From: Paramyrothecium sp. XJ0827 | Lineage: Eukaryota > Ascomycota > Sordariomycetes > Hypocreales > Stachybotryaceae | Assembly: GCA_020881915.1 (NCBI GenBank) | Contig: JAJFPB010000013.1 | Location: forward strand, 744,001 to 808,000 | DNA length: 64,000 nt | Reading direction: 5' to 3' | Shown here: piece after piece, positions 1 through 64,000 of the stretch | Layout of the letters: each line of letters starts with the position of its first letter | How positions within the stretch are numbered: position 1 is the stretch's first letter | Notes under the pieces: generated by a model | What the model was told of the DNA's origin: nothing | The model's input: the letters and a program-made list of their open reading frames with translations, nothing else | The model's database searches: none | Made by a program: the position numbers and the translations under genes

Positions 1-2169
1 TGCCAGAGGCCATACTCAAGTAGTTTGATTGGCTCATTGGCATCGGGAAGGGAGAGATAGACGACTCGCCCAAGCTACCCTCTTACCCCTAAGCATAAAC
101 TCCTTGGTGCCAATTGTCCACCTCGCCGAGCCAAGTTTGCTGTAGCGGTTGGCGGCCACGACAGCCCTCCAGCGCCGCTCTAGCTACCAGATGTTACCAT
201 CGCAACCGCAGTCGAGCACGGCCTAGATTGATGTTTGGTCAGTCCCCCTTCGCAAGCTCTGCGTGGTGCCCAGTAGAAGGATCGTTAATGGCAAAAGGAA
301 GAGGTATATGAAAAAAGCGAGTTGCTAGTTCATCCAACGCTTTGGAGAAAGCCAGACTGGACCCTTGGCCGAACTGGGCGGAAAGCACTGTTGCGTCTCC
401 ACTACTGCACCCTCAAATAGCGTATCGAAGCCAGACAGACTGGAAACTCAGGGGAAGTCCGAGCTGAGTGACTTTGTCAGCTGGGAGGTGGGCCGCATCA
501 ATGTCGAGAGGCTCTAGTCCCGATAGAGGAGCTTTCTCGCGTCCACCGTCATGACCCATTGGAGCCGTAGGGCAACTCCTAGACTCCCGTGCAGCAAGGA
601 TGGAGGACGTGTGGTGGTGTATTGCCCGTCCCCTGCTCTAGTCCAGAAGTGTCTATGGAGCACTGCTTTGTCTTGGCCCTTGCTGCTGCTAAGACCTCCG
701 TATGAGGCACAGCCGTTGCGCCCGCAGCGCCGCCCGCGGTCGTCAGGAGCGTGTTGACGCAATGTTAGATGTACCTCTTCATGCTTTGAGAGCCCTGGAA
801 AAGTGGCGATTCATAGCGTCCGAAATCATTTCCTATATTATCTGCTATAACGGCGAATATCTTGTTCCAAAGAACGCCTTACCACTAGCCTCGTCGACAT
901 CCACGTTTAATAAGGTGGCTTTTCATTGTCTCCTTTTTATCACCGGTCGGTGTTCGTCCCACAGCCCGCTACGCGATGACCCAATTTAGCACTTGCTCCT
1001 CTAGGGAAAGACACGGCTTCTTTCCGGCTGGAGTTCCGACAATACTACGTCCCAAGATCTAATTCATAGGCCATATGCTCGTCTGTGGTCTTTGAGCATG
1101 CACAGTATCATGCCCTCGACGCTCGACCTCGCCCAGAAGTGTGGGGAGGACACCGGTGAAGGCGGGAATTGGGGGTCGGGGGCGCGAGTGGCGGCGCTCA
1201 GTTCCGCTTATTACGCCCAGTGCAAGCTGCGGCGAGCGGCGAGCGGCGCTTTAGACTGGCTGGTTCGGCGAAACCTCTCTCCACCCCTGCAGAAGAGTCG
1301 AACGACATCTCGCAAAGCGGCTACCGGAGCCGATATGAGGGGCAACAAGCGGCACAAGTAAGCGGTGGCCGAGGCATGAAATCGTGAGCCACATGTGAGA
1401 TAACCAGCGAGGAGGAATGCTACCCGATCCTACGGTGGCGGTGCTACCGGTATCCAAGGATCAGGCAGAACGGCGGCGGAAGCGAGATGAACGTGAAAGC
1501 GAGCGGGGGCGGTGTGACTCTGCTCTGAACATCCCAAACCGGGGGCATGTCCTGCCTAGAGAACCCGTCCATACTGGACGGTGAATTTGATCGTCGGTTT
1601 GCCCCGAGATCTATCGTCTCTCGCGCCTGTATGGAGTCGGAGTGGGAACTTGTGATACTGCAAGCCTGTCTAGGGGAGGGAGATGTCGAGGTTCACGTCG
1701 TATATATGACGGCCACTTGGTGGAGTAAACGCCCGGTAGCTGATGATTGCTGCGACGAGGGTAGCCGCTCGGTAGATCGCGCGCTTTACTTTGGTGGCGT
1801 CGATGGGGTCACAGGAATGGTGATGCAGTCGTTGGAACCAGCTAACTAGCTTATGAATAGCGGATGCAGAGTGGCGAGGGAAAGTCGACTTTGGATTGCA
1901 GCAAGTGGGACGAAGAAACCCACCCAGCTCACCCACTATTTCCATTCTTCGACAAGCAAGGGGTGCCCTTCTGCCGTGCAAGCTGCTCACAAGGCCACTT
2001 GCAGGCCATGGGTTCCCTGCTCCTTCATCTACGAACGATCCGGCTTGTCCGAAGCGATACTCCCTACATCTGCTAGCTCCACAGTCTTCCGGGCATAAAT
2101 ACAGTACACGCTCCTGCGCACCAGGTCAATAGTTCCTTAGTGCACCAATACATTCAGCGCAACATTACG
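1..2169. other. No supported gene (left edge)
   Basis: Only short overlapping ORFs occur on both strands, with no recognisable domain, and no splice signals join them into a longer protein. I see no repeat or mobile-element signature. It may hold regulatory sequence for the small gene that follows. Confidence 0.5.
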
Positions 2170-2651
2170 ATGTCGAACGAAGAGTTTCTAGAACGCATTG
2201 CGCAATCTATGCATTGGGATGAAGACGGTCAGCGTATCTTCCACGTCGATGCCTTCAATTTCGGAAAGTCTCTCATCCCCTTCCTCAAGCCGGGTTTTGA
2301 GAGAATAGGTAGGCCGATTTATTTGTCTTCTGCTTAATGTCATTACGACTCACCTAGAGGTTCTTAGAATCTGCTTTTATTTCTTTCCTGGAGGGCTACG
2401 AAAGATACAAAGTTTTACGGCGAGACATTTACGCCTATGCTGTGCGCGTTTTCTACCTTGAGGACCTTGAAGATACAAATTGCGAGAGTCTGGCAATCTT
2501 TTCAAATATCGAGGGAGTTAGGGGCCTGGTACAGAAACAGGCGGCTGCTCATGCAAAGGCTGTTTGCGCCGAACCCGGGTGGCGACAGAGTATGCGCGAA
2601 GCCGGCATTTGGGACGATGATGAGAATGTGACGAAGTACGGTCGTTTTTGA
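2170..2651 (+). CDS. Small hypothetical protein, two exons
   Basis: I do not recognise the family. The ATG at 2170 opens a frame rich in acidic and aromatic residues (starts MSNEEFLERIAQ). It runs to a GTAGGC donor at 2309; a pyrimidine-rich stretch ends in CTTAG at 2367. Splicing out this 59-nt intron joins the codons as ...FERI-ESAFISF... and keeps the frame open to the TGA at 2649-2651, giving about 140 residues. The second exon looks helical (repeated E/R/Y/L pattern) and ends in an acidic segment followed by KYGRF. There is no signal peptide or membrane segment. The open frame across the intron and the protein-like composition support a real gene; expression and function are unknown. Confidence 0.5.
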
Positions 2652-3178
2652 TAAACCCTGTCGTGTTTCCCTTCCTCTCTAGCTACTCTTCTATTTTCAA
2701 CTGAACGCTACCGTTACGACCCGACCTGACACCATGATCTCGAGTAGCTCCTGGTTGATATCCGGCCAAGCGTCAACGTCGGTTAACTCTTTTCCATCGT
2801 CTTATGAATATATACCTTTCTGATGTTGCTCCTTGATGTGATTCTGCATCCTCTGCATAGCTTGTCAGGTACAAGACACTGATATATAATTCTCCTCGAG
2901 ATTCATGACATGCTTACCGTCAATCTGACGGTTCTCTCCATTTCTCCATCGAGGCGTGAGTGCTTTCAATGGTATCTTGGCTACCATGAGCTGGCAAGGG
3001 GCCGCTTGACGTCGGATGGTTTGGGTCTCATGTAATGCTTGACTTTGTAAGCCACCGCCTTCATCAGGTTGACTTCCCTCGCGCCTTCTTTTTTCCTTGT
3101 TATTTTGCCCGCGTCCTTCCGACGAACTGGCTCTTCTCTTCGTCATCTGTGATGTCGTTTGAACTCACAAGTTCAGTG
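2652..3178. other. Intergenic, possible tail of the zinc-finger gene
   Basis: On the minus strand, 2865-3146 holds a very basic Ser/Arg/Lys-rich ORF starting MTKRRASSSEGRG. It lies directly downstream of the zinc-finger relic and could be its displaced C-terminal tail, but I cannot show a splice linking them. Confidence 0.25.
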
Positions 3179-4106
3179 TCAATGATAGTAAAATTTTATG
3201 ATGGACGTATAGGGTAGGGTGGCTAGGGTGACAACTCGAGAGAAGGGCGTTACGAACACGATGCTGGCCGCCGCGTTCCCTTGCTGGCTCTTCCATATGT
3301 AGGATGTGATGTGGCGCTGGTAGCGCACGCTGCTTCCCCACGGCATATTCTGCACTTCTGAGCTGTGTCGAGACGGTCTCCGGCCAGCTTTCGTTTCAGG
3401 ATCCCATCTATGTTTCTCTCGATAATGTTCCCGCATCCTCTTCGGTTCTGAACCATCAAAGGGGCATCCAGGTTCAAGCTCGCATCGTAACCCATTCGTT
3501 TTCACTGGCCCAATGCCTTCGATAGCAGGACCATATTCATCTGGTCTGGGAATATTGCAGATGTCTTTGGAGTCCCACACGATATCGAGCTTGGATGCCC
3601 ACGCTTGTGCTAGCTTGATATCATGCAGCCTTAGCATGTGGGGTGGTACCCAAGTCTTCCTTAACTTCTTATTCAAGGCAAGGCTTTCGATGGCTTTATT
3701 TGTGAACGGGTACACATTCCCCGCTGAAAACACCTCCTTCACACAGGGGTAGAATTGTGTGTAGAGCAGACCGGCAGCACGATGATTCGAGCGCTTTCCA
3801 GTCTCAATGGTCAAACTCCCAGTATCTTGAAGCACCGATCTGAGAAATATATGAGTCCAAGCAACACCGCTTGTACAAAAGCGTCTCTGCTTCTTTGTCT
3901 TCTGGCGTCTCCATTCTCCCAAATGACGGCAGACCATGCGGGCCAACAATTTTTGAACTCTGTCCAGGGCAAGTCTCCTTTCCAATGTCAATGTAGAAGT
4001 CGGAAGTGATATACCTTTCCTCAATCGAATTTGTCCAATAGTCTTCGAAACGTGATACCATCTTCTCCCACGTAGTATCCTTCGTCATTGTTTTCAGATC
4101 CTCCAC
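3179..4106 (-). pseudogene. OrsD/DUF3505-like zinc-finger protein, probably degenerate
   Basis: Two overlapping minus-strand frames cover this stretch. The upstream one (4106-3804, starts MEDLKTMTKDTTWEKM) gives way to a longer one (4024-3179). The longer frame contains a C-x5-C-x(12)-H-x(4)-H zinc-finger-like motif ('RCELEPGCPFDG', then 'REHYREKH'), followed by a GRRPSRHSSE segment and 'VRYQRH'. This order, zinc finger then a [VW]-R-x-Q-R segment, resembles what I recall of fungal OrsD/DUF3505-like proteins, which are common in repeat-rich fungal regions. The frame switch and the low-complexity 3' end suggest a decayed or mis-sequenced gene. The cellular role of the family is not established. 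Family assignment is by eye and could be wrong. Confidence 0.4.
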
Positions 4107-4947
4107 CTCGTGACCATGTTTGTGTCGATGACACTCGCTCCAAATCTTGCAATGGACACGACGGACCTGTAACTACCAGACCGGGGCTTAGTTAACTACC
4201 TCGGCTTCTCGTCGTCACACAAATGGTCAACCTACACCACTTAACTTCGGTGCAACGACATCCTATTATTTTGCGTGCCGGGCGTGTGTTTATGAAGAGC
4301 ACTACCATGGTCTTCTCTTCCTTCGAAGGTTTTCTCGCAGTCTGATTCTGACGAGGGCAATCCCATGGACAATCAGGTCACCGCAAGGGAAATAGACTGG
4401 CACAGAATTAATTTCTAATAGCTGGAAGCAATAGAGCCGATGATTGTATGCGATCCAAGTTTTCATGCAGTAAGACTGGCTCAGCACCTAAAGTTCAGGT
4501 TTCGAGTTCATAAACCACCTACCCTATAAGCCACTGGTTTGAAATTGTGGGCTGCGAGGCCCCTGCTGCGGAGTTTCTCGGTAGCCATTAATTCATCGCA
4601 GTTTAACATACATCTCCAGTTCGTCTGAAACATGTATGCACCTCTGTGAGAGGCATACAGCGAGGTACTAGAGGTGTCTCCCACCCCTCATCGAGGTCCA
4701 TCGCACCTAGGTCTCTCTCATGCTTGCTTCCGATGTTGCATCCCGATCGCGAAAGGCGGCAGCATATCGATCGATTGGTACCCATCGTCAGCAAATAACA
4801 CTGGACCAGCCTTCAGGACCAGTAGAGGCGAGGAATAAATATGCTACGGCTGGCCGCTGCAAGGAACTCATAGACTATTTTAATCCAGGCTTTATTACCG
4901 GCACCAAGATGACGTGCCAATCTATCTAGGCAACGGATAAGATCAGC
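4107..4947. other. Intergenic, nothing recognised
   Basis: Short ORFs only, without domain signatures. The stretch ends at the target duplication of hAT-1. Confidence 0.5.
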
Positions 4948-4955
4948 CTCGTACG
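4948..4955. repeat. Left target-site duplication of hAT-1
   Basis: CTCGTACG is repeated exactly at 7874-7881 directly outside the other end of the element. An 8-bp duplication is the hAT hallmark. Confidence 0.9.
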
Positions 4956-7873
4956 CAGTGATGGAATTATACATTGAAACTGAAACATACCCTATGTTTT
5001 GTTTGTTTCACTGAAACTTGACCTTCGTTTCAGTTTTGTTTCAATGTTTGTGAAACAGAGCATTCAATACGGTGATTCGACGGAATCGTTTAACCTATGG
5101 TCTCTAACAGTCTCTATTAATGAACATTAAGACAGAACTCGGAATAGCTCGTACAGAGCCTTAGGTAATTGCATTTACAGTATGGCATGATCCTCTTGAG
5201 GATCTTGATCTGCCTCTAGTGGGGCGTTTTCAAGTATTGCTGCAGCCTCCTCAACCTGCAATGCATTTCTGAATATGCCACTCAATACAGCCCGCTCTTT
5301 GCCTGGTGGAATCCTCACCCAGCTCTTTATACACTCAGTGATCTCTACCATTTCTGGTCCTAGTCGAATACGCTCAGGCGAAATGGTATGCTTTGTACCT
5401 GAGAAAACCCGTTCCGGCTCAGCTGACATTGACGGGATCGAGAAGATCGTGATAGCCATCTTGCTAAGGTTCGGATAGACGAACTGGCGTGCCGACTCGA
5501 GCCACCAACTTAACGCTGATTGTTCGCCGATTACGTGAGGCGTTGCCTGGTCTGCATATTAGCAAATATTGAGAATGTAAATAAGATGCAAATATACCCC
5601 AATGAAGTCGTCGAATTCGTCTCGGAGTTGACCATGAATGGCACCAGCTGCCTTAGCCTTGAAGCGCTGAAAGGGATTCTCTATCTGCCCGATATCTGAA
5701 CTTTGGGGCCTTTGCGCGGACCCTTCGACCTGTGGCTTGAAGTGCTTCTGCCATAGCTTCCGCGCGGCCCGAATTGTTGGTTCGATATATTGCATTTGAT
5801 GGGCCCAATGAGTATCAAAATAAGCCTTGCGGTAAGCTGGATGGAGAAGTACTGCAGCAGCATAGACGGGAGTGTCATCTGTGAGCTTATAGTACTTATC
5901 AAACTTGAACCACGAAGCCAGGATACGCGCTTCAAGCCGCGGATGATTGGAAAGAGCGCACTTCTCCTTCTGCTCTTTGTAGTGCTGAACCAGATAGTCC
6001 ATTGAGAGCAGCATATCATCCAGGGTATTCGCCTTCCCCTCAGTATCCTTTGTAGCAAAAAGAAAGGCTTGCAAAAAGGAGAATATATCCTCAAGCTCCT
6101 GCCAATCATCGTGGGAAAGATAGTCGTCCTTCAGTTCGTTATAGTGATCGTCAAGCCAGCCACGAATCTCCTTTCTCCTTGCGAGCGCTACCTCAATCTC
6201 CTTGGCCCAGGAATTCCACCGAGTGTCGTTGTCAAGAGGGATTGCTCTGCCCACTGCCGATACAAACTCTTGGTAGCGCTGTGTAGACGATCGCGACCAG
6301 ACGGCAATGTTATGGAGCTTCCCAAGTGCTCCCATCTGACGCCAAATTCGCCAATCCTCCGCGATGTCCGCCTGGTCCCTTTTGTCGTTGTTCTCTTCGT
6401 CGGTGAGGCGTTGAGTATCCTGAAGAACCAGTCTGACAGCCTCATCTTCATCGGCTCTAGACGCTCGATTCTTCCCGCGGAAGAGGAAGGCTTGGACTGC
6501 GAGGTTGATAACGTGCCCATTGCAACGAACCCGGCGGATACGAGGGACGAACAGCCCAGGACGTAGTTCGTTGATCCTTTCGGCGATGAATCGAAGCATA
6601 GTATCGTTCGAAGCCGCGTTATCAAGGGTAAAGAAACCAATTCTTTCTAAACGGATTTCATAGTCTTCAATAACTTCGAGAAATACCCCAGCTTGCTGCT
6701 CGCCGCCGTGAGTTCCCTTAAATTCGCGGAGGGAAACGAGCGCTGTTTCTGCTTGCATTGATTCTGCATCAACCCAGTGGGCAACAATAGCTTGGTAGCC
6801 GGTTTTTGAGGAGCCGTCCACATGTCGACGGAGAAATGGATCCACGAGAGCGAAGCTTGAAGCTTTTTCCCAAGCGCTTTCTTATGGAGAGAGAACGTCT
6901 TTCGGAGAAGCTGAGGCACATCCTTGCGGCATGCTCTAATTATATCCTTTGCCATATAGTTAACGGAAAGGATAACTGCCCAGAACTCAGGCCAGTCGAG
7001 GAGACTGTGCGGAAGATTCCGGATGGCAATAAGCCTGCCGCAGGCTTCGTTAAATTCGGGAAGCTGAATAGCCGAGACAAGACCCTTTTCTTGTTGAATA
7101 TCTCGTTCTTTCTGGCGTTGGCCCTCTCTACCGAAAATATCATTAATGGTTGCTTGGCTAGCAGCCTTTTGAGCACCTGGTCGCGCACCTTTAATGATGA
7201 TGTTGTGTTTGCTGCTGAGATGGGCGCGGAATCGATTCGAATTCGGGGTACCCCCATACGTGCAATTTGGCTGGCCACAATAGTAGATCTCGTGTTTATG
7301 TTTATTCCTTACAGGTTCTCCATCCCTTGGAGACCTGGTGTGCGCCCAGAGGTCTTTGTTGCCGCCCTTCCGCTTTGATGTTTCTATCTCCTCCGTTGCA
7401 GCTGATCTCTTGCGATCGAGGTGCCGTGAGTGTGTTTCGAGACTTTCAGTGTACTCCGTAAGCTCGGAGACACTGAATTCGCCGTCGGAGGCCATCTTAG
7501 CCTACACGATGGAGATGGGTTGGCTGGCAGTTGTGGACGTTTACGTTCCGACGTTATTGATATTTCCGCGAGTGTGCAGGAAAGCCTGTTACCTAGCCAA
7601 TTGTTACTCAATCAAGCAATGCAAGAGCTGCAATATAAACGCAGGGTCGACCGCTAGGCAGCTGAGACACTAGTTAGGCAGCGTAGGCAGCGTAGGCAAC
7701 ACAGGCGTGGCAATGACCGGTTTGGACACATCAGGCAACAGCAAGCAGGTTGTGCATTGAAACGCTTGAAACATTGAAACAAAACATTTGGTTGGTTTCA
7801 ATGAAACTTTTGGCAAGTCCGTTTCAGTTTCAATGAAACACTATTGAAACTAAAACGTTTTTTTCCATCACTA
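4956..7873 (-). mobile_element. hAT-1 DNA transposon, full length (2918 bp)
   Basis: The left end begins CAGTGATGGAA and the right end, read inward, begins TAGTGATGGAA. Both are flanked by the perfect 8-bp direct repeat CTCGTACG. Inside each terminus, about 130 bp is packed with copies of TTGAAAC/GTTTCA in both orientations (roughly 4976-5060 and 7755-7860), the kind of subterminal array hAT transposases are known to bind. A single transposase gene lies between on the minus strand. The exact duplication and intact ends show a transposition product that has not decayed much. Confidence 0.93.
5175..7495 (-). pseudogene. hAT-1 transposase (two apparent frameshifts)
   Basis: The N-terminal frame from 7495 carries a BED-type zinc finger (C-G-Q-P-N-C then H-x(4)-H within residues ~70-110) after an Arg/Lys-rich start. 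The core hAT segment includes 'FTLDNAASNDT', 'RRVRCNGHVINL' and 'LDNDTRWNSW'. The C-terminal dimerisation block contains 'SMSAEPERVFSGTKH' followed by 'ITECIKSW'. The frame shifts at the T5 run 6803-6807 (A5 on the coding strand; A6 would restore it). It shifts again at the GGGG beside the intron donor at 5597-5600, where one more G would make the junction read through. The intron is about 5552-5597, with a GTATAT donor, GCTAAT branch and CAG acceptor. Role: DNA-cleaving transposase acting on the element ends. Whether the breaks are real or base-calling errors is open. Confidence 0.85.
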
Positions 7874-7881
7874 CTCGTACG
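7874..7881. repeat. Right target-site duplication of hAT-1
   Basis: CTCGTACG, identical to 4948-4955, immediately follows the inward TAGTGATGG terminus. Confidence 0.9.
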
Positions 7882-8346
7882 GATAGCCGGCGAGTCTGTT
7901 GAGTCGACTTTGTGCTAATGCGGCTTTGGGGTCACCTCTTTGGTTTCTGGTCGACTTCATACTGCAAGCAGCAATCACAGGACTGTGCTTGCAGTCCCAG
8001 GCCTTTCTTGCTCAAAAGTGGTCGGTGCTCCGTCGGGCCCGGGCTCGGGCTCCTCATGATAGCGGCTCTGTCTCTAAAGGTCAGGCACGGGCGCCCCTTT
8101 ACCGCGATTCTGCCTTTGAGGATCGGGGCTTAGATAGCGCAGGTTCGTTGGGCGAACGCACCAGCGGATGGCTTGGATTTCGCTGAGGCGATTGGCACGC
8201 GTAGATGTTGCTTCGTAGGGACATGCAGGCATTGTTCATTAGCTACCTACCGGACTAGTGAGACATCGATATCAGAAAATGATGCATAGACTATTCCCCC
8301 GCCGTAAGAGCTAGTTTCTCCTCTGCACAATGCACTCGTTGCCTGC
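7882..8346. other. Intergenic between hAT-1 and the peptidase gene
   Basis: No domain-bearing ORF. It forms the 3' flank of the minus-strand peptidase gene and may hold its 3' untranslated region. Confidence 0.4.
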
Positions 8347-10170
8347 CTAGACGATCTCGACCGTTGCGTTCATGACCTGCTTGATGCTATCTAGCACATG
8401 CTCTATCGGTGTAGCAAATGTCACATCACATTGGACAGTTCTGTCTGTGATACCCGCCATATGAAAGCTTATTTCAGTAAGGTCTTGAAAGCCTGGAGGC
8501 ACCGTGCTGGTCGGGTCGTCTTTCGCAGGCAAGCCACCGTCGCAGTCGTCTGCAGATTTGCCGGACCTCTCAAGGTAGCTAGCAAGCTGGCCCCCATCCA
8601 ACATACCAACAGCGCGCCCGGAGTAGTCAAAAATTAGGGAGCCAGAGTCCCCAGGCTCGCTGAAGGCCAATTTGCTACCCTTGGTCGCACTAGGAATGAC
8701 CAGCTGCGCGAGTGACATCACAGGTTCCATTGTGCCATCAGCAAAAGGCCTTCGTAACACAGCTTCAATCTCGGCCACGACTCCGAAAGTAAGTCCTGAC
8801 GTCACGCCGCGCTTCCCTACGCGGAAGGCTTTGCGGCTGGTGGATGGCCGAACGCCGTTGATACGCATGAACCCTTGGCCGTCACACTGAATCCTTTCAT
8901 TTTTTGCCTCCGGTGGAAGATAGTCGAAGTTGCCTCGCTTGCTGGCTTGCCTACCAGATGCGCCAATATAGACCTTGTTGGTGAAATCACCGATTGTCTC
9001 CCAGTTCTCCAGGCGGACGAGCGCCCAGTCTCTCAGGAATCTTGTCTTTTGGTTGACCGTATACTTCGGTGAGGCGACAATTGGACCCAGTACTATTTCC
9101 TCATCCTCCAGCTGCATTTGTTCAAGTGCACCCTGGAGTAAAGAAGCATACTCTTGAGATTGCTGCAAACGCATGTGCTTGCTCTTAGCGTCGGGCGTTG
9201 CACCCTCATTCTTCAAAAAATTGCGTTCCACATGTTCTATTTCATCCTTCAGGATGTCCATCTCGGACTGCAAATCCTTCAAAGCCTCCTCCTCGCTATC
9301 GCGGCTATAGGCCATTGCGTGATGCTGTGTCGCTTCTCCGGGAAAGTAGTCTTCATCGTTGGGAACTTTGCCTGACAAGGCAACATGTCGGCTCACAATT
9401 CCATACGACGCATGATTGTTCGAGCCCAACCGTAGAGTTGGGCCCATCGTTCCTCCCTTGGCTTTGGCTGTATCTGCTTGCTTGATGTAACAACCAATGG
9501 TGGCACGAAGGCCGAGGAGGGTTGCATTGATGCTGGGATCATCCCAGTATTCGTCCTTGATGAGTTTTTCCAGGGCTGCGCGGGGTGAGGCGAGGTTCAT
9601 AACACAAGCATCCTGTACCTCGACCTCAACATCGAAGATGTTCGACTTCTGGAGTTCTCGTTTGCATTCCTGAGCGAGAATAAACCAGCTTTCTCCGCTC
9701 TCAGCTTGAGCCACAACGCCAACTAATAGAGTGACTGGGTAGTGATCTTGTTTGTGGACGTCTGTAAACCCGATTCTGATTGGATAAAAGAACCTCCAAT
9801 CGCAGTCAGCAAGAGCATCAATGATAGCATGACGCGTCAGGTCGTTCCAGCGTTCGAGGATGGGGTGCTGTCCAATTGCTCGCATGCTTTTCGAGGCAAC
9901 CGGCCACTGACCATCCGTGGAATTACTTGGCGGCCAGCTATCTGTCGATGTCCTGGCCAGCAGACGAGGGGGGGTGGCGACCCCGATGCCTCGGTAGTAC
10001 TCCGTGCTTTCCCTCTCGCCGAGGGCGTAGGGCGCCATCTCCATCGTATACCGGCGACGACGTGAGTTGATTCGTCCAGTCGGTGACTCGAGGTTGACTC
10101 TTTTTCGATGCGGAGAGGGCGATTCTCTCAAGGCTTCGGCTTGCCATGCAACCTGGGAAAGAGGAGGCAT
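8347..10170 (-). CDS. Trypsin-fold (PA clan) serine peptidase-like protein, 607 aa
   Basis: A single uninterrupted frame. The C-terminal half carries residues placed as in chymotrypsin-fold proteases: His262 in 'SRHVAL', Asp381 in 'RDWALVRL', and Ser509 in 'EPGDSGS' followed by a hydrophobic strand and 'GMLDGG'. The 'FATPIEHVLDSIK' segment near the end fits the closing helix of the fold. Between His and Asp sits an unusual insert with an acidic coiled-coil stretch (about residues 291-320, 'EEEALKDLQSEMDILKDEIE'). The N-terminal ~240 residues are unrecognised, basic at the start and without a signal peptide, so an intracellular protein is likely. Substrate and pathway cannot be inferred; fungi carry S1-like domains of this type in intracellular proteins of unclear role. 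The start at 10170 is the first ATG of the frame; an in-frame Met at residue 43 is a possible alternative, and an upstream exon cannot be excluded. Confidence 0.75.
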   Translation of the reverse strand: MPPLSQVAWQAEALRESPSPHRKRVNLESPTGRINSRRRRYTMEMAPYALGERESTEYYRGIGVATPPRLLARTSTDSWPPSNSTDGQWPVASKSMRAIGQHPILERWNDLTRHAIIDALADCDWRFFYPIRIGFTDVHKQDHYPVTLLVGVVAQAESGESWFILAQECKRELQKSNIFDVEVEVQDACVMNLASPRAALEKLIKDEYWDDPSINATLLGLRATIGCYIKQADTAKAKGGTMGPTLRLGSNNHASYGIVSRHVALSGKVPNDEDYFPGEATQHHAMAYSRDSEEEALKDLQSEMDILKDEIEHVERNFLKNEGATPDAKSKHMRLQQSQEYASLLQGALEQMQLEDEEIVLGPIVASPKYTVNQKTRFLRDWALVRLENWETIGDFTNKVYIGASGRQASKRGNFDYLPPEAKNERIQCDGQGFMRINGVRPSTSRKAFRVGKRGVTSGLTFGVVAEIEAVLRRPFADGTMEPVMSLAQLVIPSATKGSKLAFSEPGDSGSLIFDYSGRAVGMLDGGQLASYLERSGKSADDCDGGLPAKDDPTSTVPPGFQDLTEISFHMAGITDRTVQCDVTFATPIEHVLDSIKQVMNATVEIV

Positions 10171-12807
10171 CGGAGCCTGGTCTTATGGTTAGCCATTTTT
10201 GTTGAATCTCCGTGCCTGGAGGGCGGCGTGACCCACAAAATGTAAACGAAAAAGCAGCAGAGATAGAGTTGGCGTGACACATGCAGAGGCAGGGCTTTGC
10301 TGTAACCATGAAAGTCAGTGCTGCTGTGGTACAGGAGCATCCGTCGCCAGGACTCGAGACATGATGTTGTTTTCTCTGCGCAGCTGGGGTTGCTGGCTTT
10401 GTATAGTAGGTGCGCTTCTTGTTCCCACGGCGGAAAGAGCCATGTGTACGTACTGGCTTCGGTTGCGAAGCAGGCGGCTGCGGTCGGTCGTCGTGGACAT
10501 GCCTCGAACTGCGGGTGAAACCAGTCGTGTGAAGTTATGAACACTAAATTCTGACACAGGGAAGAAAATGAATTCCAGGCCAGTGGGCATGTTCAAATCC
10601 TAAATGGTTGGTACTGGATTAGACTCGGCCGCATCAAAAGGAAATTGTGCTGGACATTTACCTTGGCCGCCACAGGCGGGCATTGCTTCATAGCCTTGTA
10701 ATCTCCGATTTTGGGTACCCATTCGCTCAATATGCGATCGGGTTGGACAAATTCGTCGCGTGCCTTGCTCGCCTACCATAGTTTCCGACTCTTCAATACA
10801 CACAATGGCACTGGAGGTAGAGCTTGCCTTTCGCACCGTAGGTGGGACATTGGTTGCGTTGGTGGTTACCTCGGAGGTATGGAGCAGGCAACGATCGCTT
10901 CTACGACCTGGCCCAAACGCCGTCGGTTCGAAGATGAGTCCATCAGAACAGGGCTGTTCTTTGGCCTGGCCGGAGACAGCAAACGCGACGGTGTGCCTCG
11001 AAGCCAGGCGGACTGAGATCAGCGGCCGCAGCTTCGTCGGCGATGGTCGGGTCGTTGAATCGAGCTTTTGATCGCAGGAGGTGATGGTTTAGGTGCTCGA
11101 GATCTGCTGTGTTCCTATGTTGGTCAGCAACGGGTCGTCGCAAGGCGTGTATAAGGCGGTATTTCATCAACATTACCTGATGCAGCGCTTCCTTTGATCA
11201 TGAGCTGCTGATGCGGCGCCTAGCGAGGCCAGGTGAATAGAAGGCGAGTTTCTCGTCTTCACGCGGTTGTGAGTGGTGTGTGCGAGTGGTGTGTGTGAGT
11301 AGTGTGCGAGCGGGTGCGAGTGGCTGCGAGCGGCCGCAAAGGGCTCCCCGTTGCCTTTGCCCTCACCTGCAGGTCACCACCTCGAACACTTCGCCTTCCT
11401 TCCTTTTCACACATCTCCGCTCGCACATTGCATTCCCTCTCACTTCGTCTCCGATGTTTGAATAACCCCAGCTTGCCTACCTCACAAAACCATTGCACAA
11501 TAATTGCATCGCCTTCGCGCCTGGTTGGATTTATGAATTTCACCCCCATTGTTACGGCGTCTGCAGCAGTGGATCCGCCGTTGCTGCCTCCGTCATGAGA
11601 TTCGGGCGCAATCCCTCCAGATCCACTGGATCTACCCAACGATAAGCAACAACGGACGAAATCCAAGGAGAACAAGCCTCGCACTCCGTGAAATTCAAGG
11701 ATTCATACGAGAGGTATTTGGCTCGCCTGGATCGTCAGAAACTCCTCGTAACTGCAGCAAAAACTCGCTTTTTGAAACGTTTATTGATGGCCCCGTAGCG
11801 ATCTTGGTCCCTAGGTAATCAGGAGAGGACAGTGAGCAGCGTACAGTCTATTACAGAACAGCCATCTCGCTCGACGATAGCTTTCGCTATTCCTCCTCGA
11901 CCAACAATCGTCACCCTGGAGCATCGAAACCAGGTCAAGACCCCAGCGCCTGGCTCAGCAACTCTCCTCCAGGCGCTTCAGCGAAGTCGACAGCCCCGCT
12001 AGAAGCCAAGCAGGGTTGCGACTTGGCAGAATCAAAGCCCCCCCCCCAACAATCCTCCAGGATGCCGCCGTTCATGCCTCGTATTCATCATCGCAGGAGA
12101 CGCCCCTAAAGCTGAGGCACACATCCGCCAGGTAAGCTCTCGTCCGATCTTTTATGTTTTCTGGGTATTAATGTTTCTAGCAATCTATCCGCCGTAACTA
12201 ACGAGCAGAACGTCGTGTTGGAATCCAATAGACCTACCACTGCAATGTCTGCCTCGATGCTGCAGCCTCGACCGAACAATATCCCAGAGTTCCGCATTTG
12301 GCAGTCAAGGCTAAAATGGTATACCCGAGTGCTATTGCTGTTCATTCATGCGGCTGATTAAGTGTGTCAAGATAGACAAGGCTTCTCTGTTTATTGTTCC
12401 GCTAAACGAGTTATCTTCTGCCTTGCTGAGGGCGATGAAGACAATGCATCAGACTTATGCTCACATGCGGCACTACTACTGTCAATTTTTCACTATATCC
12501 ATTGACTTCTTAGCCACCAGTCCAGAGCGCTCCATACTTCATATCGGCAAGTACGAATCGGCCTGCAGCACAATACAGAGTAATGTGCCATAGGCCACAC
12601 AAAGTTTCCAAGCCCTAGACCTCTCAAGCTCCCCTGCTATTACCCCCACCCGCCGCGGCTCGTTACGAATATCCTTCTTGAGCGGCTGATGTAGAGTAGG
12701 CTGTTCAGCTGCGTCCTGGCACGAGCAATCGCATACAAACAGTCGGTTGATTGCTCAGCGTCGTGGCTTACCAATTTTTCAGGATCAGACCCATTGTCGT
12801 CAGGACC
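10171..12807. other. Gene-poor stretch with GT-rich and C-rich simple sequence
   Basis: No supported gene. Around 11268-11335 there is a GTGTG/GCGAG-rich low-complexity tract, and near 12037-12050 a run of ten C. Short ORFs across these tracts have simple-sequence composition and are not believed. Confidence 0.45.
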
Positions 12808-13398
12808 TCACCCAACAGACTGCAATTGCATCGCCCTCACGACGTAATCAACACCCGCCTCGATCTTTTTATAGTACTTATCGAACTCTGTATTCGTTTC
12901 GGCGGAGCCTACTCCATGCCTGAAGCGTCTCAGAAAATGCTTGTCGTCTTCTTCTCCCAGGTGTGCACCTGGGTCGACGGCTTGGCCAGACCTCAGCTTC
13001 TCCAACACCTAGTTGACTGAATCGCTAACATCGGCCGAAAGGATTTCAGAAGCGAATCGCAAAAGTCGGTCATTGCGGTCTCCGAGTTCATTATGCGGAG
13101 TATTCTCAATTGTCTTTGTTGACTCCCAGTGCCTTGGCCCTGCTCCCGGCGCCGAGGCGTCCTCAACGGCACGTTGACGTCTATGCTGTTTCCCGTCACC
13201 AGAAGACGCTATAAAAGCACAGATAGAGGTAATCATTTGTTCCAAGAAGAGGGGGTTTAGTGCAGAGAAGCGAACCGGTACCATTTGTAACCATATTGGT
13301 CGAGGTCGCGGGAATTGCCGTGTTGCTAATGCCTGACCCGAAGAGTTTGCGCAGCTTGTGTATCTTTGGCGGTGGGCACGAGGGAATTGTAGGCACAA
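12808..13398 (-). pseudogene. C-terminal relic of an unidentified gene (in-frame TAG)
   Basis: The minus-strand frame from 13398 has the segment 'DRNDRLLRFASEILSADVSDSVN', then a TAG. In the same frame it continues directly as 'VLEKLRSGQAVDPGAHLGEE' and on to a natural end at 12808. Reading through gives a continuous protein-like sequence. A CAG-to-TAG change is a single C-to-T transition. The 'LEKLRSGQAVD' pattern resembles short leucine-rich tails of some fungal zinc-cluster regulators, but no zinc cluster is visible upstream, so the family is unproven. Reported as a gene remnant of unknown function. Confidence 0.35.
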
Positions 13399-14249
13399 GG
13401 GTATTGCGGGCGTAAGAGAATTGATAGATGTCCCATTTGATCAAAAAGCAGGCCAGGGTTCCTGGAAGGGAAGCAGATGGGGAAGAGATGCTCAGGCACA
13501 CGACGGTCTACACATGGTCGCCCAAGGTGGATAGATCCCACAACAATGAAGCTCTTATCCTCATTCGAACAGCTGACCTCTCGATTACCGATCCAAGCCT
13601 TCCCGCTCATTTTAGTTTCTTTCGTCTAGAAACAGAATGCTCGCAAGACCACCGCTTCTAGGCGTCGTCCACGCTGCGATGTTTGGCTATGTCCATATAT
13701 ATATCGTTGGTGTCTGGTTTGAAGGTGCGGCACTTGTATGAGGAATATGTATAGGTTGGGCTTAAGTAGAATGGCTCTATTGGCGAAGGGGTTGATGGAG
13801 AACGTAGGGCTGACTCTAGAACGTGCAGAAGAAAAACCTTCTGCACTTAGTTATGGACGGTTCAGAGGAGTCTTCGGTGGCTCTTTTTTGGAGGGTGGGC
13901 TCTTGACCTCCTTTTTCGTGTTCCCAATGTGTTCAAATATGCTCAGGTGAAGTTGGACATTCAGCAAGGGCCGCATGCAAGGTTCGGAGCCGGCTGAAAG
14001 CGCATCCGGAGCTTGGTCTTAGTAAATAGGGGTGGAGTTAGGCTACAGCTCCCTAACTTCACCTTTGGCTGATGGTAATCTCTGAGGTTTGGTCTAGCTC
14101 CTCTCTTCTCATCTAATCCTCGCTTTCCGAAACATTCCTTAACGCCAGGACGCTCCACCCATCTCAGCTCCTTCAGTATCGAGACGTACATATATACTTC
14201 TTCATCCGCTATTCGTCGCTCTTCTACCACAAGCCTATCGTTGCATATA
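13399..14249. other. Intergenic, nothing recognised
   Basis: Only short ORFs of unconvincing composition on both strands. Confidence 0.4.
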
Positions 14250-14649
14250 ATGTCTCATGAGTTGAACAGCCAAGTCAGGACGCCTCATTTTGATAATGCG
14301 AGCTGTCACCTTGCGGAGGGAGAAGTTGGGGAGCGAACTTCATCCGATAAAAGAAAGGAGCGCCGAATAGAAACGAGCCGTATTAATGCAAGAACAAGGG
14401 AGGCAAGTTGAACTACCTCTGGTCTAACGAGTGATAGTATTAACAGAGGGCGACAAAAAGAAGAAAGGGGCTACGGAACATATCCATATGTTGTTCTTCG
14501 AAGGCGTTCGAATACACTACAAAAAACTTGCCCTATGTAAATACCCGTCTTGTAGTCTCGAGGATCTCGATTTCGCGGAGCGGTTCTACAAGTGGGAAAG
14601 AGAGGCGAACCATACCGTAAACACGGGCCATCATGCTCCATTGCACTAG
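14250..14649 (+). CDS. Possible small two-exon protein, ~117 aa
   Basis: I do not recognise it. ATG at 14250 opens 51 codons (starts MSHELNSQVRTPHF) ending at GAG|GCAAGT, a strong GC-type donor at 14403. A branch-like TCTAACG lies upstream, and an AG at 14447-14448 restores an open frame beginning GDKKKKG. That frame contains the more protein-like 'HMLFFEGVRIHYKKLALC' and 'LEDLDFAERFYKWEREA', and ends at the TAG of 14649. The gene depends on a non-canonical GC-AG intron of 46 nt, so it is a weak call. No domain, signal peptide or membrane segment is seen. Confidence 0.28.
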
Positions 14650-15009
14650 CTTTGAGCGCGTGTCGAGCACTGCGATAAAGAAGGCCGAGACAGTGTCCAG
14701 ACGAGCAGCCACGTGGTCGGCCGACTATCAATAATCTTTGTTCTGGACTGAAATGGCACGGGCGCATGGAATCGCGGGCTGCTGGCTGTGTTGCGGAGCT
14801 GCATCAAACCTCTATGATCGTGACAATGCAAGCGTCCCGCCAACACGCCGCGTGTCCGGGACTGTGCTTTCGTACGAACCATTGCAGCAGCCCTCCGGGA
14901 CCCCTCTTTACGGAATTATTTGTTTGACGAATCTGCCAGAACTATCCAAGACCCACGGCGCTGTCGTTGGCGAGCGAAGCCGCATATACAGTACCTAGAG
15001 GCTTTCCAC
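14650..15009. other. Left flank of hAT-2 copy A
   Basis: No gene recognised. The last eight bases (CTTTCCAC) do not match the bases beyond the other end of copy A (GCTGACGA), so this is a rearranged junction rather than an intact insertion site. Confidence 0.55.
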
Positions 15010-17910
15010 CAGGGTAGGGAATCAATCCATCCACGTCAATATCCGGCTTCGTGGATTGAATTGACGGCTTACTCAGCAGAGTGCTCATGGATTGATGTCC
15101 ACGAGGCTATCTGTGGATTGATGTCCATAATATTGAACTCGTGGAACACCCTTGTCACATTCACTCGGATTTCCTAATCGGGTAATTCATGAACCAATCG
15201 CCGAAACTTCTATTGCCTTATTCCTGGTGCTTCTCCAAACAAGCCCGTCCAACAGCCTCCTCTAACGCTGTATCGTCAAGCAGTATGCTATCAGCATCTT
15301 CGATTATCCCTGCGCGTAACCAAGATCGCAGCGTTTGGATTAGTCCAATGGTCCCAGCGTCTAAGCGGTTTCGGAGGGCGTGACCATCAACCCAGTGGCG
15401 GAGAACAGTCTCTCGCACTCTGAGCTCATCGCCGGCACTGTCATGACGTCGAGAGCCATTCGAGATAGCCTCGGGTACTCAAACCTCTTGAGTATCCAAT
15501 ATTCAACAGGGTCGACGACGTCCCTGTCGCTTCCAGACACATTGGCTTGCCACCGGACGTATTCATCCGCTTGACCAGCGAAGGGCTGACTTTGACGGTA
15601 TCTGTTACGATACCGATCAAAGGATGACAACGTCGTCTTTCGCCTCTTTACAACCGGGCCTTCGGGAGACGTGACAGTGATTTGTAGGTCTCTGTATTCT
15701 GTCTCCCAAAGATGTTGCACGATATCCTTCGCTTCATCGATCCAGCCCGGGTGCTGTTGACCCCAAACCTCGTCGAAGTAGTCCCATCGTAGGCTAGGGT
15801 GTAAGGCAGCCGCGGCGTAGTATACTGGTGAATCCCTCAAAGTATTGTAGTATTTATCGAGCTTCTTCCAGCCAAGGTTGATATTGAAAACAAATTGCTC
15901 CGGCTCGGGATGCCTCTCGACATGCGATTTTGCGTCCTCAAGCTTCCCAAGTAGGAATTCGAAGGCCTCCAGGACATCGGTCATAGAGCCAAAGGTTTCC
16001 CTAACTCCAGACGATCGATATCGCGACTGTCCGTCTCCCTGAAGCACTTGTACAACCACGTGAAAGTCGGAGAGGATCTCATCAAACGTCCTCAGCACCG
16101 CCCAATCGTTCTCGTTGAGGAAGCTGGACTCCTCGAGGCAGGGGAAACTTCCGTCCTGTCTCACCTTTTCGAGCATCTCGGAGTAGTCTCTTGGCTTTGG
16201 CGATGAATTCTTCGTAGAAGGGCTGCAGGCGAAGCATTCGTTTTATCATATAGTACTGGGATAACCATCTAGTATCGTTATCAAGGACAACGTCAACTGG
16301 CTGTTGCTTTCCAACTTGAGGATCATCAGACGCTGCAAATGAGTCTTGCTGCAGTTGACGAAGTAACTGAGTCAGCAAATCGGAGCGATGGACCCAAACG
16401 ACAAAGTTATGTGCTTTTCCGACAGGGCCTTTCCGCATCCACTCGTCATGGGTTGCTCTCGCCAAAGGCTCCCCCTTGACGAGAGATGTCTCAAACGCAT
16501 CAACATCCTTTCCAAAGAGAAGGGATTTAACAACAAGATTAAGGATGTGTCCTATGCATCGAACACGTCGTCGCACCGGATCGAATTTCAGCTCTTCTGC
16601 TATCTCTGCCATGGCAGTTTCATTGTTTGCTGCATTATCGAGAGTGAAGTAACCGACCTTGTCCTCGATGCCAAACGACCTGATGATCTCAAGGATCTCG
16701 GCCGCAATGTTCTCTCCGGTATGCCGTTCTACTAGCTAGCTCTGGAATACCGAGCACGACTTTTGGAGCTGATTCTCGTTGTCCCTGAAGACGGCCGTCA
16801 CGCCATATAGCGCGTGACGATTCCTGGTCCTTGCGCCGTCAAAGGCAATGTGGATCTGACCCGGCGACCTGTTCAAGACCTCTTGCACCGTGCTATGATA
16901 CCGGTCGAATTGTTGAACCGCCAGTCTGTGCACGGTCTTCGCCGTAATGTGCGCGCTCGTAACCTTGATCGCTGGATTGAGGTATTCGAAAATCTGTTGC
17001 AATCGAGGGTGTTCAGCCTGCTTAAACGATTGCTGGCTTTCGACTATCCAGTTGACAATGAGCTTCTGAAACTCTCCTCGATCGAAGCGTTTGATCAAGC
17101 TATTGGCCAGTGCTTGATCCTTTGGATCGGAACGTTTGAGGCCCATGAAGTCCGAAATAGAAGCAAGCACCCTCTTGCCTCCTTTCTTCTGTGACGGTGT
17201 TGATCGTCGTCCTGATGGATCCCAGTAGCCGTGAGCTTTCCAGAGGTGGAGTTCAGCGTTTTGGGTACCTTTGGATTCGTATGACTGCGGTGTGGGGGTA
17301 TTCTGGCGCACACATGGCATACAGATCCATCGTGGGGATGTTTTGGATTGAATCTCAACCCCGTAATTCCATACCCATGACAGAGTATCTTTGTTGCGCT
17401 CGGCCAGCGTGAATTCCTTCCAGACGCGGAAGATCCTCCGCTCCTCATCACTTGTCGGTGCCCAAGTAGAAGGTTGGAGGACTTCGGGGTCCGGATCCAG
17501 AGCAGGCTGAGGGACCTCGGCATGCCGCTCGTTGTTGGTCGGTAGTTTAGGGTCAAGAGGTAAGTCCGCCATCTCGAAATTCAAGGTTCACCAACCGTAC
17601 GAATCGAGTAAATGGAGGAACCTTCGCGTTCGGGCATTATAGCGCGTCACGACGTGTCGAAACGCGCCGGAGGTATTGCCTGATTAGATGTGTTAGTGTT
17701 TGGGTTGAAATACGTAGTAAATATTAACGAAATATATCAAGACATTCCACCCCTGACTAGCGTCCACGTCAATCCACATCTCAATCCACGAGCCCCCATC
17801 AGTGGATGGATGGATTACATAACAACAGGTCTCGTGGATTGACGTGGACGTGGATTGAAGTCAACATATTGATCAATACCGTGGAAGTCGTGGATTGATT
17901 CCCTACCCTG
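15010..17910 (-). mobile_element. hAT-2 copy A (2901 bp)
   Basis: Both ends start CAGGGTAGGGAATCAATCCA when read inward. About 150 bp inside each end is packed with GTGGATTGA/TCAATCCAC repeats, a subterminal array specific to this family. The element is the reverse complement of 57271-60166. I see only a 4-bp CTAG duplication (here at ~16731-16738), one base deletion in the other copy and one substitution between them. No 8-bp direct repeat flanks this copy. Near-identity means the copies separated very recently. Confidence 0.92.
15218..17584 (-). pseudogene. hAT-2 transposase, copy A (frameshifted)
   Basis: From 17584: N-terminal acidic/Pro region, a BED-like zinc finger ('CMPCVRQ' then 'HLWKAHG'), and a core with 'IHIAFDGARTRNRHALYGV'. 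After a shift follow 'GYFTLDNAANNETAMAEI', 'RVRCIGHILNLVV', 'VLDNDTRWLSQYYM', 'NLGWKKLDKYY', and the dimerisation motif 'MSSECERLFSATGL'. Frame breaks lie at the T4 run 16761-16764 (A4 coding; A5 restores), near an AGAG repeat around 16180, and at the CTCC before the C-terminal 'NRLDAGTIGLIQTLRSW'. These three are shared with copy B. Copy A also has a private CTAG duplication near 16735 that shifts the frame. As read, no full transposase can be made, so mobilisation would need a helper or the breaks are sequence errors. Confidence 0.85.
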
Positions 17911-17918
17911 GCTGACGA
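17911..17918. repeat. Displaced half of a hAT-2 target duplication
   Basis: GCTGACGA directly follows copy A. Its reverse complement TCGTCAGC directly follows copy B at 60167-60174. Two flanks of one insertion should match in direct orientation; here they match only if the 17911-57270 segment is turned round. Confidence 0.8.
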
Positions 17919-18061
17919 TATTGTCTTCGAACCGAAGATGCGACGATTGCTTCCAGTTTTTTCGAGTATCTCCAGACCGCAAGGGAGTTTACCGCCGATT
18001 CAGAACGAGCATTTGCCAGAGGTTCTCAACCGACTTCCTTGGATACTGTAACAGCCTTTGA
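17919..18061 (+). pseudogene. Displaced 3' end of the gene at 60175-60625
   Basis: Reading on from the 8-bp duplication, codons stay open through 'SSNRRCDDCFQFFRVSPDR' to a TGA at 18059-18061, in the same phase as the minus-strand frame that runs into copy B at 60167. Joined, the two pieces (283 nt and 143 nt) make a continuous 141-codon frame with no stop at the junction. The family is not recognised. The fragment is believed only because of the matching duplication and phase. Confidence 0.5.
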
Positions 18062-21000
18062 AGTGACATCCAAGATGTTGAGGACCTGTCATATCAGCAC
18101 CCAAACCCTCATAAAAAATAACTACCGGAATTGTGCATACAGGCCCCTGGCTTTGTTAGAGGACTTGTTCTTTCTCGGATATGGTGCAAGGGTAACTGGG
18201 GACCAAGGTGACCAACGGGGTGCGATTCTGGACAATAGGGAAGATTAAAGCTTATTTAAGGAGATGGCCTGGGCAGCAGTTTTTGGGAATTTTCAAAGAA
18301 ATGTATCTGCTCTAAATTGACAGAATGAAAAGTAAGATGGACATGGAACAACAAAAGTCGACTGTATCGCTGACTGTTGTCGCGAAAGTAGTTAATGTAA
18401 CCGTGCGTCTCCCATAACAAAGCCGTCGGATTACGAGTGTCAGGTAAGTGTCAAGTTGCCTCTCCCATGCCGCCACGAATTCACCTATCGTTGAGCTCGA
18501 ATCTCGTGTCGCGCTCTCACCCATTTGCTGTATGCGTTCCGTCCTCCACCTCACGCGCTTTCTGCCCCATACACAGCAACTGTAATGGTTCCGGGGTATG
18601 CAACAGAAAAGCGCCTGGAAACTCTGTTCAGCGCGTCAGAAATTCTCGGAGGATGTGAACGATGCTGCGTATCGTGAGCTACCTGTGTATACATCCTCAA
18701 GGAGATCAATGTTTGGAGGTTAAAATCCTTCCCAGTTGGGCCGGAGTGCTTTGTAAAGGAACATTCCTCATTGCTGCTCCCGTTAATCCTTCGCATTGAC
18801 CCGACCCTGAAAAGCTTATTGCACCTGCATAGAATGAATAAAAGTATGCCCCTATCACCATCAAGGTAGATTGCTGAGTGGTAGGCGAGAGAACCAATAG
18901 GAGCAGAGTCCATACAGCCCTTTCGTCTTGCAGTGAATTGATGGGCAACTTATTCTCGGCTTCATCCAATAATTCCTTGTACCATTTCGTCATAGCCTCA
19001 GCTTTGAAAGCTTAGACTGAGATGGGCAGGGCTAGCAGGAAATGGTGATGACTTTACTGCCTGGTTACTTGGTCCTGGTGAGCACTCCTACATGCTCGAA
19101 GGGAACCGCGCGTCCAGGTCTAGTGCATTGCTGATAAATGGACATTTACAGATGGTCTAGCAAAGCTTTTGAGATTTGTGGCGTACCATGAATATCTTGC
19201 TACTGAATGGAGTAGTTGGCTATCGAGTGATGGGCTGCAAATGCGGCCGTGGGCGAGGTCTAGAACACTCAAGCTTTCGCTGACGGTGAGCTCTAGGGCC
19301 GTACGAATAAGCCTTCTTCATTATTGCACCCAGCGCCAGGCGGAACAGGACAATCCGGCGCCGTGCTCTGATTGACAGTCTCGTCAAATGTCTCCATCAG
19401 CACCTACCCACCCCGCCCCCAAGCTGCCTCACGTTTTTTCCGGTGGTGAGAAGAACAAAGAAAGATAAATCCCCTTACGAAACTTCCCATGGCTTTATGC
19501 TCGAGTGCATGCTCGGCACAGGTGCAGTTTGCAGTATGTACATTCAAAGATCCACCAATGCGGGCCGGATCGACAATACTGACAGACCCATTGAATCAGA
19601 GTGCTATCAGACTTGATCATCTGGAAGGTGTGCGGACAAGAGTTGGCCATGTCGTCTTGTCAAAAGTGCAGGTCAGCATTCATTTACCAATCGTCTGAAC
19701 AATTGCACGGTGCGCAGAAGCTCACAATGGCAGGTAAAATACTTGGGTCGAATTGCGTGAGAAGATGGCTAAGAGTAGACCTTGTCGCCGATATCTAATC
19801 GTCTTTCCTGATGCTCTTCGTTGTGTGGATGGAAGCGTCGTTTCAATCGCAGTAGAAGGCGCAAGAAGAGTTATACCACCTACATTATAAAGGCCGATAG
19901 GAGCCGATCTTGATCTGCGCTCTTGTCAGTACAGCAGTAGAGCCCTAAAGCAGGAAAACTCTCGTCAGGGCAGATAACATCCTTGCACATGCACCGTCAG
20001 TTCCATACCATCGGGGACAGGCAGAGCACATCCTGCCTTGCCGCGCTCCCCACACCCCACCACCATATCGTATGACTGGCATGCATTGATGGTAGGTTCC
20101 TCGGGGTCGTGCTGGTTGCGCGGGTGGGAAGTGTTTCTCTGCCTTTCAGGAGTGGCGCGGGAAAAAGTCATTGAGCGAGCTGACCTGGATCAGGCCACCC
20201 ACCGCTAATTCGGCAACCATGCGCTGGTTACTGTCCGAACTTCCTAATAACGACCACTCTGCTCGTCAGTCAGGGCTCAATTGGCAGTGTGGTCCAGCAT
20301 GCTGCGAGAAGAACTCGAGTTCGTACCCCCGTAGAGCTCCTCCCGGTGGCCTATGATCGTACGCTGTTACTGCCATGGGTCCTCCAACGCAAATGTAACA
20401 CGTCGCATGCGGCTAGTCGTCGGAGCGCACTGGCGGTCTTTAGTGCTGCTTGTCCGAAAGATTTGGGTGGGCGTGGCAGACGAAGGGCGTGACTTTTGTA
20501 TACATTGGTTTCCACAAGCCTAGGCTATCGGGTTGTCCGTCAAAACATTGCGCTGTAATGAAATCAGGTGGGATCGATCAAGGGACTGTCTTGCAATGTC
20601 GGTGAAGAATTGGGGCCATGGGCGGCGCTCAGAATAACGGCGACGACCAACGTTCGACACTTTCTAAACGATCGTGGACATCAGATGAATGGTATGGAAG
20701 GCTCAATTCTTGTCAGCCTGTCGGCCTGTTCCTCGATGTTATTATATATAGCGAGTCTTGCGAACCAGAATGCCCAGGCAGCAAGAAAAAACAGGCAACT
20801 AAGCAGGCAGCCAAGTAACGGGTCAACAAATCCTCACAAGTGGGCTCACGACTGCAGATATTCAAAGATTGGGACAACTGCTCCACCCACAAGCTTAGCC
20901 ATCTTTTTTTATTGTCTCTATGCATTTCGACTGATCTCAACCGCACAATGTCCTCACGATAGCCGAGCCCGAAGCTGTCTTTCAACTGCTTCCGGAGCGG

Positions 21001-22886
21001 GGGCCTTTATGGTCTCTGCTTGTGAAGAAACACCGCCCGACCGCATTCTCCCAGTCATGTCGAGCCCCATCACACAACTACGCCTTTGAAAATACGCCTC
21101 CTGAGCAAGTAATGACCAGTCAGATAAGTGTATCAAGCCTATCAGAGTGGGATCATTTGATGACAAGGAAGCCGGGCTGGACATCCGAGTGATCAGGTTT
21201 GGTAATCTTGAGCTGTCGGATGTTTATTTTATTTACTTTTTCTTCCCGTGTTGTCACTGTCGCTTTCCTTCATCCTTGGTCTGGCGCCTGATTTGGAGGA
21301 GCATTCGATTCATCTCGTATAGCGGACACATCAAGAGCGCATGCAGGTTGCAGTTTCATGCGGCAACCCAGTTGACGAGCCGCACGACAGACCGCTTTTA
21401 CAGACCATGGACCCCTGCTACTGCTGCAACGTAACGTGACCAACTTACCTCGTGCGCTTTATCGGGAATAAAAACCTTTGAAGTTTTGCTTTCAACTTGG
21501 AGCACATCGCGCCGCCCACTGTATGAGAAGACAAGGATGTTGTGCTGCGTCCATGTCCCCTTGTCGACCCCAACCCCTGCAAGCCCAGGAGTGTGTCAAG
21601 CTACCCCGCCACCGCAAGCCATGATCACTCCAAACATTGTAAGTGGCTTTTTTGATAACCTTTCGTTTGGGTGGGGCGCGCCGGGGCGGGGGCGGGGGGC
21701 GGGGGGGTGTGTACAATTTATCCTCGTTCACGCTAATGCATGGCCGGGAGGTGGAAAGAAAGCCGCGGAATGCGCGCTAAAGGGGTGTATCTAGTCTTGA
21801 CCCATCTCTTTGGTCCATCGGAACCTGCAGCCACAATCACGCGTACTGCCTAACCCCTGAACATCTCCCAACTGCTGCAAGTGAGACGCCCCCTTTCCCC
21901 GGAAGTCCCACGTTGAACCATTACTTCTAACTATTTGAGGAAGAGGCGTCCAGTAGCGCCGATACCACAATCATCTCAGCCAAAGAAGGAAAATCTCTGA
22001 GGAAGGAAAGAAATGCAGGTATCCTCTGCCGATCTTAGAATAGGTCAATTCACCACATGGTGGTAACTGCGACGACGCGTCATTGCTGATCCTATGGCTC
22101 AATGTCTGGTTCCCTCACTACTACTGGTGGGGAAACCATAGGGACTGGCAAGGATCGTGCCATCGCCGGTCCATGGTCAAGTTCTAAACCGCGAGTCTGA
22201 TGTTTTTGGGAGTACAGGCACGGGGAAACGGAAAGGTGGATGCCGGGGAACGTGCAGCAGTCAGACGAAACCAAATGGACCATCAGTGTCTTGAGTGATT
22301 AGGGGTGTGGGTTTGCTAGATGCGTTTGTTGGCCCCGCTGCCGTTCCAGGCTGTAGAGGAAGAAGAGCATTGAGAGTTGAAGCTCTACCAATGCCCTCCC
22401 TTTCAATTGGGGGACAGGGATTGCGCGACTAGAACCAAAACCGAAGACGCCAATGCAGGCCCGTGGGGGTTGGTGACACTCACATGGGCCAGCTGTTAAG
22501 CGGAGTGTGCATGTGTCGGCTGAACCATGCAAGAGCGCACTTGGTATCACTTTAAAGCGCATGACCTCTGCCCGCTCAAAGGCCATGTCGGCGTCGACCT
22601 CCACGGCTATCGGCTTCTCTTCACTTCGCTCTCAGTTCACACGTCGCTATTCACGTCGCCCTCGTGGCCACTACCGATCTATGCGTCGCACCGGCTTCAG
22701 CGCTTTCTCCTGATCAGCACTGCAGTATATGCAATTGTCCTGATCCACGTTTCGCGATACGGTGGCCATTTGGCGGCCTCTTCCTGCAAGATCTCCAGTC
22801 CTGATAACATCATAACTATCCCAGTATCCATCCTTCATCATCCGCACTCGATACCTCCTCGACTGGATTGAGCATCACACAAAGCG
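18062..22886. other. Gene-poor 4.8 kb, one G-rich tract
   Basis: No gene can be supported. A minus-strand ORF at 18706-18993 ('TKWYKELLDEAENKLPINSL') has plausible composition but no partner exon or known motif. The 22.5-22.9 kb part is the 5' flank of the regulator gene and should hold its promoter. Confidence 0.45.
21672..21707 (+). other. G-quadruplex-prone tract
   Basis: Six G-runs of 4, 4, 5, 6 and 7 bases among short C/CGC spacers lie within 36 bp. This fits the G3+N1-7 quadruplex pattern on the plus strand. No gene start is supported nearby, so a regulatory role is speculative. Confidence 0.7.
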
Positions 22887-24642
22887 ATGACATACCGTTT
22901 AGACACATCCGTCTTGACTGTGGACGCCAACTCCATTCGCATGGTGGACACTGCCGAACCTGCCAATCTCTATAGCATGTGGACTGGTAAATCAACCCCG
23001 GCCGCCAACCTCGTCCGAGCCAAGTACTAATGCCGTAGCGGCAGTCTTTTCCCGCTGCGAAGATTCAGTAGAACAAGGTCGACGCTTAGAAAACCTGAGT
23101 TGGAGACTGTGGCAAAGAGAGCAGCTCATCAAGAACGGGCACAAGCCCGTCGCCACCGCCAATACCATCGACCTCACTTCCGAAGCCACCACGACGTCCC
23201 CTCAGAACATCCCCGTCGATTTTAGATTACAAGAAGTTCCTCAGCTGTCTGGCAGTGTCGAATCACTAGCAGATGACGAAGCCGTCGAGTTCACCTCCAT
23301 CGCCGCACCCCACGAGATCGCTCGACCCAGGATACGCAGACAGGACTCGTCCATGAGCAGTCGCAGCAAGCGTGATCGCCATATCAGCTCCGACAACTTT
23401 GAGAAGATGATCGTGTCCATTATCAAGGACAAGGCTCCCCTTTCCGCACCTACAGACACAGGACCCTCCATGCCTTCACGCAAGGAGGTCGTCATCCCGG
23501 CGCCCACACTCGAGCGTTCCGGTTCTGCCACCACCGATTCGCAATCTCCCTCCAAGGAGTCTGATCAAGCTTCGGAAGTAGACTCGCAGGCTTCTCCCGT
23601 CCTCGTGCCGCGCACCACTGTTGTCCGCGGTTTCTTTCCTTCGCAGGTTCAAGTGTCCCCTGCCAAGTCCCACCATCCCCTCTCTTGGGATGCTTCTATT
23701 TCTCCTGAGCCAGTATCATCACACGCTGCGAAGCCCATCCAGTCTAGGAGGCCAATGTTCGCTCTCACCGCGTCTTGCTCGTCAGACGAGCAAGGGCGCA
23801 GTTTTGACTCTCGCCAACCACCCAGGCCCGTTGCGGTAATGAACCCCACTTTCCAGATTGGTGGCTCTTCGGAAGAGAACAGCTCGTTCAAGAGCCCAGC
23901 CAACCCCGAGAAGATGCAGACGTCATTCAGCAACGATATGACCACTCGTACCATTGAATCTGAGGCTGCTGTCGATTCCGACACCGACTACGTTGACGAG
24001 AGCGCCATTGACGACGATGACACTGAGTGGGAGGATGAGTTTGACGACAGCAGCAAGTCGGGCATGGACGACAAGTTCTTCCAACGCATCGACTCCAAGG
24101 CCAACCTGAAGTCTCGGCCATCTCTCATTACTCTCATGCTTGCACAGAGCACCAACACGAGAAAACCGGGCAACCAGGCCTCCCAGTCGACAGCGGCCCT
24201 CGATCGATCGAGCTCAACTCAAATGCCTCCGACTGGAGTGTCACCAAACGATTCTGATGATGCCCCTCTTATGATGAAGGGTATGCGAAACTCTACACTG
24301 AAGCCCATCATTGAAGCCCCTCGATCGCCAGCCCAGCCTATTGCTGCCTCCTCCAAGCACATCCAAATCCAGGCCGCACTTTCTCCTCGCACCACGCGCA
24401 AGAACATGCTCGCGACCGAACTTACTGAGTCCCTTCGCCGCCACCTTCTGTGGGAGAGACAGCAAAAGTCGTCAACTGCCAATGCTGTTCTCAAGCGCCG
24501 CCACACGTCGCACGATGTAGCCAACCTGAAGCAATTTCCCGAGAAGGCATGCATAAAGCAGAGTGAAGACCTGAACGCCTCAAGCTGGAACCGGTACTTC
24601 AACAAGGACGCTTTCAACGACTACCACACTAAAGGTTGGTAG
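22887..24642 (+). CDS. DUF1752/DUF3295 regulatory protein, 565 aa
   Basis: Exon 1 runs 22887-22986 (starts MTYRLDTSVL). A 58-nt intron at 22987-23044 has a GTAAAT donor, TACTAATG branch and GGCAG acceptor. Exon 2 is 23045-24642. Across the splice the protein reads 'LYSMWTVFSRCEDSVEQGRR' followed by 'LENLSWRLW', the conserved core of DUF1752 (the AreA GATA-like domain also found in the Reg1-type glucose-repression subunit family). A long Ser/Pro-rich disordered region with 'VVRGFFPS' follows. Then comes an acidic block (DDDDTEWEDEFDD) and 'KFFQRIDSKANLKSRPSLIT', the DUF3295 signature, around residues 370-405. The tail contains 'ELTESLRRHLLWERQQK'. Proteins of this build are fungal and thought to act in nutrient-response regulation; the exact partner is not readable here. 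It is intact and single-copy-looking, the best host-gene anchor in the window. Confidence 0.88.
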
Positions 24643-27600
24643 GCTTTCCAGAACTCGTAGTGTTGGGAATGGTCTTTTGTATGCTGTCTATATCAGTTGC
24701 TGTATATGTGTGTAATTGGGAACCTGTATGTGTATATGCTTTATCTTACACGAATGCGCGTACTACTCGTTCATCTCGGCTCGGGCTTCTTTTCACATCA
24801 GAACAGTGACCACCTTAGGCGCATGAGATGAATTAGAGGTTCGAAGAAAGCCTCTTAACTATGAGACCGGCCCTCGAACCATGTACATCGGCTATGTGAT
24901 GCGAGCAGCTGCCGGGTCGTCATATCATCATATATCCGTTCATGGTCGTCTGATGCAGCCTGCGAGCGCATCTCTTTAGGAAGCGTCTCATTCTCCTCGC
25001 GCAGACACTTGTTCATGTCGTGGAGCTCGTTAGCTCGGTGCCAATATGGTTCTCAATCGGCCCCTACGTGAAGGAGTGCGACGTATCGTGATGATATGGT
25101 GCCAGCTCCAACGCCACATCCGGCAAGAATTTCCCTCTGGCCAGTGAATGGGGATAGTATGCTCTTGATGATCACATGCGATCGGGTAGCGGACAAATCG
25201 AAACTGTAATGTAATGTTCAGCTCGAGAGACTTTGGGAAGTTCTACAGCTAATGAAGGACGATCTGCCTTGGTGACATCGAATTAGGGCCACTCATTGGT
25301 CCTATTACCCAACAATGTCAAAGGAGAATGGGGACAGTATGCTCCCTCTGTCTTCCGCGCTCTTGGTGGATTAAATGCGGGCAGCGGACGGGTGGAAGTT
25401 GTAGTTATGATGTGAAGCTCCAGAGCCTCTACGCAGTTCTGCAGGCAACCAAGAACGAGCTACCGCAAGAAAGCTGCTCATTGGTGGAGGCAGCCTTGAC
25501 CGTCCCGTTGAAGAAATTTTAGTCAGAACACTCATCTTTGGAATTGGGAGTATGACGACAGTTTTGCCTGCAGCTGGTGGACAACTTTAAAGGCACTTCA
25601 TGTCTCTCAAACCAATCCGGGAAGAGGAACTCAGCACGGTGACGCATAAACTGAGGGCATCGCCTTTGCAACCTGATACTTGCTCGGCTTTTCAACGGCA
25701 GACGGTGGCATAACGAACCATACCTTTCGACCCTTGTAAAGATGATTCAAGGAATGAAACCCATATTCTGAACATGAATCAGGAAGCCCGCGCCAAAGAT
25801 GGACCCGACTCGTGGACGTAGGGAGTATGAATGCCAGGAATTATAGCCCTGGTACGGTCCAACATGATGCCTTTCAGGAGGTGAATCAAGATTCGCTCGG
25901 GAACACTCGCAAACACCCTCTCTTGCTTTTTCCAGCCAGGTCTATCCGTTTCATATTGAAGGCAATGGATCGCCGCAACGATCTTCTCAACTAGTGGCAT
26001 ACTGCAGATGTCTATCATATGGCTGCCTGCTGTGCTAGCGTGAGCCCTGCAGGGCTGATGGCGGAAACAGATTTTGCTCAGAAAAACCCCTCATGAAGCA
26101 GGGCGTGGATGATGAGGCAGGTCTCTCATGGGCCGTTGGACTCTAAAGGCCCCAAGGGCGCACCAATGCTCAGAATCTCATTGGACCAGGCGCTACCTTG
26201 TCATCCAAATGAGGAAAACCTTAGTGCATGTGCTAGACGTGTTAAGCGACTCGGAGAATTTGCGGCAGCAAGTCGCCGAGGGAATCCGGCATTGGCGCGA
26301 ACAGGTGCTCTGTGCCCAAGCTAGCTCCAGGGATGGGTACCGGGTGCGGTATTCGCTAACCCGTTACGACGTAAGGTGAAGGTGCCCATTGGAGAGAAGG
26401 TGCTCCAGCAAAGCCAAGCGCAAGCCCCTTGGCACAGATGGTCAAGTACAGAGTACTCCGCAAGCACTTGGAAGGGGGGCGCGGGTAGAAATCTGCGCAG
26501 GGTGATGACCACTGTATAACAGGAGGTCGAAGGGTAGGGCACCAATCACTGCGGTGTCTCCCTTGCAGCGTAGCCGCGTTGCGCATCCCGACGCCAGCGA
26601 ACTCCATTGACTGCTAATCTAAGACACAGCAGTACAGATATTGATTTTTGTCGTGACTCCCTTGCATGCGGTGAGATCCAACTCGAAAGCGTAGAAATTC
26701 CCAACACGTTCCACAGACGGGGTCACTGAATTTGCGCACGTGATGAGGGCTAATCGACATTGAGGCTCTTGCTTTTCGCCCCAGGGCCATTGTCGCGCTG
26801 GGCATGTGAATGAGCCATCTTCCCAGCAATGTAGTAAACGATTTTCAAAAGAGCGGCAGTTCCGGTTGGCTCTTGTGGGACCCCAGCTGGGAGGAGACCG
26901 TTCTGCAGCAGGCCCAGCATCGGATGACTGTCGGGCTGTCACTTGCTCCGGGGTTCACCAAATATCAAAGGGTCTCTAAGAATGAATTGGCGCGACTGTT
27001 TTGTCGTCGTACACCTCTCCAGCTAAAGCGGAGGCCATCCATCGATCGGCTGTTCAGGACCCAGAGCTTGCAGCTCACCTTGCAAACGGCGGTGTAAGCC
27101 TGGAGGACTCTGGCAGTTATCGACAAGCAGATGGAGCCGCAGCGTATCAAACAAATTGTAATGGTCACAGTAGTGGACCTGCAAGTATAACACGAAGGGA
27201 TGCTCAATTTTCACTGCCTCCTCCGCCTGCGCTGAACGTCAGAGCGTTGTAGGTCGCGAGAACTTTGTTCATGTCGCTGAGAAGCTCTCCCATACATGGG
27301 CCGTACTAGGGCAGGCGACCGGTAGGGTGAGTTGGGGTCTGGGTATTTCCTGTGCACTGGCCCACAGCAACCTGTCTGCTCTTTGCATTGTTGGCTTGCG
27401 TCGCAAACCAATTCTACAAGGACCAATTAATCGCTGCTGAGAGCCACTCTGATTGACCGAACTTCTTGGGCGGGAACATCAGCGGCATAGTAGTATATGA
27501 GACAGTTGAGAAGCATGTCAGTCACTCTGCCTAGACTTATCATACTCGACTTGCAAATCACAGGTAGTGCACATCATACGTTGTGGCCGGTCACAACGGC

Positions 27601-27719
27601 TTTGTTGTGTCATCTGGCGGAAACTTGCGTATCCCCTTGGCTGTGCGAAGGTGCAGGCCATGTATTGGACATGGATCTGCACCAATTAGAACGGGGAAAA
27701 AGATAGGTACTTCTATTTA
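24643..27719. other. Gene-poor stretch between regulator gene and piggyBac
   Basis: The first ~150 bp should contain the 3' untranslated region of the regulator gene. A sequence 'GAATGGGGA(T/C)AGTATGCTC' occurs twice (about 25145-25163 and 25326-25344) followed by related text, a hint of a degenerate ~180-bp tandem duplication. Otherwise only short ORFs. Confidence 0.4.
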
Positions 27720-29782
27720 CTAGTAATTCTGCCTATGATAAAAGTACCAGCACTCATCCTTGTTACAGAGGGCTACATCGCAATGGCTGCAACGCCATGG
27801 GGTAAAAGTACCCTTTGGCCGCTGCCGGGCCCGGGAATTGAGGGCATCACCATGTAGCTGTTCAAGGGGGCCACGGGCACGGCGTTTTCGCTGCCGTTGA
27901 GATGACTGTGACCGAGGGCCAATTTGAACGCCCAGACAGGCCAAGCAACGGGCCCTTTTGCTTGTTTTGACACGGTTATGCATGTGGAAGGTCGTAATTT
28001 CGTCCCCAGCACGAAAACGCTGTCTTGAAGTCCATGTCTTGCCATATGTCTCAAAAATTTCATTAACTAGGGCCTCAAGGAAGCGGCTTTGGGCCACATA
28101 TGGCTGCCAACTTGGCTGTCCTAGCCGTTGCAATAGGAAGCTGTTCGATAGGGCTATATTAAGGAGGAAATTCCACAATGCCTGGCCCGGCCCACGGCGT
28201 TGACGGTGGTTGCTGGCGATATTGGCCCTTAAATGGTCACCAATGTCTACGCCATTCATATTGTCGTTGTATTTGGCCGCGATGGATGGTATTGTAAGCT
28301 CTAGTTGGCCGTTTGGACCAAATTTTCGCTTAATAGGGCCACTATACGGCTGTTGTGTTGTCGGGCGGCGTCGGATACGTTCGACAGTCTCGGTGCCTTC
28401 GTAAACGGTTGATAATAGCAAGACGAGGGCGTTATCTTTCCAGGCTATTTGATTGACCTTTAGGAGTCGTTAGCAGCTAGAAAATGTGTCCTTGATGTCT
28501 TTGAGTGCTATACTGACCTTGCCATCGTCTGTGGGCCATGACTCGAGCCGGCCCCAGTCCCATAGCTGTTGTCCGGCTCGATCCTTTGCTTTGAGGTCCA
28601 CGAGACGCTTGTACAGCCCACAGTTGGTACGCGCCGTCCCTGTGGCCCCGTGGCCAAGGGCCCTTAGGGCCCGGAAGAGGTGGGGAGACGAGAAAAGGTT
28701 GTCTAGGAAGACATGGTGGCCCGGGGCCTCGAGACGGCGACAGAGGGCATAGACAACGCCTTGGGTTGGGTTCAGGGCCACCTCTTCGTTGTCTACATCC
28801 GGGTTCCTCCAGAATTGCTGCTCAATGCCAATAGGCCCGAATTTGGCACCTGGAGAGTGCCATATCCACTGTAATATATATCCTAGGGCGCCTAGCAGCC
28901 AGACCTTGAGCCCTGTGTCCGTCGGTTTCGTCTTTATCGTCAATTTATGCCTTGACCGTCCTTCAAACATAACCATACCTTCATCAACGGCGACAAAGGT
29001 GCCCACGTTGACGGCAGTTATAGCTGCTTCCATAATGACGTTGGCCCAGTCATTGACCTTGCAATAGGGGCCGGCACGCCCGAGTGTATTGACGAGCGGT
29101 CAAAGACACAGAGACGCCTTTTAATAAGGAAAAACCGGTCAAAAGTCATGAATTTAATGATTGGATGGTTAGGGATATATCTGTCGGGCCCTGGGGCCCT
29201 CCAGAAGTCCTCCAACCTGTATTCCATGTGGGAAACCATATATATCCAAACTCCTATCCATATCCATAGCTCGGCCGCTGATGTTGCTATCCAATGATTT
29301 TGACGAGCCCCTTCATTGGCTGGGGCGTTGGCCGGGTTATTCGTATAGTCAGCCCACTGTTGGACAAGGGATTCGGGTAGGAATAGCTGGAATAGCTTCA
29401 ATGGCGTTGGCGGCAGCGTTTTGACGACGAAATCGCGCTCGGGGACATCCATTGCTTCAAAATGCGTCCCTGGACGCGTTGTGGGCTCGAAATTCGGCCT
29501 GTATGTGGCATCAGCAGCTTGTTCTCGCGTTGCATGGTCTGTCTGAACAGGAAGGCGTTCTCCGGCGGCTACAGTAGCAGCGGCAGCTTCTTCTGGGGCC
29601 TCCATTGCCCAGCCAGCTGCGACGGCGTTGTCGACGATGTGGGCAGCAGAAAAAACGGATACATAGCAAGTTAGCTGTATGGCGATTTTCTTGTTGCTCG
29701 ATGTACTGACGCGTTGACAGGGGTGGTGTGGGGGGCGGGACCTTGGCTGCACCTTCGCACAGCCAAGGGGATAGGAGGTCAT
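27720..29782 (-). pseudogene. piggyBac transposase (one apparent frameshift)
   Basis: DDE_Tnp_1_7 family. Domain order: N-terminal segment with 'LFLPESLVQQWADYTN' and 'WIWIGVWIYMVSHMEYRLED'; catalytic Asp in 'FVAVDEGMVMFEGRSRHKL'; second Asp in 'HHVFLDNLFSSPHLF'; third in 'YNDNMNGVDIGDHLRANI'; and a C-terminal Cys/His-rich block 'CSHCDVALCNKDECWYFYH' matching the piggyBac cysteine-rich end-binding domain. A 60-nt intron at 28458-28517 (GTCAGT donor, GCTAAC branch, AAAG acceptor) joins 'DGK' to 'VNQIAWKDNALVLLLSTVYE'. One break at GG 29098-29099 (one extra C on the coding strand would give 'VFDPLVNTLGRAG' in frame) separates the first part from the catalytic part. All three catalytic Asp are present. 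The likely start is an internal Met ('MEAPEEAAAAT') rather than 29782. Confidence 0.88.
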
Positions 29783-29837
29783 TCCTCGCTCAGTCAGGAG
29801 CCGCTCATTCCTGTCTCGGGTTAACGTCTCGGGTTAA
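27720..29837 (-). mobile_element. piggyBac-type DNA transposon (one end seen)
   Basis: Defined by its transposase. Beyond the transposase start, 29813-29837 reads GTCTCGGGTTAACGTCTCGGGTTAA, a 13-bp unit twice, ending in TTAA, the piggyBac target. This is a credible terminus. I could not find the matching CCCGAGAC-type terminus with TTAA on the left side between 27200 and 27720, so the left boundary given is only the transposase stop. Confidence 0.65.
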
Positions 29838-31170
29838 CCGTGGTGCCAACAACTCCTTGGTTTTCCCGCACGGCTAGGGGCGAAGGGGTCAGTAAACCAC
29901 AGACATGGCGAGTACAAGAAGTAGATGCCTTTTGATTACCATAGAAGGTTATTCAGGCTCCCATGTGGGGAACTGCAAACGTAGCCCACATCGCGATCCT
30001 GCCATGGTCCGCCAAGTTTTTTTTCTACACGAGGGGAGTTTGTCAAGGTCAGTTGACTGAGAAGACGGATGAAACCATTGCCAACTATACTTTTAGAGTA
30101 ATTTTTATGAGGTCGCAGACGCCATGTCGCAAGGCCACAGGCCACGAAACACAGGCTGTTCCATATCCAATCTGCAAACACGGCGTCAATGAGGAGTGGG
30201 CGCTGGGCCTATCCGTGAGCAATCAGTCCAGTCGCGCGACACGGCGTGGTTCGATCAATCTTCTCGGGATCACTCGTTTCCAGAAAGGGGGACTTGCAAA
30301 AGCAAGGGAGAATTTTTCTTCATGATTTGTTCCTCGATGAGCAGCTGCATATGGATCGATGTGTTACAGCGCTTTAGCAGACTATCCAGGCTTATCAAAC
30401 AAAATCGTTACCAGGTAGATCAAACAAGTCTTTGCGCCAAGTTAGATCAATGATTTTCCTTCTATTCTACAATGCTTTATTGCTCGCCCTGAGCTAACTT
30501 AATTGACCCCTTTTCCTCTGATTCATCCCTTTGGCTTGAAGAAAACTACCAATGGCTCTACAAGGATCGTGCCAATAGTCTTGGAACGATTCTGCGCGGA
30601 ACATAGAGCTTACTATTACTGTATGAAGACCAAGTAATTTTCTGACCTTAAGTGCTTCACGCTAGCGATATTTTGTCGGATATCTCGATGGGTCTTGTCG
30701 AAAGCACAGAAGAGCATCACGCCGCTATTGCTGAATCCCACCCACACTCTTGTGCCTGGTTGAGATGGTGGGGGTTTTTAGGGGACGACAGGTTGATACC
30801 GGTAACAGGCTGCCAAGACTTGCTAATACCAATCTTGAGGCCTCCGCCAAGGACGTGACAGGTGAAGAATGCACATTTGTGCTAGTGCCAGCGGTGGACC
30901 GTCTCTTGAATAGGGCAGCTCACCTCGAGTGGCTCCGTCCCCGTGCAGTAGCGCGTTCAGCATTCCACTTTCTGTTGGCCTTCGGGGCTAGGAAGTGAAC
31001 ATTAAACATGTTCCGCCACTCCTTTACCGTACATTGACCATGTCTCTAAGAGACCTACCTATTCGGTCGGGGACGGCTCTTATTAGTCCCCTAGCGCTGC
31101 AAGTGGATGGAGCTTCGCGGTGTGAATGTTTTGGTGCCCCGAAAACTATCACAAGCACCAATATAGGCGG
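29838..31170. other. Intergenic, nothing recognised
   Basis: Only short ORFs, with no domain or repeat that I can support. Confidence 0.45.
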
Positions 31171-31404
31171 TTCACATACTTCACATACGCGCCAATATTG
31201 CGGATGTTTAATCACTCATGCTATTGATTACTCTTACGACCTTGACGTCATGGCCGGAGCGGTTGGTTTCTGGCGTCCGGCTTCTCCACTCGATGCTCGA
31301 CTGTGAGAGCATCGTGGCGATCGGGATTAAATTAGCGACCCAGTCTTGAAGCCAAGTTCAATTTGGCACTTAGCGTCAAATCAAGGGCGCGATAATCCAC
31401 TCCA
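31171..31404 (+). repeat. Dispersed direct repeat, copy 1
   Basis: 31180-31316 and 31319-31404 align in the same orientation to 49525-49663 and 49848-49934. Shared blocks include ATATTGCGGATGTTTAA, TATTGATTACTCT, ATGGCCGGAGCGG, GGCGTCCGGCTT, GACCCAGTCTT and AAGTTCAATTT-like text. Copy 2 has about 185 extra bases between the two blocks. The origin is unknown; no terminal repeats or coding capacity were seen. Confidence 0.75.
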
Positions 31405-31784
31405 ACACATCCCCATGATTGCCTATCTGCTAGGCAAGACACTGAAAACGAGTCCTTAAGATATTTACTCCCGCGCGAATCTTAGATGAGGCAGAAAAAA
31501 CGCTCTTTACAAATAAGCAGTGAAGTGCATGGAAAATACAACGCCGGAAGCGGAGAATGCATCATAAGTACTCAGACATGGAGGCCTGGAGAAAGTTTCT
31601 CCTTGCGTGTTATTTTCAACCTTTTCATCAGGAAATCGGGGCGTGGACCCTGCTTATTTGTTGCCTTGAGGGCTCTTCTATATGATCTTCATTAGTGTAA
31701 CTACCAGTATTAGTCTTTCATGATAAATTATCATACCTGCGCCTCAAATTTCCCTTGATAGTATCCCACTGGGCCACACTGAAT
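31405..31784. other. 5' flank of the PARP gene
   Basis: No ORF of note. It presumably contains the PARP promoter and leader. TATATGATC-like AT-rich text lies near 31678-31740. Confidence 0.35.
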
Positions 31785-32920
31785 ATGCCTAATACTCTAG
31801 CCGGCAAGGTATTTGTCCTCTCGGGTACATTCGGTATAACACATGACGAGATTAAGGATCTGATCTCACAATTCGGTGGCAAAACATCTAACAACGTCAC
31901 AAAAAAAGCCACACACATCATCCACAACCTGGCCTCTCCTAAGAAAACTAAATACACTGAAGCAAAACGCCGAAAACTTCTCTTTGTGAATCAAGATCTA
32001 ATCACTGATATGAGAAAAGGGGGAAAACAAATTCTATTCGATAACTACCTTAGTATCACTAGTGAATCACCGAAGCCTGCAGGAATAAATATTCAAGGTG
32101 GTCAAGCGACTAAAATCGAAATCCCATTAGATCCATACTGTCCATTCACAAGCAGCGAAGTTGTTGTAGACCGCAACGGAGTACCTTACGATGCTATATT
32201 GAATAAGAGTGTTTCAGCTAAAAATTCGAACAGGTGTTATTGTATTCAGGTAAGAGCGACTCCTCGTCTCTTGACACTGGTTTTGCTGATAGTCTGTTTC
32301 AAGCTGCTCTATGATAAGAAAGAGGATTCTTATCGAACTTGGGCCCGATGGAGCCGCGTAGGGGAGAAGGGGCAATCGAAATCCCTATACAACGGTCATT
32401 GCCTGAACGCAGCTATAACGGCCTTTGAAGAGAAGTTCCGCGAGAAGACAAAGCTACAATGGAATCAGCGCTCGGAGGGCCCCAGGCACGGAGGTTATGT
32501 GTTTGTAGAACGAAACTACGAGCTATCCTCCACTTTAGCCTCAGTCAAGGCTAGTGACAGCAAGCGCCGCACTGAGAAAGTCTTGAGTACTCCTGGACCG
32601 GCTTGCACGCTCTCAACACCTGTTCGGCGGTTGATGAAGCTTATGTTCAGTCATAGCCATTTTCAAGCTGCCGTATCCAGTCTGAACTACGATGCCGAAA
32701 AGCTGCCCTTGGGCAAACTCAGCCAGAAGGCAATTAAAGCCGGCTTCCAGTGGCTCGAAAGAATCGCGGCTGTCTTGGAGGATTCTGAGTATGCTATGAG
32801 AGAATGGAAAATGACTAACACCGAAGCTATTGGGCACTTATCGGATACCTATTATTCCACTATACCACATGACTTTAAACGAAATCGTCCACCATCCGTT
32901 TCCGACGTCGATTCCCTGCG

Positions 32921-32928
32921 GAGGGAGC
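32921..32928. repeat. Left target duplication of hAT-3
   Basis: GAGGGAGC, repeated exactly at 36288-36295. The copies fall inside PARP codons for Arg-Arg-Glu-Leu. Confidence 0.93.
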
Positions 32929-33340
32929 CAGTGAAGTAAATAGTGCAAAATACGGTATACGATATTTTTTCAACGCCACACTGCACTGGATTGTTTAGGA
33001 ATTCGGTGCACTGCACGGTATACGGTATTCCACTATATTTAAGCAATATCGTATCGTAATATCATATCGCACGGCGTGCGAAGAGCCGCATGGCCTAAGC
33101 ATAAAACTAACCAAATTGAGTAAGGTTGAGGCTCAAGATAGTCTCACGGACCCTAACAAGATGAAGCCATTCACAGCCAACATATAAGATTATACTATTG
33201 CCAGATAGCGAGAACGCTCGGGAAAACGTTTTCCTAGACCTCGCTCGCGTATGTTAAGGGTTTACTTAAGCTACATAATTGACTAATTTAACGTCACTCC
33301 TATTGCTTAGGTGTGAGAATGAAGTAGGTAGATCTAGAGG

Positions 33341-35767
33341 TCAAAAGAAAACTTCACAGATTCGAGCATTATGAGTTTGAATTGTTTGCATACTATCTAT
33401 TGCTCGTAATATCAGGTATAATGTTAGAAGACCCTGCTGTTCCTCTTCTCCAATGATAGCTGTATCCAAGACAAGCTCAACGTCGTCAACCCAAGCCAAT
33501 TTGTGAGTCTTCGACCAGGACTTTATGCACTCAATTGCCTCAATTATATCAATCCCTAACCTGTTCCTGCGATCTTGGAGGGTGATTTTTGTATCAGAGA
33601 AGAGACGTTCTGGCTCAGCAGACATCGCAGGAATTGACAAAAGATCGAGCGCCATTTTGGAAAGGTTTGGATAGAGCGTTTGTTGTGTATCCTCAAGCCA
33701 CCACCTTCGTACATCCTTGACTTTGATTCTTGGGGCTGATATATAGTTCTGATACTCGTCAAATAGGGTAGGAAGCTCGGGATCCTCATGTTCGTCTTCC
33801 CATGCAAGAAACGAGTTCTTCACTAGTGGCTTTTCAACCAAGGACTGGGTCGACGACTCCGCTGACTTGGCGACTGGTGCGTAACGAGACTTCCAGAGAT
33901 CTTCTACGGCAGTCTTATTGCTCTCAATCCACTCAGGATGTTCCTCCCAGGCGGTGTCAAAGTAGTGCCACTTTCGATGAGGGCTGAGGACAATAGCTGC
34001 AACATAAGCAGGTGACCGCTCTGTAAGAGTGTAATATGCGTCGAGTTTCGCCCATCCAGCATCAATACAAGGCGTCATAAAAGCGTCATCTGCGTACTCG
34101 ATTCGTGCAGCCTCAAATTCGCTAAGCAGGAAGTCCATTATGGGTAGCGTTCGATCGATTGTATGCGCGTGACCTTCTGCAGCCTTGGTGGCATCGGTGA
34201 ATGACTTGAGGAAGTTGCAAATTTTTTCAGCTCAGCCCAGTCTTGTTCGGAAACTAGAAACTATTAGTGTTGTCCTCTCAATTGGATATATAGCATACGC
34301 GAATCAAGCTTAAGGTCCTTCTCCTTTGAGCAATAGTAATCAATTTGATCTGCGAGCTCAATGGCTCTCTCAATCATGTAGTACTTTGAGTTCCATCTTG
34401 TATCGTTGTCACGAAGAAGACCCTTTTTCTCACTGATCTCCTTAAACCTCTGTATCCGTTGTGGACTACATCGGATAAAGACAACGATGTTGTGGAGCTT
34501 GCCAAGAGGACCAGCCTTCCTCCACTTCAATATATCAGCGTCTGAAGGCTTGATATATTCGCTCGTAGTGTCCTTTTTAACCTGGTTTTTCGTAGGGGCT
34601 TCGTCGGGTGCGGTTTTTGGGAACATAAACGCATGAGCCGCTAGATTGATGGTATGACCGTTACAACGAAGGCGGTGATGTTTCGCGTCGTATATGATAT
34701 TGTGCCTCTCGTTCAACACTATTAATCATTAGTATTATTCTCTCAATAAGTTGATAGAGGCATGCATTTCTGTAGAGAATTCATCAACGTATCATTCGAG
34801 TCTGCATTGTCTGAAACAAAGTATCCAATCTGGGTGACAATTCCGTAGTCCTCGACGACATTCATCACAATATGGGCCTGATTCTCTCCTGAATGCTTGC
34901 CGTGTACCTCTCGTAAAGCGACACAATATGAAACCAGCTCGCCGTTGCTATCAATGAAGTGTGCAACAATACCAAGGATACCAAGCTTATTTGGAGAGGA
35001 CCATATATCGACGGTGAAGTGTATTCTCGAGATAGCTGATTGGAGAACTTGTCGTATACGTCGCTTTTGCGTCTCAAACGTTCGCATCACCCACTCGCGA
35101 ATCGTTTGATGTGATGTAGGTAAAATCGAGAGGACTCCAGGATTGAGGAATTTGAGCAAGCTAAAAGGGCATAAGATTAGTATATGAACCATTAATATTA
35201 AGTGTATTAGAGCACTTACGCTCGAAAGCTTTCTCTTGTTGCTATACGAAGTGCAATCCCGCAGTCTGCAATCCACTCTACATACAGTTGCTCAAACTTA
35301 TCAGCGTCAAGATCTGTCGTTTCGTCATCGTGTCGACGGCGTTTGAGGGGATTCGTGTTCTGAGACATCCGTGAGAAGGCTTCCTCAAGGTGATTCCTTG
35401 TTTTAGCAGCCCTTTCTTCATTAGGCGTTAATATATCGAGAGTAGTGTGAGATTTAAGGTGCTTGTAGATGTGTGCCGTGCCTCCATTTTCGAGATATTC
35501 GGCAGGCTTCCCTTTACAGTACTTGCAACGCCATATAATCTGACCTTCCGTATTACGGACGATCTGATTCCTTCCGAAGGGCGTATGATCCCATATCTTC
35601 GACGTACGCTTCTTCTTCTTAAATTGAGAGGTTAACAACGGCGAAATAGATGTCTCTCCGACATCAGAATCTCCGTTGTCGCTGATAACCGACGAACCAG
35701 GGGCTAGGGAAGTCTGGGATGATGTAGCCGTGAAGGAAGCGCTAATGCCTGAGCGCTGAGAAGCCAT
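33341..35767 (-). pseudogene. hAT-3 transposase, multi-exon, one frameshift
   Basis: Starts at 35767 (MASQRSGISASF). BED zinc finger around residues 55-105 ('WRCKYCKGKP' then 'HIYKHLKSH'). After an intron at 35161-35219 (GTAAGT...TTTTAG) come 'RIHFTVDIWSSPNKLGI' and 'GYFVSDNADSNDTLM'. A 47-nt intron with a GC donor at 34719-34765 (GCATGC, branch CTAATG, acceptor TAG) joins to 'LLNERHNIIYD', 'HRLRCNGHTINLAAHAF' and 'LLRDNDTRWNSKYYM'. A third, 45-nt intron (GTATGC...TTTCTAG, about 34253-34297) leads to 'SEQDWAEL'. There a six-base A run (T 34222-34227) is one base short of keeping the frame into 'KICNFLKSFTDATKAAEG'. The C-terminus has 'SIPAMSAEPERLFSDTK' and 'EAIECIKSW'. Apart from that base the gene looks complete. 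Confidence 0.85.
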
Positions 35768-36203
35768 TATTTCGTAGGATAAGACTTGTTGAGGAAGTAG
35801 GGAAAAGTTCAGGAGCTGACACGCTTCATGTCAGGGGCATAGGCCTTATTCGTCCAGAAGCATGCTTGGAAACCAACAAATTGATTGCATTGAAGAAAAG
35901 AAGAACTGAAAGCTCTCGGAGAGCTGGCGAGCTTGTTACATACTCACTCAAACACTCAGGAGTTTGTGACGAGGCCTTTATTTGGTGGCGTTATTACTAT
36001 CGGCAATCAACCGAGTGCAGATCAACCAGGTTACACTTCGTTAGTAAAAAGTCCTGTAAATTGGGATCTTCATAATGCTTCATATATGGGGAGAATCCTC
36101 GTACTACTCGTATTACATAGTACTTGCACTATATTTGATATCATATTTATACGATATTTGAACGACCATGCACTGTATTGCACGGTTTCCGGTGTTGCTT
36201 GCA

Positions 36204-36229
36204 CTGCACGGTATTTTTATACCGTGCAG
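36204..36229. repeat. Perfect hairpin near the hAT-3 end
   Basis: Arms CTGCACGGTAT and ATACCGTGCAG (11 bp each) around a TTTT loop, about 60 bp from the terminus. It combines two inverted copies of the family's GCACGGTAT subterminal motif. Confidence 0.85.
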
Positions 36230-37166
36230 GCAATACGATATTGAATATGATATTGTCTTATTTACGGCCACACTATTTACTTCACTGGAGGGAGCTACAA
36301 CTCATTCAGAGCTTATCCGACTTGAAGATCACCGAGGATTTGATGAATGGCCTCAAGGGTATCAACAACTTGCACCCACAAGACAGTCAGTACAAGAGTC
36401 TTCAGCTAGCCGAGTTGAGAGCTTTGGATCCGAACTGTAAAGAATACCAAATGCTGCACCGTTACTTGTTGAATTCGTCTAGCCCGAAGCACAACCTGAG
36501 GTATGAGGTTGTCTCGATTTTCGTCGTCAGGCGTCCAGATGAAAAGGCTCGAATAGATGACTCAACCATCCAAAGACTTGGGTCAGATCGTCGTCTGCTT
36601 TGGCATGGATCTCGGATTTCCAATTTCCCGGGCATACTACGCCAAGGCCTTCGCATCGCTCCACCGGAAGCCCCCGCAACTGGCTACATGTTCGGAAAAG
36701 GGATTTACCTTGCCGATGTGTCATCCAAATCGGCCGGCTACTGTCACTTTGACTGTTCTAGTGGCAACGCGCTCCTGTTGCTATGTGAAGCTGAGCTAGG
36801 TCGTTCTAAGACGAGATACGTACAACATAGATATGATGCCAAGGAGGTTGCAATCGCCAAGAAGCAAAGCAGCTCTATAGGAAAAGGGATGGTTAGGCCA
36901 GGCGGATGGATCGATGCTGGCGCAGTCGAGCCGTCTTTGCACGGTGTTTGTATGGTATGTATTCCATTAACCACTTTCACATTCACCTTCGAAAACGTAC
37001 TGATAATTGACCCTATTCGGGATTGTAACAGCCTGATCCGCGTATGGGTCTCGCGGAGGTCCATCCATATCTTGGAGCACTACATTTTAATGAATACATA
37101 TGTTACGACAAGCAGCAAGTCCAACTACGTTACTTATTTCATGTTAAGATGAAACCTGTCTCGTGA

Positions 37167-37989
37167 AGGCCAGGACGGAGACTAGCTCTGCCATCGCCTC
37201 TCCCAATAAGCCTCCCCAAAACAAGCGGGCTCCTTCGTTTGCCGGGTGCGCTACCTCTTGCGAGCCGCACCTGTGCAGCCAAACGATGCTGCCAGTCGAC
37301 CGGGCGCCCGTACTGCCTGCGTTCCTCTAATTGCTTCGGAACCAGATCTTTTCTTCTCTCTTCATTTTGAGGCAAAATGTGTTGCTAGTTATCGAATCGG
37401 CTTGTGTAGACCTTGACATGATTGACAGTACAATTCGTTTGACTCAAAGCACTGGACGCTGGCAAGCTCCGCGGGTACTCAGCTCAGCAGCACATTATGA
37501 TAGGACGTACAGTAGCATTTCATGAACTCTCATCTTCCCGTTCCCTTTCTCCCTGCCTCTTATCCCTATCTTCTTTGCAGTACTACCTTGGGTACTTCGC
37601 CGGGCCCTGTCCACCAGAGTGTATGCTTGTAGGATTGTTGTATTCATGCTGAGCCTTGGCCGTACTGCTGAGTGCCGAGTTAATTGAAACAAAGTGAAGT
37701 GTTGTTCGTAGCCGGACCAAAAGATGTTAGTGTACAATTCTATTGTGCAAGGGACAAGAACAGTTCGGGGCTTAGGTGTTGTGTAGAAAATGCAGACCTG
37801 TTTCCACTACCTTGGCCGCTACCCTATGCTGACAGTATCGACACCTATTGTAATAACTCGGCGCTGTCTGATCATACAGCCAAGTGCGCCAGCCTGTACC
37901 CTGACCGTCACCCAATTGCCACCCGTCCCTGCGTGAGCGTGACCTGGAGGCCCCCTCAACCCGCCCAACCTGCCATATCACCCACAACA
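37167..37989. other. Intergenic 3' of PARP
   Basis: No supported gene. The right part (37772-37989, minus) may still contain the decayed extreme C-terminus of the helicase relic. Confidence 0.4.
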
Positions 37990-39400
37990 ACAAGCCCACA
38001 TCATTGACGGCTGAACATAACGTTGAGTCTGTTGTCGTCCGTGGTGAAGCCAGGGCCGGAGGTGGCCGTTGTCCTCATCACCACAACCACGATGTCGTTC
38101 TCTTGGCCCTGGAATGAGTCGACCGTGCCGGCGCGCGGTATATTACACGCAGCAATTCCACGCAGCGGGGATCTCGACGCATCTGGCTGATGAGGTCGGC
38201 GTTGGCGTGGTACGGCATAATTATGGTGAGGCTTGACGCCGGGATGAGCGTGTTGCTCACCAGGCCCGCGACGAGGTCTAGTGCGACGGTGATCTGCCTG
38301 GCGTTGAAATTGGACCCGCTGACCGGGTTTTGCCCGGCGACGGAGCCAGCGCAGTGGATCAAGACCTCCTGGAACACGACGGGGCGCGAGGGAGGCCGCA
38401 GCGCTGGCGGTCCGCTTCGAGGACTTCCTGCAGCAGGGCGTTGAGAAGAGGGCTGGACTTGGCCGGCAGGAGTCGCTGCGCCGGCAAGAAGGTTGTTATC
38501 TCGGACACCTCCTCCCACAGCCGCTGCGTTGCGGTGGGCGATGCCGGCGCTCGGCGCCAGGCATAGTCGCTTCAACTGCGCCGTGACGTCTTTGTGCGGT
38601 GCAAAGGCCTCGCCGCGGAGCAGCTCCCGGTGGAGCCGCATGCAATCGACCACAGCGGCGGGCAAAGGGCGCGCGCCTAGCCTCGTCGTTCTGGGAGGGG
38701 TCCAGCAAGCCAATGGCGACAGGGTTCGTGGGACGGGCTGCTGCGCGGAACGCGTTCACAGCCCTGACCTTGCGCCGGCAATCCAGGGTTGGATCGTAGA
38801 ATTCGAGCACGACGCGGGGTCAACTTGCCTGCGGCGGCGAGACGGATGCCGGGCAGCCTACGCTCCAGCTCACGAGGGTTGATGGCCACCTCGAGGATCA
38901 TCGCAGCCACGTCCTCCTTTGCTTTGGGTTGGTGGCAGTGCCGCGGCGCTGGCGATGCGCGCTCGGTAATCAGCGTAGTTGTCCTTGTCCGCCTGGAAGG
39001 ACGGATTCCGTGCGGTTAGCCATGCCGTGGTGTGGAAAATGCGCAGCGACAGGAAGTCCTGCGCGAGCTGCCGCTAGCCCGCGTCGTGGCGGCTGCGAAT
39101 GGCCGAGCTGACGGCGATGATGCCGAGTGCGCTTTCGGCATTTCCTCGATCTGGTCGGCCTCGTCGCTCATGAAGTGCGCGTCGTAGGCGGTCTTAGCGA
39201 ACGCCTCCACGACGTCAGCGGGCCACAGTACATCCTGGGCCTCGGGGTGTGTGAGGCCTGCGACGTGCTCATTGTCGTCCTTGTACGACCACGCCGGCTC
39301 GAACTGTTGGCCACTGCCAGCTCTGCTTATCTCGATAGTGCAGCACGGTCCTACTCGTGGCTGTGGCCGTACAGATAACTCAGCGGCTTCAGCGGCTGGT
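37990..39400 (-). pseudogene. UPF1/DNA2-like SF1 helicase, C-terminal relic
   Basis: In shifting minus-strand frames there are segments matching the end of a superfamily-1 helicase. 'SGSNFNARQITVALDLVAGL' and 'SLTIIMPYHANADLI' (38450-38190) resemble the strand-helix before motif V. 'AGTVDSFQGQENDIVVVVM' (about 38140-38080) is motif V. 'DDNRLNVMFSRQ' (about 38040-38000) is motif VI, normally ending in TRA. Upstream pieces ('QADKDNYADYRARI', 'AKTAYDAHFMSDEADQIEE') may be from the same gene. No Walker A or Walker B is seen. Several frame changes and a stop after FSRQ make a functional protein unlikely. The segment is GC-richer than its neighbours. Confidence 0.55.
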
Positions 39401-40608
39401 AGGATACGTATTACCTAGCCAGAATGCCGCTTGGCGTGTCGAGGAGGAAACTCAGCTCTGTCATCTGACAGATGTCGGACAGGATGTAGTCGCCGCTGAT
39501 TGGGCGCTGGCAGAGGACCCAGCCCTCGCTTGGGTGGGCGCGGTTCTTGAACGGTATCCCAAATCCGACGCCTGGCCGGTGAGTTGGCCCTTGAGTGATG
39601 TCTTCAGCAGGCTCAGCTTGGCGCGCGGACCACCTGCCTATGATGGTGTTGTCCGGTGGGATAAGGGCGGCATCTTCGCTAACCGGCCTGGGCAGATCTT
39701 GCTTCTCCATATTGTCAGCGGTTGCATGGTGGGCACGTTGGCGGTAGGGACCATCTTGAGGCTTTGTGCGGAGCTGTGCTGAGACGGAGACCGCGGGGTC
39801 CGGCAATAAGCTCGAGGCTAACTGTGGGTGGACTATTGCGTTGCGCTGGTTGCAGAGCTTACCTTGCAGAAGGTTGGACGGAAGTGCTCGAGCGCTGGCG
39901 AGGCTGCAGCTCAAGAGCGGGAGACTAATCGTGCGAGAGCCGAGATTCAACGTAGGTGGCGGGCGACGGCGGGGAAGGGTATAAGCTGCCTTCGTGGAAG
40001 AACAGCTCGAGGTAATAAGAAGGAGGATAACTAAAGCTGTCTTCGTGGAAGAACGGGTCACGTTGAGAGGAGAGTAAGTAAGCTGCCTTTGGCAAGGCTT
40101 TCTTCGTGGAAGTAAAGCTCAAGAGGTACAGTAAGGAGGTGTGCTCTTTTAGGTGCGGCTGCTGGAGGGGGTAAAAAAAGGCGCAGCGTGAAGGTCTGTG
40201 GAGGAGAGGTACGGGAGGAGGGAAGGCATATCTGTTGTATGCTACTGACGGCGGGTTCACTGGAGATGTGTCTCTTCAATCTGCTTCCTCTCAGCCTTGG
40301 CGGTGGTGCCGTTCAACGCAAGTGTGTGGTTTGCTTTCTCGGTTTTGGTAAAAGCTCGTATAATCGAGGGCATCGGCGGGGCTTCGGCTTCAACGGAGGT
40401 CCTGAGGCGCAGCTTCGCGTTTCCACTATAGTATTGCGTAGTGCGTAAGCTCTTCGGCGGCGAGGTAATGTTCTTCTAGTCAAGGCGCCGGAGCGCCTGC
40501 AGCGTTCACGGTACGAGAAGGCTCACATTTGAAGGTGCTGGTTGATCTGAAAATTGGACCAGTTATGTCCTTACCTGCCCAACTTAACCTTCTCATCCAA
40601 CTTCCCCT
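39401..40608. other. Intergenic with degenerate repeat, no supported gene
   Basis: A minus-strand ORF (40061-39411, 216 codons) has an N-terminus encoded by the repeat tract 39983-40140 and no recognisable domain, so it is not called as a gene. Nothing else is supported. Confidence 0.4.
39983..40140 (+). repeat. Degenerate tandem repeat with TTCGTGGAAG core
   Basis: TTCGTGGAAG occurs at 39991, 40042 and 40103, each preceded by a CTG(C/T)C- or CTTTC-like start and followed by a purine-rich AGCTC(G/A)AG / AGGAGG stretch. Unit length is 51-61 bp, with about three units. Confidence 0.6.
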
Positions 40609-41220
40609 CTACCAATCCAAAGAGCCCTCATATCTATCAGCTGTACTTGTCATATCTACCTCACCAACCGCTGCCTCCACCTCAAACTTGAATCTGAGTA
40701 CTTGCTCGTTCCACTCCCTCGCGATCGTTTCCCGGAGCAGCCGCTCGTAAAACTTCTTCACTTCCTCAAACTCATCCTCCCTTCCCTTCCTGACTTCTTG
40801 AACCACCTTCAACCCAGGTCCCCAGAGCCAGAATCGCCAGCCATCGCTGCTCGCCGGAACACGTAATTTCGTCTCACGTTCTACCTCCAACAGTGACTTG
40901 GTTTGCAACCCATTCAAGGGCCTCCACCCCGCTGCTGCGTAGACCGGATATCTAGAATGTATTACCTCGTAGCGAATCATGATTTCAGGTTGTGCGAGAG
41001 CAGACCCGTCGTTCACCTGCTCCGTACTACTTCTTTTAGCACGCAAGAGACTGCTTTTAAATTCTTGTATGAGCTGTTGACTGGGATCTAACATGTCCGC
41101 TTGACTACTCGGCGTTTTAACGTATGATTCAGCCGTGCCTAATTCGCCACATAGCGATTCCTTTCTTGTTCCCATGCGGCGAGCTTGTCTCTTTCGAAGG
41201 ACACCGACTACTTTATACAT
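40609..41220 (-). CDS. Hypothetical protein, 203 aa
   Basis: Family not recognised. A continuous frame starts MYKVVGVLRKRQARRM. The first 30 residues are strongly basic and could act as a nuclear or mitochondrial targeting stretch. The middle has 'GWRPLNGLQTKSLLEVERE' and the aromatic 'SDGWRFWLWGPGLKVVQE'. The C-terminal third is a charged helix ('EFEEVKKFYERLLRETIARE') followed by 'LRFKFEVEAAV'. Amino-acid composition and the even spread of hydrophobic residues look like real protein. No membrane segment. No intron is needed. Confidence 0.45.
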   Translation of the reverse strand: MYKVVGVLRKRQARRMGTRKESLCGELGTAESYVKTPSSQADMLDPSQQLIQEFKSSLLRAKRSSTEQVNDGSALAQPEIMIRYEVIHSRYPVYAAAGWRPLNGLQTKSLLEVERETKLRVPASSDGWRFWLWGPGLKVVQEVRKGREDEFEEVKKFYERLLRETIAREWNEQVLRFKFEVEAAVGEVDMTSTADRYEGSLDW

Positions 41221-41630
41221 AGATTGTAGGTTTTGAAGCTTTTTTTGTTTGGTCCGGGTGGTCTTATGTGATCTATCTACTCATCGATTCACCTCGTCCA
41301 CGCCAAGCCGTGGCTATGCCATCGCTCTACCGTGATTGTACTACGACTACACCACCATGATACATTCTTTAGGTAGCCCTCAACTCCCCGATATCTTACA
41401 ATACTCTAGCTTTCCTCACTACTGTATGGCAGAATATGACCACGCTATGAGAGACCACATCAATGACCGATCGCACGTCCTTCTCCGGATCTCTCTTATA
41501 TCTTTCTTAATTTCCCCCACCACCAAGCATTCCCAAATTTTCGACCACCACTACAAATAGCACAGTTGGTACAGTCGGTACAGTCAGTACAGCCGTCCCA
41601 AAGCCATCGATAGCTCTCCCAACTCAAGCT
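41221..41630. other. Divergent upstream region with short tandem repeat
   Basis: Lies between the start of the minus-strand hypothetical gene and the plus-strand GH16 gene, so it likely holds both promoters. 41562-41593 contains three units of ~10 bp, (G)GTACAGTC, about 40 bp before the GH16 start. Confidence 0.5.
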
Positions 41631-42593
41631 ATGTTTCTCAACCTTCTCTTCCTCATTTTCTTTCCCGCCTTCATCTTTGCTTGGGACGCACCCCACTATT
41701 CAGGTTTCTCTCTCCACTGGCAACATACTTTCTCCGGCAAGCAAGGGGCACCTCCCAGTCCGAACGACTGGAATGTCGTCGATGCATATCTCCAATTCAA
41801 TAACGAGCTTCAGCTCTATACAACCGCTTCCGAGAATATACTGCTGAGTGGTGGCGATACGTTGCAGATCGTCCCTCGCAGAGACCCTCTTGCCCCTGAA
41901 GGTTGGACTTCCGGCCGAGTCGAGAGTAAATAGTAGGCCGTCCAATGACGTCCAGCCCCATGAACCAGTGAAAGCGGATCCTGTGTTGCCATTGCCGCTG
42001 ACTCGCTTTGCGAAACCTGGTATTATGACTCCTCAACCCAAGATAGTCACACGCGTCGAGTCTGCCATCCGTTTCGGAACGAACCCTGCGGCCAATAAGC
42101 AGGGTCTTTGGCCGGCCTTCTGGTTATTAGGAAATTCATACCGTCGTGAAAATATATCGTGGCCCTCCTGCGGTGAGATAGATATCATGGAGAATATCAA
42201 TGGCGAGCCCTTCGGGTACGCATCCATTCATTCTACCCACAACTCCCTGACCGCTGCCACATTTATCCCTGAACAAGGTTGGCATACCTGGCGCCGATCC
42301 GATGACATTCGACTGCAAACCATTACCTGGTACCTGGATGGCCAAGAGTTCCATCGTGTATCCGGAACCGACGTCCATCAAGCTGAGGATTGGTCGCGAC
42401 TTGCTTGTTCGCCTCTTTATATCATTCTCAACATGGCTGTTGGTGGGGATTGGGTACGTCCATCAGTCACCCTCAAACGCACCACTCGTTGCCGCTGATA
42501 CTATGTACATTGCCCGGCAGCCCCAATAAGAATACGCTGGATGGATATGGTTCTATGGTTGAGTACGGATACGTCGCCCACTACACGACGTAG
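41631..42593 (+). pseudogene. Secreted GH16 beta-glucanase, probably degenerate
   Basis: ATG at 41631 encodes a clear signal peptide (MFLNLLFLIFFPAFIFA). Then come GH16 strands: 'FSLHWQHTFSG', 'NNELQLYTTASENILLSGGDTLQIVPRR', 'GWTSGRVES'. The catalytic motif is intact, 'GEIDIMEN' (E-x-D-x-x-E) at about 42174-42197, preceded by 'KQGLWPAFWLLG' and followed by 'ITWYLDGQEFHRVSG' and 'ILNMAVGGDW'. A possible intron lies about 41927-42046 (GTAAAT...GATAG). A second begins with GTACGT at 42454, leading to a last exon 'NKNTLDGYGSMVEYGYVAHY' ending at 42593. The phases at the last junction do not match with any AG seen, and the segment before 'LQTITW' is shorter than usual, so the gene is either frameshifted or mis-sequenced. 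The family hydrolyses beta-1,3(4)-glucans outside the cell. Confidence 0.65.
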
Positions 42594-43077
42594 CTTAACC
42601 CACAAAGGCACGTAATGTAAGTCAAATCCATGGATGTATTGCCCGATCAGCTCGAAACAAGCTCGTAGAATATGAAGGTGTTTGGGAATCAATGCTCCGA
42701 AAGCTAGTGCACTTGACCCGCCACCCTGTTTACTATGCACTCGACTCAACTAAGCAGCCAAGCTCGGTGGCCTGGGTGAGCCAAAAAATCGATCACCTAA
42801 TAAGCAAATGGAAGAAATGTTTGACCATTTAGTTAATCTTGATTTAATTTGTTTTTATTTTTATTGCATTTTGTTCTTTTGACGAGGAATGCGTCGCTCA
42901 CTGTTTATTTCTAGGAAGCATTTTTTATATATGCAGGATTTGTCCCCTTCGGCGCTATTTTCGATAAATATCTTCTCCCTGGCCTTCTTCATAATCTTCT
43001 TATGCTCATACTGGAATCACCAGGAGTGCTGTATATTATGCCCGACGTGAACGTAATGTAAGTCCAAGGTCGCAGCC
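42594..43077. other. Intergenic, AT-rich centre
   Basis: Non-coding. 42830-42890 is strongly T-rich (runs of TTTTTATTTT). No gene supported. Confidence 0.5.
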
Positions 43078-43494
43078 ATGACTTATGCCAACGAAAGTCG
43101 ACCGGTCAACGCAGAGCGCCAAAACCTCCAAAGCGCATGCAGCGAAGCCATTGAAGACGCCAGGGAAGAAGTTCGTAATACTCACTGCTATAGAGAGTGC
43201 CTCAGATTGAAAATATTTATCCTGGTCTTCAAGCATGTCTCTAGGATACAGGATGTCGATATGGATGAGCTGCTGGGCAAACCTACAAACTTAGTAATGG
43301 ATCGGATAGGAACCTGGGTTCGTACGCATTTGTCGGGAGGAAAGGTCACCCCGCGCGCCTTGCAGGAAGTCAAAGATGGCGAGGGATGCTCGTTATTTGA
43401 GGACGGTTTAGATGATATCTATGCGGTGGTGTTTAATCATCTTTTTGCTTTGGTTAAATTGCTAAATTCTGTAACAAATAGAAATACTCCATGA
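43078..43494 (+). CDS. Hypothetical protein, 138 aa
   Basis: Family not recognised. Starts MTYANESRPVNAERQ. The first half is a charged helix with 'SACSEAIEDAREEVRNTHCYRE' spread over several turns. A hydrophobic 'LRLKIFILVFKHV' follows, then 'DMDELLGKPTNLVMDRIGTW' and a C-terminal 'DDIYAVVFNHLFALVKLL'. No signal peptide. It sits between two genes for secreted proteins, but nothing links their roles. Composition looks like protein, but it is short and lacks independent support. Confidence 0.4.
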   Translation: MTYANESRPVNAERQNLQSACSEAIEDAREEVRNTHCYRECLRLKIFILVFKHVSRIQDVDMDELLGKPTNLVMDRIGTWVRTHLSGGKVTPRALQEVKDGEGCSLFEDGLDDIYAVVFNHLFALVKLLNSVTNRNTP

Positions 43495-43636
43495 TATAAG
43501 GGCCCCAGGAAGAGTCACGGATAAGAGGCTTGTACGTAAAGTAGACTTGCTCATTTTGTTATTTTAGGGGCCAACCAAACCTTTCCAGCCAGAACTGGGC
43601 TACGTCTATTAATATGTCGTGGTAGATAGAGAACAA

Positions 43637-44194
43637 CTAATTCCGCGCTGGCGACCAATCTACGGCATAGTCAAATCTAAAATACTTGTCCCATCTTCTT
43701 CCACAATCCTTGAACTCTTCAGCCGTGAGGGATTCGCAGATAGCTAAATCTAAAATTTTCTCGTCGGGTATGTCCTTGAACTTCCACCACGGTCTCCACG
43801 CCAGGGAGTATTGGTATATTTCTCCAAATTCTCCCTCATAGCATGCAGCTATGGGATCCATTTCTTTTGAGAATGATTCGGAGATATGTTTTCTGCAGAA
43901 TAGTGGCGCTTGGTATGTGTGATAATCGCTCGTCAAAGATTGATGTCTCTTGGACCCCGAGCAGACGTGCAGGAAACCAGAATTAGTAGACGCCGGATTC
44001 GTTGGACAAATTGGCAGTTTAGGAGGAGAGGTAAATGCAGAGGCAGGATCTCGTGTTGTGAAAGCTTGTTGATTTTGTTCAAGACTACTCGACGTAGAAG
44101 TGTTGATTGGTCTGGATGAACATGAGAGAGGAACGAAGTAAGCAATAGAAAGTCCGCAGAGGGAAAGCAAGATTACGTATCGTAAGCGTATCAT
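43637..44194 (-). CDS. Small secreted protein candidate, ~185 aa
   Basis: The frame is open from 44263, but the in-frame Met at 44194 gives a textbook signal peptide (MIRLRYVILLSLCGLSIAYF), so that start is preferred. The mature part is Ser/Thr-rich at first, then carries six Cys spread over ~150 residues (contexts 'PICPTNP', 'HVCSGSK', 'LFCRKH', 'AACYEGE', 'AICESL', 'KDCGRRW') and many aromatic residues ('YSLAWRPWWKFKD', 'KYFRFDYAVDW'). No known domain. Size, secretion signal and even Cys number fit the broad class of fungal small secreted cysteine-containing proteins, some of which act outside the cell on hosts or competitors. That role is inference only. Confidence 0.5.
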   Translation of the reverse strand: MIRLRYVILLSLCGLSIAYFVPLSCSSRPINTSTSSSLEQNQQAFTTRDPASAFTSPPKLPICPTNPASTNSGFLHVCSGSKRHQSLTSDYHTYQAPLFCRKHISESFSKEMDPIAACYEGEFGEIYQYSLAWRPWWKFKDIPDEKILDLAICESLTAEEFKDCGRRWDKYFRFDYAVDWSPARN

Positions 44195-46506
44195 CTTAAT
44201 GACTGAACATGCATCGTGTGGAACATTCTTTCTCTTGTGGCCTTTATAGATAGGAATTTTCATGTTTATAATCGACCATAAATGATGGTCATGGTTTTAA
44301 CAACGTACGAATATAGAGTTTCAAATTCGATTCGCATCAAATGTAATCGAGCCTCGCATTTCGCCACCTAGACAAATATATTTTAGTTAACTACATGGCG
44401 CAACAGTCCCCAACGGACCCCAGTAGCGTGAGCTTTCTAGTCTATTTGGCTGGGTGCTGTCCGTCTCGCCGGCTGTCTCGCATGTGGCCCGCGGTGTGGA
44501 GTCTCTCTCACGGCAGACTTCCTCTCTTGTCTTTTGGCCACCCGCATCGGCTCCAGTAGCAGCATTACGAGACGACTTTGCTCTGGTCTGCACGGCAGGA
44601 ACAACTTTCGACGAGCCAGCCCGTGTCTAAGGTGCCGCCGGTCGGACCCCTCATTAAAGCTCTGCCCAGCCTCCAGAGGGCCCTAGGCGGATGACATTCG
44701 AAAAAACCATGAAGCACGAGTTACTCCAATCGAATAGACAGCGGAGAGCATCGTGGACCGAGAAATGGAGGTCAGGAAGGAATGTGGCTCAGCGTGCGCT
44801 TGGAACAACGGGTCTCCTCCACGTGAGCCCTCACTGAAGCTCCGGTGTGCTGGTCCTGAGAAAGTGGCGACTAATAAGGCAGCCCTTCAGCCAAGAGGGG
44901 CGAAGGAGCCAGTGGCCCGATAAAGGTGTGATTCTCCGATTGAGAATGGGCCTTGTCCATCAGGAAGAATCCACCTGTGTGCGGTTTCGCTGATACACAA
45001 TTAAGGCATCGATGCTGAGCCCTGCTGAGGCCGGGAAGTCGAAACACCCTGCTAGCCGAGGTGACGGTACGGATTGGTTGAACTAGGAACCCGCCATGAC
45101 ACACGAAGCCGTCCTCATGAATAGTCCTAACACGTTCTGCGGATCGATCTGTTTATGTTTGCGGAGAAAACGAAGTCTAGATGTTCGAACCGTGCCGTCG
45201 GAAAGGAGCTCAGGGAGAATCCCCAGCAAGTGAATGAAGGCTTTGGGGAGGGGAAAGAGGGGGGCTGGGGTCCATACCTCAAGGTATGACTGTCACCAGG
45301 CATTGTGCTTACACAGTGAGTCAATGGCAGGGCAACCCGAAGCCCCCGAGCTTACAACATGGTCAATTGGAGCAGCTGGCTACTCAATCATAAAGCCGTA
45401 AGCGGTTACGTTCGGAAGGCATCCAGATGGAGGGAGTCGTCAGCAAGGCTGCCGAACTAAAAGCCGATCCTTCTTCACGTCCGCAGTTGCATGAGTATGG
45501 GTCTGGGCGGCTCTCGTCCCTACGAACGCGTGCTACTTCTGGCAGCCTCTTCTCACCGAGTCTGGCCACGCGAACAAAACAGCCTAGTTATTCGGCGTCC
45601 ATCGCTCACCCGTGTAGAATTGGAGGGGCCCCGTCAAGCGTGTGCACGAAATCGAGTTGGTTGGCCATGCAGGCTTCGTTCCACTAGGCCCACGTGGCCG
45701 GAACGGTCATCGGGAGGGCTGGTTGGACGATCAGTACGAGGGTTGGCTGGGCCGTCTAACCGCAGCTTCACGGTGATCACAGCGTTGAGAAGCGGAAAGA
45801 GTGCAGAAAATTCATGAGCCTAATGCAGCCTTACTACTACGAGATTGCCAGCGTGCGCTCCAGCTTGGTCGGGATTAGTGGGGTCGATGTCGCATCTTTT
45901 GGTTGGCTTGCTACGGCGATGATTTGAACCATGCTGCGGCAACTAACGTCCGCGCCTAGACCTGGGTAGGATCGTTGAAATCCGTTTTGATAAGCATGAA
46001 CTCGTCACATTGCGTTACAGAAGGACACCGGCCCCTCTGAGCACCCGGCGCTTTGGCAATACAACCGACAACCGAGGCAAGACTTCCATACCGTCGTTCA
46101 GCAACCAGACTAAATAATTGTATCCCCGCCGTGCTCGATCTAGCTGAGGAGCAGCTCGCCATTCTAGTCGTTATGATATGCGCGGAGACTTTCTTTTTCA
46201 CCTGCCTAGCGCCTGTGGGGGACCTGTGCAAAGGCCATCACCATCCGTATCCACCTTCCCGGCATTTAGTCCGTTAAGCGCATTCCACAGCATCGCCTCA
46301 GTCAGGCAATAAAATAGGAATTTAAATTTACGAAGCAAACAGACTTTTGTCCGAGGAATCGCAATATAACGCACGTCCTTGGTCTCGTCGAACACATGCA
46401 CCTTTTTCTCGTTATATAACTGCAAGATGCTGCATATCCCCATCAGTTCGAACCACCAATGTCGACACCGTGACGTTTCTCAGGAAACTGAAGATACGTT
46501 TATTAC
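44195..46506. other. Gene-poor 2.3 kb
   Basis: Many overlapping short ORFs on both strands of arginine/serine-rich composition, typical of non-coding GC-rich DNA. No domain, repeat or RNA gene recognised. Confidence 0.45.
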
Positions 46507-46999
46507 ATGAAAAGGTTGCTGTTCCTTCCGATAGCAAACACACCGGGAGCCAGCCACCAGGAGTCGGTACAATTCCTGATGCATGACGTCCTCAAGCCCT
46601 ACGTCAAAAGCCTCGGTCGAGCCCGTGCCATCGAGAATGTGAAGCCCGTTAACATCATTGTCATCACTGACGGCCGCGCCACCGATGATCCGGAGAGCAT
46701 CATCGTCCGGTGGGCCCGCAAGCTCGATAAGCTAGCTCGAGGCTCCTCCGCACCAGGTCGGTATCCAGTTCTTCCAAGTAGGCATCGACCGCACGGCGTG
46801 CGAGGCTTTACGCGAGTTGGACGATGAGCTTTCGGAGCAAGACATCCGTGATATGGTCGACATCGTTACGTGGGACGGAGGCGCCGCCGCCAGCACCAGG
46901 ACTCTAACAGCCGATCACATCCTGAAAGTGGTTCTAGGCGCTGTTATTCGCAAATTGGATCGCGAGCAGACAAGTGGTGACCGGCGGAGTAGCACGTAG
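46507..46999 (+). pseudogene. von Willebrand A domain protein, C-terminal relic
   Basis: Reading from about 46507: 'MHDVLKPYVKSLG', then 'VKPVNIIVITDGRATDDPES', the vWA strand with the DG-x-x-TD metal-site segment. After a frame change near 46755 comes 'QVGIQFFQVGIDRTACEALR', then 'DDELSEQDIRDMVDIVTWDG' and a C-terminal 'ILKVVLGAVIRKLDRE' ending at a TAG by 46999. This order matches the end of the stand-alone vWA proteins common in fungi. The N-terminal part with the DxSxS metal site is absent upstream. Truncated and frameshifted, so treated as a relic. Confidence 0.55.
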
Positions 47000-47916
47000 A
47001 TAGGTCGACGCCCGCTCAGCTTAATTGGGTCTACTTATTGGGTGATGCAGCGAGAAAGATAACGGAAAGGATTTCGTTCTATTATGGTTGGAGGGCAAAC
47101 GTGAAGGAACGGAGTGGAACGGAATGGAACGAAATGGAACTACGTGGATGGTTCTGCCGTATAAATTTTGGCCTAAGGACTTCATATTGAGCACTCACAA
47201 TAGTCGCGTCGTTATACATGGTATGTTCATGAGGCGCCAAAAGCCGAAAAGTACTGGCCTCGAGAATGCCAATGTAGGATCAGCCGGCCCAGTTGGCTTC
47301 TCTCATCGATAGAAGTCAGCTTCTGTTGCTGTCCCATTATAAATAGGACATGACCGCAGGTAAAAGTTGCAGTAGCGTGCCTCGTGGAATCTCAAAAGCC
47401 TCGTGGCGAACAAAGGCGGAATCAAAGTACTTGAAGTCAATTCCGACTTTTCGTTAAGAGTCCTTGAAAATACTCTGTACTTGCGCCAACTCCTGGGTTT
47501 TCGATTCAATTTATGTGATAATTAGCGTTTAGACGGCTTTCCTAGAAAGTTAATTGCCGAATGGAATCATCAAGAATGGGCTTGGCTATCCCTTCCCTCT
47601 TACACATCTCCATGTCTAGGGTAGGCTAAAGCAAAGTTCCTGACCCAGTGGCTCACTCTAGCCCCAACACATTTTTTCTTTCCTCCCGAACATATTGTTG
47701 GTCAGAGAAAGCAGCCATTCTAGAAGGCATATATTCACTAACAGCATACGACGGGGGGTAGTTCCAAGCCATTCCATTAGGTAGAACTGGGTAGCGAATT
47801 ACTCGCGCTTACTGGAGCTTGCCACCATTACGGATGTACCGCCACACAATACAATAAAAACAGCTGATTAAAATTGGCCAAACCTCGCTTCTATGAGGTC
47901 TTTGTTTAAATCAGCG
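47000..47916. other. Intergenic, with short GGAAC repeat
   Basis: No gene supported. Contains the 10-bp repeat at 47106-47140. Confidence 0.45.
47106..47140 (+). repeat. 10-bp tandem repeat, 3.5 units
   Basis: GGAACGGAGT, GGAACGGAAT, GGAACGAAAT, GGAAC: exact 10-bp period starting at 47106. Confidence 0.85.
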
Positions 47917-49138
47917 TTACCTCAATCGCCTCGCAGTCCTACGAACTCCACCTGCCGAATAACGGGAAGATGTAGGGGAGACTCTGTCTACTATCTTCAC
48001 AGTGACAACTCTGAAGTTACCAACACGGCTGCCCTGCATGTTGTTGTAGGCGGCGTCGGCAGCACCTTCATCTGAGAACTCTACCACTGCATATCTTATC
48101 AATTATATTAGCAGGCATCCTTTCACTATTATTTCGGATGAGATCCTTACATTCCATCTTCGCGTTTATCGAATCGCATGAGGGAGCCGTATCTATATTA
48201 TATTTTTTGTTAGCAGGTCTTGACCATATGAACTTTCAACGCCTGAGGTTGTAGAGGCCAACTTAATGCAGGTACTGTAACCTACTTTTCTAACTCGGAG
48301 ACAATCTCCCGCCTGCGTGTTCGCTTATCAAAGCCTGACACAATCAGCGTCCGACCGTTTTCCAAATCACCATACGGCGATAAATTCTGTTTGATCAGCT
48401 TCACTAGCTTGTTTGTCTTCGACTCGGGGTGTTTAGTGTTTGCAGCTTTGAGTTTCGATCTGACATGCATCTCTTCCTCACTCTCTGAACCTGCACTCAT
48501 GCTGGTGATGGAATCGTCAGAACTGGGTCTCCAACGCCTCATTTTCTCACGATCTGGACTTGGAGGAAGAAATCCTTCATGTTGACCACTCTGAGGCCAC
48601 CACAAGTGTTGCCATGCATCTCTCTGAAGGCTTTGTCGGCAGCAGTTTCTTGGTAGTCAAACTCCAACACTGCAAATCTAATGAAATAGATTAGTAGGCA
48701 TCTATTTATTATGATTCCGGATGAGATCAGTACGATTTACCCGCGAATTTATCGAATCGCTCGAGAGGGCCGAATCTACACCGGATCTTTTTGTTAGTAT
48801 TTTTGAGCATATTAACTTTTGAGGTTGGCGGTTGCAGAGGCCAATGCGATGCTACAATGCATGTATGGTAACCTGCCTTTCAAACTTGTGGCCGAGTTCT
48901 GCAGCCCTTTTTTCTCGTCAAAGCCTGTCACAATCAGCGACCGATTGTTTTCCAAATCACCATAACGCGATGAATTCTCTTTGACCAGATTCACTAGCTT
49001 CTCTATCTCCGACTCGGGTCGTCTGGTGTTTGCAGCCTCGAGTCTCGATCTGAGAGTTCTTGGCCAGAGCTTATGGCCTGAACGAAGTTTTTGAGTTTTA
49101 AGGTTATTTGCTCCAGACATTTTGCTCTGGCTTTCCAC
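47917..49138 (-). CDS. Protein with two RRM-like repeats, multi-exon
   Basis: Two homologous units follow each other on the minus strand. Unit 1 starts MESQSKMSGANN and has 'RLEAANTRRPESEIEKLVNL' and 'NNRSLIVTGFDEK' (RNP2-like strand). After short introns come 'RFGPLERFDKFAVLEFDYQE' (RNP1-like strand), 'AADKAFREMHG' and 'LRVVNM'. Unit 2 has 'KLKAANTKHPESKTNKLVKL', 'GRTLIVSGFDKR', 'RFDKREDG', 'YAVVEFSDEGAADAAYNNMQ' and 'FRVVTVKIV', ending at 47917. Both units are interrupted by introns at equivalent places (GTAAATC...ATTTGCAG at ~48681-48743 in unit 1, GTAAGG...GATAAG in unit 2). RRM domains bind single-stranded RNA. Unit 1 has a probable one-base gap in the A6 run (T 48908-48913). The join between units also changes frame near 48600, so it could be one two-RRM gene or two tandem genes. 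Confidence 0.5.
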
Positions 49139-49524
49139 GTATAAGGGGGAAAGTCAAGGGGCTTGAGCCTACCTTTTATCTACTTCTATCTACTTTCATC
49201 TACTATATAGTATATATGAGTATGATTTACAAAGCCAGGAATGGCAATTAATCATTACTGGTAGTTACGTGAACAGCACTAATACACTTTACGTGTGTAT
49301 CTGTGAGCTTCTCTACTCTGGTTTCTTGGTGACGAGTTTCTTCCGGGCTATGCCGTTAAGGGGTCTGCCAAAAAAACACAAGTATGTGTCATAGAACTCC
49401 TGCAGAGATCACCAACTAGCAATAAAAGCCAAATTTAAAAAATTTGCTGGTGGACAAAAGACAACAAAGCACGCTCGGTTCACGGTAGATAATATCAATA
49501 CTAACTTTCACTGACACTAAGGCA
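49139..49524. other. Intergenic, nothing recognised
   Basis: AT-rich, includes a TATATAGTATATATGAG stretch near 49203. Probably the 5' flank of the RRM gene. Confidence 0.4.
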
Positions 49525-49934
49525 GTTCACATACCCGCTAATATTGCGGATGTTTAACCCCTCAGTCTCATGTTATTGATTACTCTCATATGACCTTGGC
49601 GCCATGGCCGGAGCGGCTGGTTTCCGGCGTCCGGCTTATCCACTCGACTATGAGAGCATGGTAATAATTGGGCTACATCGAAGGATGACATCGATGAGTT
49701 GTAAATAGATGTGGGTATTGATATGCTGTGCCAGTACCAGAATCCACTGTGCTATTTATTCTTTGGCCATGGTGAAAGGAAATATATCATTCACACGTAT
49801 TGTACTACAGTACAGTATATTGTACCTCATTTATTATTATTGCCGAGTAGGGATCAAATTGGCGACCCAGTCTTCAAGCCATGTTCAATTTACGCCTTGG
49901 CATGTAATGTAATCGAGGGCCCATCCTCCACTTG
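49525..49934 (+). repeat. Dispersed direct repeat, copy 2
   Basis: Homologous to 31180-31404 in two blocks (49525-49663 and 49848-49934), with about 185 bp between them that copy 1 lacks. The extra piece begins GGTAATAATTGGG and ends near TTATTATTATTGCC, a weak hint of inverted ends, but no clean terminal repeat or duplication is visible. Confidence 0.7.
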
Positions 49935-51669
49935 TCATATCCTTGACGGAGGCTATCAACTTGTCGTCCCACTAAAAAGATCCACCGTTTCGACCAGGCA
50001 CGAGCGTGGATGGGAATCAAATATTGTGGCAATAGCGGCGTGATGCTCAACAAGAACACCAACACGTCCAATAGAACATCGATTGCTCGATCCATCGGAA
50101 GGCTTAGGAGAGCGATTGCAGCCTTGTAGTCGAACGAAACAACTCCACCCAACCAGTGGATGTGATTCCCCTGCTGCTGTAGAAAACCCTTGCTTCTAAA
50201 TCAAGCACAACTGCACAGATCGTGTCGAGGGCAAAAAGGAAGAGGCCATGGAAAGCAATAAGAGGCCGTCCACGGCCATTCTTGCAGTTTGGGCGACCAA
50301 AGATCCACTAATGCGGATGTTCTGCCGTTGCGTCGCATCACTCTTCAAAAGCGAGAGAATATCACGGCGCGACCCACATACGGTATTTCCACTAGTTGGG
50401 TGGGGTTGGCGGGCCTTGATTTCCTGTCGCGCGTCAACGTGATAGCAATAGATGGCCCAAGATCGACGGTTGTAATTTCCGCGGCATGAGTTGTTCACAG
50501 GTATACAGCATGCTCGCATGGAGATTCATAGAAAAGAATAAGCAGTGCAAGCTCTTTGCTTCTTTGAGAGAGTGCCACCCCTACTTCTAGCCTTCTTAGG
50601 CCAGCGAAAAATAGAACAAAAACATGAGTAGATTGAGAGACGGGAATTTGACGTGACGGACCCGGACCCGGGGAAGGATGGAAAAAATGAAGGCTTAGCA
50701 TCCGGTGGTGCAACCGTCCGAAGAACTCAAGACCAGAAAAACTGCTTGGGCTTCACAGTACGTACGCTCTATGTTCAAAGAATTGTTCCAACATTAATGG
50801 CATGACCCTTGCTGCCGGGAGGCAACCGACTAGCCCCTCTCAAGGCTTGCTTGTAAGCCCCTCACCCGACTTGGAATGCTTCCAAGCAAACTGACCCCCT
50901 CCGGCAAGGAAAGCTAAATGTATTGGCTGCTACAAGGCATACCGGTATCCATGTACGAAAAATCGCGCGTTGTCATCAGCGACGCATCATGCTGCCCCGT
51001 TGCTTAGAGACTGCATCCGTCCAGGCGGCTCGCGCGGTTGAGTTCAGGATCTCGAAATTACTGGGTTTCCATTCGGCAAGACTAAGTCCCTTTTCTACTA
51101 AAAGGCTGTGGAGGGATTACAGAACATGATTCTATTGATCATACGGTGAAAGACTGAGTAATTGGACGCTGCCGCAATCGTCCAGTGGATCTTTTGGCGG
51201 TTGGTCACCTCCAGTCTCGAGCCCTGACAGCTGACAAGATTGCGCCCAATGTGGAAGTCTATTCCGAATCATCGCGTCGATCGACCTCTGCAACCTTGTT
51301 CGAATGGACCTCATCGCGATAGTCTTCTGGTGCCGGCCCTCAAGTCTCACCTTTGGTGCACCCCTTATACCTCCAGCAGTAGAAAAGCCATCTAATTAAA
51401 CCCCCATCGTGGCTATATTCACCATTGACAAGGCAAAATACGGTTAACACACGATTACACTAGGCCAAGGCTTAGATTGGTGTTTATAATACAGAATGCA
51501 CTAAAAAAGGTGAATGATTCACAGCTACTGTATGTATTTGATAAATCGTCAGTACGTAAAGGCTGTTAATTGATGTGTTGATTACGCTACCGTGGGGGCT
51601 CTTGTGCCAATATATAGTTTACTTTCGTCCCCCGCCTTTGCCTGGTTGGGTTCTTCATATTCCCTTGAT
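49935..51669. other. Gene-poor stretch upstream of the BRCT paralogues
   Basis: Short ORFs only. The last ~200 bp should contain the promoter of the following gene. Confidence 0.45.
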
Positions 51670-54140
51670 ATGGCTGTTGAAATTCCCGGGGACCACCATC
51701 AAAAACAATGGCAATCTCTTTTGGAGAAGAATGCAAAATTTATGAGGTCAAGGCACCGAAGGACCAAAGGGCCGGATGATGGATCATATTACTTAACCTT
51801 TCAAGATATCGAGTCACTCGAAAAGAAAGATCTAGATCATTTCCTTATGCTCCAACACTATGGACTTCTTGTCATAGCGTACAAGGCTCCCAGCATCGAT
51901 ATATCTTCAGCGGTCGTCCGGCGCTTTCAACCATTTCTTCGATTCATATTCCGAGATACTAGGGATGATAAAAGTCAACAGCACCCCTTCCTAACAGCTT
52001 TGGAAATGTATAAAAGCCGTACGAGTTCAATTGTATTTGGCGTCTATCGTGGGAATGAGACACCAATAGGCCAATGGTTGTACCATGACAACGCACATTG
52101 GTCTGAGTCATTCAAGAACCCCATCGATCTACTTCCCGGAGCATTGCGGAGTCTTCCTCTTCATACCGTCAATTTAACAACTGATCTCCCCGATGAAATT
52201 TTCAAATGTGAAAATGACGATGAATTCTTCAAGTCCGCTTCTAAGATTAACCTTCTTGACTTTGTTGAGGAATGCGCGATCAAAACAGGATTATACAAGA
52301 ATATGAATAACGGGCTAAGGGGAGTCCTTCGGAGGCCCTCTAAAATTGAGACATCAGGCTTAACCATATCAGACTGCCGAGACTGGAGGAGCCTTATTGC
52401 TATGAATACAAACTTCCTCAAGAGAGTCTACTATAAGCAAGAGTGCACAACGCCATGGCAGAACAGTTACGCTCAAGACTTTGCCACGATGACACACAAA
52501 AATTTCCGAGAAATGCTTCAACTCCACTCTAATGGGCTTCTTGTCATTAGATGTAAGTTTCCGAATGCTTTTGGAAAATCGCGTAATCGTGCATTTGCCC
52601 AGTTCCTTTTTCGAGACAAAAAACCGGATGCGACGACCCCAAACCATCCTTTCCTCAGAAATCTATTGAAAGACGACCTCCTAGACGTGGAAGTCACAGA
52701 TCAAAAGGGTGGCCGCTATCGCAAAGCAAAGCAACACCCCCTGACTCAAGTTATCTGCGGCGACTGGAGGCCACCAACTGGGGAGTCTTGGGATAGCGAA
52801 AACATGAAGGCCTATGCTTGTGATTTGGACAAGGTTGCTTCATTGCAGCATGATTCTGTCTACATGGTTAGCGTGGCCATAAGAATGTCAGAGTCCGAGT
52901 TTAAAGAAACAAGCGATGAACAATTCCTCAAAATCGCTGGCGAAATCTCACTTGTAGAACGCATTCGGTACCACGCAGAGACTTCTTTTCGAGATCCGAA
53001 TCGTCTGGTGTCGGCTTTCGCTCGTCACCTGTTCTGGCCTTCATTTCATAGATTAGGCATCGCTACTCGGGTCGCTCTATGTGGTACATTCAGTGATAGC
53101 TTCTCCAGGTTATTATCTTACATCAACGATTTAGATTGGGATTATTCTCAGCATTGTCCCACCCATATCATATGTTCCGAACCGGCTCATTTCAAGGTCA
53201 TTAACTATGCGCAGAAGTTCGACATACCACTTGTACATGTCAACTGGCTTATCGAATCCAACGAGCGCGGAAGCAGACATTAAACCCAAACGCATACCTA
53301 TTGCAGGGTACTTTGCATATTTGGAATTACATGGCTAGCCTCGGTGTTGGTCATATTTCATATCTTTATGGCACTCCCACATTGGAGGAGAACCTATTAA
53401 GTGAGATAGTCTGGACAACTCAAAATCATCCCACCTCCGCCGCAAATGATCTTGGCCAGAAAACGGGATTTATGACACGGTTTTTGATTTGTCACCCAAT
53501 TCTTCTCGAGGTGGATGGGCATTTGCTACCTGTTCTCAATACCACAACCACAGGAATACTTCAAGTTATCTGGGAATTCTTCTCCGAGGCAGCAAGCCTT
53601 GGGTCTGGAGAGTTCCTCACTCTAGACTACTCTCAAAACTTTGCTCTAGATTATATACAGGCGACAAACAACCCATTTCACTGGAAATGTTTCTTCAAGG
53701 ACGAATGTCCTCCCAAGGTAAAATATCGTATGGAAGGTGATGCCTTTCCGCACCTCTACCACTTTCCATCATACAAAGGCATAAAGTCACTTGCATACTC
53801 ATCCAAGGGGCGAAAAAAACTACTTGAGGGCATTTGTTGGGAGGTGGAGCAGTCTGTCGAGAGTGCGAAGTATGAAGGCCGTTCTTCGAAAGACTTCCTC
53901 GACGAAAAATTAATAGACCACCCCATACTTTTACGCATCAACGAAAAGATCGACGAAGAGACCGACTCCATTGTCGTTCCTCTGCTTGATACATCTGTTC
54001 AGGGAATATTAATGATGATACAGAGGGTTTACGAGCGAATTAACGAAATCGGGTTTTACGAACTACGGGGTAAGTATCTCAAGTATTTGGCGTGTTCGGG
54101 GTCAGATGAGATTGTTTGGGACGTGTATAGGGTAAGATAA
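51670..54140 (+). pseudogene. Duplicated-domain + BRCT protein, paralogue 1 (frameshift)
   Basis: I do not recognise the repeated domain. From ATG 51670, two ~200-residue units (about residues 14-210 and 239-445) share W-x-x-L-x(3)-N, an L-x-L-Q/H-x(3)-G-L-L-V-I strand, an F-x-F-R-D motif and HPFL. The second reads 'DWRSLIAMN', 'MLQLHSNGLLVIRCKFP', 'FAQFLFRD', 'NHPFLRNLL'. A BRCT-like domain follows (~464-531: 'TRVALCGTF', 'PTHIICSE', 'VHVNWLIES'). The frame then stops at 53281. The -1 frame continues with 'LNPNAYLLQGTLHIW' and 'YMASLGVGHISYLYGTPTLE', aligning to paralogue 2's tail, and runs to 54140 through two more related segments ('HPILLEVDGHLLPVLNTTT', 'HPILLRINEKIDEETDS'). One extra G at GG 53269-53270 would join them into ~823 residues. 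BRCT domains bind phosphoproteins or DNA ends, usually in DNA-damage responses. Confidence 0.7.
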
Positions 54141-55534
54141 CCTTGGAACCAACATGGTTTTTGGCACGCCAAGCTAACCGAGTGAAGGGGCATTGAAACG
54201 AAAACCAAAAACCCTAGAAATGCTGTGTGGAGTCGTGGGAGATTTTTGTGTTTGGACCGTCGGGAGTCACAGTCTAGTACATAAGTAAGCGCCAGTAAAG
54301 ACATGCTCTACTACGCCGCTTCGCATATAAAGCACTAGAAAGTACAGTGCTCGGGTGTCTGTTTTTTGCCAAAGATCACCGCAGGTATTGGAGGGATCGA
54401 GGCCTTGTGTTGCTATGTATATGAGGAACAAGCAATAATCAACATGGAACGCAACATACGTGAGACTCTGGATAGTGCCTTCGTCGATGCCACCATTTCC
54501 CTCTTCTTGTAGCGCATGGTACAGTATCGGGAGGCGGCGAGGACCAGGACGTGGAACCTGTGGCCACGTAAAGGTTGGGTATACTATGCGCCGTCATCGA
54601 GACAAAACCATTTTTCACGTGCCAAAGGCCACAGGCACTCCAATGGCTCACAGGCTTCAGTCTTGTGACTAGTATCGGTACTATTCTTCGTCGAAAGTGA
54701 AACTAAGAGGTATAGAGTCACACTGGGTAATAAACGATGTTATACCCACAGATCCACTCGCAGGACCTCCAGGTCCAATCATACTATAAATGAATCATGG
54801 TGCGGGTACCGGTACTAGTGCCGCGAGTCTACCGCACCTTCGCCGCGATGCTGCTGTCAAGGCTTGTTGTGCTGGGCTACATCCGGTCTAGCTTGTTCGG
54901 CTTGGCGGCAAATACAAGCTAGGCATCAAATAGCTCAAATAAAAACGAGGCTTTAGGACCTACCCATAGAAAAGGGATTCCATTACAAAGCTTGCGGCTT
55001 GACCACTTTTTATGCTTTGTTATCTCAATTCACGGGCTTGGCTCGCAATGTCCTAAAGGCGGCTTGGCTCGGCTTGAGATGTGTTGGAGCATGCCAAGCC
55101 ATCACGTCCTCATTCCGGAGCTCCCAGCAAGCGGGGCCGTCAAAATGACTTGAGCATTGTGCACGACCGGTACGACCCCCGACCCCTACTGACGGTGGAA
55201 TCTTGAAGGCGCTTGACTAGATATCTTGCTGTAAATGCTCTTGCTTGACAATGTATTGGCTTTCTCCTGGGGAGAGATTCCAAATCGGAAGGTGGCAGGG
55301 GGAGTAGATTTGTACAGCCAAGTCAGCCGCGAAAAGTCCTACTGAGACTGGCTTTGAAATCTCTGCGCAGTAGCCCTCTCATTTTTAACTTCTGTCTTCA
55401 GCCAACTGTCGATAATTCCAAAAATACACGCCCCTTGTTATCGGTCGGAGGCTATTTAACACTGCACAAATACCCCAGTATGTGCGGCCAATTTCTTGTG
55501 CTCAGACCTCTCCCCAGTCCTTCCCTCGGTGAAG
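54141..55534. other. Spacer between BRCT paralogues
   Basis: No gene supported. From 54885 to 55095 the motif GGCTTGGCTCG/AGCTTG(T)TCGGCTTGG recurs four or five times, suggesting a degenerate short repeat or remnant of a non-autonomous element; its ends cannot be defined. Confidence 0.4.
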
Positions 55535-57270
55535 ATGTCGAATAAATCGTCAATTGGACCCTGGGCCAGGAGTCGTGACTGGAACTCCCTACTTGAGTTA
55601 AACGCTCGATTTCTGCAAAGAAGACACAAGCTGCCAGACGTGCAGGGAGAGTTTTTTTTTTCGTCCTATGGTGATATAGAATCTCTCAAAGAATCCGAGT
55701 TCAATCAGTTACTCCAGCTCCAGTCCTTTGGCATCTTCATCTTGGCTTACACGCCTCCGCGAATCGAACGTCAATCACACAAGAAAACAAGATTCCATCC
55801 ATGCCTCGAATTCTTGATTCAGCATTCGCCAACACATACAACCCTAACCCACCCCTTGCAGAAGGCTTTAAGACAATTAATACTTCCCGTAGGATACAAA
55901 TTAAGTGTTTGCCAGGAAATAGAAGATGAATCCCCGACAGGAGAACTCATTACGTATAAGGAGCCTATTATGGCTTCACAGCTTTCCGAATCCATCAACC
56001 AGTGGCTTCCTACAGAATTCCCAACTCTTACGTTCCGCTTGCGCACCCATATTCCCGACGTTGTGATGCAATCGGTAACCGATGAAGCATACTTGTTATT
56101 ATTTCAGAATCGGGAGAACGATCTACTCAGTATGGTGGCGGACTGCGCAACGAAGCTCGGCATGAAAGGAAAAGCTCCAATGCCACGTGTTCTGGAATTA
56201 CCTCGAATTGATGCAGGAAAGGGCTCTTGGGATGGCTGTGAAACTTGGCAAGACCTGGTTATCATGAACGAGAAGTGTATGAGAGCATGCCACCTCGGAC
56301 AATCGTGCTCATCGCCATGGGGAAAGCGTTCAACGGAGGATTTCGTTCATCTCACACAGAAGGATTTCCACAATTTGTTCACCCTTCAAAGTTACGGTTT
56401 TCTCATAATGAGATGTAGCGAGCCTTTTACTGCCCAGATGATGCGCTCATGGGCTTATATCCAGTTCCTGTTCCAAGATGAGACGGCGGAGAATCACATC
56501 GGTAAAATGCATCCATTCATCCACAATCTGGTGAGGGATGGAATGCTGAAAGTCAGAGTTGTTAATTACAATGGATTGTATTACTCTTCCAACGGGCAAC
56601 GAGAGTTGGTGTATGGTATGTGTATTGACGGTGGGGATTGGAAGCCCTTGCCGGATAAGTGCTGGGATGGGCAATCTCCCGAGAGCTATGCTCTTGACCA
56701 TATCCCTATAATTGGTCGCAAACCTTTATATCTTGTTGCAGTAGCCTTGAAAGTCTCGAAATGTGAGTTTGAGGAACTACACAACGAAGATTTTATGACC
56801 CTCGCCAGCCAAGCCCGTCTTGTCGGGCGCATTGCATACCATGCCCAAGCCGCGAACATGCATCAGAAATACGGCACTGAGTTCACAACTGCTCTCACAC
56901 GGCATCACGAGTCTCTAGCTACTGAGCATCACGACATTCGTGTAGCTATTGATGGAGATTTTGCGCCTTACAAGGATGCCGAACTAAGAAATTACATTGA
57001 GCAACTGGGCTGGTCGTACTGCGGCGATGAACCGACGCATAAGCCGACGCATATACTTTGTTCTGACCCGATGAATACCACGGACCTTACAGAGTACGCC
57101 AAGAAGTCCGGTAAGCCGCTCATGAAGTTAACGTGGCTCCTCGATTCAACAAATCAACCACGACCTCTGGAGCCAGAGAACTACATCTGGTATGACAACC
57201 TAGTCGGTTTCCAGGACTACATGCACAGCTTAGGACTTACCAGTCTACGGTCTATACGGGGCCGCCCAAC
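55535..57270 (+). pseudogene. Duplicated-domain + BRCT protein, paralogue 2 (truncated by hAT-2)
   Basis: Tandem paralogue of the gene at 51670, same strand and order. The ATG at 55535 (MSNKSSIGPW) is preferred over the upstream 55496 because it matches the start context of paralogue 1. Unit 1: 'DWNSLLELNARFLQRRHK', 'LLQLQSFGIFILAYTPPR'. Unit 2: 'TWQDLVIMNEKC', 'LFTLQSYGFLIMRCSEP', 'YIQFLFQDE', 'HPFIHNLVRDGML'. BRCT: 'IRVAIDGDF', 'PTHILCSDP', 'KLTWLLDS', then 'LEPENYIWYDNLVGFQDYMH'. No internal stop or frameshift over 578 codons. At 57271 the frame runs into the hAT-2 terminus and ends at a chance stop at 57382. By comparison with paralogue 1 about 280 C-terminal residues are missing, and they are not found beyond either hAT-2 copy. 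Confidence 0.75.
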
Positions 57271-60166
57271 CAGGGTAGGGAATCAATCCACGACTTCCAC
57301 GGTATTGATCAATATGTTGACTTCAATCCACGTCCACGTCAATCCACGAGACCTGTTGTTATGTAATCCATCCATCCACTGATGGGGGCTCGTGGATTGA
57401 GATGTGGATTGACGTGGACGCTAGTCAGGGGTGGAATGTCTTGATATATTTCGTTAATATTTACTACGTATTTCAACCCAAACACTAACACATCTAATCA
57501 GGCAATACCTCCGGCGCGTTTCGACACGTCGTGACGCGCTATAATGCCCGAACGCGAAGGTTCCTCCATTTACTCGATTCGTACGGTTGGTGAACCTTGA
57601 ATTTCGAGATGGCGGACTTACCTCTTGACCCTAAACTACCGACCAACAACGAGCGGCATGCCGAGGTCCCTCAGCCTGCTCTGGATCCGGACCCCGAAGT
57701 CCTCCAACCTTCTACTTGGGCACCGACAAGTGATGAGGAGCGGAGGATCTTCCGCGTCTGGAAGGAATTCACGCTGGCCGAGCGCAACAAAGATACTCTG
57801 TCATGGGTATGGAATTACGGGGTTGAGATTCAATCCAAAACATCCCGACGATGGATCTGTATGCCATGTGTGCGCCAGAATACCCCCACACCGCAGTCAT
57901 ACGAATCCAAAGGTACCCAAAACGCTGAACTCCACCTCTGGAAAGCTCACGGCTACTGGGATCCATCAGGACGACGATCAACACCGTCACAGAAGAAAGG
58001 AGGCAAGAGGGTGCTTGCTTCTATTTCGGACTTCATGGGCCTCAAACGTTCCGATCCAAAGGATCAAGCACTGGCCAATAGCTTGATCAAACGCTTCGAT
58101 CGAGGAGAGTTTCAGAAGCTCATTGTCAACTGGATAGTCGAAAGCCAGCAATCGTTTAAGCAGGCTGAACACCCTCGATTGCAACAGATTTTCGAATACC
58201 TCAATCCAGCGATCAAGGTTACGAGCGCGCACATTACGGCGAAGACCGTGCACAGACTGGCGGTTCAACAATTCGACCGGTATCATAGCACGGTGCAAGA
58301 GGTCTTGAACAGGTCGCCGGGTCAGATCCACATTGCCTTTGACGGCGCAAGGACCAGGAATCGTCACGCGCTATATGGCGTGACGGCCGTCTTCAGGGAC
58401 AACGAGAATCAGCTCCAAAAGTCGTGCTCGGTATTCCAGAGCTAGTAGAACGGCATACCGGAGAGAACATTGCGGCCGAGATCCTTGAGATCATCAGGTC
58501 GTTTGGCATCGAGGACAAGGTCGGTTACTTCACTCTCGATAATGCAGCAAACAATGAAACTGCCATGGCAGAGATAGCAGAAGAGCTGAAATTCGATCCG
58601 GTGCGACGACGTGTTCGATGCATAGGACACATCCTTAATCTTGTTGTTAAATCCCTTCTCTTTGGAAAGGATGTTGATGCGTTTGAGACATCTCTCGTCA
58701 AGGGGGAGCCTTTGGCGAGAGCAACCCATGACGAGTGGATGCGGAAAGGCCCTGTCGGAAAAGCACATAACTTTGTCGTTTGGGTCCATCGCTCCGATTT
58801 GCTGACTCAGTTACTTCGTCAACTGCAGCAAGACTCATTTGCAGCGTCTGATGATCCTCAAGTTGGAAAGCAACAGCCAGTTGACGTTGTCCTTGATAAC
58901 GATACTAGATGGTTATCCCAGTACTATATGATAAAACGAATGCTTCGCCTGCAGCCCTTCTACGAAGAATTCATCGCCAAAGCCAAGAGACTACTCCGAG
59001 ATGCTCGAAAAGGTGAGACAGGACGGAAGTTTCCCCTGCCTCGAGGAGTCCAGCTTCCTCAACGAGAACGATTGGGCGGTGCTGAGGACGTTTGATGAGA
59101 TCCTCTCCGACTTTCACGTGGTTGTACAAGTGCTTCAGGGAGACGGACAGTCGCGATATCGATCGTCTGGAGTTAGGGAAACCTTTGGCTCTATGACCGA
59201 TGTCCTGGAGGCCTTCGAATTCCTACTTGGGAAGCTTGAGGACGCAAAATCGCATGTCGAGAGGCATCCCGAGCCGGAGCAATTTGTTTTCAATATCAAC
59301 CTTGGCTGGAAGAAGCTCGATAAATACTACAATACTTTGAGGGATTCACCAGTATACTACGCCGCGGCTGCCTTACACCCTAGCCTACGATGGGACTACT
59401 TCGACGAGGTTTGGGGTCAACAGCACCCGGGCTGGATCGATGAAGCGAAGGATATCGTGCAACATCTTTGGGAGACAGAATACAGAGACCTACAAATCAC
59501 TGTCACGTCTCCCGAAGGCCCGGTTGTAAAGAGGCGAAAGACGACGTTGTCATCCTTTGATCGGTATCGTAACAGATACCGTCAAAGTCAGCCCTTCGCT
59601 GGTCAAGCGGATGAATACGTCCGGTGGCAAGCCAATGTGTCTGGAAGCGACAGGGACGTCGTCGACCCGTTGAATATTGGATACTCAAGAGGTTTGAGTA
59701 CCCGAGGCTATCTCGAATGGCTCTCGACGTCATGACAGTGCCGGCGATGAGCTCAGAGTGCGAGAGACTGTTCTCCGCCACTGGGTTGATGGTCACGCCC
59801 TCCGAAACCGCTTAGACGCTGGGACCATTGGACTAATCCAAACGCTGCGATCTTGGTTACGCGCAGGGATAATCGAAGATGCTGATAGCATACTGCTTGA
59901 CGATACAGCGTTAGAGGAGGCTGTTGGACGGGCTTGTTTGGAGAAGCACCAGGAATAAGGCAATAGAAGTTTCGGCGATTGGTTCATGAATTACCCGATT
60001 AGGAAATCCGAGTGAATGTGACAAGGGTGTTCCACGAGTTCAATATTATGGACATCAATCCACAGATAGCCTCGTGGACATCAATCCATGAGCACTCTGC
60101 TGAGTAAGCCGTCAATTCAATCCACGAAGCCGGATATTGACGTGGATGGATTGATTCCCTACCCTG
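57271..60166 (+). mobile_element. hAT-2 copy B (2896 bp)
   Basis: Starts CAGGGTAGGGAATCAATCCA and ends with its inverse, carrying the same GTGGATTGA subterminal arrays as copy A and lying in the opposite orientation. Differences seen from copy A: lack of a 4-bp CTAG (near 58441), one C or T missing at 59667 within GTCGACCCGTTG, and one C/G change at 57847 (Pro/Arg in the zinc-finger region). Left flank CGCCCAAC and right flank TCGTCAGC do not match; the right flank matches the inverse of copy A's right flank. Confidence 0.93.
57597..59958 (+). pseudogene. hAT-2 transposase, copy B (frameshifted)
   Basis: Same domain order as copy A (BED-like finger, 'FTLDNAANNET', 'DNDTRWLSQYY', 'MSSECERLFSATG', C-terminal 'NRLDAGTIGLIQTLRSW'). 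Shared breaks: A4 run 58417-58420 (A5 would read 'QLQKVVLGIPELVE'), the AGAG repeat near 58985-58990, and TCC at 59801-59803 (TCCC would continue into 'RNRLDAG'). Private break: one base missing at ~59667, which shifts the frame before 'EYWILKRFEYPRLSRMAL'. Unlike copy A, the segment 'LVERHTGENIAAEILEIIRS' remains in frame with what follows. Confidence 0.85.
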
Positions 60167-60174
60167 TCGTCAGC
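60167..60174. repeat. hAT-2 target duplication, partner of 17911-17918
   Basis: TCGTCAGC, the exact reverse complement of the eight bases after copy A. Confidence 0.8.
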
Positions 60175-60625
60175 TGGCTGCCAGTCTTCTTGGCCGATTC
60201 CTTGTGGCCTGTCATTTTGAATTCCACGCCCTGGTTCTTGTTGTAGTGGGCGATGTAGGGGTCAAGTTCTTCCACAAATTCGGGCCGTAATTCGAATGTG
60301 CCAACGTCAGAAACACCGCTCCCGCGGCTGGCTATACTATCGGAAGAGAGGGAAGATTCCAGCAAACGGTGATTGAAGCATGAAGACGTTACTACTGCTT
60401 TGGTTGTGGACGATGAGGGTCGGGAACTTGGTGAGATGAGATCATGCAAGGTTTTTGGTGAGTCTCCTCGGGAATAGGTGTCGACCCTTCTTTGTCCCGG
60501 CAGCTATGACCTTTCTCACATGTCGTCTCAAAATCAACATGATCCATCCTCCCACATGAGAATACAAGTCGACGTTGTTTACACATTGTTCGAGGGCGCT
60601 CCCAGTCGCGACGAATTGGTGGCAA
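60175..60625 (-). pseudogene. 5' part of a gene cut at the hAT-2 copy B junction
   Basis: Two overlapping minus-strand frames. One starts at 60625 (MPPIRRDWERPRTMCKQRR) with Cys/His-rich 'SCGRMDHVDFETTCEKGHSC'. The other, from 60449, contains 'GTFELRPEFVEELDPYIAHY' and 'GVEFKMTGHKESAKK', and reaches the transposon in frame. An intron or a base gap near 60400-60450 may join them. The second frame continues without a stop into 17919-18061 when the flanks of the split duplication are rejoined. Family not recognised. The gene was probably intact before the hAT-2 insertion. Confidence 0.45.
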
Positions 60626-63600
60626 TCACAGATTTATGAAGGTCCAGCTTGTTCGTTTTGCTTGAAAAAGGAGCAAAGAGCTAAGCCATCCATTTCCTGA
60701 CCTCTCACACTTTTCGTATCGATAAGCGCTGACGGAACATCCTCGCCAGTCGCGGTGTCCCAGAGCCGATAGTGGTATATGCGAAGCCGATACTATGATT
60801 CGTTTCTGGTGAGAAGACTACTGGACTCACTTGCATGTAAGTTCACAGTTTCTTCTGCAGGTGTCCCTGTTTAGAACACACCTGAAAATTTATGGTCAGT
60901 CTTACACGGCTTGTCCAGGCTTTTTTCACTAAACATCCGACTGGAACACGGTCAAAAATACGCGCATCATTAGCATGGCTAATGATACATGAACTTGACT
61001 TTGAACAGATTAATTAGTCGCTCGAGTCGTGGCTGTTGTGTATCAGTTTACAATGGAAAGGTTGGTGTTGTGCATTTGATCCAAGGTGCAATGCCTCCAA
61101 GTGCAGATTACTGTGGTAGACCGATCGCGGAGGTCTCCCACAAGTGACTGCAAGCTCTGCCAGTGCAAATAAGGCGGTCCTTTCACAATTCGGGGGACCC
61201 GCCACAGCAACTCGTGCTGCCCGTGGAGTGGACACCGCAGGTTTGACCACACACTACGATCCCCTGTCCCTCAAAAATCCACCATCCTCACTTAGCCCAT
61301 CGCTATTAACGGAAAAGCTTAGAGTCCTACTCCCCCGAGACAGCTTGCTCTAGCCAAGGTCCAGTATCCCAGCTATAAGGCTTCAACATTCAGATCCCTG
61401 ACATGCAGCTACTGGACCATGCAGGTTTCAAAGGCGAGGCGGGCGAATCCCACGACAACACGCATAGTGGCTTAGCACAGAACCAATCATCTTTGTCGAC
61501 AGCAGATAAGCTCCTCAGCTCGCGGCCTCAGCCATTTGTGCCATAGGGAGCGGTGAGCTTCGATAAATATATCGTGTCATCACGAGCGTAGAAAGGCCAA
61601 AGGAGCGCAAGGCCGTCATCGTCAACGTGCCGAGTTCCGCGTAACGCAATGCCCCAACTCGGACGTACATTGAGAGTTCAGGATCTGCTGAGGAGGGCTG
61701 AAGATGAGGAGGAATCGGACGATCGCTATGGTGGTCTCGCCGATGACTGGGTAACTCATGAGTGGAGTGGTGCCTTGGGACTAACCTTCATCAGTGCTGC
61801 CTAATTAGTGGGGCTGGCATGCTCGTCTCACTTGGTAGTACAAGAGAATCAAAGCTGCCTGCATCTCCCAACCGAGAATATTTTTCTTCTCGAACCACAT
61901 TTTTCACCGATATCGACCTTCCCCAGCGACGAAATCTCCACTTTGTTCACTCATGTATCCAATCTACGGCCTCCTGGCCTATGCGCATGTATGAGCAGCT
62001 CGTGAAGACATACGACTCTACATTCCTTTAGCTCTTGCCACAAATCTTTATAACCACCTGCGACGGAAGCCGACAACCGCGAAAGATCCAAGATTGACCT
62101 CGCTACGCAATCATTCCCTGCAAGACTGACCTTGGATTTGGCAAGGTACCGCCGCCACCTCCAACCCGCAACAGCCGTCAATTCCATTCGTTCGGCACAT
62201 CTCCCTTCCCATTATACCAAACGATCGCTGGCATCAAAGGATGATACCTCCTTGCTAAACATCAGGAAAAGGCCACCTGTCAGTACAACGCACAATACCG
62301 ACAATGGACCTCAATTCTCCCATGGAGCCTTCCTAAGCAGCTGTATGCTCGTTATCTCCGAGTCGAAGACAGAATGCGCACCAAGGTCGTCGGTGTGGCA
62401 ACAATTTGACCAGTTCGATTGTACTGACAGCGAGCGGGCTCGTGTAGCAAGGCAAGGGAATCCCTTGGTAGAGGTGGTGTGGCTGATGAGAGCCTGGTAT
62501 ACATGCTGGTGTCTCAAAACGCAGAGCGAGGCCAAGAGACGTACTCGCGGTCAGCAGCGCATAGTCTGGATAGTACCAGTCTCAACTCCATAACTCAGTT
62601 GCACGACAGGCGACGAAACTGAGTTCTTATGCCATCGGTAACTGAATATAACCTCATTCCTTGGGAAACCCTCTAGGACCTGCACCATGGCGACGCCCTA
62701 TTCCCCATAACCTTGAGAAGCTTGCTCGTTATCCGAATCATGCTGGACAGCAACTAGGACCGTCAGTACAACAGTGCAGCACAACGGTGGTTTTCGATCA
62801 AGCAGACCTCTCCAACGAGGAGAACTCTGCCAGGACTGAATCGCTAGGAGCCTCCTCACATCTCCTCATCTCCTTTTGTTAGGGACAGGGTGTGGAACTT
62901 GACTCGGACGCGGCTCTTAGTAGGTCGAACATGTAGTCAGCTAGCTAAAGTGGCTCGAGGAAGAATCACATTCTCACACACGGCAACGGACTATCTTCGT
63001 ACCACGTTGACGTGGCGTTGGAGTGTCAGCAACTTATCTGATTGCGGCCACTTACTGGTGCTCGAATCACTTTGCAAGTTAGCAGCCGACTTGGATTAGG
63101 GCCACCTCACTCAACAAGATGAACCACTCGATTCTAAGAATTCACCTTGCTTGGCATTTACGTTGGCCCTTCATCGCTTCACTTTACATGACTTGGCGCA
63201 AAGAGGGCATCTGGCACCCCATGTCCGGTGCGGACCATCAGTCTCGTACACGTCCCAAAATTGCGCTAATCATCAGCAACACTGGCTTGACTTCATCACC
63301 AGTCCCTTTCAACTATCGTGCGAATCGCAAAAGACCACCACATCACCGGATTGCGACCCTGAGACTTAGGCTTTATCACCAGACAGCATAGCAAGACAAT
63401 GCCACGATTCATCCCATGTTTTGCTCGCCACCTAAGATCTTGGCCGACTGTCAATTGAAGACCATCCGAGATTCTATGAAGTGATAGAAATGGAGACGAC
63501 CCGAAGTCAGACAATGCCATCACCGATTACAAGCTCCCTGATGTCAGATTCGTGAGCCCATTCGGGGATCACGCCTCGCAAGGCACCCTTGGTCACCTAG

Positions 63601-64000
63601 TCGCGCTTGCGCCTAGGCATGGCTGAACCATTCATGTGCATTTGTCACAGGTGCACCAGAGAACGTGATTCAAAGCAAGACCGCAGTCGCTTCGCTCCAG
63701 AAGCAATGACACACCGGGCTCGGGACACGGGATACATCACAAGAACTATGGCGTATGTACAAACATCTTGCAATCAGACCCAACTGAAGCCGAGTTGCTG
63801 ATAGCAGAAGCGCCGGGTGATCCTTTACGACAAAACGCCCTCATGGAAATCGCCAAGCTCTTGTCAAAGGAAGCATGCACACAAGTCTGAGCTGTGATAA
63901 CAGGGGCACCCTCGAGCTCCAACACCACATCACCGACAACAATTTTCTCACACCCGAACGATTAGCATCAACGCCGAGCGTATTTCCCTTGGATCCACCT
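60626..64000. other. Gene-poor right edge
   Basis: Only short overlapping ORFs on both strands. The longest (62132-62593, plus, 153 codons) has no domain and a biased composition, and is not called. No repeat or RNA gene recognised. Confidence 0.45.

Follow-up and report, generated by a model that had tools for sequence, protein, structure and literature searches.

A 39-kb inversion between two inverted hAT-2 copies in a fungal genome and its possible origin by reversed-ends transposition

Results

A 39-kb block lies between two inverted hAT-2 copies

The window is the whole 64,000-bp stretch of DNA that was analyzed and corresponds to C4:744001-808000, part of a transposon-rich contig in a genome assembly of 51.8 Mb and 15 contigs. 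Positions without a contig name are those of the window. The present order is left flank, hAT-2 copy A, inverted block, copy B, right flank. Copy A (15010-17910, minus strand) is a complete element of 2,901 bp with the ends CAGGGTAGGG and CCCTACCCTG. Copy B (57271-60166, plus strand) is 2,896 bp long with both ends complete. The transposase frame is interrupted in both copies. The preliminary description of this DNA called them near-identical and inverted, and this was borne out: they lie on opposite strands and are 99.8% identical, one substitution and two indels (4 and 1 bp) being the only differences.

The block between the copies (17911-57270, 39,360 bp) contains DUF3295, PARP-domain and BRCT genes. 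The PARP and BRCT domains reported earlier were confirmed. A gene also exists near 22.9 kb, where a regulator had been proposed, but it encodes a DUF3295 protein (23353-24642). The BRCT-domain reading frame (55496-57270, plus strand) is cut off at copy B.

hAT-2 is a Restless-like hAT element

Short terminal inverted repeats (CAGGGTAGGGAATCAATCCA) occur at both ends of copies A and B, and a hAT dimerization domain (Dimer_Tnp_hAT, PF05699, E 4.3e-13) was detected in 15364-16242 of copy A. Homologues of the transposase carry the names AC or restless-like transposase, and those named are from fungi, for example Clonostachys, Purpureocillium and Fusarium. The 8-bp target duplication, the terminal inverted repeats and a transposase with a C-terminal dimerization domain identify hAT-2 as a Restless-like hAT element; it shares the transposase naming and the 8-bp duplications with the Restless-like hAT elements of hypocrealean fungi.

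A genome search found at least 23 full-length copies, at least one copy without the first 101 bp, at least one 5' fragment and at least six internally deleted copies of ~1 kb each, all of these counts being lower bounds. The outer 26 bp at each end are identical in 23/23 full-length copies, and the near-identity of the 23 suggests recent hAT-2 activity. A perfect 8-bp target duplication flanks 12/23 full-length copies, and the other 11 lack a perfect one. Among six short derivatives outside the 23, the duplication is perfect in four, off by one base in one and absent from one. Copies A and B differ at 1/24 informative columns, a closeness found in only 4/253 copy pairs, and they are sister copies. 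A low-power test detected no clear chimerism in either. Both carry one haplotype, so a crossover between the sisters would leave no visible trace.

One target duplication is split between the copies

Each copy has one flank that is matched at the other copy and one that is not. The sequence GCTGACGA at 17911-17918 and TCGTCAGC at 60167-60174 (both read on the plus strand) are the two halves of a target duplication, t. They are exact reverse complements, as the preliminary description had stated. Flank x on the outer side of copy A (CTTTCCAC, 15002-15009, plus strand) has no match at copy B, and flank y on the inner side of copy B (CGCCCAAC, 57263-57270, plus strand) has no match at copy A. Read in the orientation of the element, copy A has TCGTCAGC at its 5' end and GTGGAAAG at its 3' end; copy B has CGCCCAAC at its 5' end and TCGTCAGC at its 3' end. 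One of the two A/B flank pairs thus matches, and it is the 5'/3' pair. The x and y flanks agree at only 2/8 positions in the orientation that matters.

Comparison of the 13 x 13 unmatched hAT-2 flanks gave three exact 5'-versus-3' matches, against ~0.003 expected. These are A/B, a second inverted pair (L019/L012) and the two halves of one hAT-2 insertion on C2 (L024/L031). Chance is negligible as a source of the A/B match.

Paralogues of the breakpoints

Turning 17911-57270 round joins the reverse complement of the sequence starting at 17919 to position 60167. On C10, an open frame of gene size (L042) spans this rejoined t site with 181/218 aligned columns identical. The gene fragment at 60174-60329 (minus strand) is 85% identical to C10:2637690-2637845, and the fragment at 17919-17971 (minus strand) directly adjoins the 60167 side on C10. 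At the predicted place on C10, the 80 bp from the 17919 side alone reach a score of 56, compared with a maximum of 28 in 2,000 shuffles. By this homology the t site was once contiguous. The 141-codon frame that had been noted across the join is indeed open. The C10 alignment has a 1-bp gap on each side of the junction, however, which marks the sequence as a decayed gene fragment, so the in-phase continuation is not the ancestral one, and the case for the t junction lies in the DNA homology to C10 and not in the open frame.

The x and y sites have a paralogue on C2. The sequence at 13510-15009 matches C2:2056156-2057658 (minus strand, 95%) and the sequence at 55500-57270 matches C2:2052047-2053817 (plus strand, 99%). 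Both matches end exactly at the hAT-2 ends (15009 and 57270). The two breakpoints lie 2,338 bp apart on C2, in the order expected before an inversion and without hAT-2. The 2,338-bp piece between them is absent from the C4 junction, and on C2 the BRCT frame runs on into it without a stop for a further 247 codons. Divergence between C2 and C4 around x and y is ~0.4-9%, varying by stretch, and exceeds that between A and B; C2 can therefore probably serve as the pre-insertion state. In the searched part of the block (17911-32000), the C2 match begins at 29771. No full second copy of 17911-29770 was found among the 39 of 133 candidates that were scored.

If the assembly is taken as it stands, 17911-57270 is inverted on C4, 2,338 bp are absent between x and y, and each junction has one complete hAT-2. 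The inversion proposed in the preliminary description is supported by two independent paralogues, the t site on C10 and the x/y sites on C2. The former adjacency of the 17911 and 60167 flanks was checked through these paralogues within the same genome, and the outcome was favorable.

An assembler could have flipped the block between the near-identical inverted repeats. Its true orientation would then be the opposite one, copy B would be an ordinary insertion flanked on either side by TCGTCAGC, as turning the block restores, and copy A would be the remnant of a 2.3-kb deletion. This reading is improbable. The assembly has only 15 contigs for 51.8 Mb and resolves 23 full-length hAT-2 copies with variants of their own, 12 of them with perfect duplications, and three further inverted pairs, from three families, also have half-shared duplications. 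We hold with high confidence that the inversion is real and not an assembly flip.

Mechanism of the inversion

The preliminary description had ascribed the arrangement to ectopic recombination of one hAT-2 insertion with a second, inverted one. The copies are inverted and one duplication is exchanged, which speaks for a simple event of this kind, and the inversion itself stands. The single crossover does not, because the x and y flanks are unmatched (2/8 positions) and the 2,338 bp that separate them on C2 are gone. A simple ectopic event would be expected to swap both duplications, yet just one was swapped, so either one reversed-ends transposition or two recombinations among three insertions are needed. 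The one-step event was rejected as insufficient on these two grounds and is very improbable.

The alternative requiring a single event is reversed-ends transposition. Turning the block back would place A and B in direct orientation. The event would start from two sister hAT-2 copies with like orientation, one inserted at x (15002-15009) and the other 2.3 kb away at y (57263-57270). The transposase would pair the 5' end of A with the 3' end of B, which faced each other, and the segment between them would be cut out and then lost. Joining of these two ends to a new target, t, ~39 kb away would turn round the DNA from y to t. Fill-in at t would create an 8-bp duplication with its halves split, one beside A at its 5' end, the other beside B at its 3' end, and x and y would remain unpaired. 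One such event from two direct copies yields exactly the arrangement observed on C4. This route is favored because one new duplication is split exactly at the element ends and the inter-element piece is lost, and we consider it slightly better than an even chance that the A/B inversion arose in this way. The interrupted frames of A and B mean that the transposase would have come from another copy, unless splicing joins the frames.

The 2,338-bp piece was also sought elsewhere in the genome as a reinserted circle, and only the C2 site and a 281-bp fragment on C4 were found. The fragment (4094-4374) is 96% identical to part of the missing piece and lies ~10.6 kb outside copy A.

Two steps of homologous recombination among hAT-2 copies at x, y and t could give the same result. 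First, the copies at x and y, lying in direct orientation, would cross over, deleting 2.3 kb and leaving one copy flanked by x and y. That copy would then cross with an inverted copy at t and turn the block. Two insertions and one event suffice for reversed-ends transposition, compared with three sister insertions and two events for recombination. Deletions of the first kind would leave single copies with unmatched flanks, and such copies are numerous on C2 and C4. The hAT-2 duplications are intact in 4/13 copies on these two contigs compared with 8/10 on the other contigs; unmatched copies are accordingly commoner there (9/13 versus 2/10, p = 0.036). Variants among hAT-2 copies are mosaic, as recombination would make them, equally in copies with and without a target duplication, but A and B themselves lack clear chimerism. 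As a low-power test for crossover among the copies, the mosaic pattern was set aside since duplication status made no difference. With unpaired copies already present, half-shared duplications are expected in ~0.58 (hAT-2) or ~0.71 (TE-4, a second DNA transposon described below) of visible inversions made by homologous recombination. The probability that all three pairs of DNA elements are half-shared is ~0.24 under recombination at the present share of unmatched copies. The hAT-2, TE-4 and LTR copies that were read include no fully exchanged inverted pair, which speaks against recombination. We regard the two-step route as a serious possibility with a likelihood well short of even.

Inverted pairs of hAT-2, TE-4 and Ty1/copia elements

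The second hAT-2 inverted pair, L019/L012 (C2:325421-328320 and 334294-337191), shares one duplication, TCTCGAAT. Its rejoined t site aligns at 83% to a paralogue at C2:401010-401328. These copies are also sisters, differing at 2/24 informative columns, and 11/253 pairs are as close. Both x and y of this pair fall within multi-copy repeats, so a deletion could not be shown.

TE-4 is a DNA transposon of ~5.2 kb whose core is integrase-like (rva_4/rve, Clr5) and whose target duplication is 6 bp long. Both ends were read at 10/11 places, and the place at C2:210 kb was dropped for having no recognizable ends. Among the 10 copies, four duplications are intact and six unmatched. An inverted pair at C2:1147-1152 kb and 1198-1204 kb shares TTCACT, the only cross match among TE-4 flanks, and does not share the other duplication. 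TE-4 was rejected as a clean control, with 6/10 copies unmatched and one pair half-shared.

Nine full-length Ty1/copia elements chosen from 40 LTR matches served as the LTR control, which omits an element at C2:262-267 kb with an unrecognized 5' LTR and a pair of solo LTRs whose flanks are intact and identical. The duplication is intact in 5/9 elements, or 4/9 by a strict 5-bp rule that the fifth case fails (C2:1689 kb, a 6-bp match). Intact duplications flank 16/33 DNA elements and 5/9 LTR elements (p = 1.0); on C2 and C4 only, the counts are 7/22 and 4/6 (p = 0.17). Target duplications are thus lost about as often in LTR elements as in DNA transposons, which counts against reversed-ends transposition.

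The two solo LTRs, at C4:612013-612123 and C2:361629-361739, have identical flanks (ACTCT), which indicates a segmental duplication linking the two contigs.

The LTR control also contains a half-shared pair. Inverted Ty1/copia elements at C4:83950-89588 and C4:138439-144278 share GTTTG and not the other duplication. A retroelement such as Ty1/copia is incapable of alternative transposition, and the pair demonstrates that a half-shared duplication may arise without it. The half-shared duplication was therefore discarded as proof of alternative transposition. Each copy has LTRs of two subfamilies, in complementary order. This difference between the two LTRs of a copy points to recombination or conversion after insertion, and the pair possibly marks a ~49-kb inversion through recombination. 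Repeat recombination is thus visible on C4 itself, as the two-step route would have it, and recombination among repeats is clearly ongoing in this genome. The pair is not a clean reciprocal crossover, however. Identity to a reference element at five sampled 120-bp points per copy is alike in both copies and not complementary, and the type of integrase match does not differ between them. By our estimate, the unmatched LTR flanks would yield a 5-bp match by chance with a probability of ~1-2%. The pair was accordingly rejected as clean proof of homologous crossover, its interiors not being complementary and its 5-bp match being weaker than an 8-bp one. The lack of complementarity shifted our assessment slightly, raising reversed-ends transposition from an even chance to marginally above it and lowering two-step recombination, already the less probable route, by a still smaller step.

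Comparison with known systems

Rearranged, transposon-rich fungal contigs are usually ascribed to recombination between repeats. Alternative transposition is already known for hAT elements in maize, and the same source cites non-standard transposition of impala in Fusarium (PMC8225341). The maize Ac reversed-ends inversions outlined there start from direct repeats, have 8-bp repeats at their junctions, lose the inter-transposon segment and leave one element within the inversion. Ectopic recombination, by contrast, is described in the same account as creating no new duplication and swapping the inner ones. The A/B arrangement resembles the Ac/fAc inversions at maize p1/p2, as given in that account, in involving a hAT element, a split 8-bp duplication, loss of a segment and one element inside the inversion. 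The inverted block is ~81 kb in the maize case and 39 kb in the fungus. The progenitor allele is known at p1/p2, whereas the fungal progenitor is reconstructed from paralogues of one assembly (PMC8225341, as above).

The Galileo inversion 2z3 of Drosophila buzzatii arose by ectopic recombination according to the relevant part of PMC2775673. It resembles A/B in having one element per junction, opposite orientations and an exchanged duplication. In 2z3, as described there, the exchange affects both duplications and each copy is chimeric, whereas A and B have one exchanged duplication and no clear chimerism. Set against these two systems, A/B fits the marks of reversed-ends transposition and misses one mark of ectopic recombination, the exchange of both duplications.

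The nearest fungal parallel is impala in Fusarium oxysporum, for which PMC8225341, in a brief mention, cites aberrant transposition (Hua-Van et al. 2002). It likewise concerns non-standard transposition in a filamentous fungus, but impala belongs to another superfamily (Tc1-mariner). A full-text search of one collection with our chosen wording returned no reversed-ends inversion by a fungal hAT element, judged by title or abstract.

If reversed-ends transposition is the true origin of the A/B inversion, the added value of this case is that the prior order can be read within the same genome. With the pre-event order kept in paralogues, mechanisms with different intermediates would be separable using few related strains. 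A genome-wide tally of unmatched and half-matched duplications would be a cheap measure of the contribution of each mechanism.

Other rearrangements on C2 and C4

Two hAT-2 sequences on C2, L024 (C2:277052-279851) and L031 (C2:804853-804968), are halves of one insertion that lie 525 kb apart and share the target duplication TACAGAGG. Each half adjoins a 3,055-bp MULE, and the two MULEs (C2:279854-282908 and 801798-804852) are in direct orientation. Their outer ends have a common 9-bp duplication, ATCCACTGA, inside hAT-2, and their inner flanks are unlike. The 525-kb stretch is either a giant macrotransposition or a circle excised and reintegrated by recombination. A broader reading, in which two hAT-2 inversions and one TE-4 inversion arose by reversed-ends transposition and the 525-kb stretch by macrotransposition, would have several DNA transposon families directly rearranging C2 and C4 by alternative transposition; we consider it unlikely.

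Two further elements lie within the inverted block. An element with a transposase IS4 domain (DDE_Tnp_1_7), which we take to be piggyBac-like, occupies 27630-29774, and C2 has six near-identical copies of it. The block duplicated between C2 and C4 begins at the right edge of this element. PARP regulatory and catalytic domains lie at 31755-37152 with a hAT transposase fragment between them. This Dimer_Tnp_hAT fragment is at 33341-34138 on the minus strand, and the PARP gene looks as if it had been split by another hAT element.
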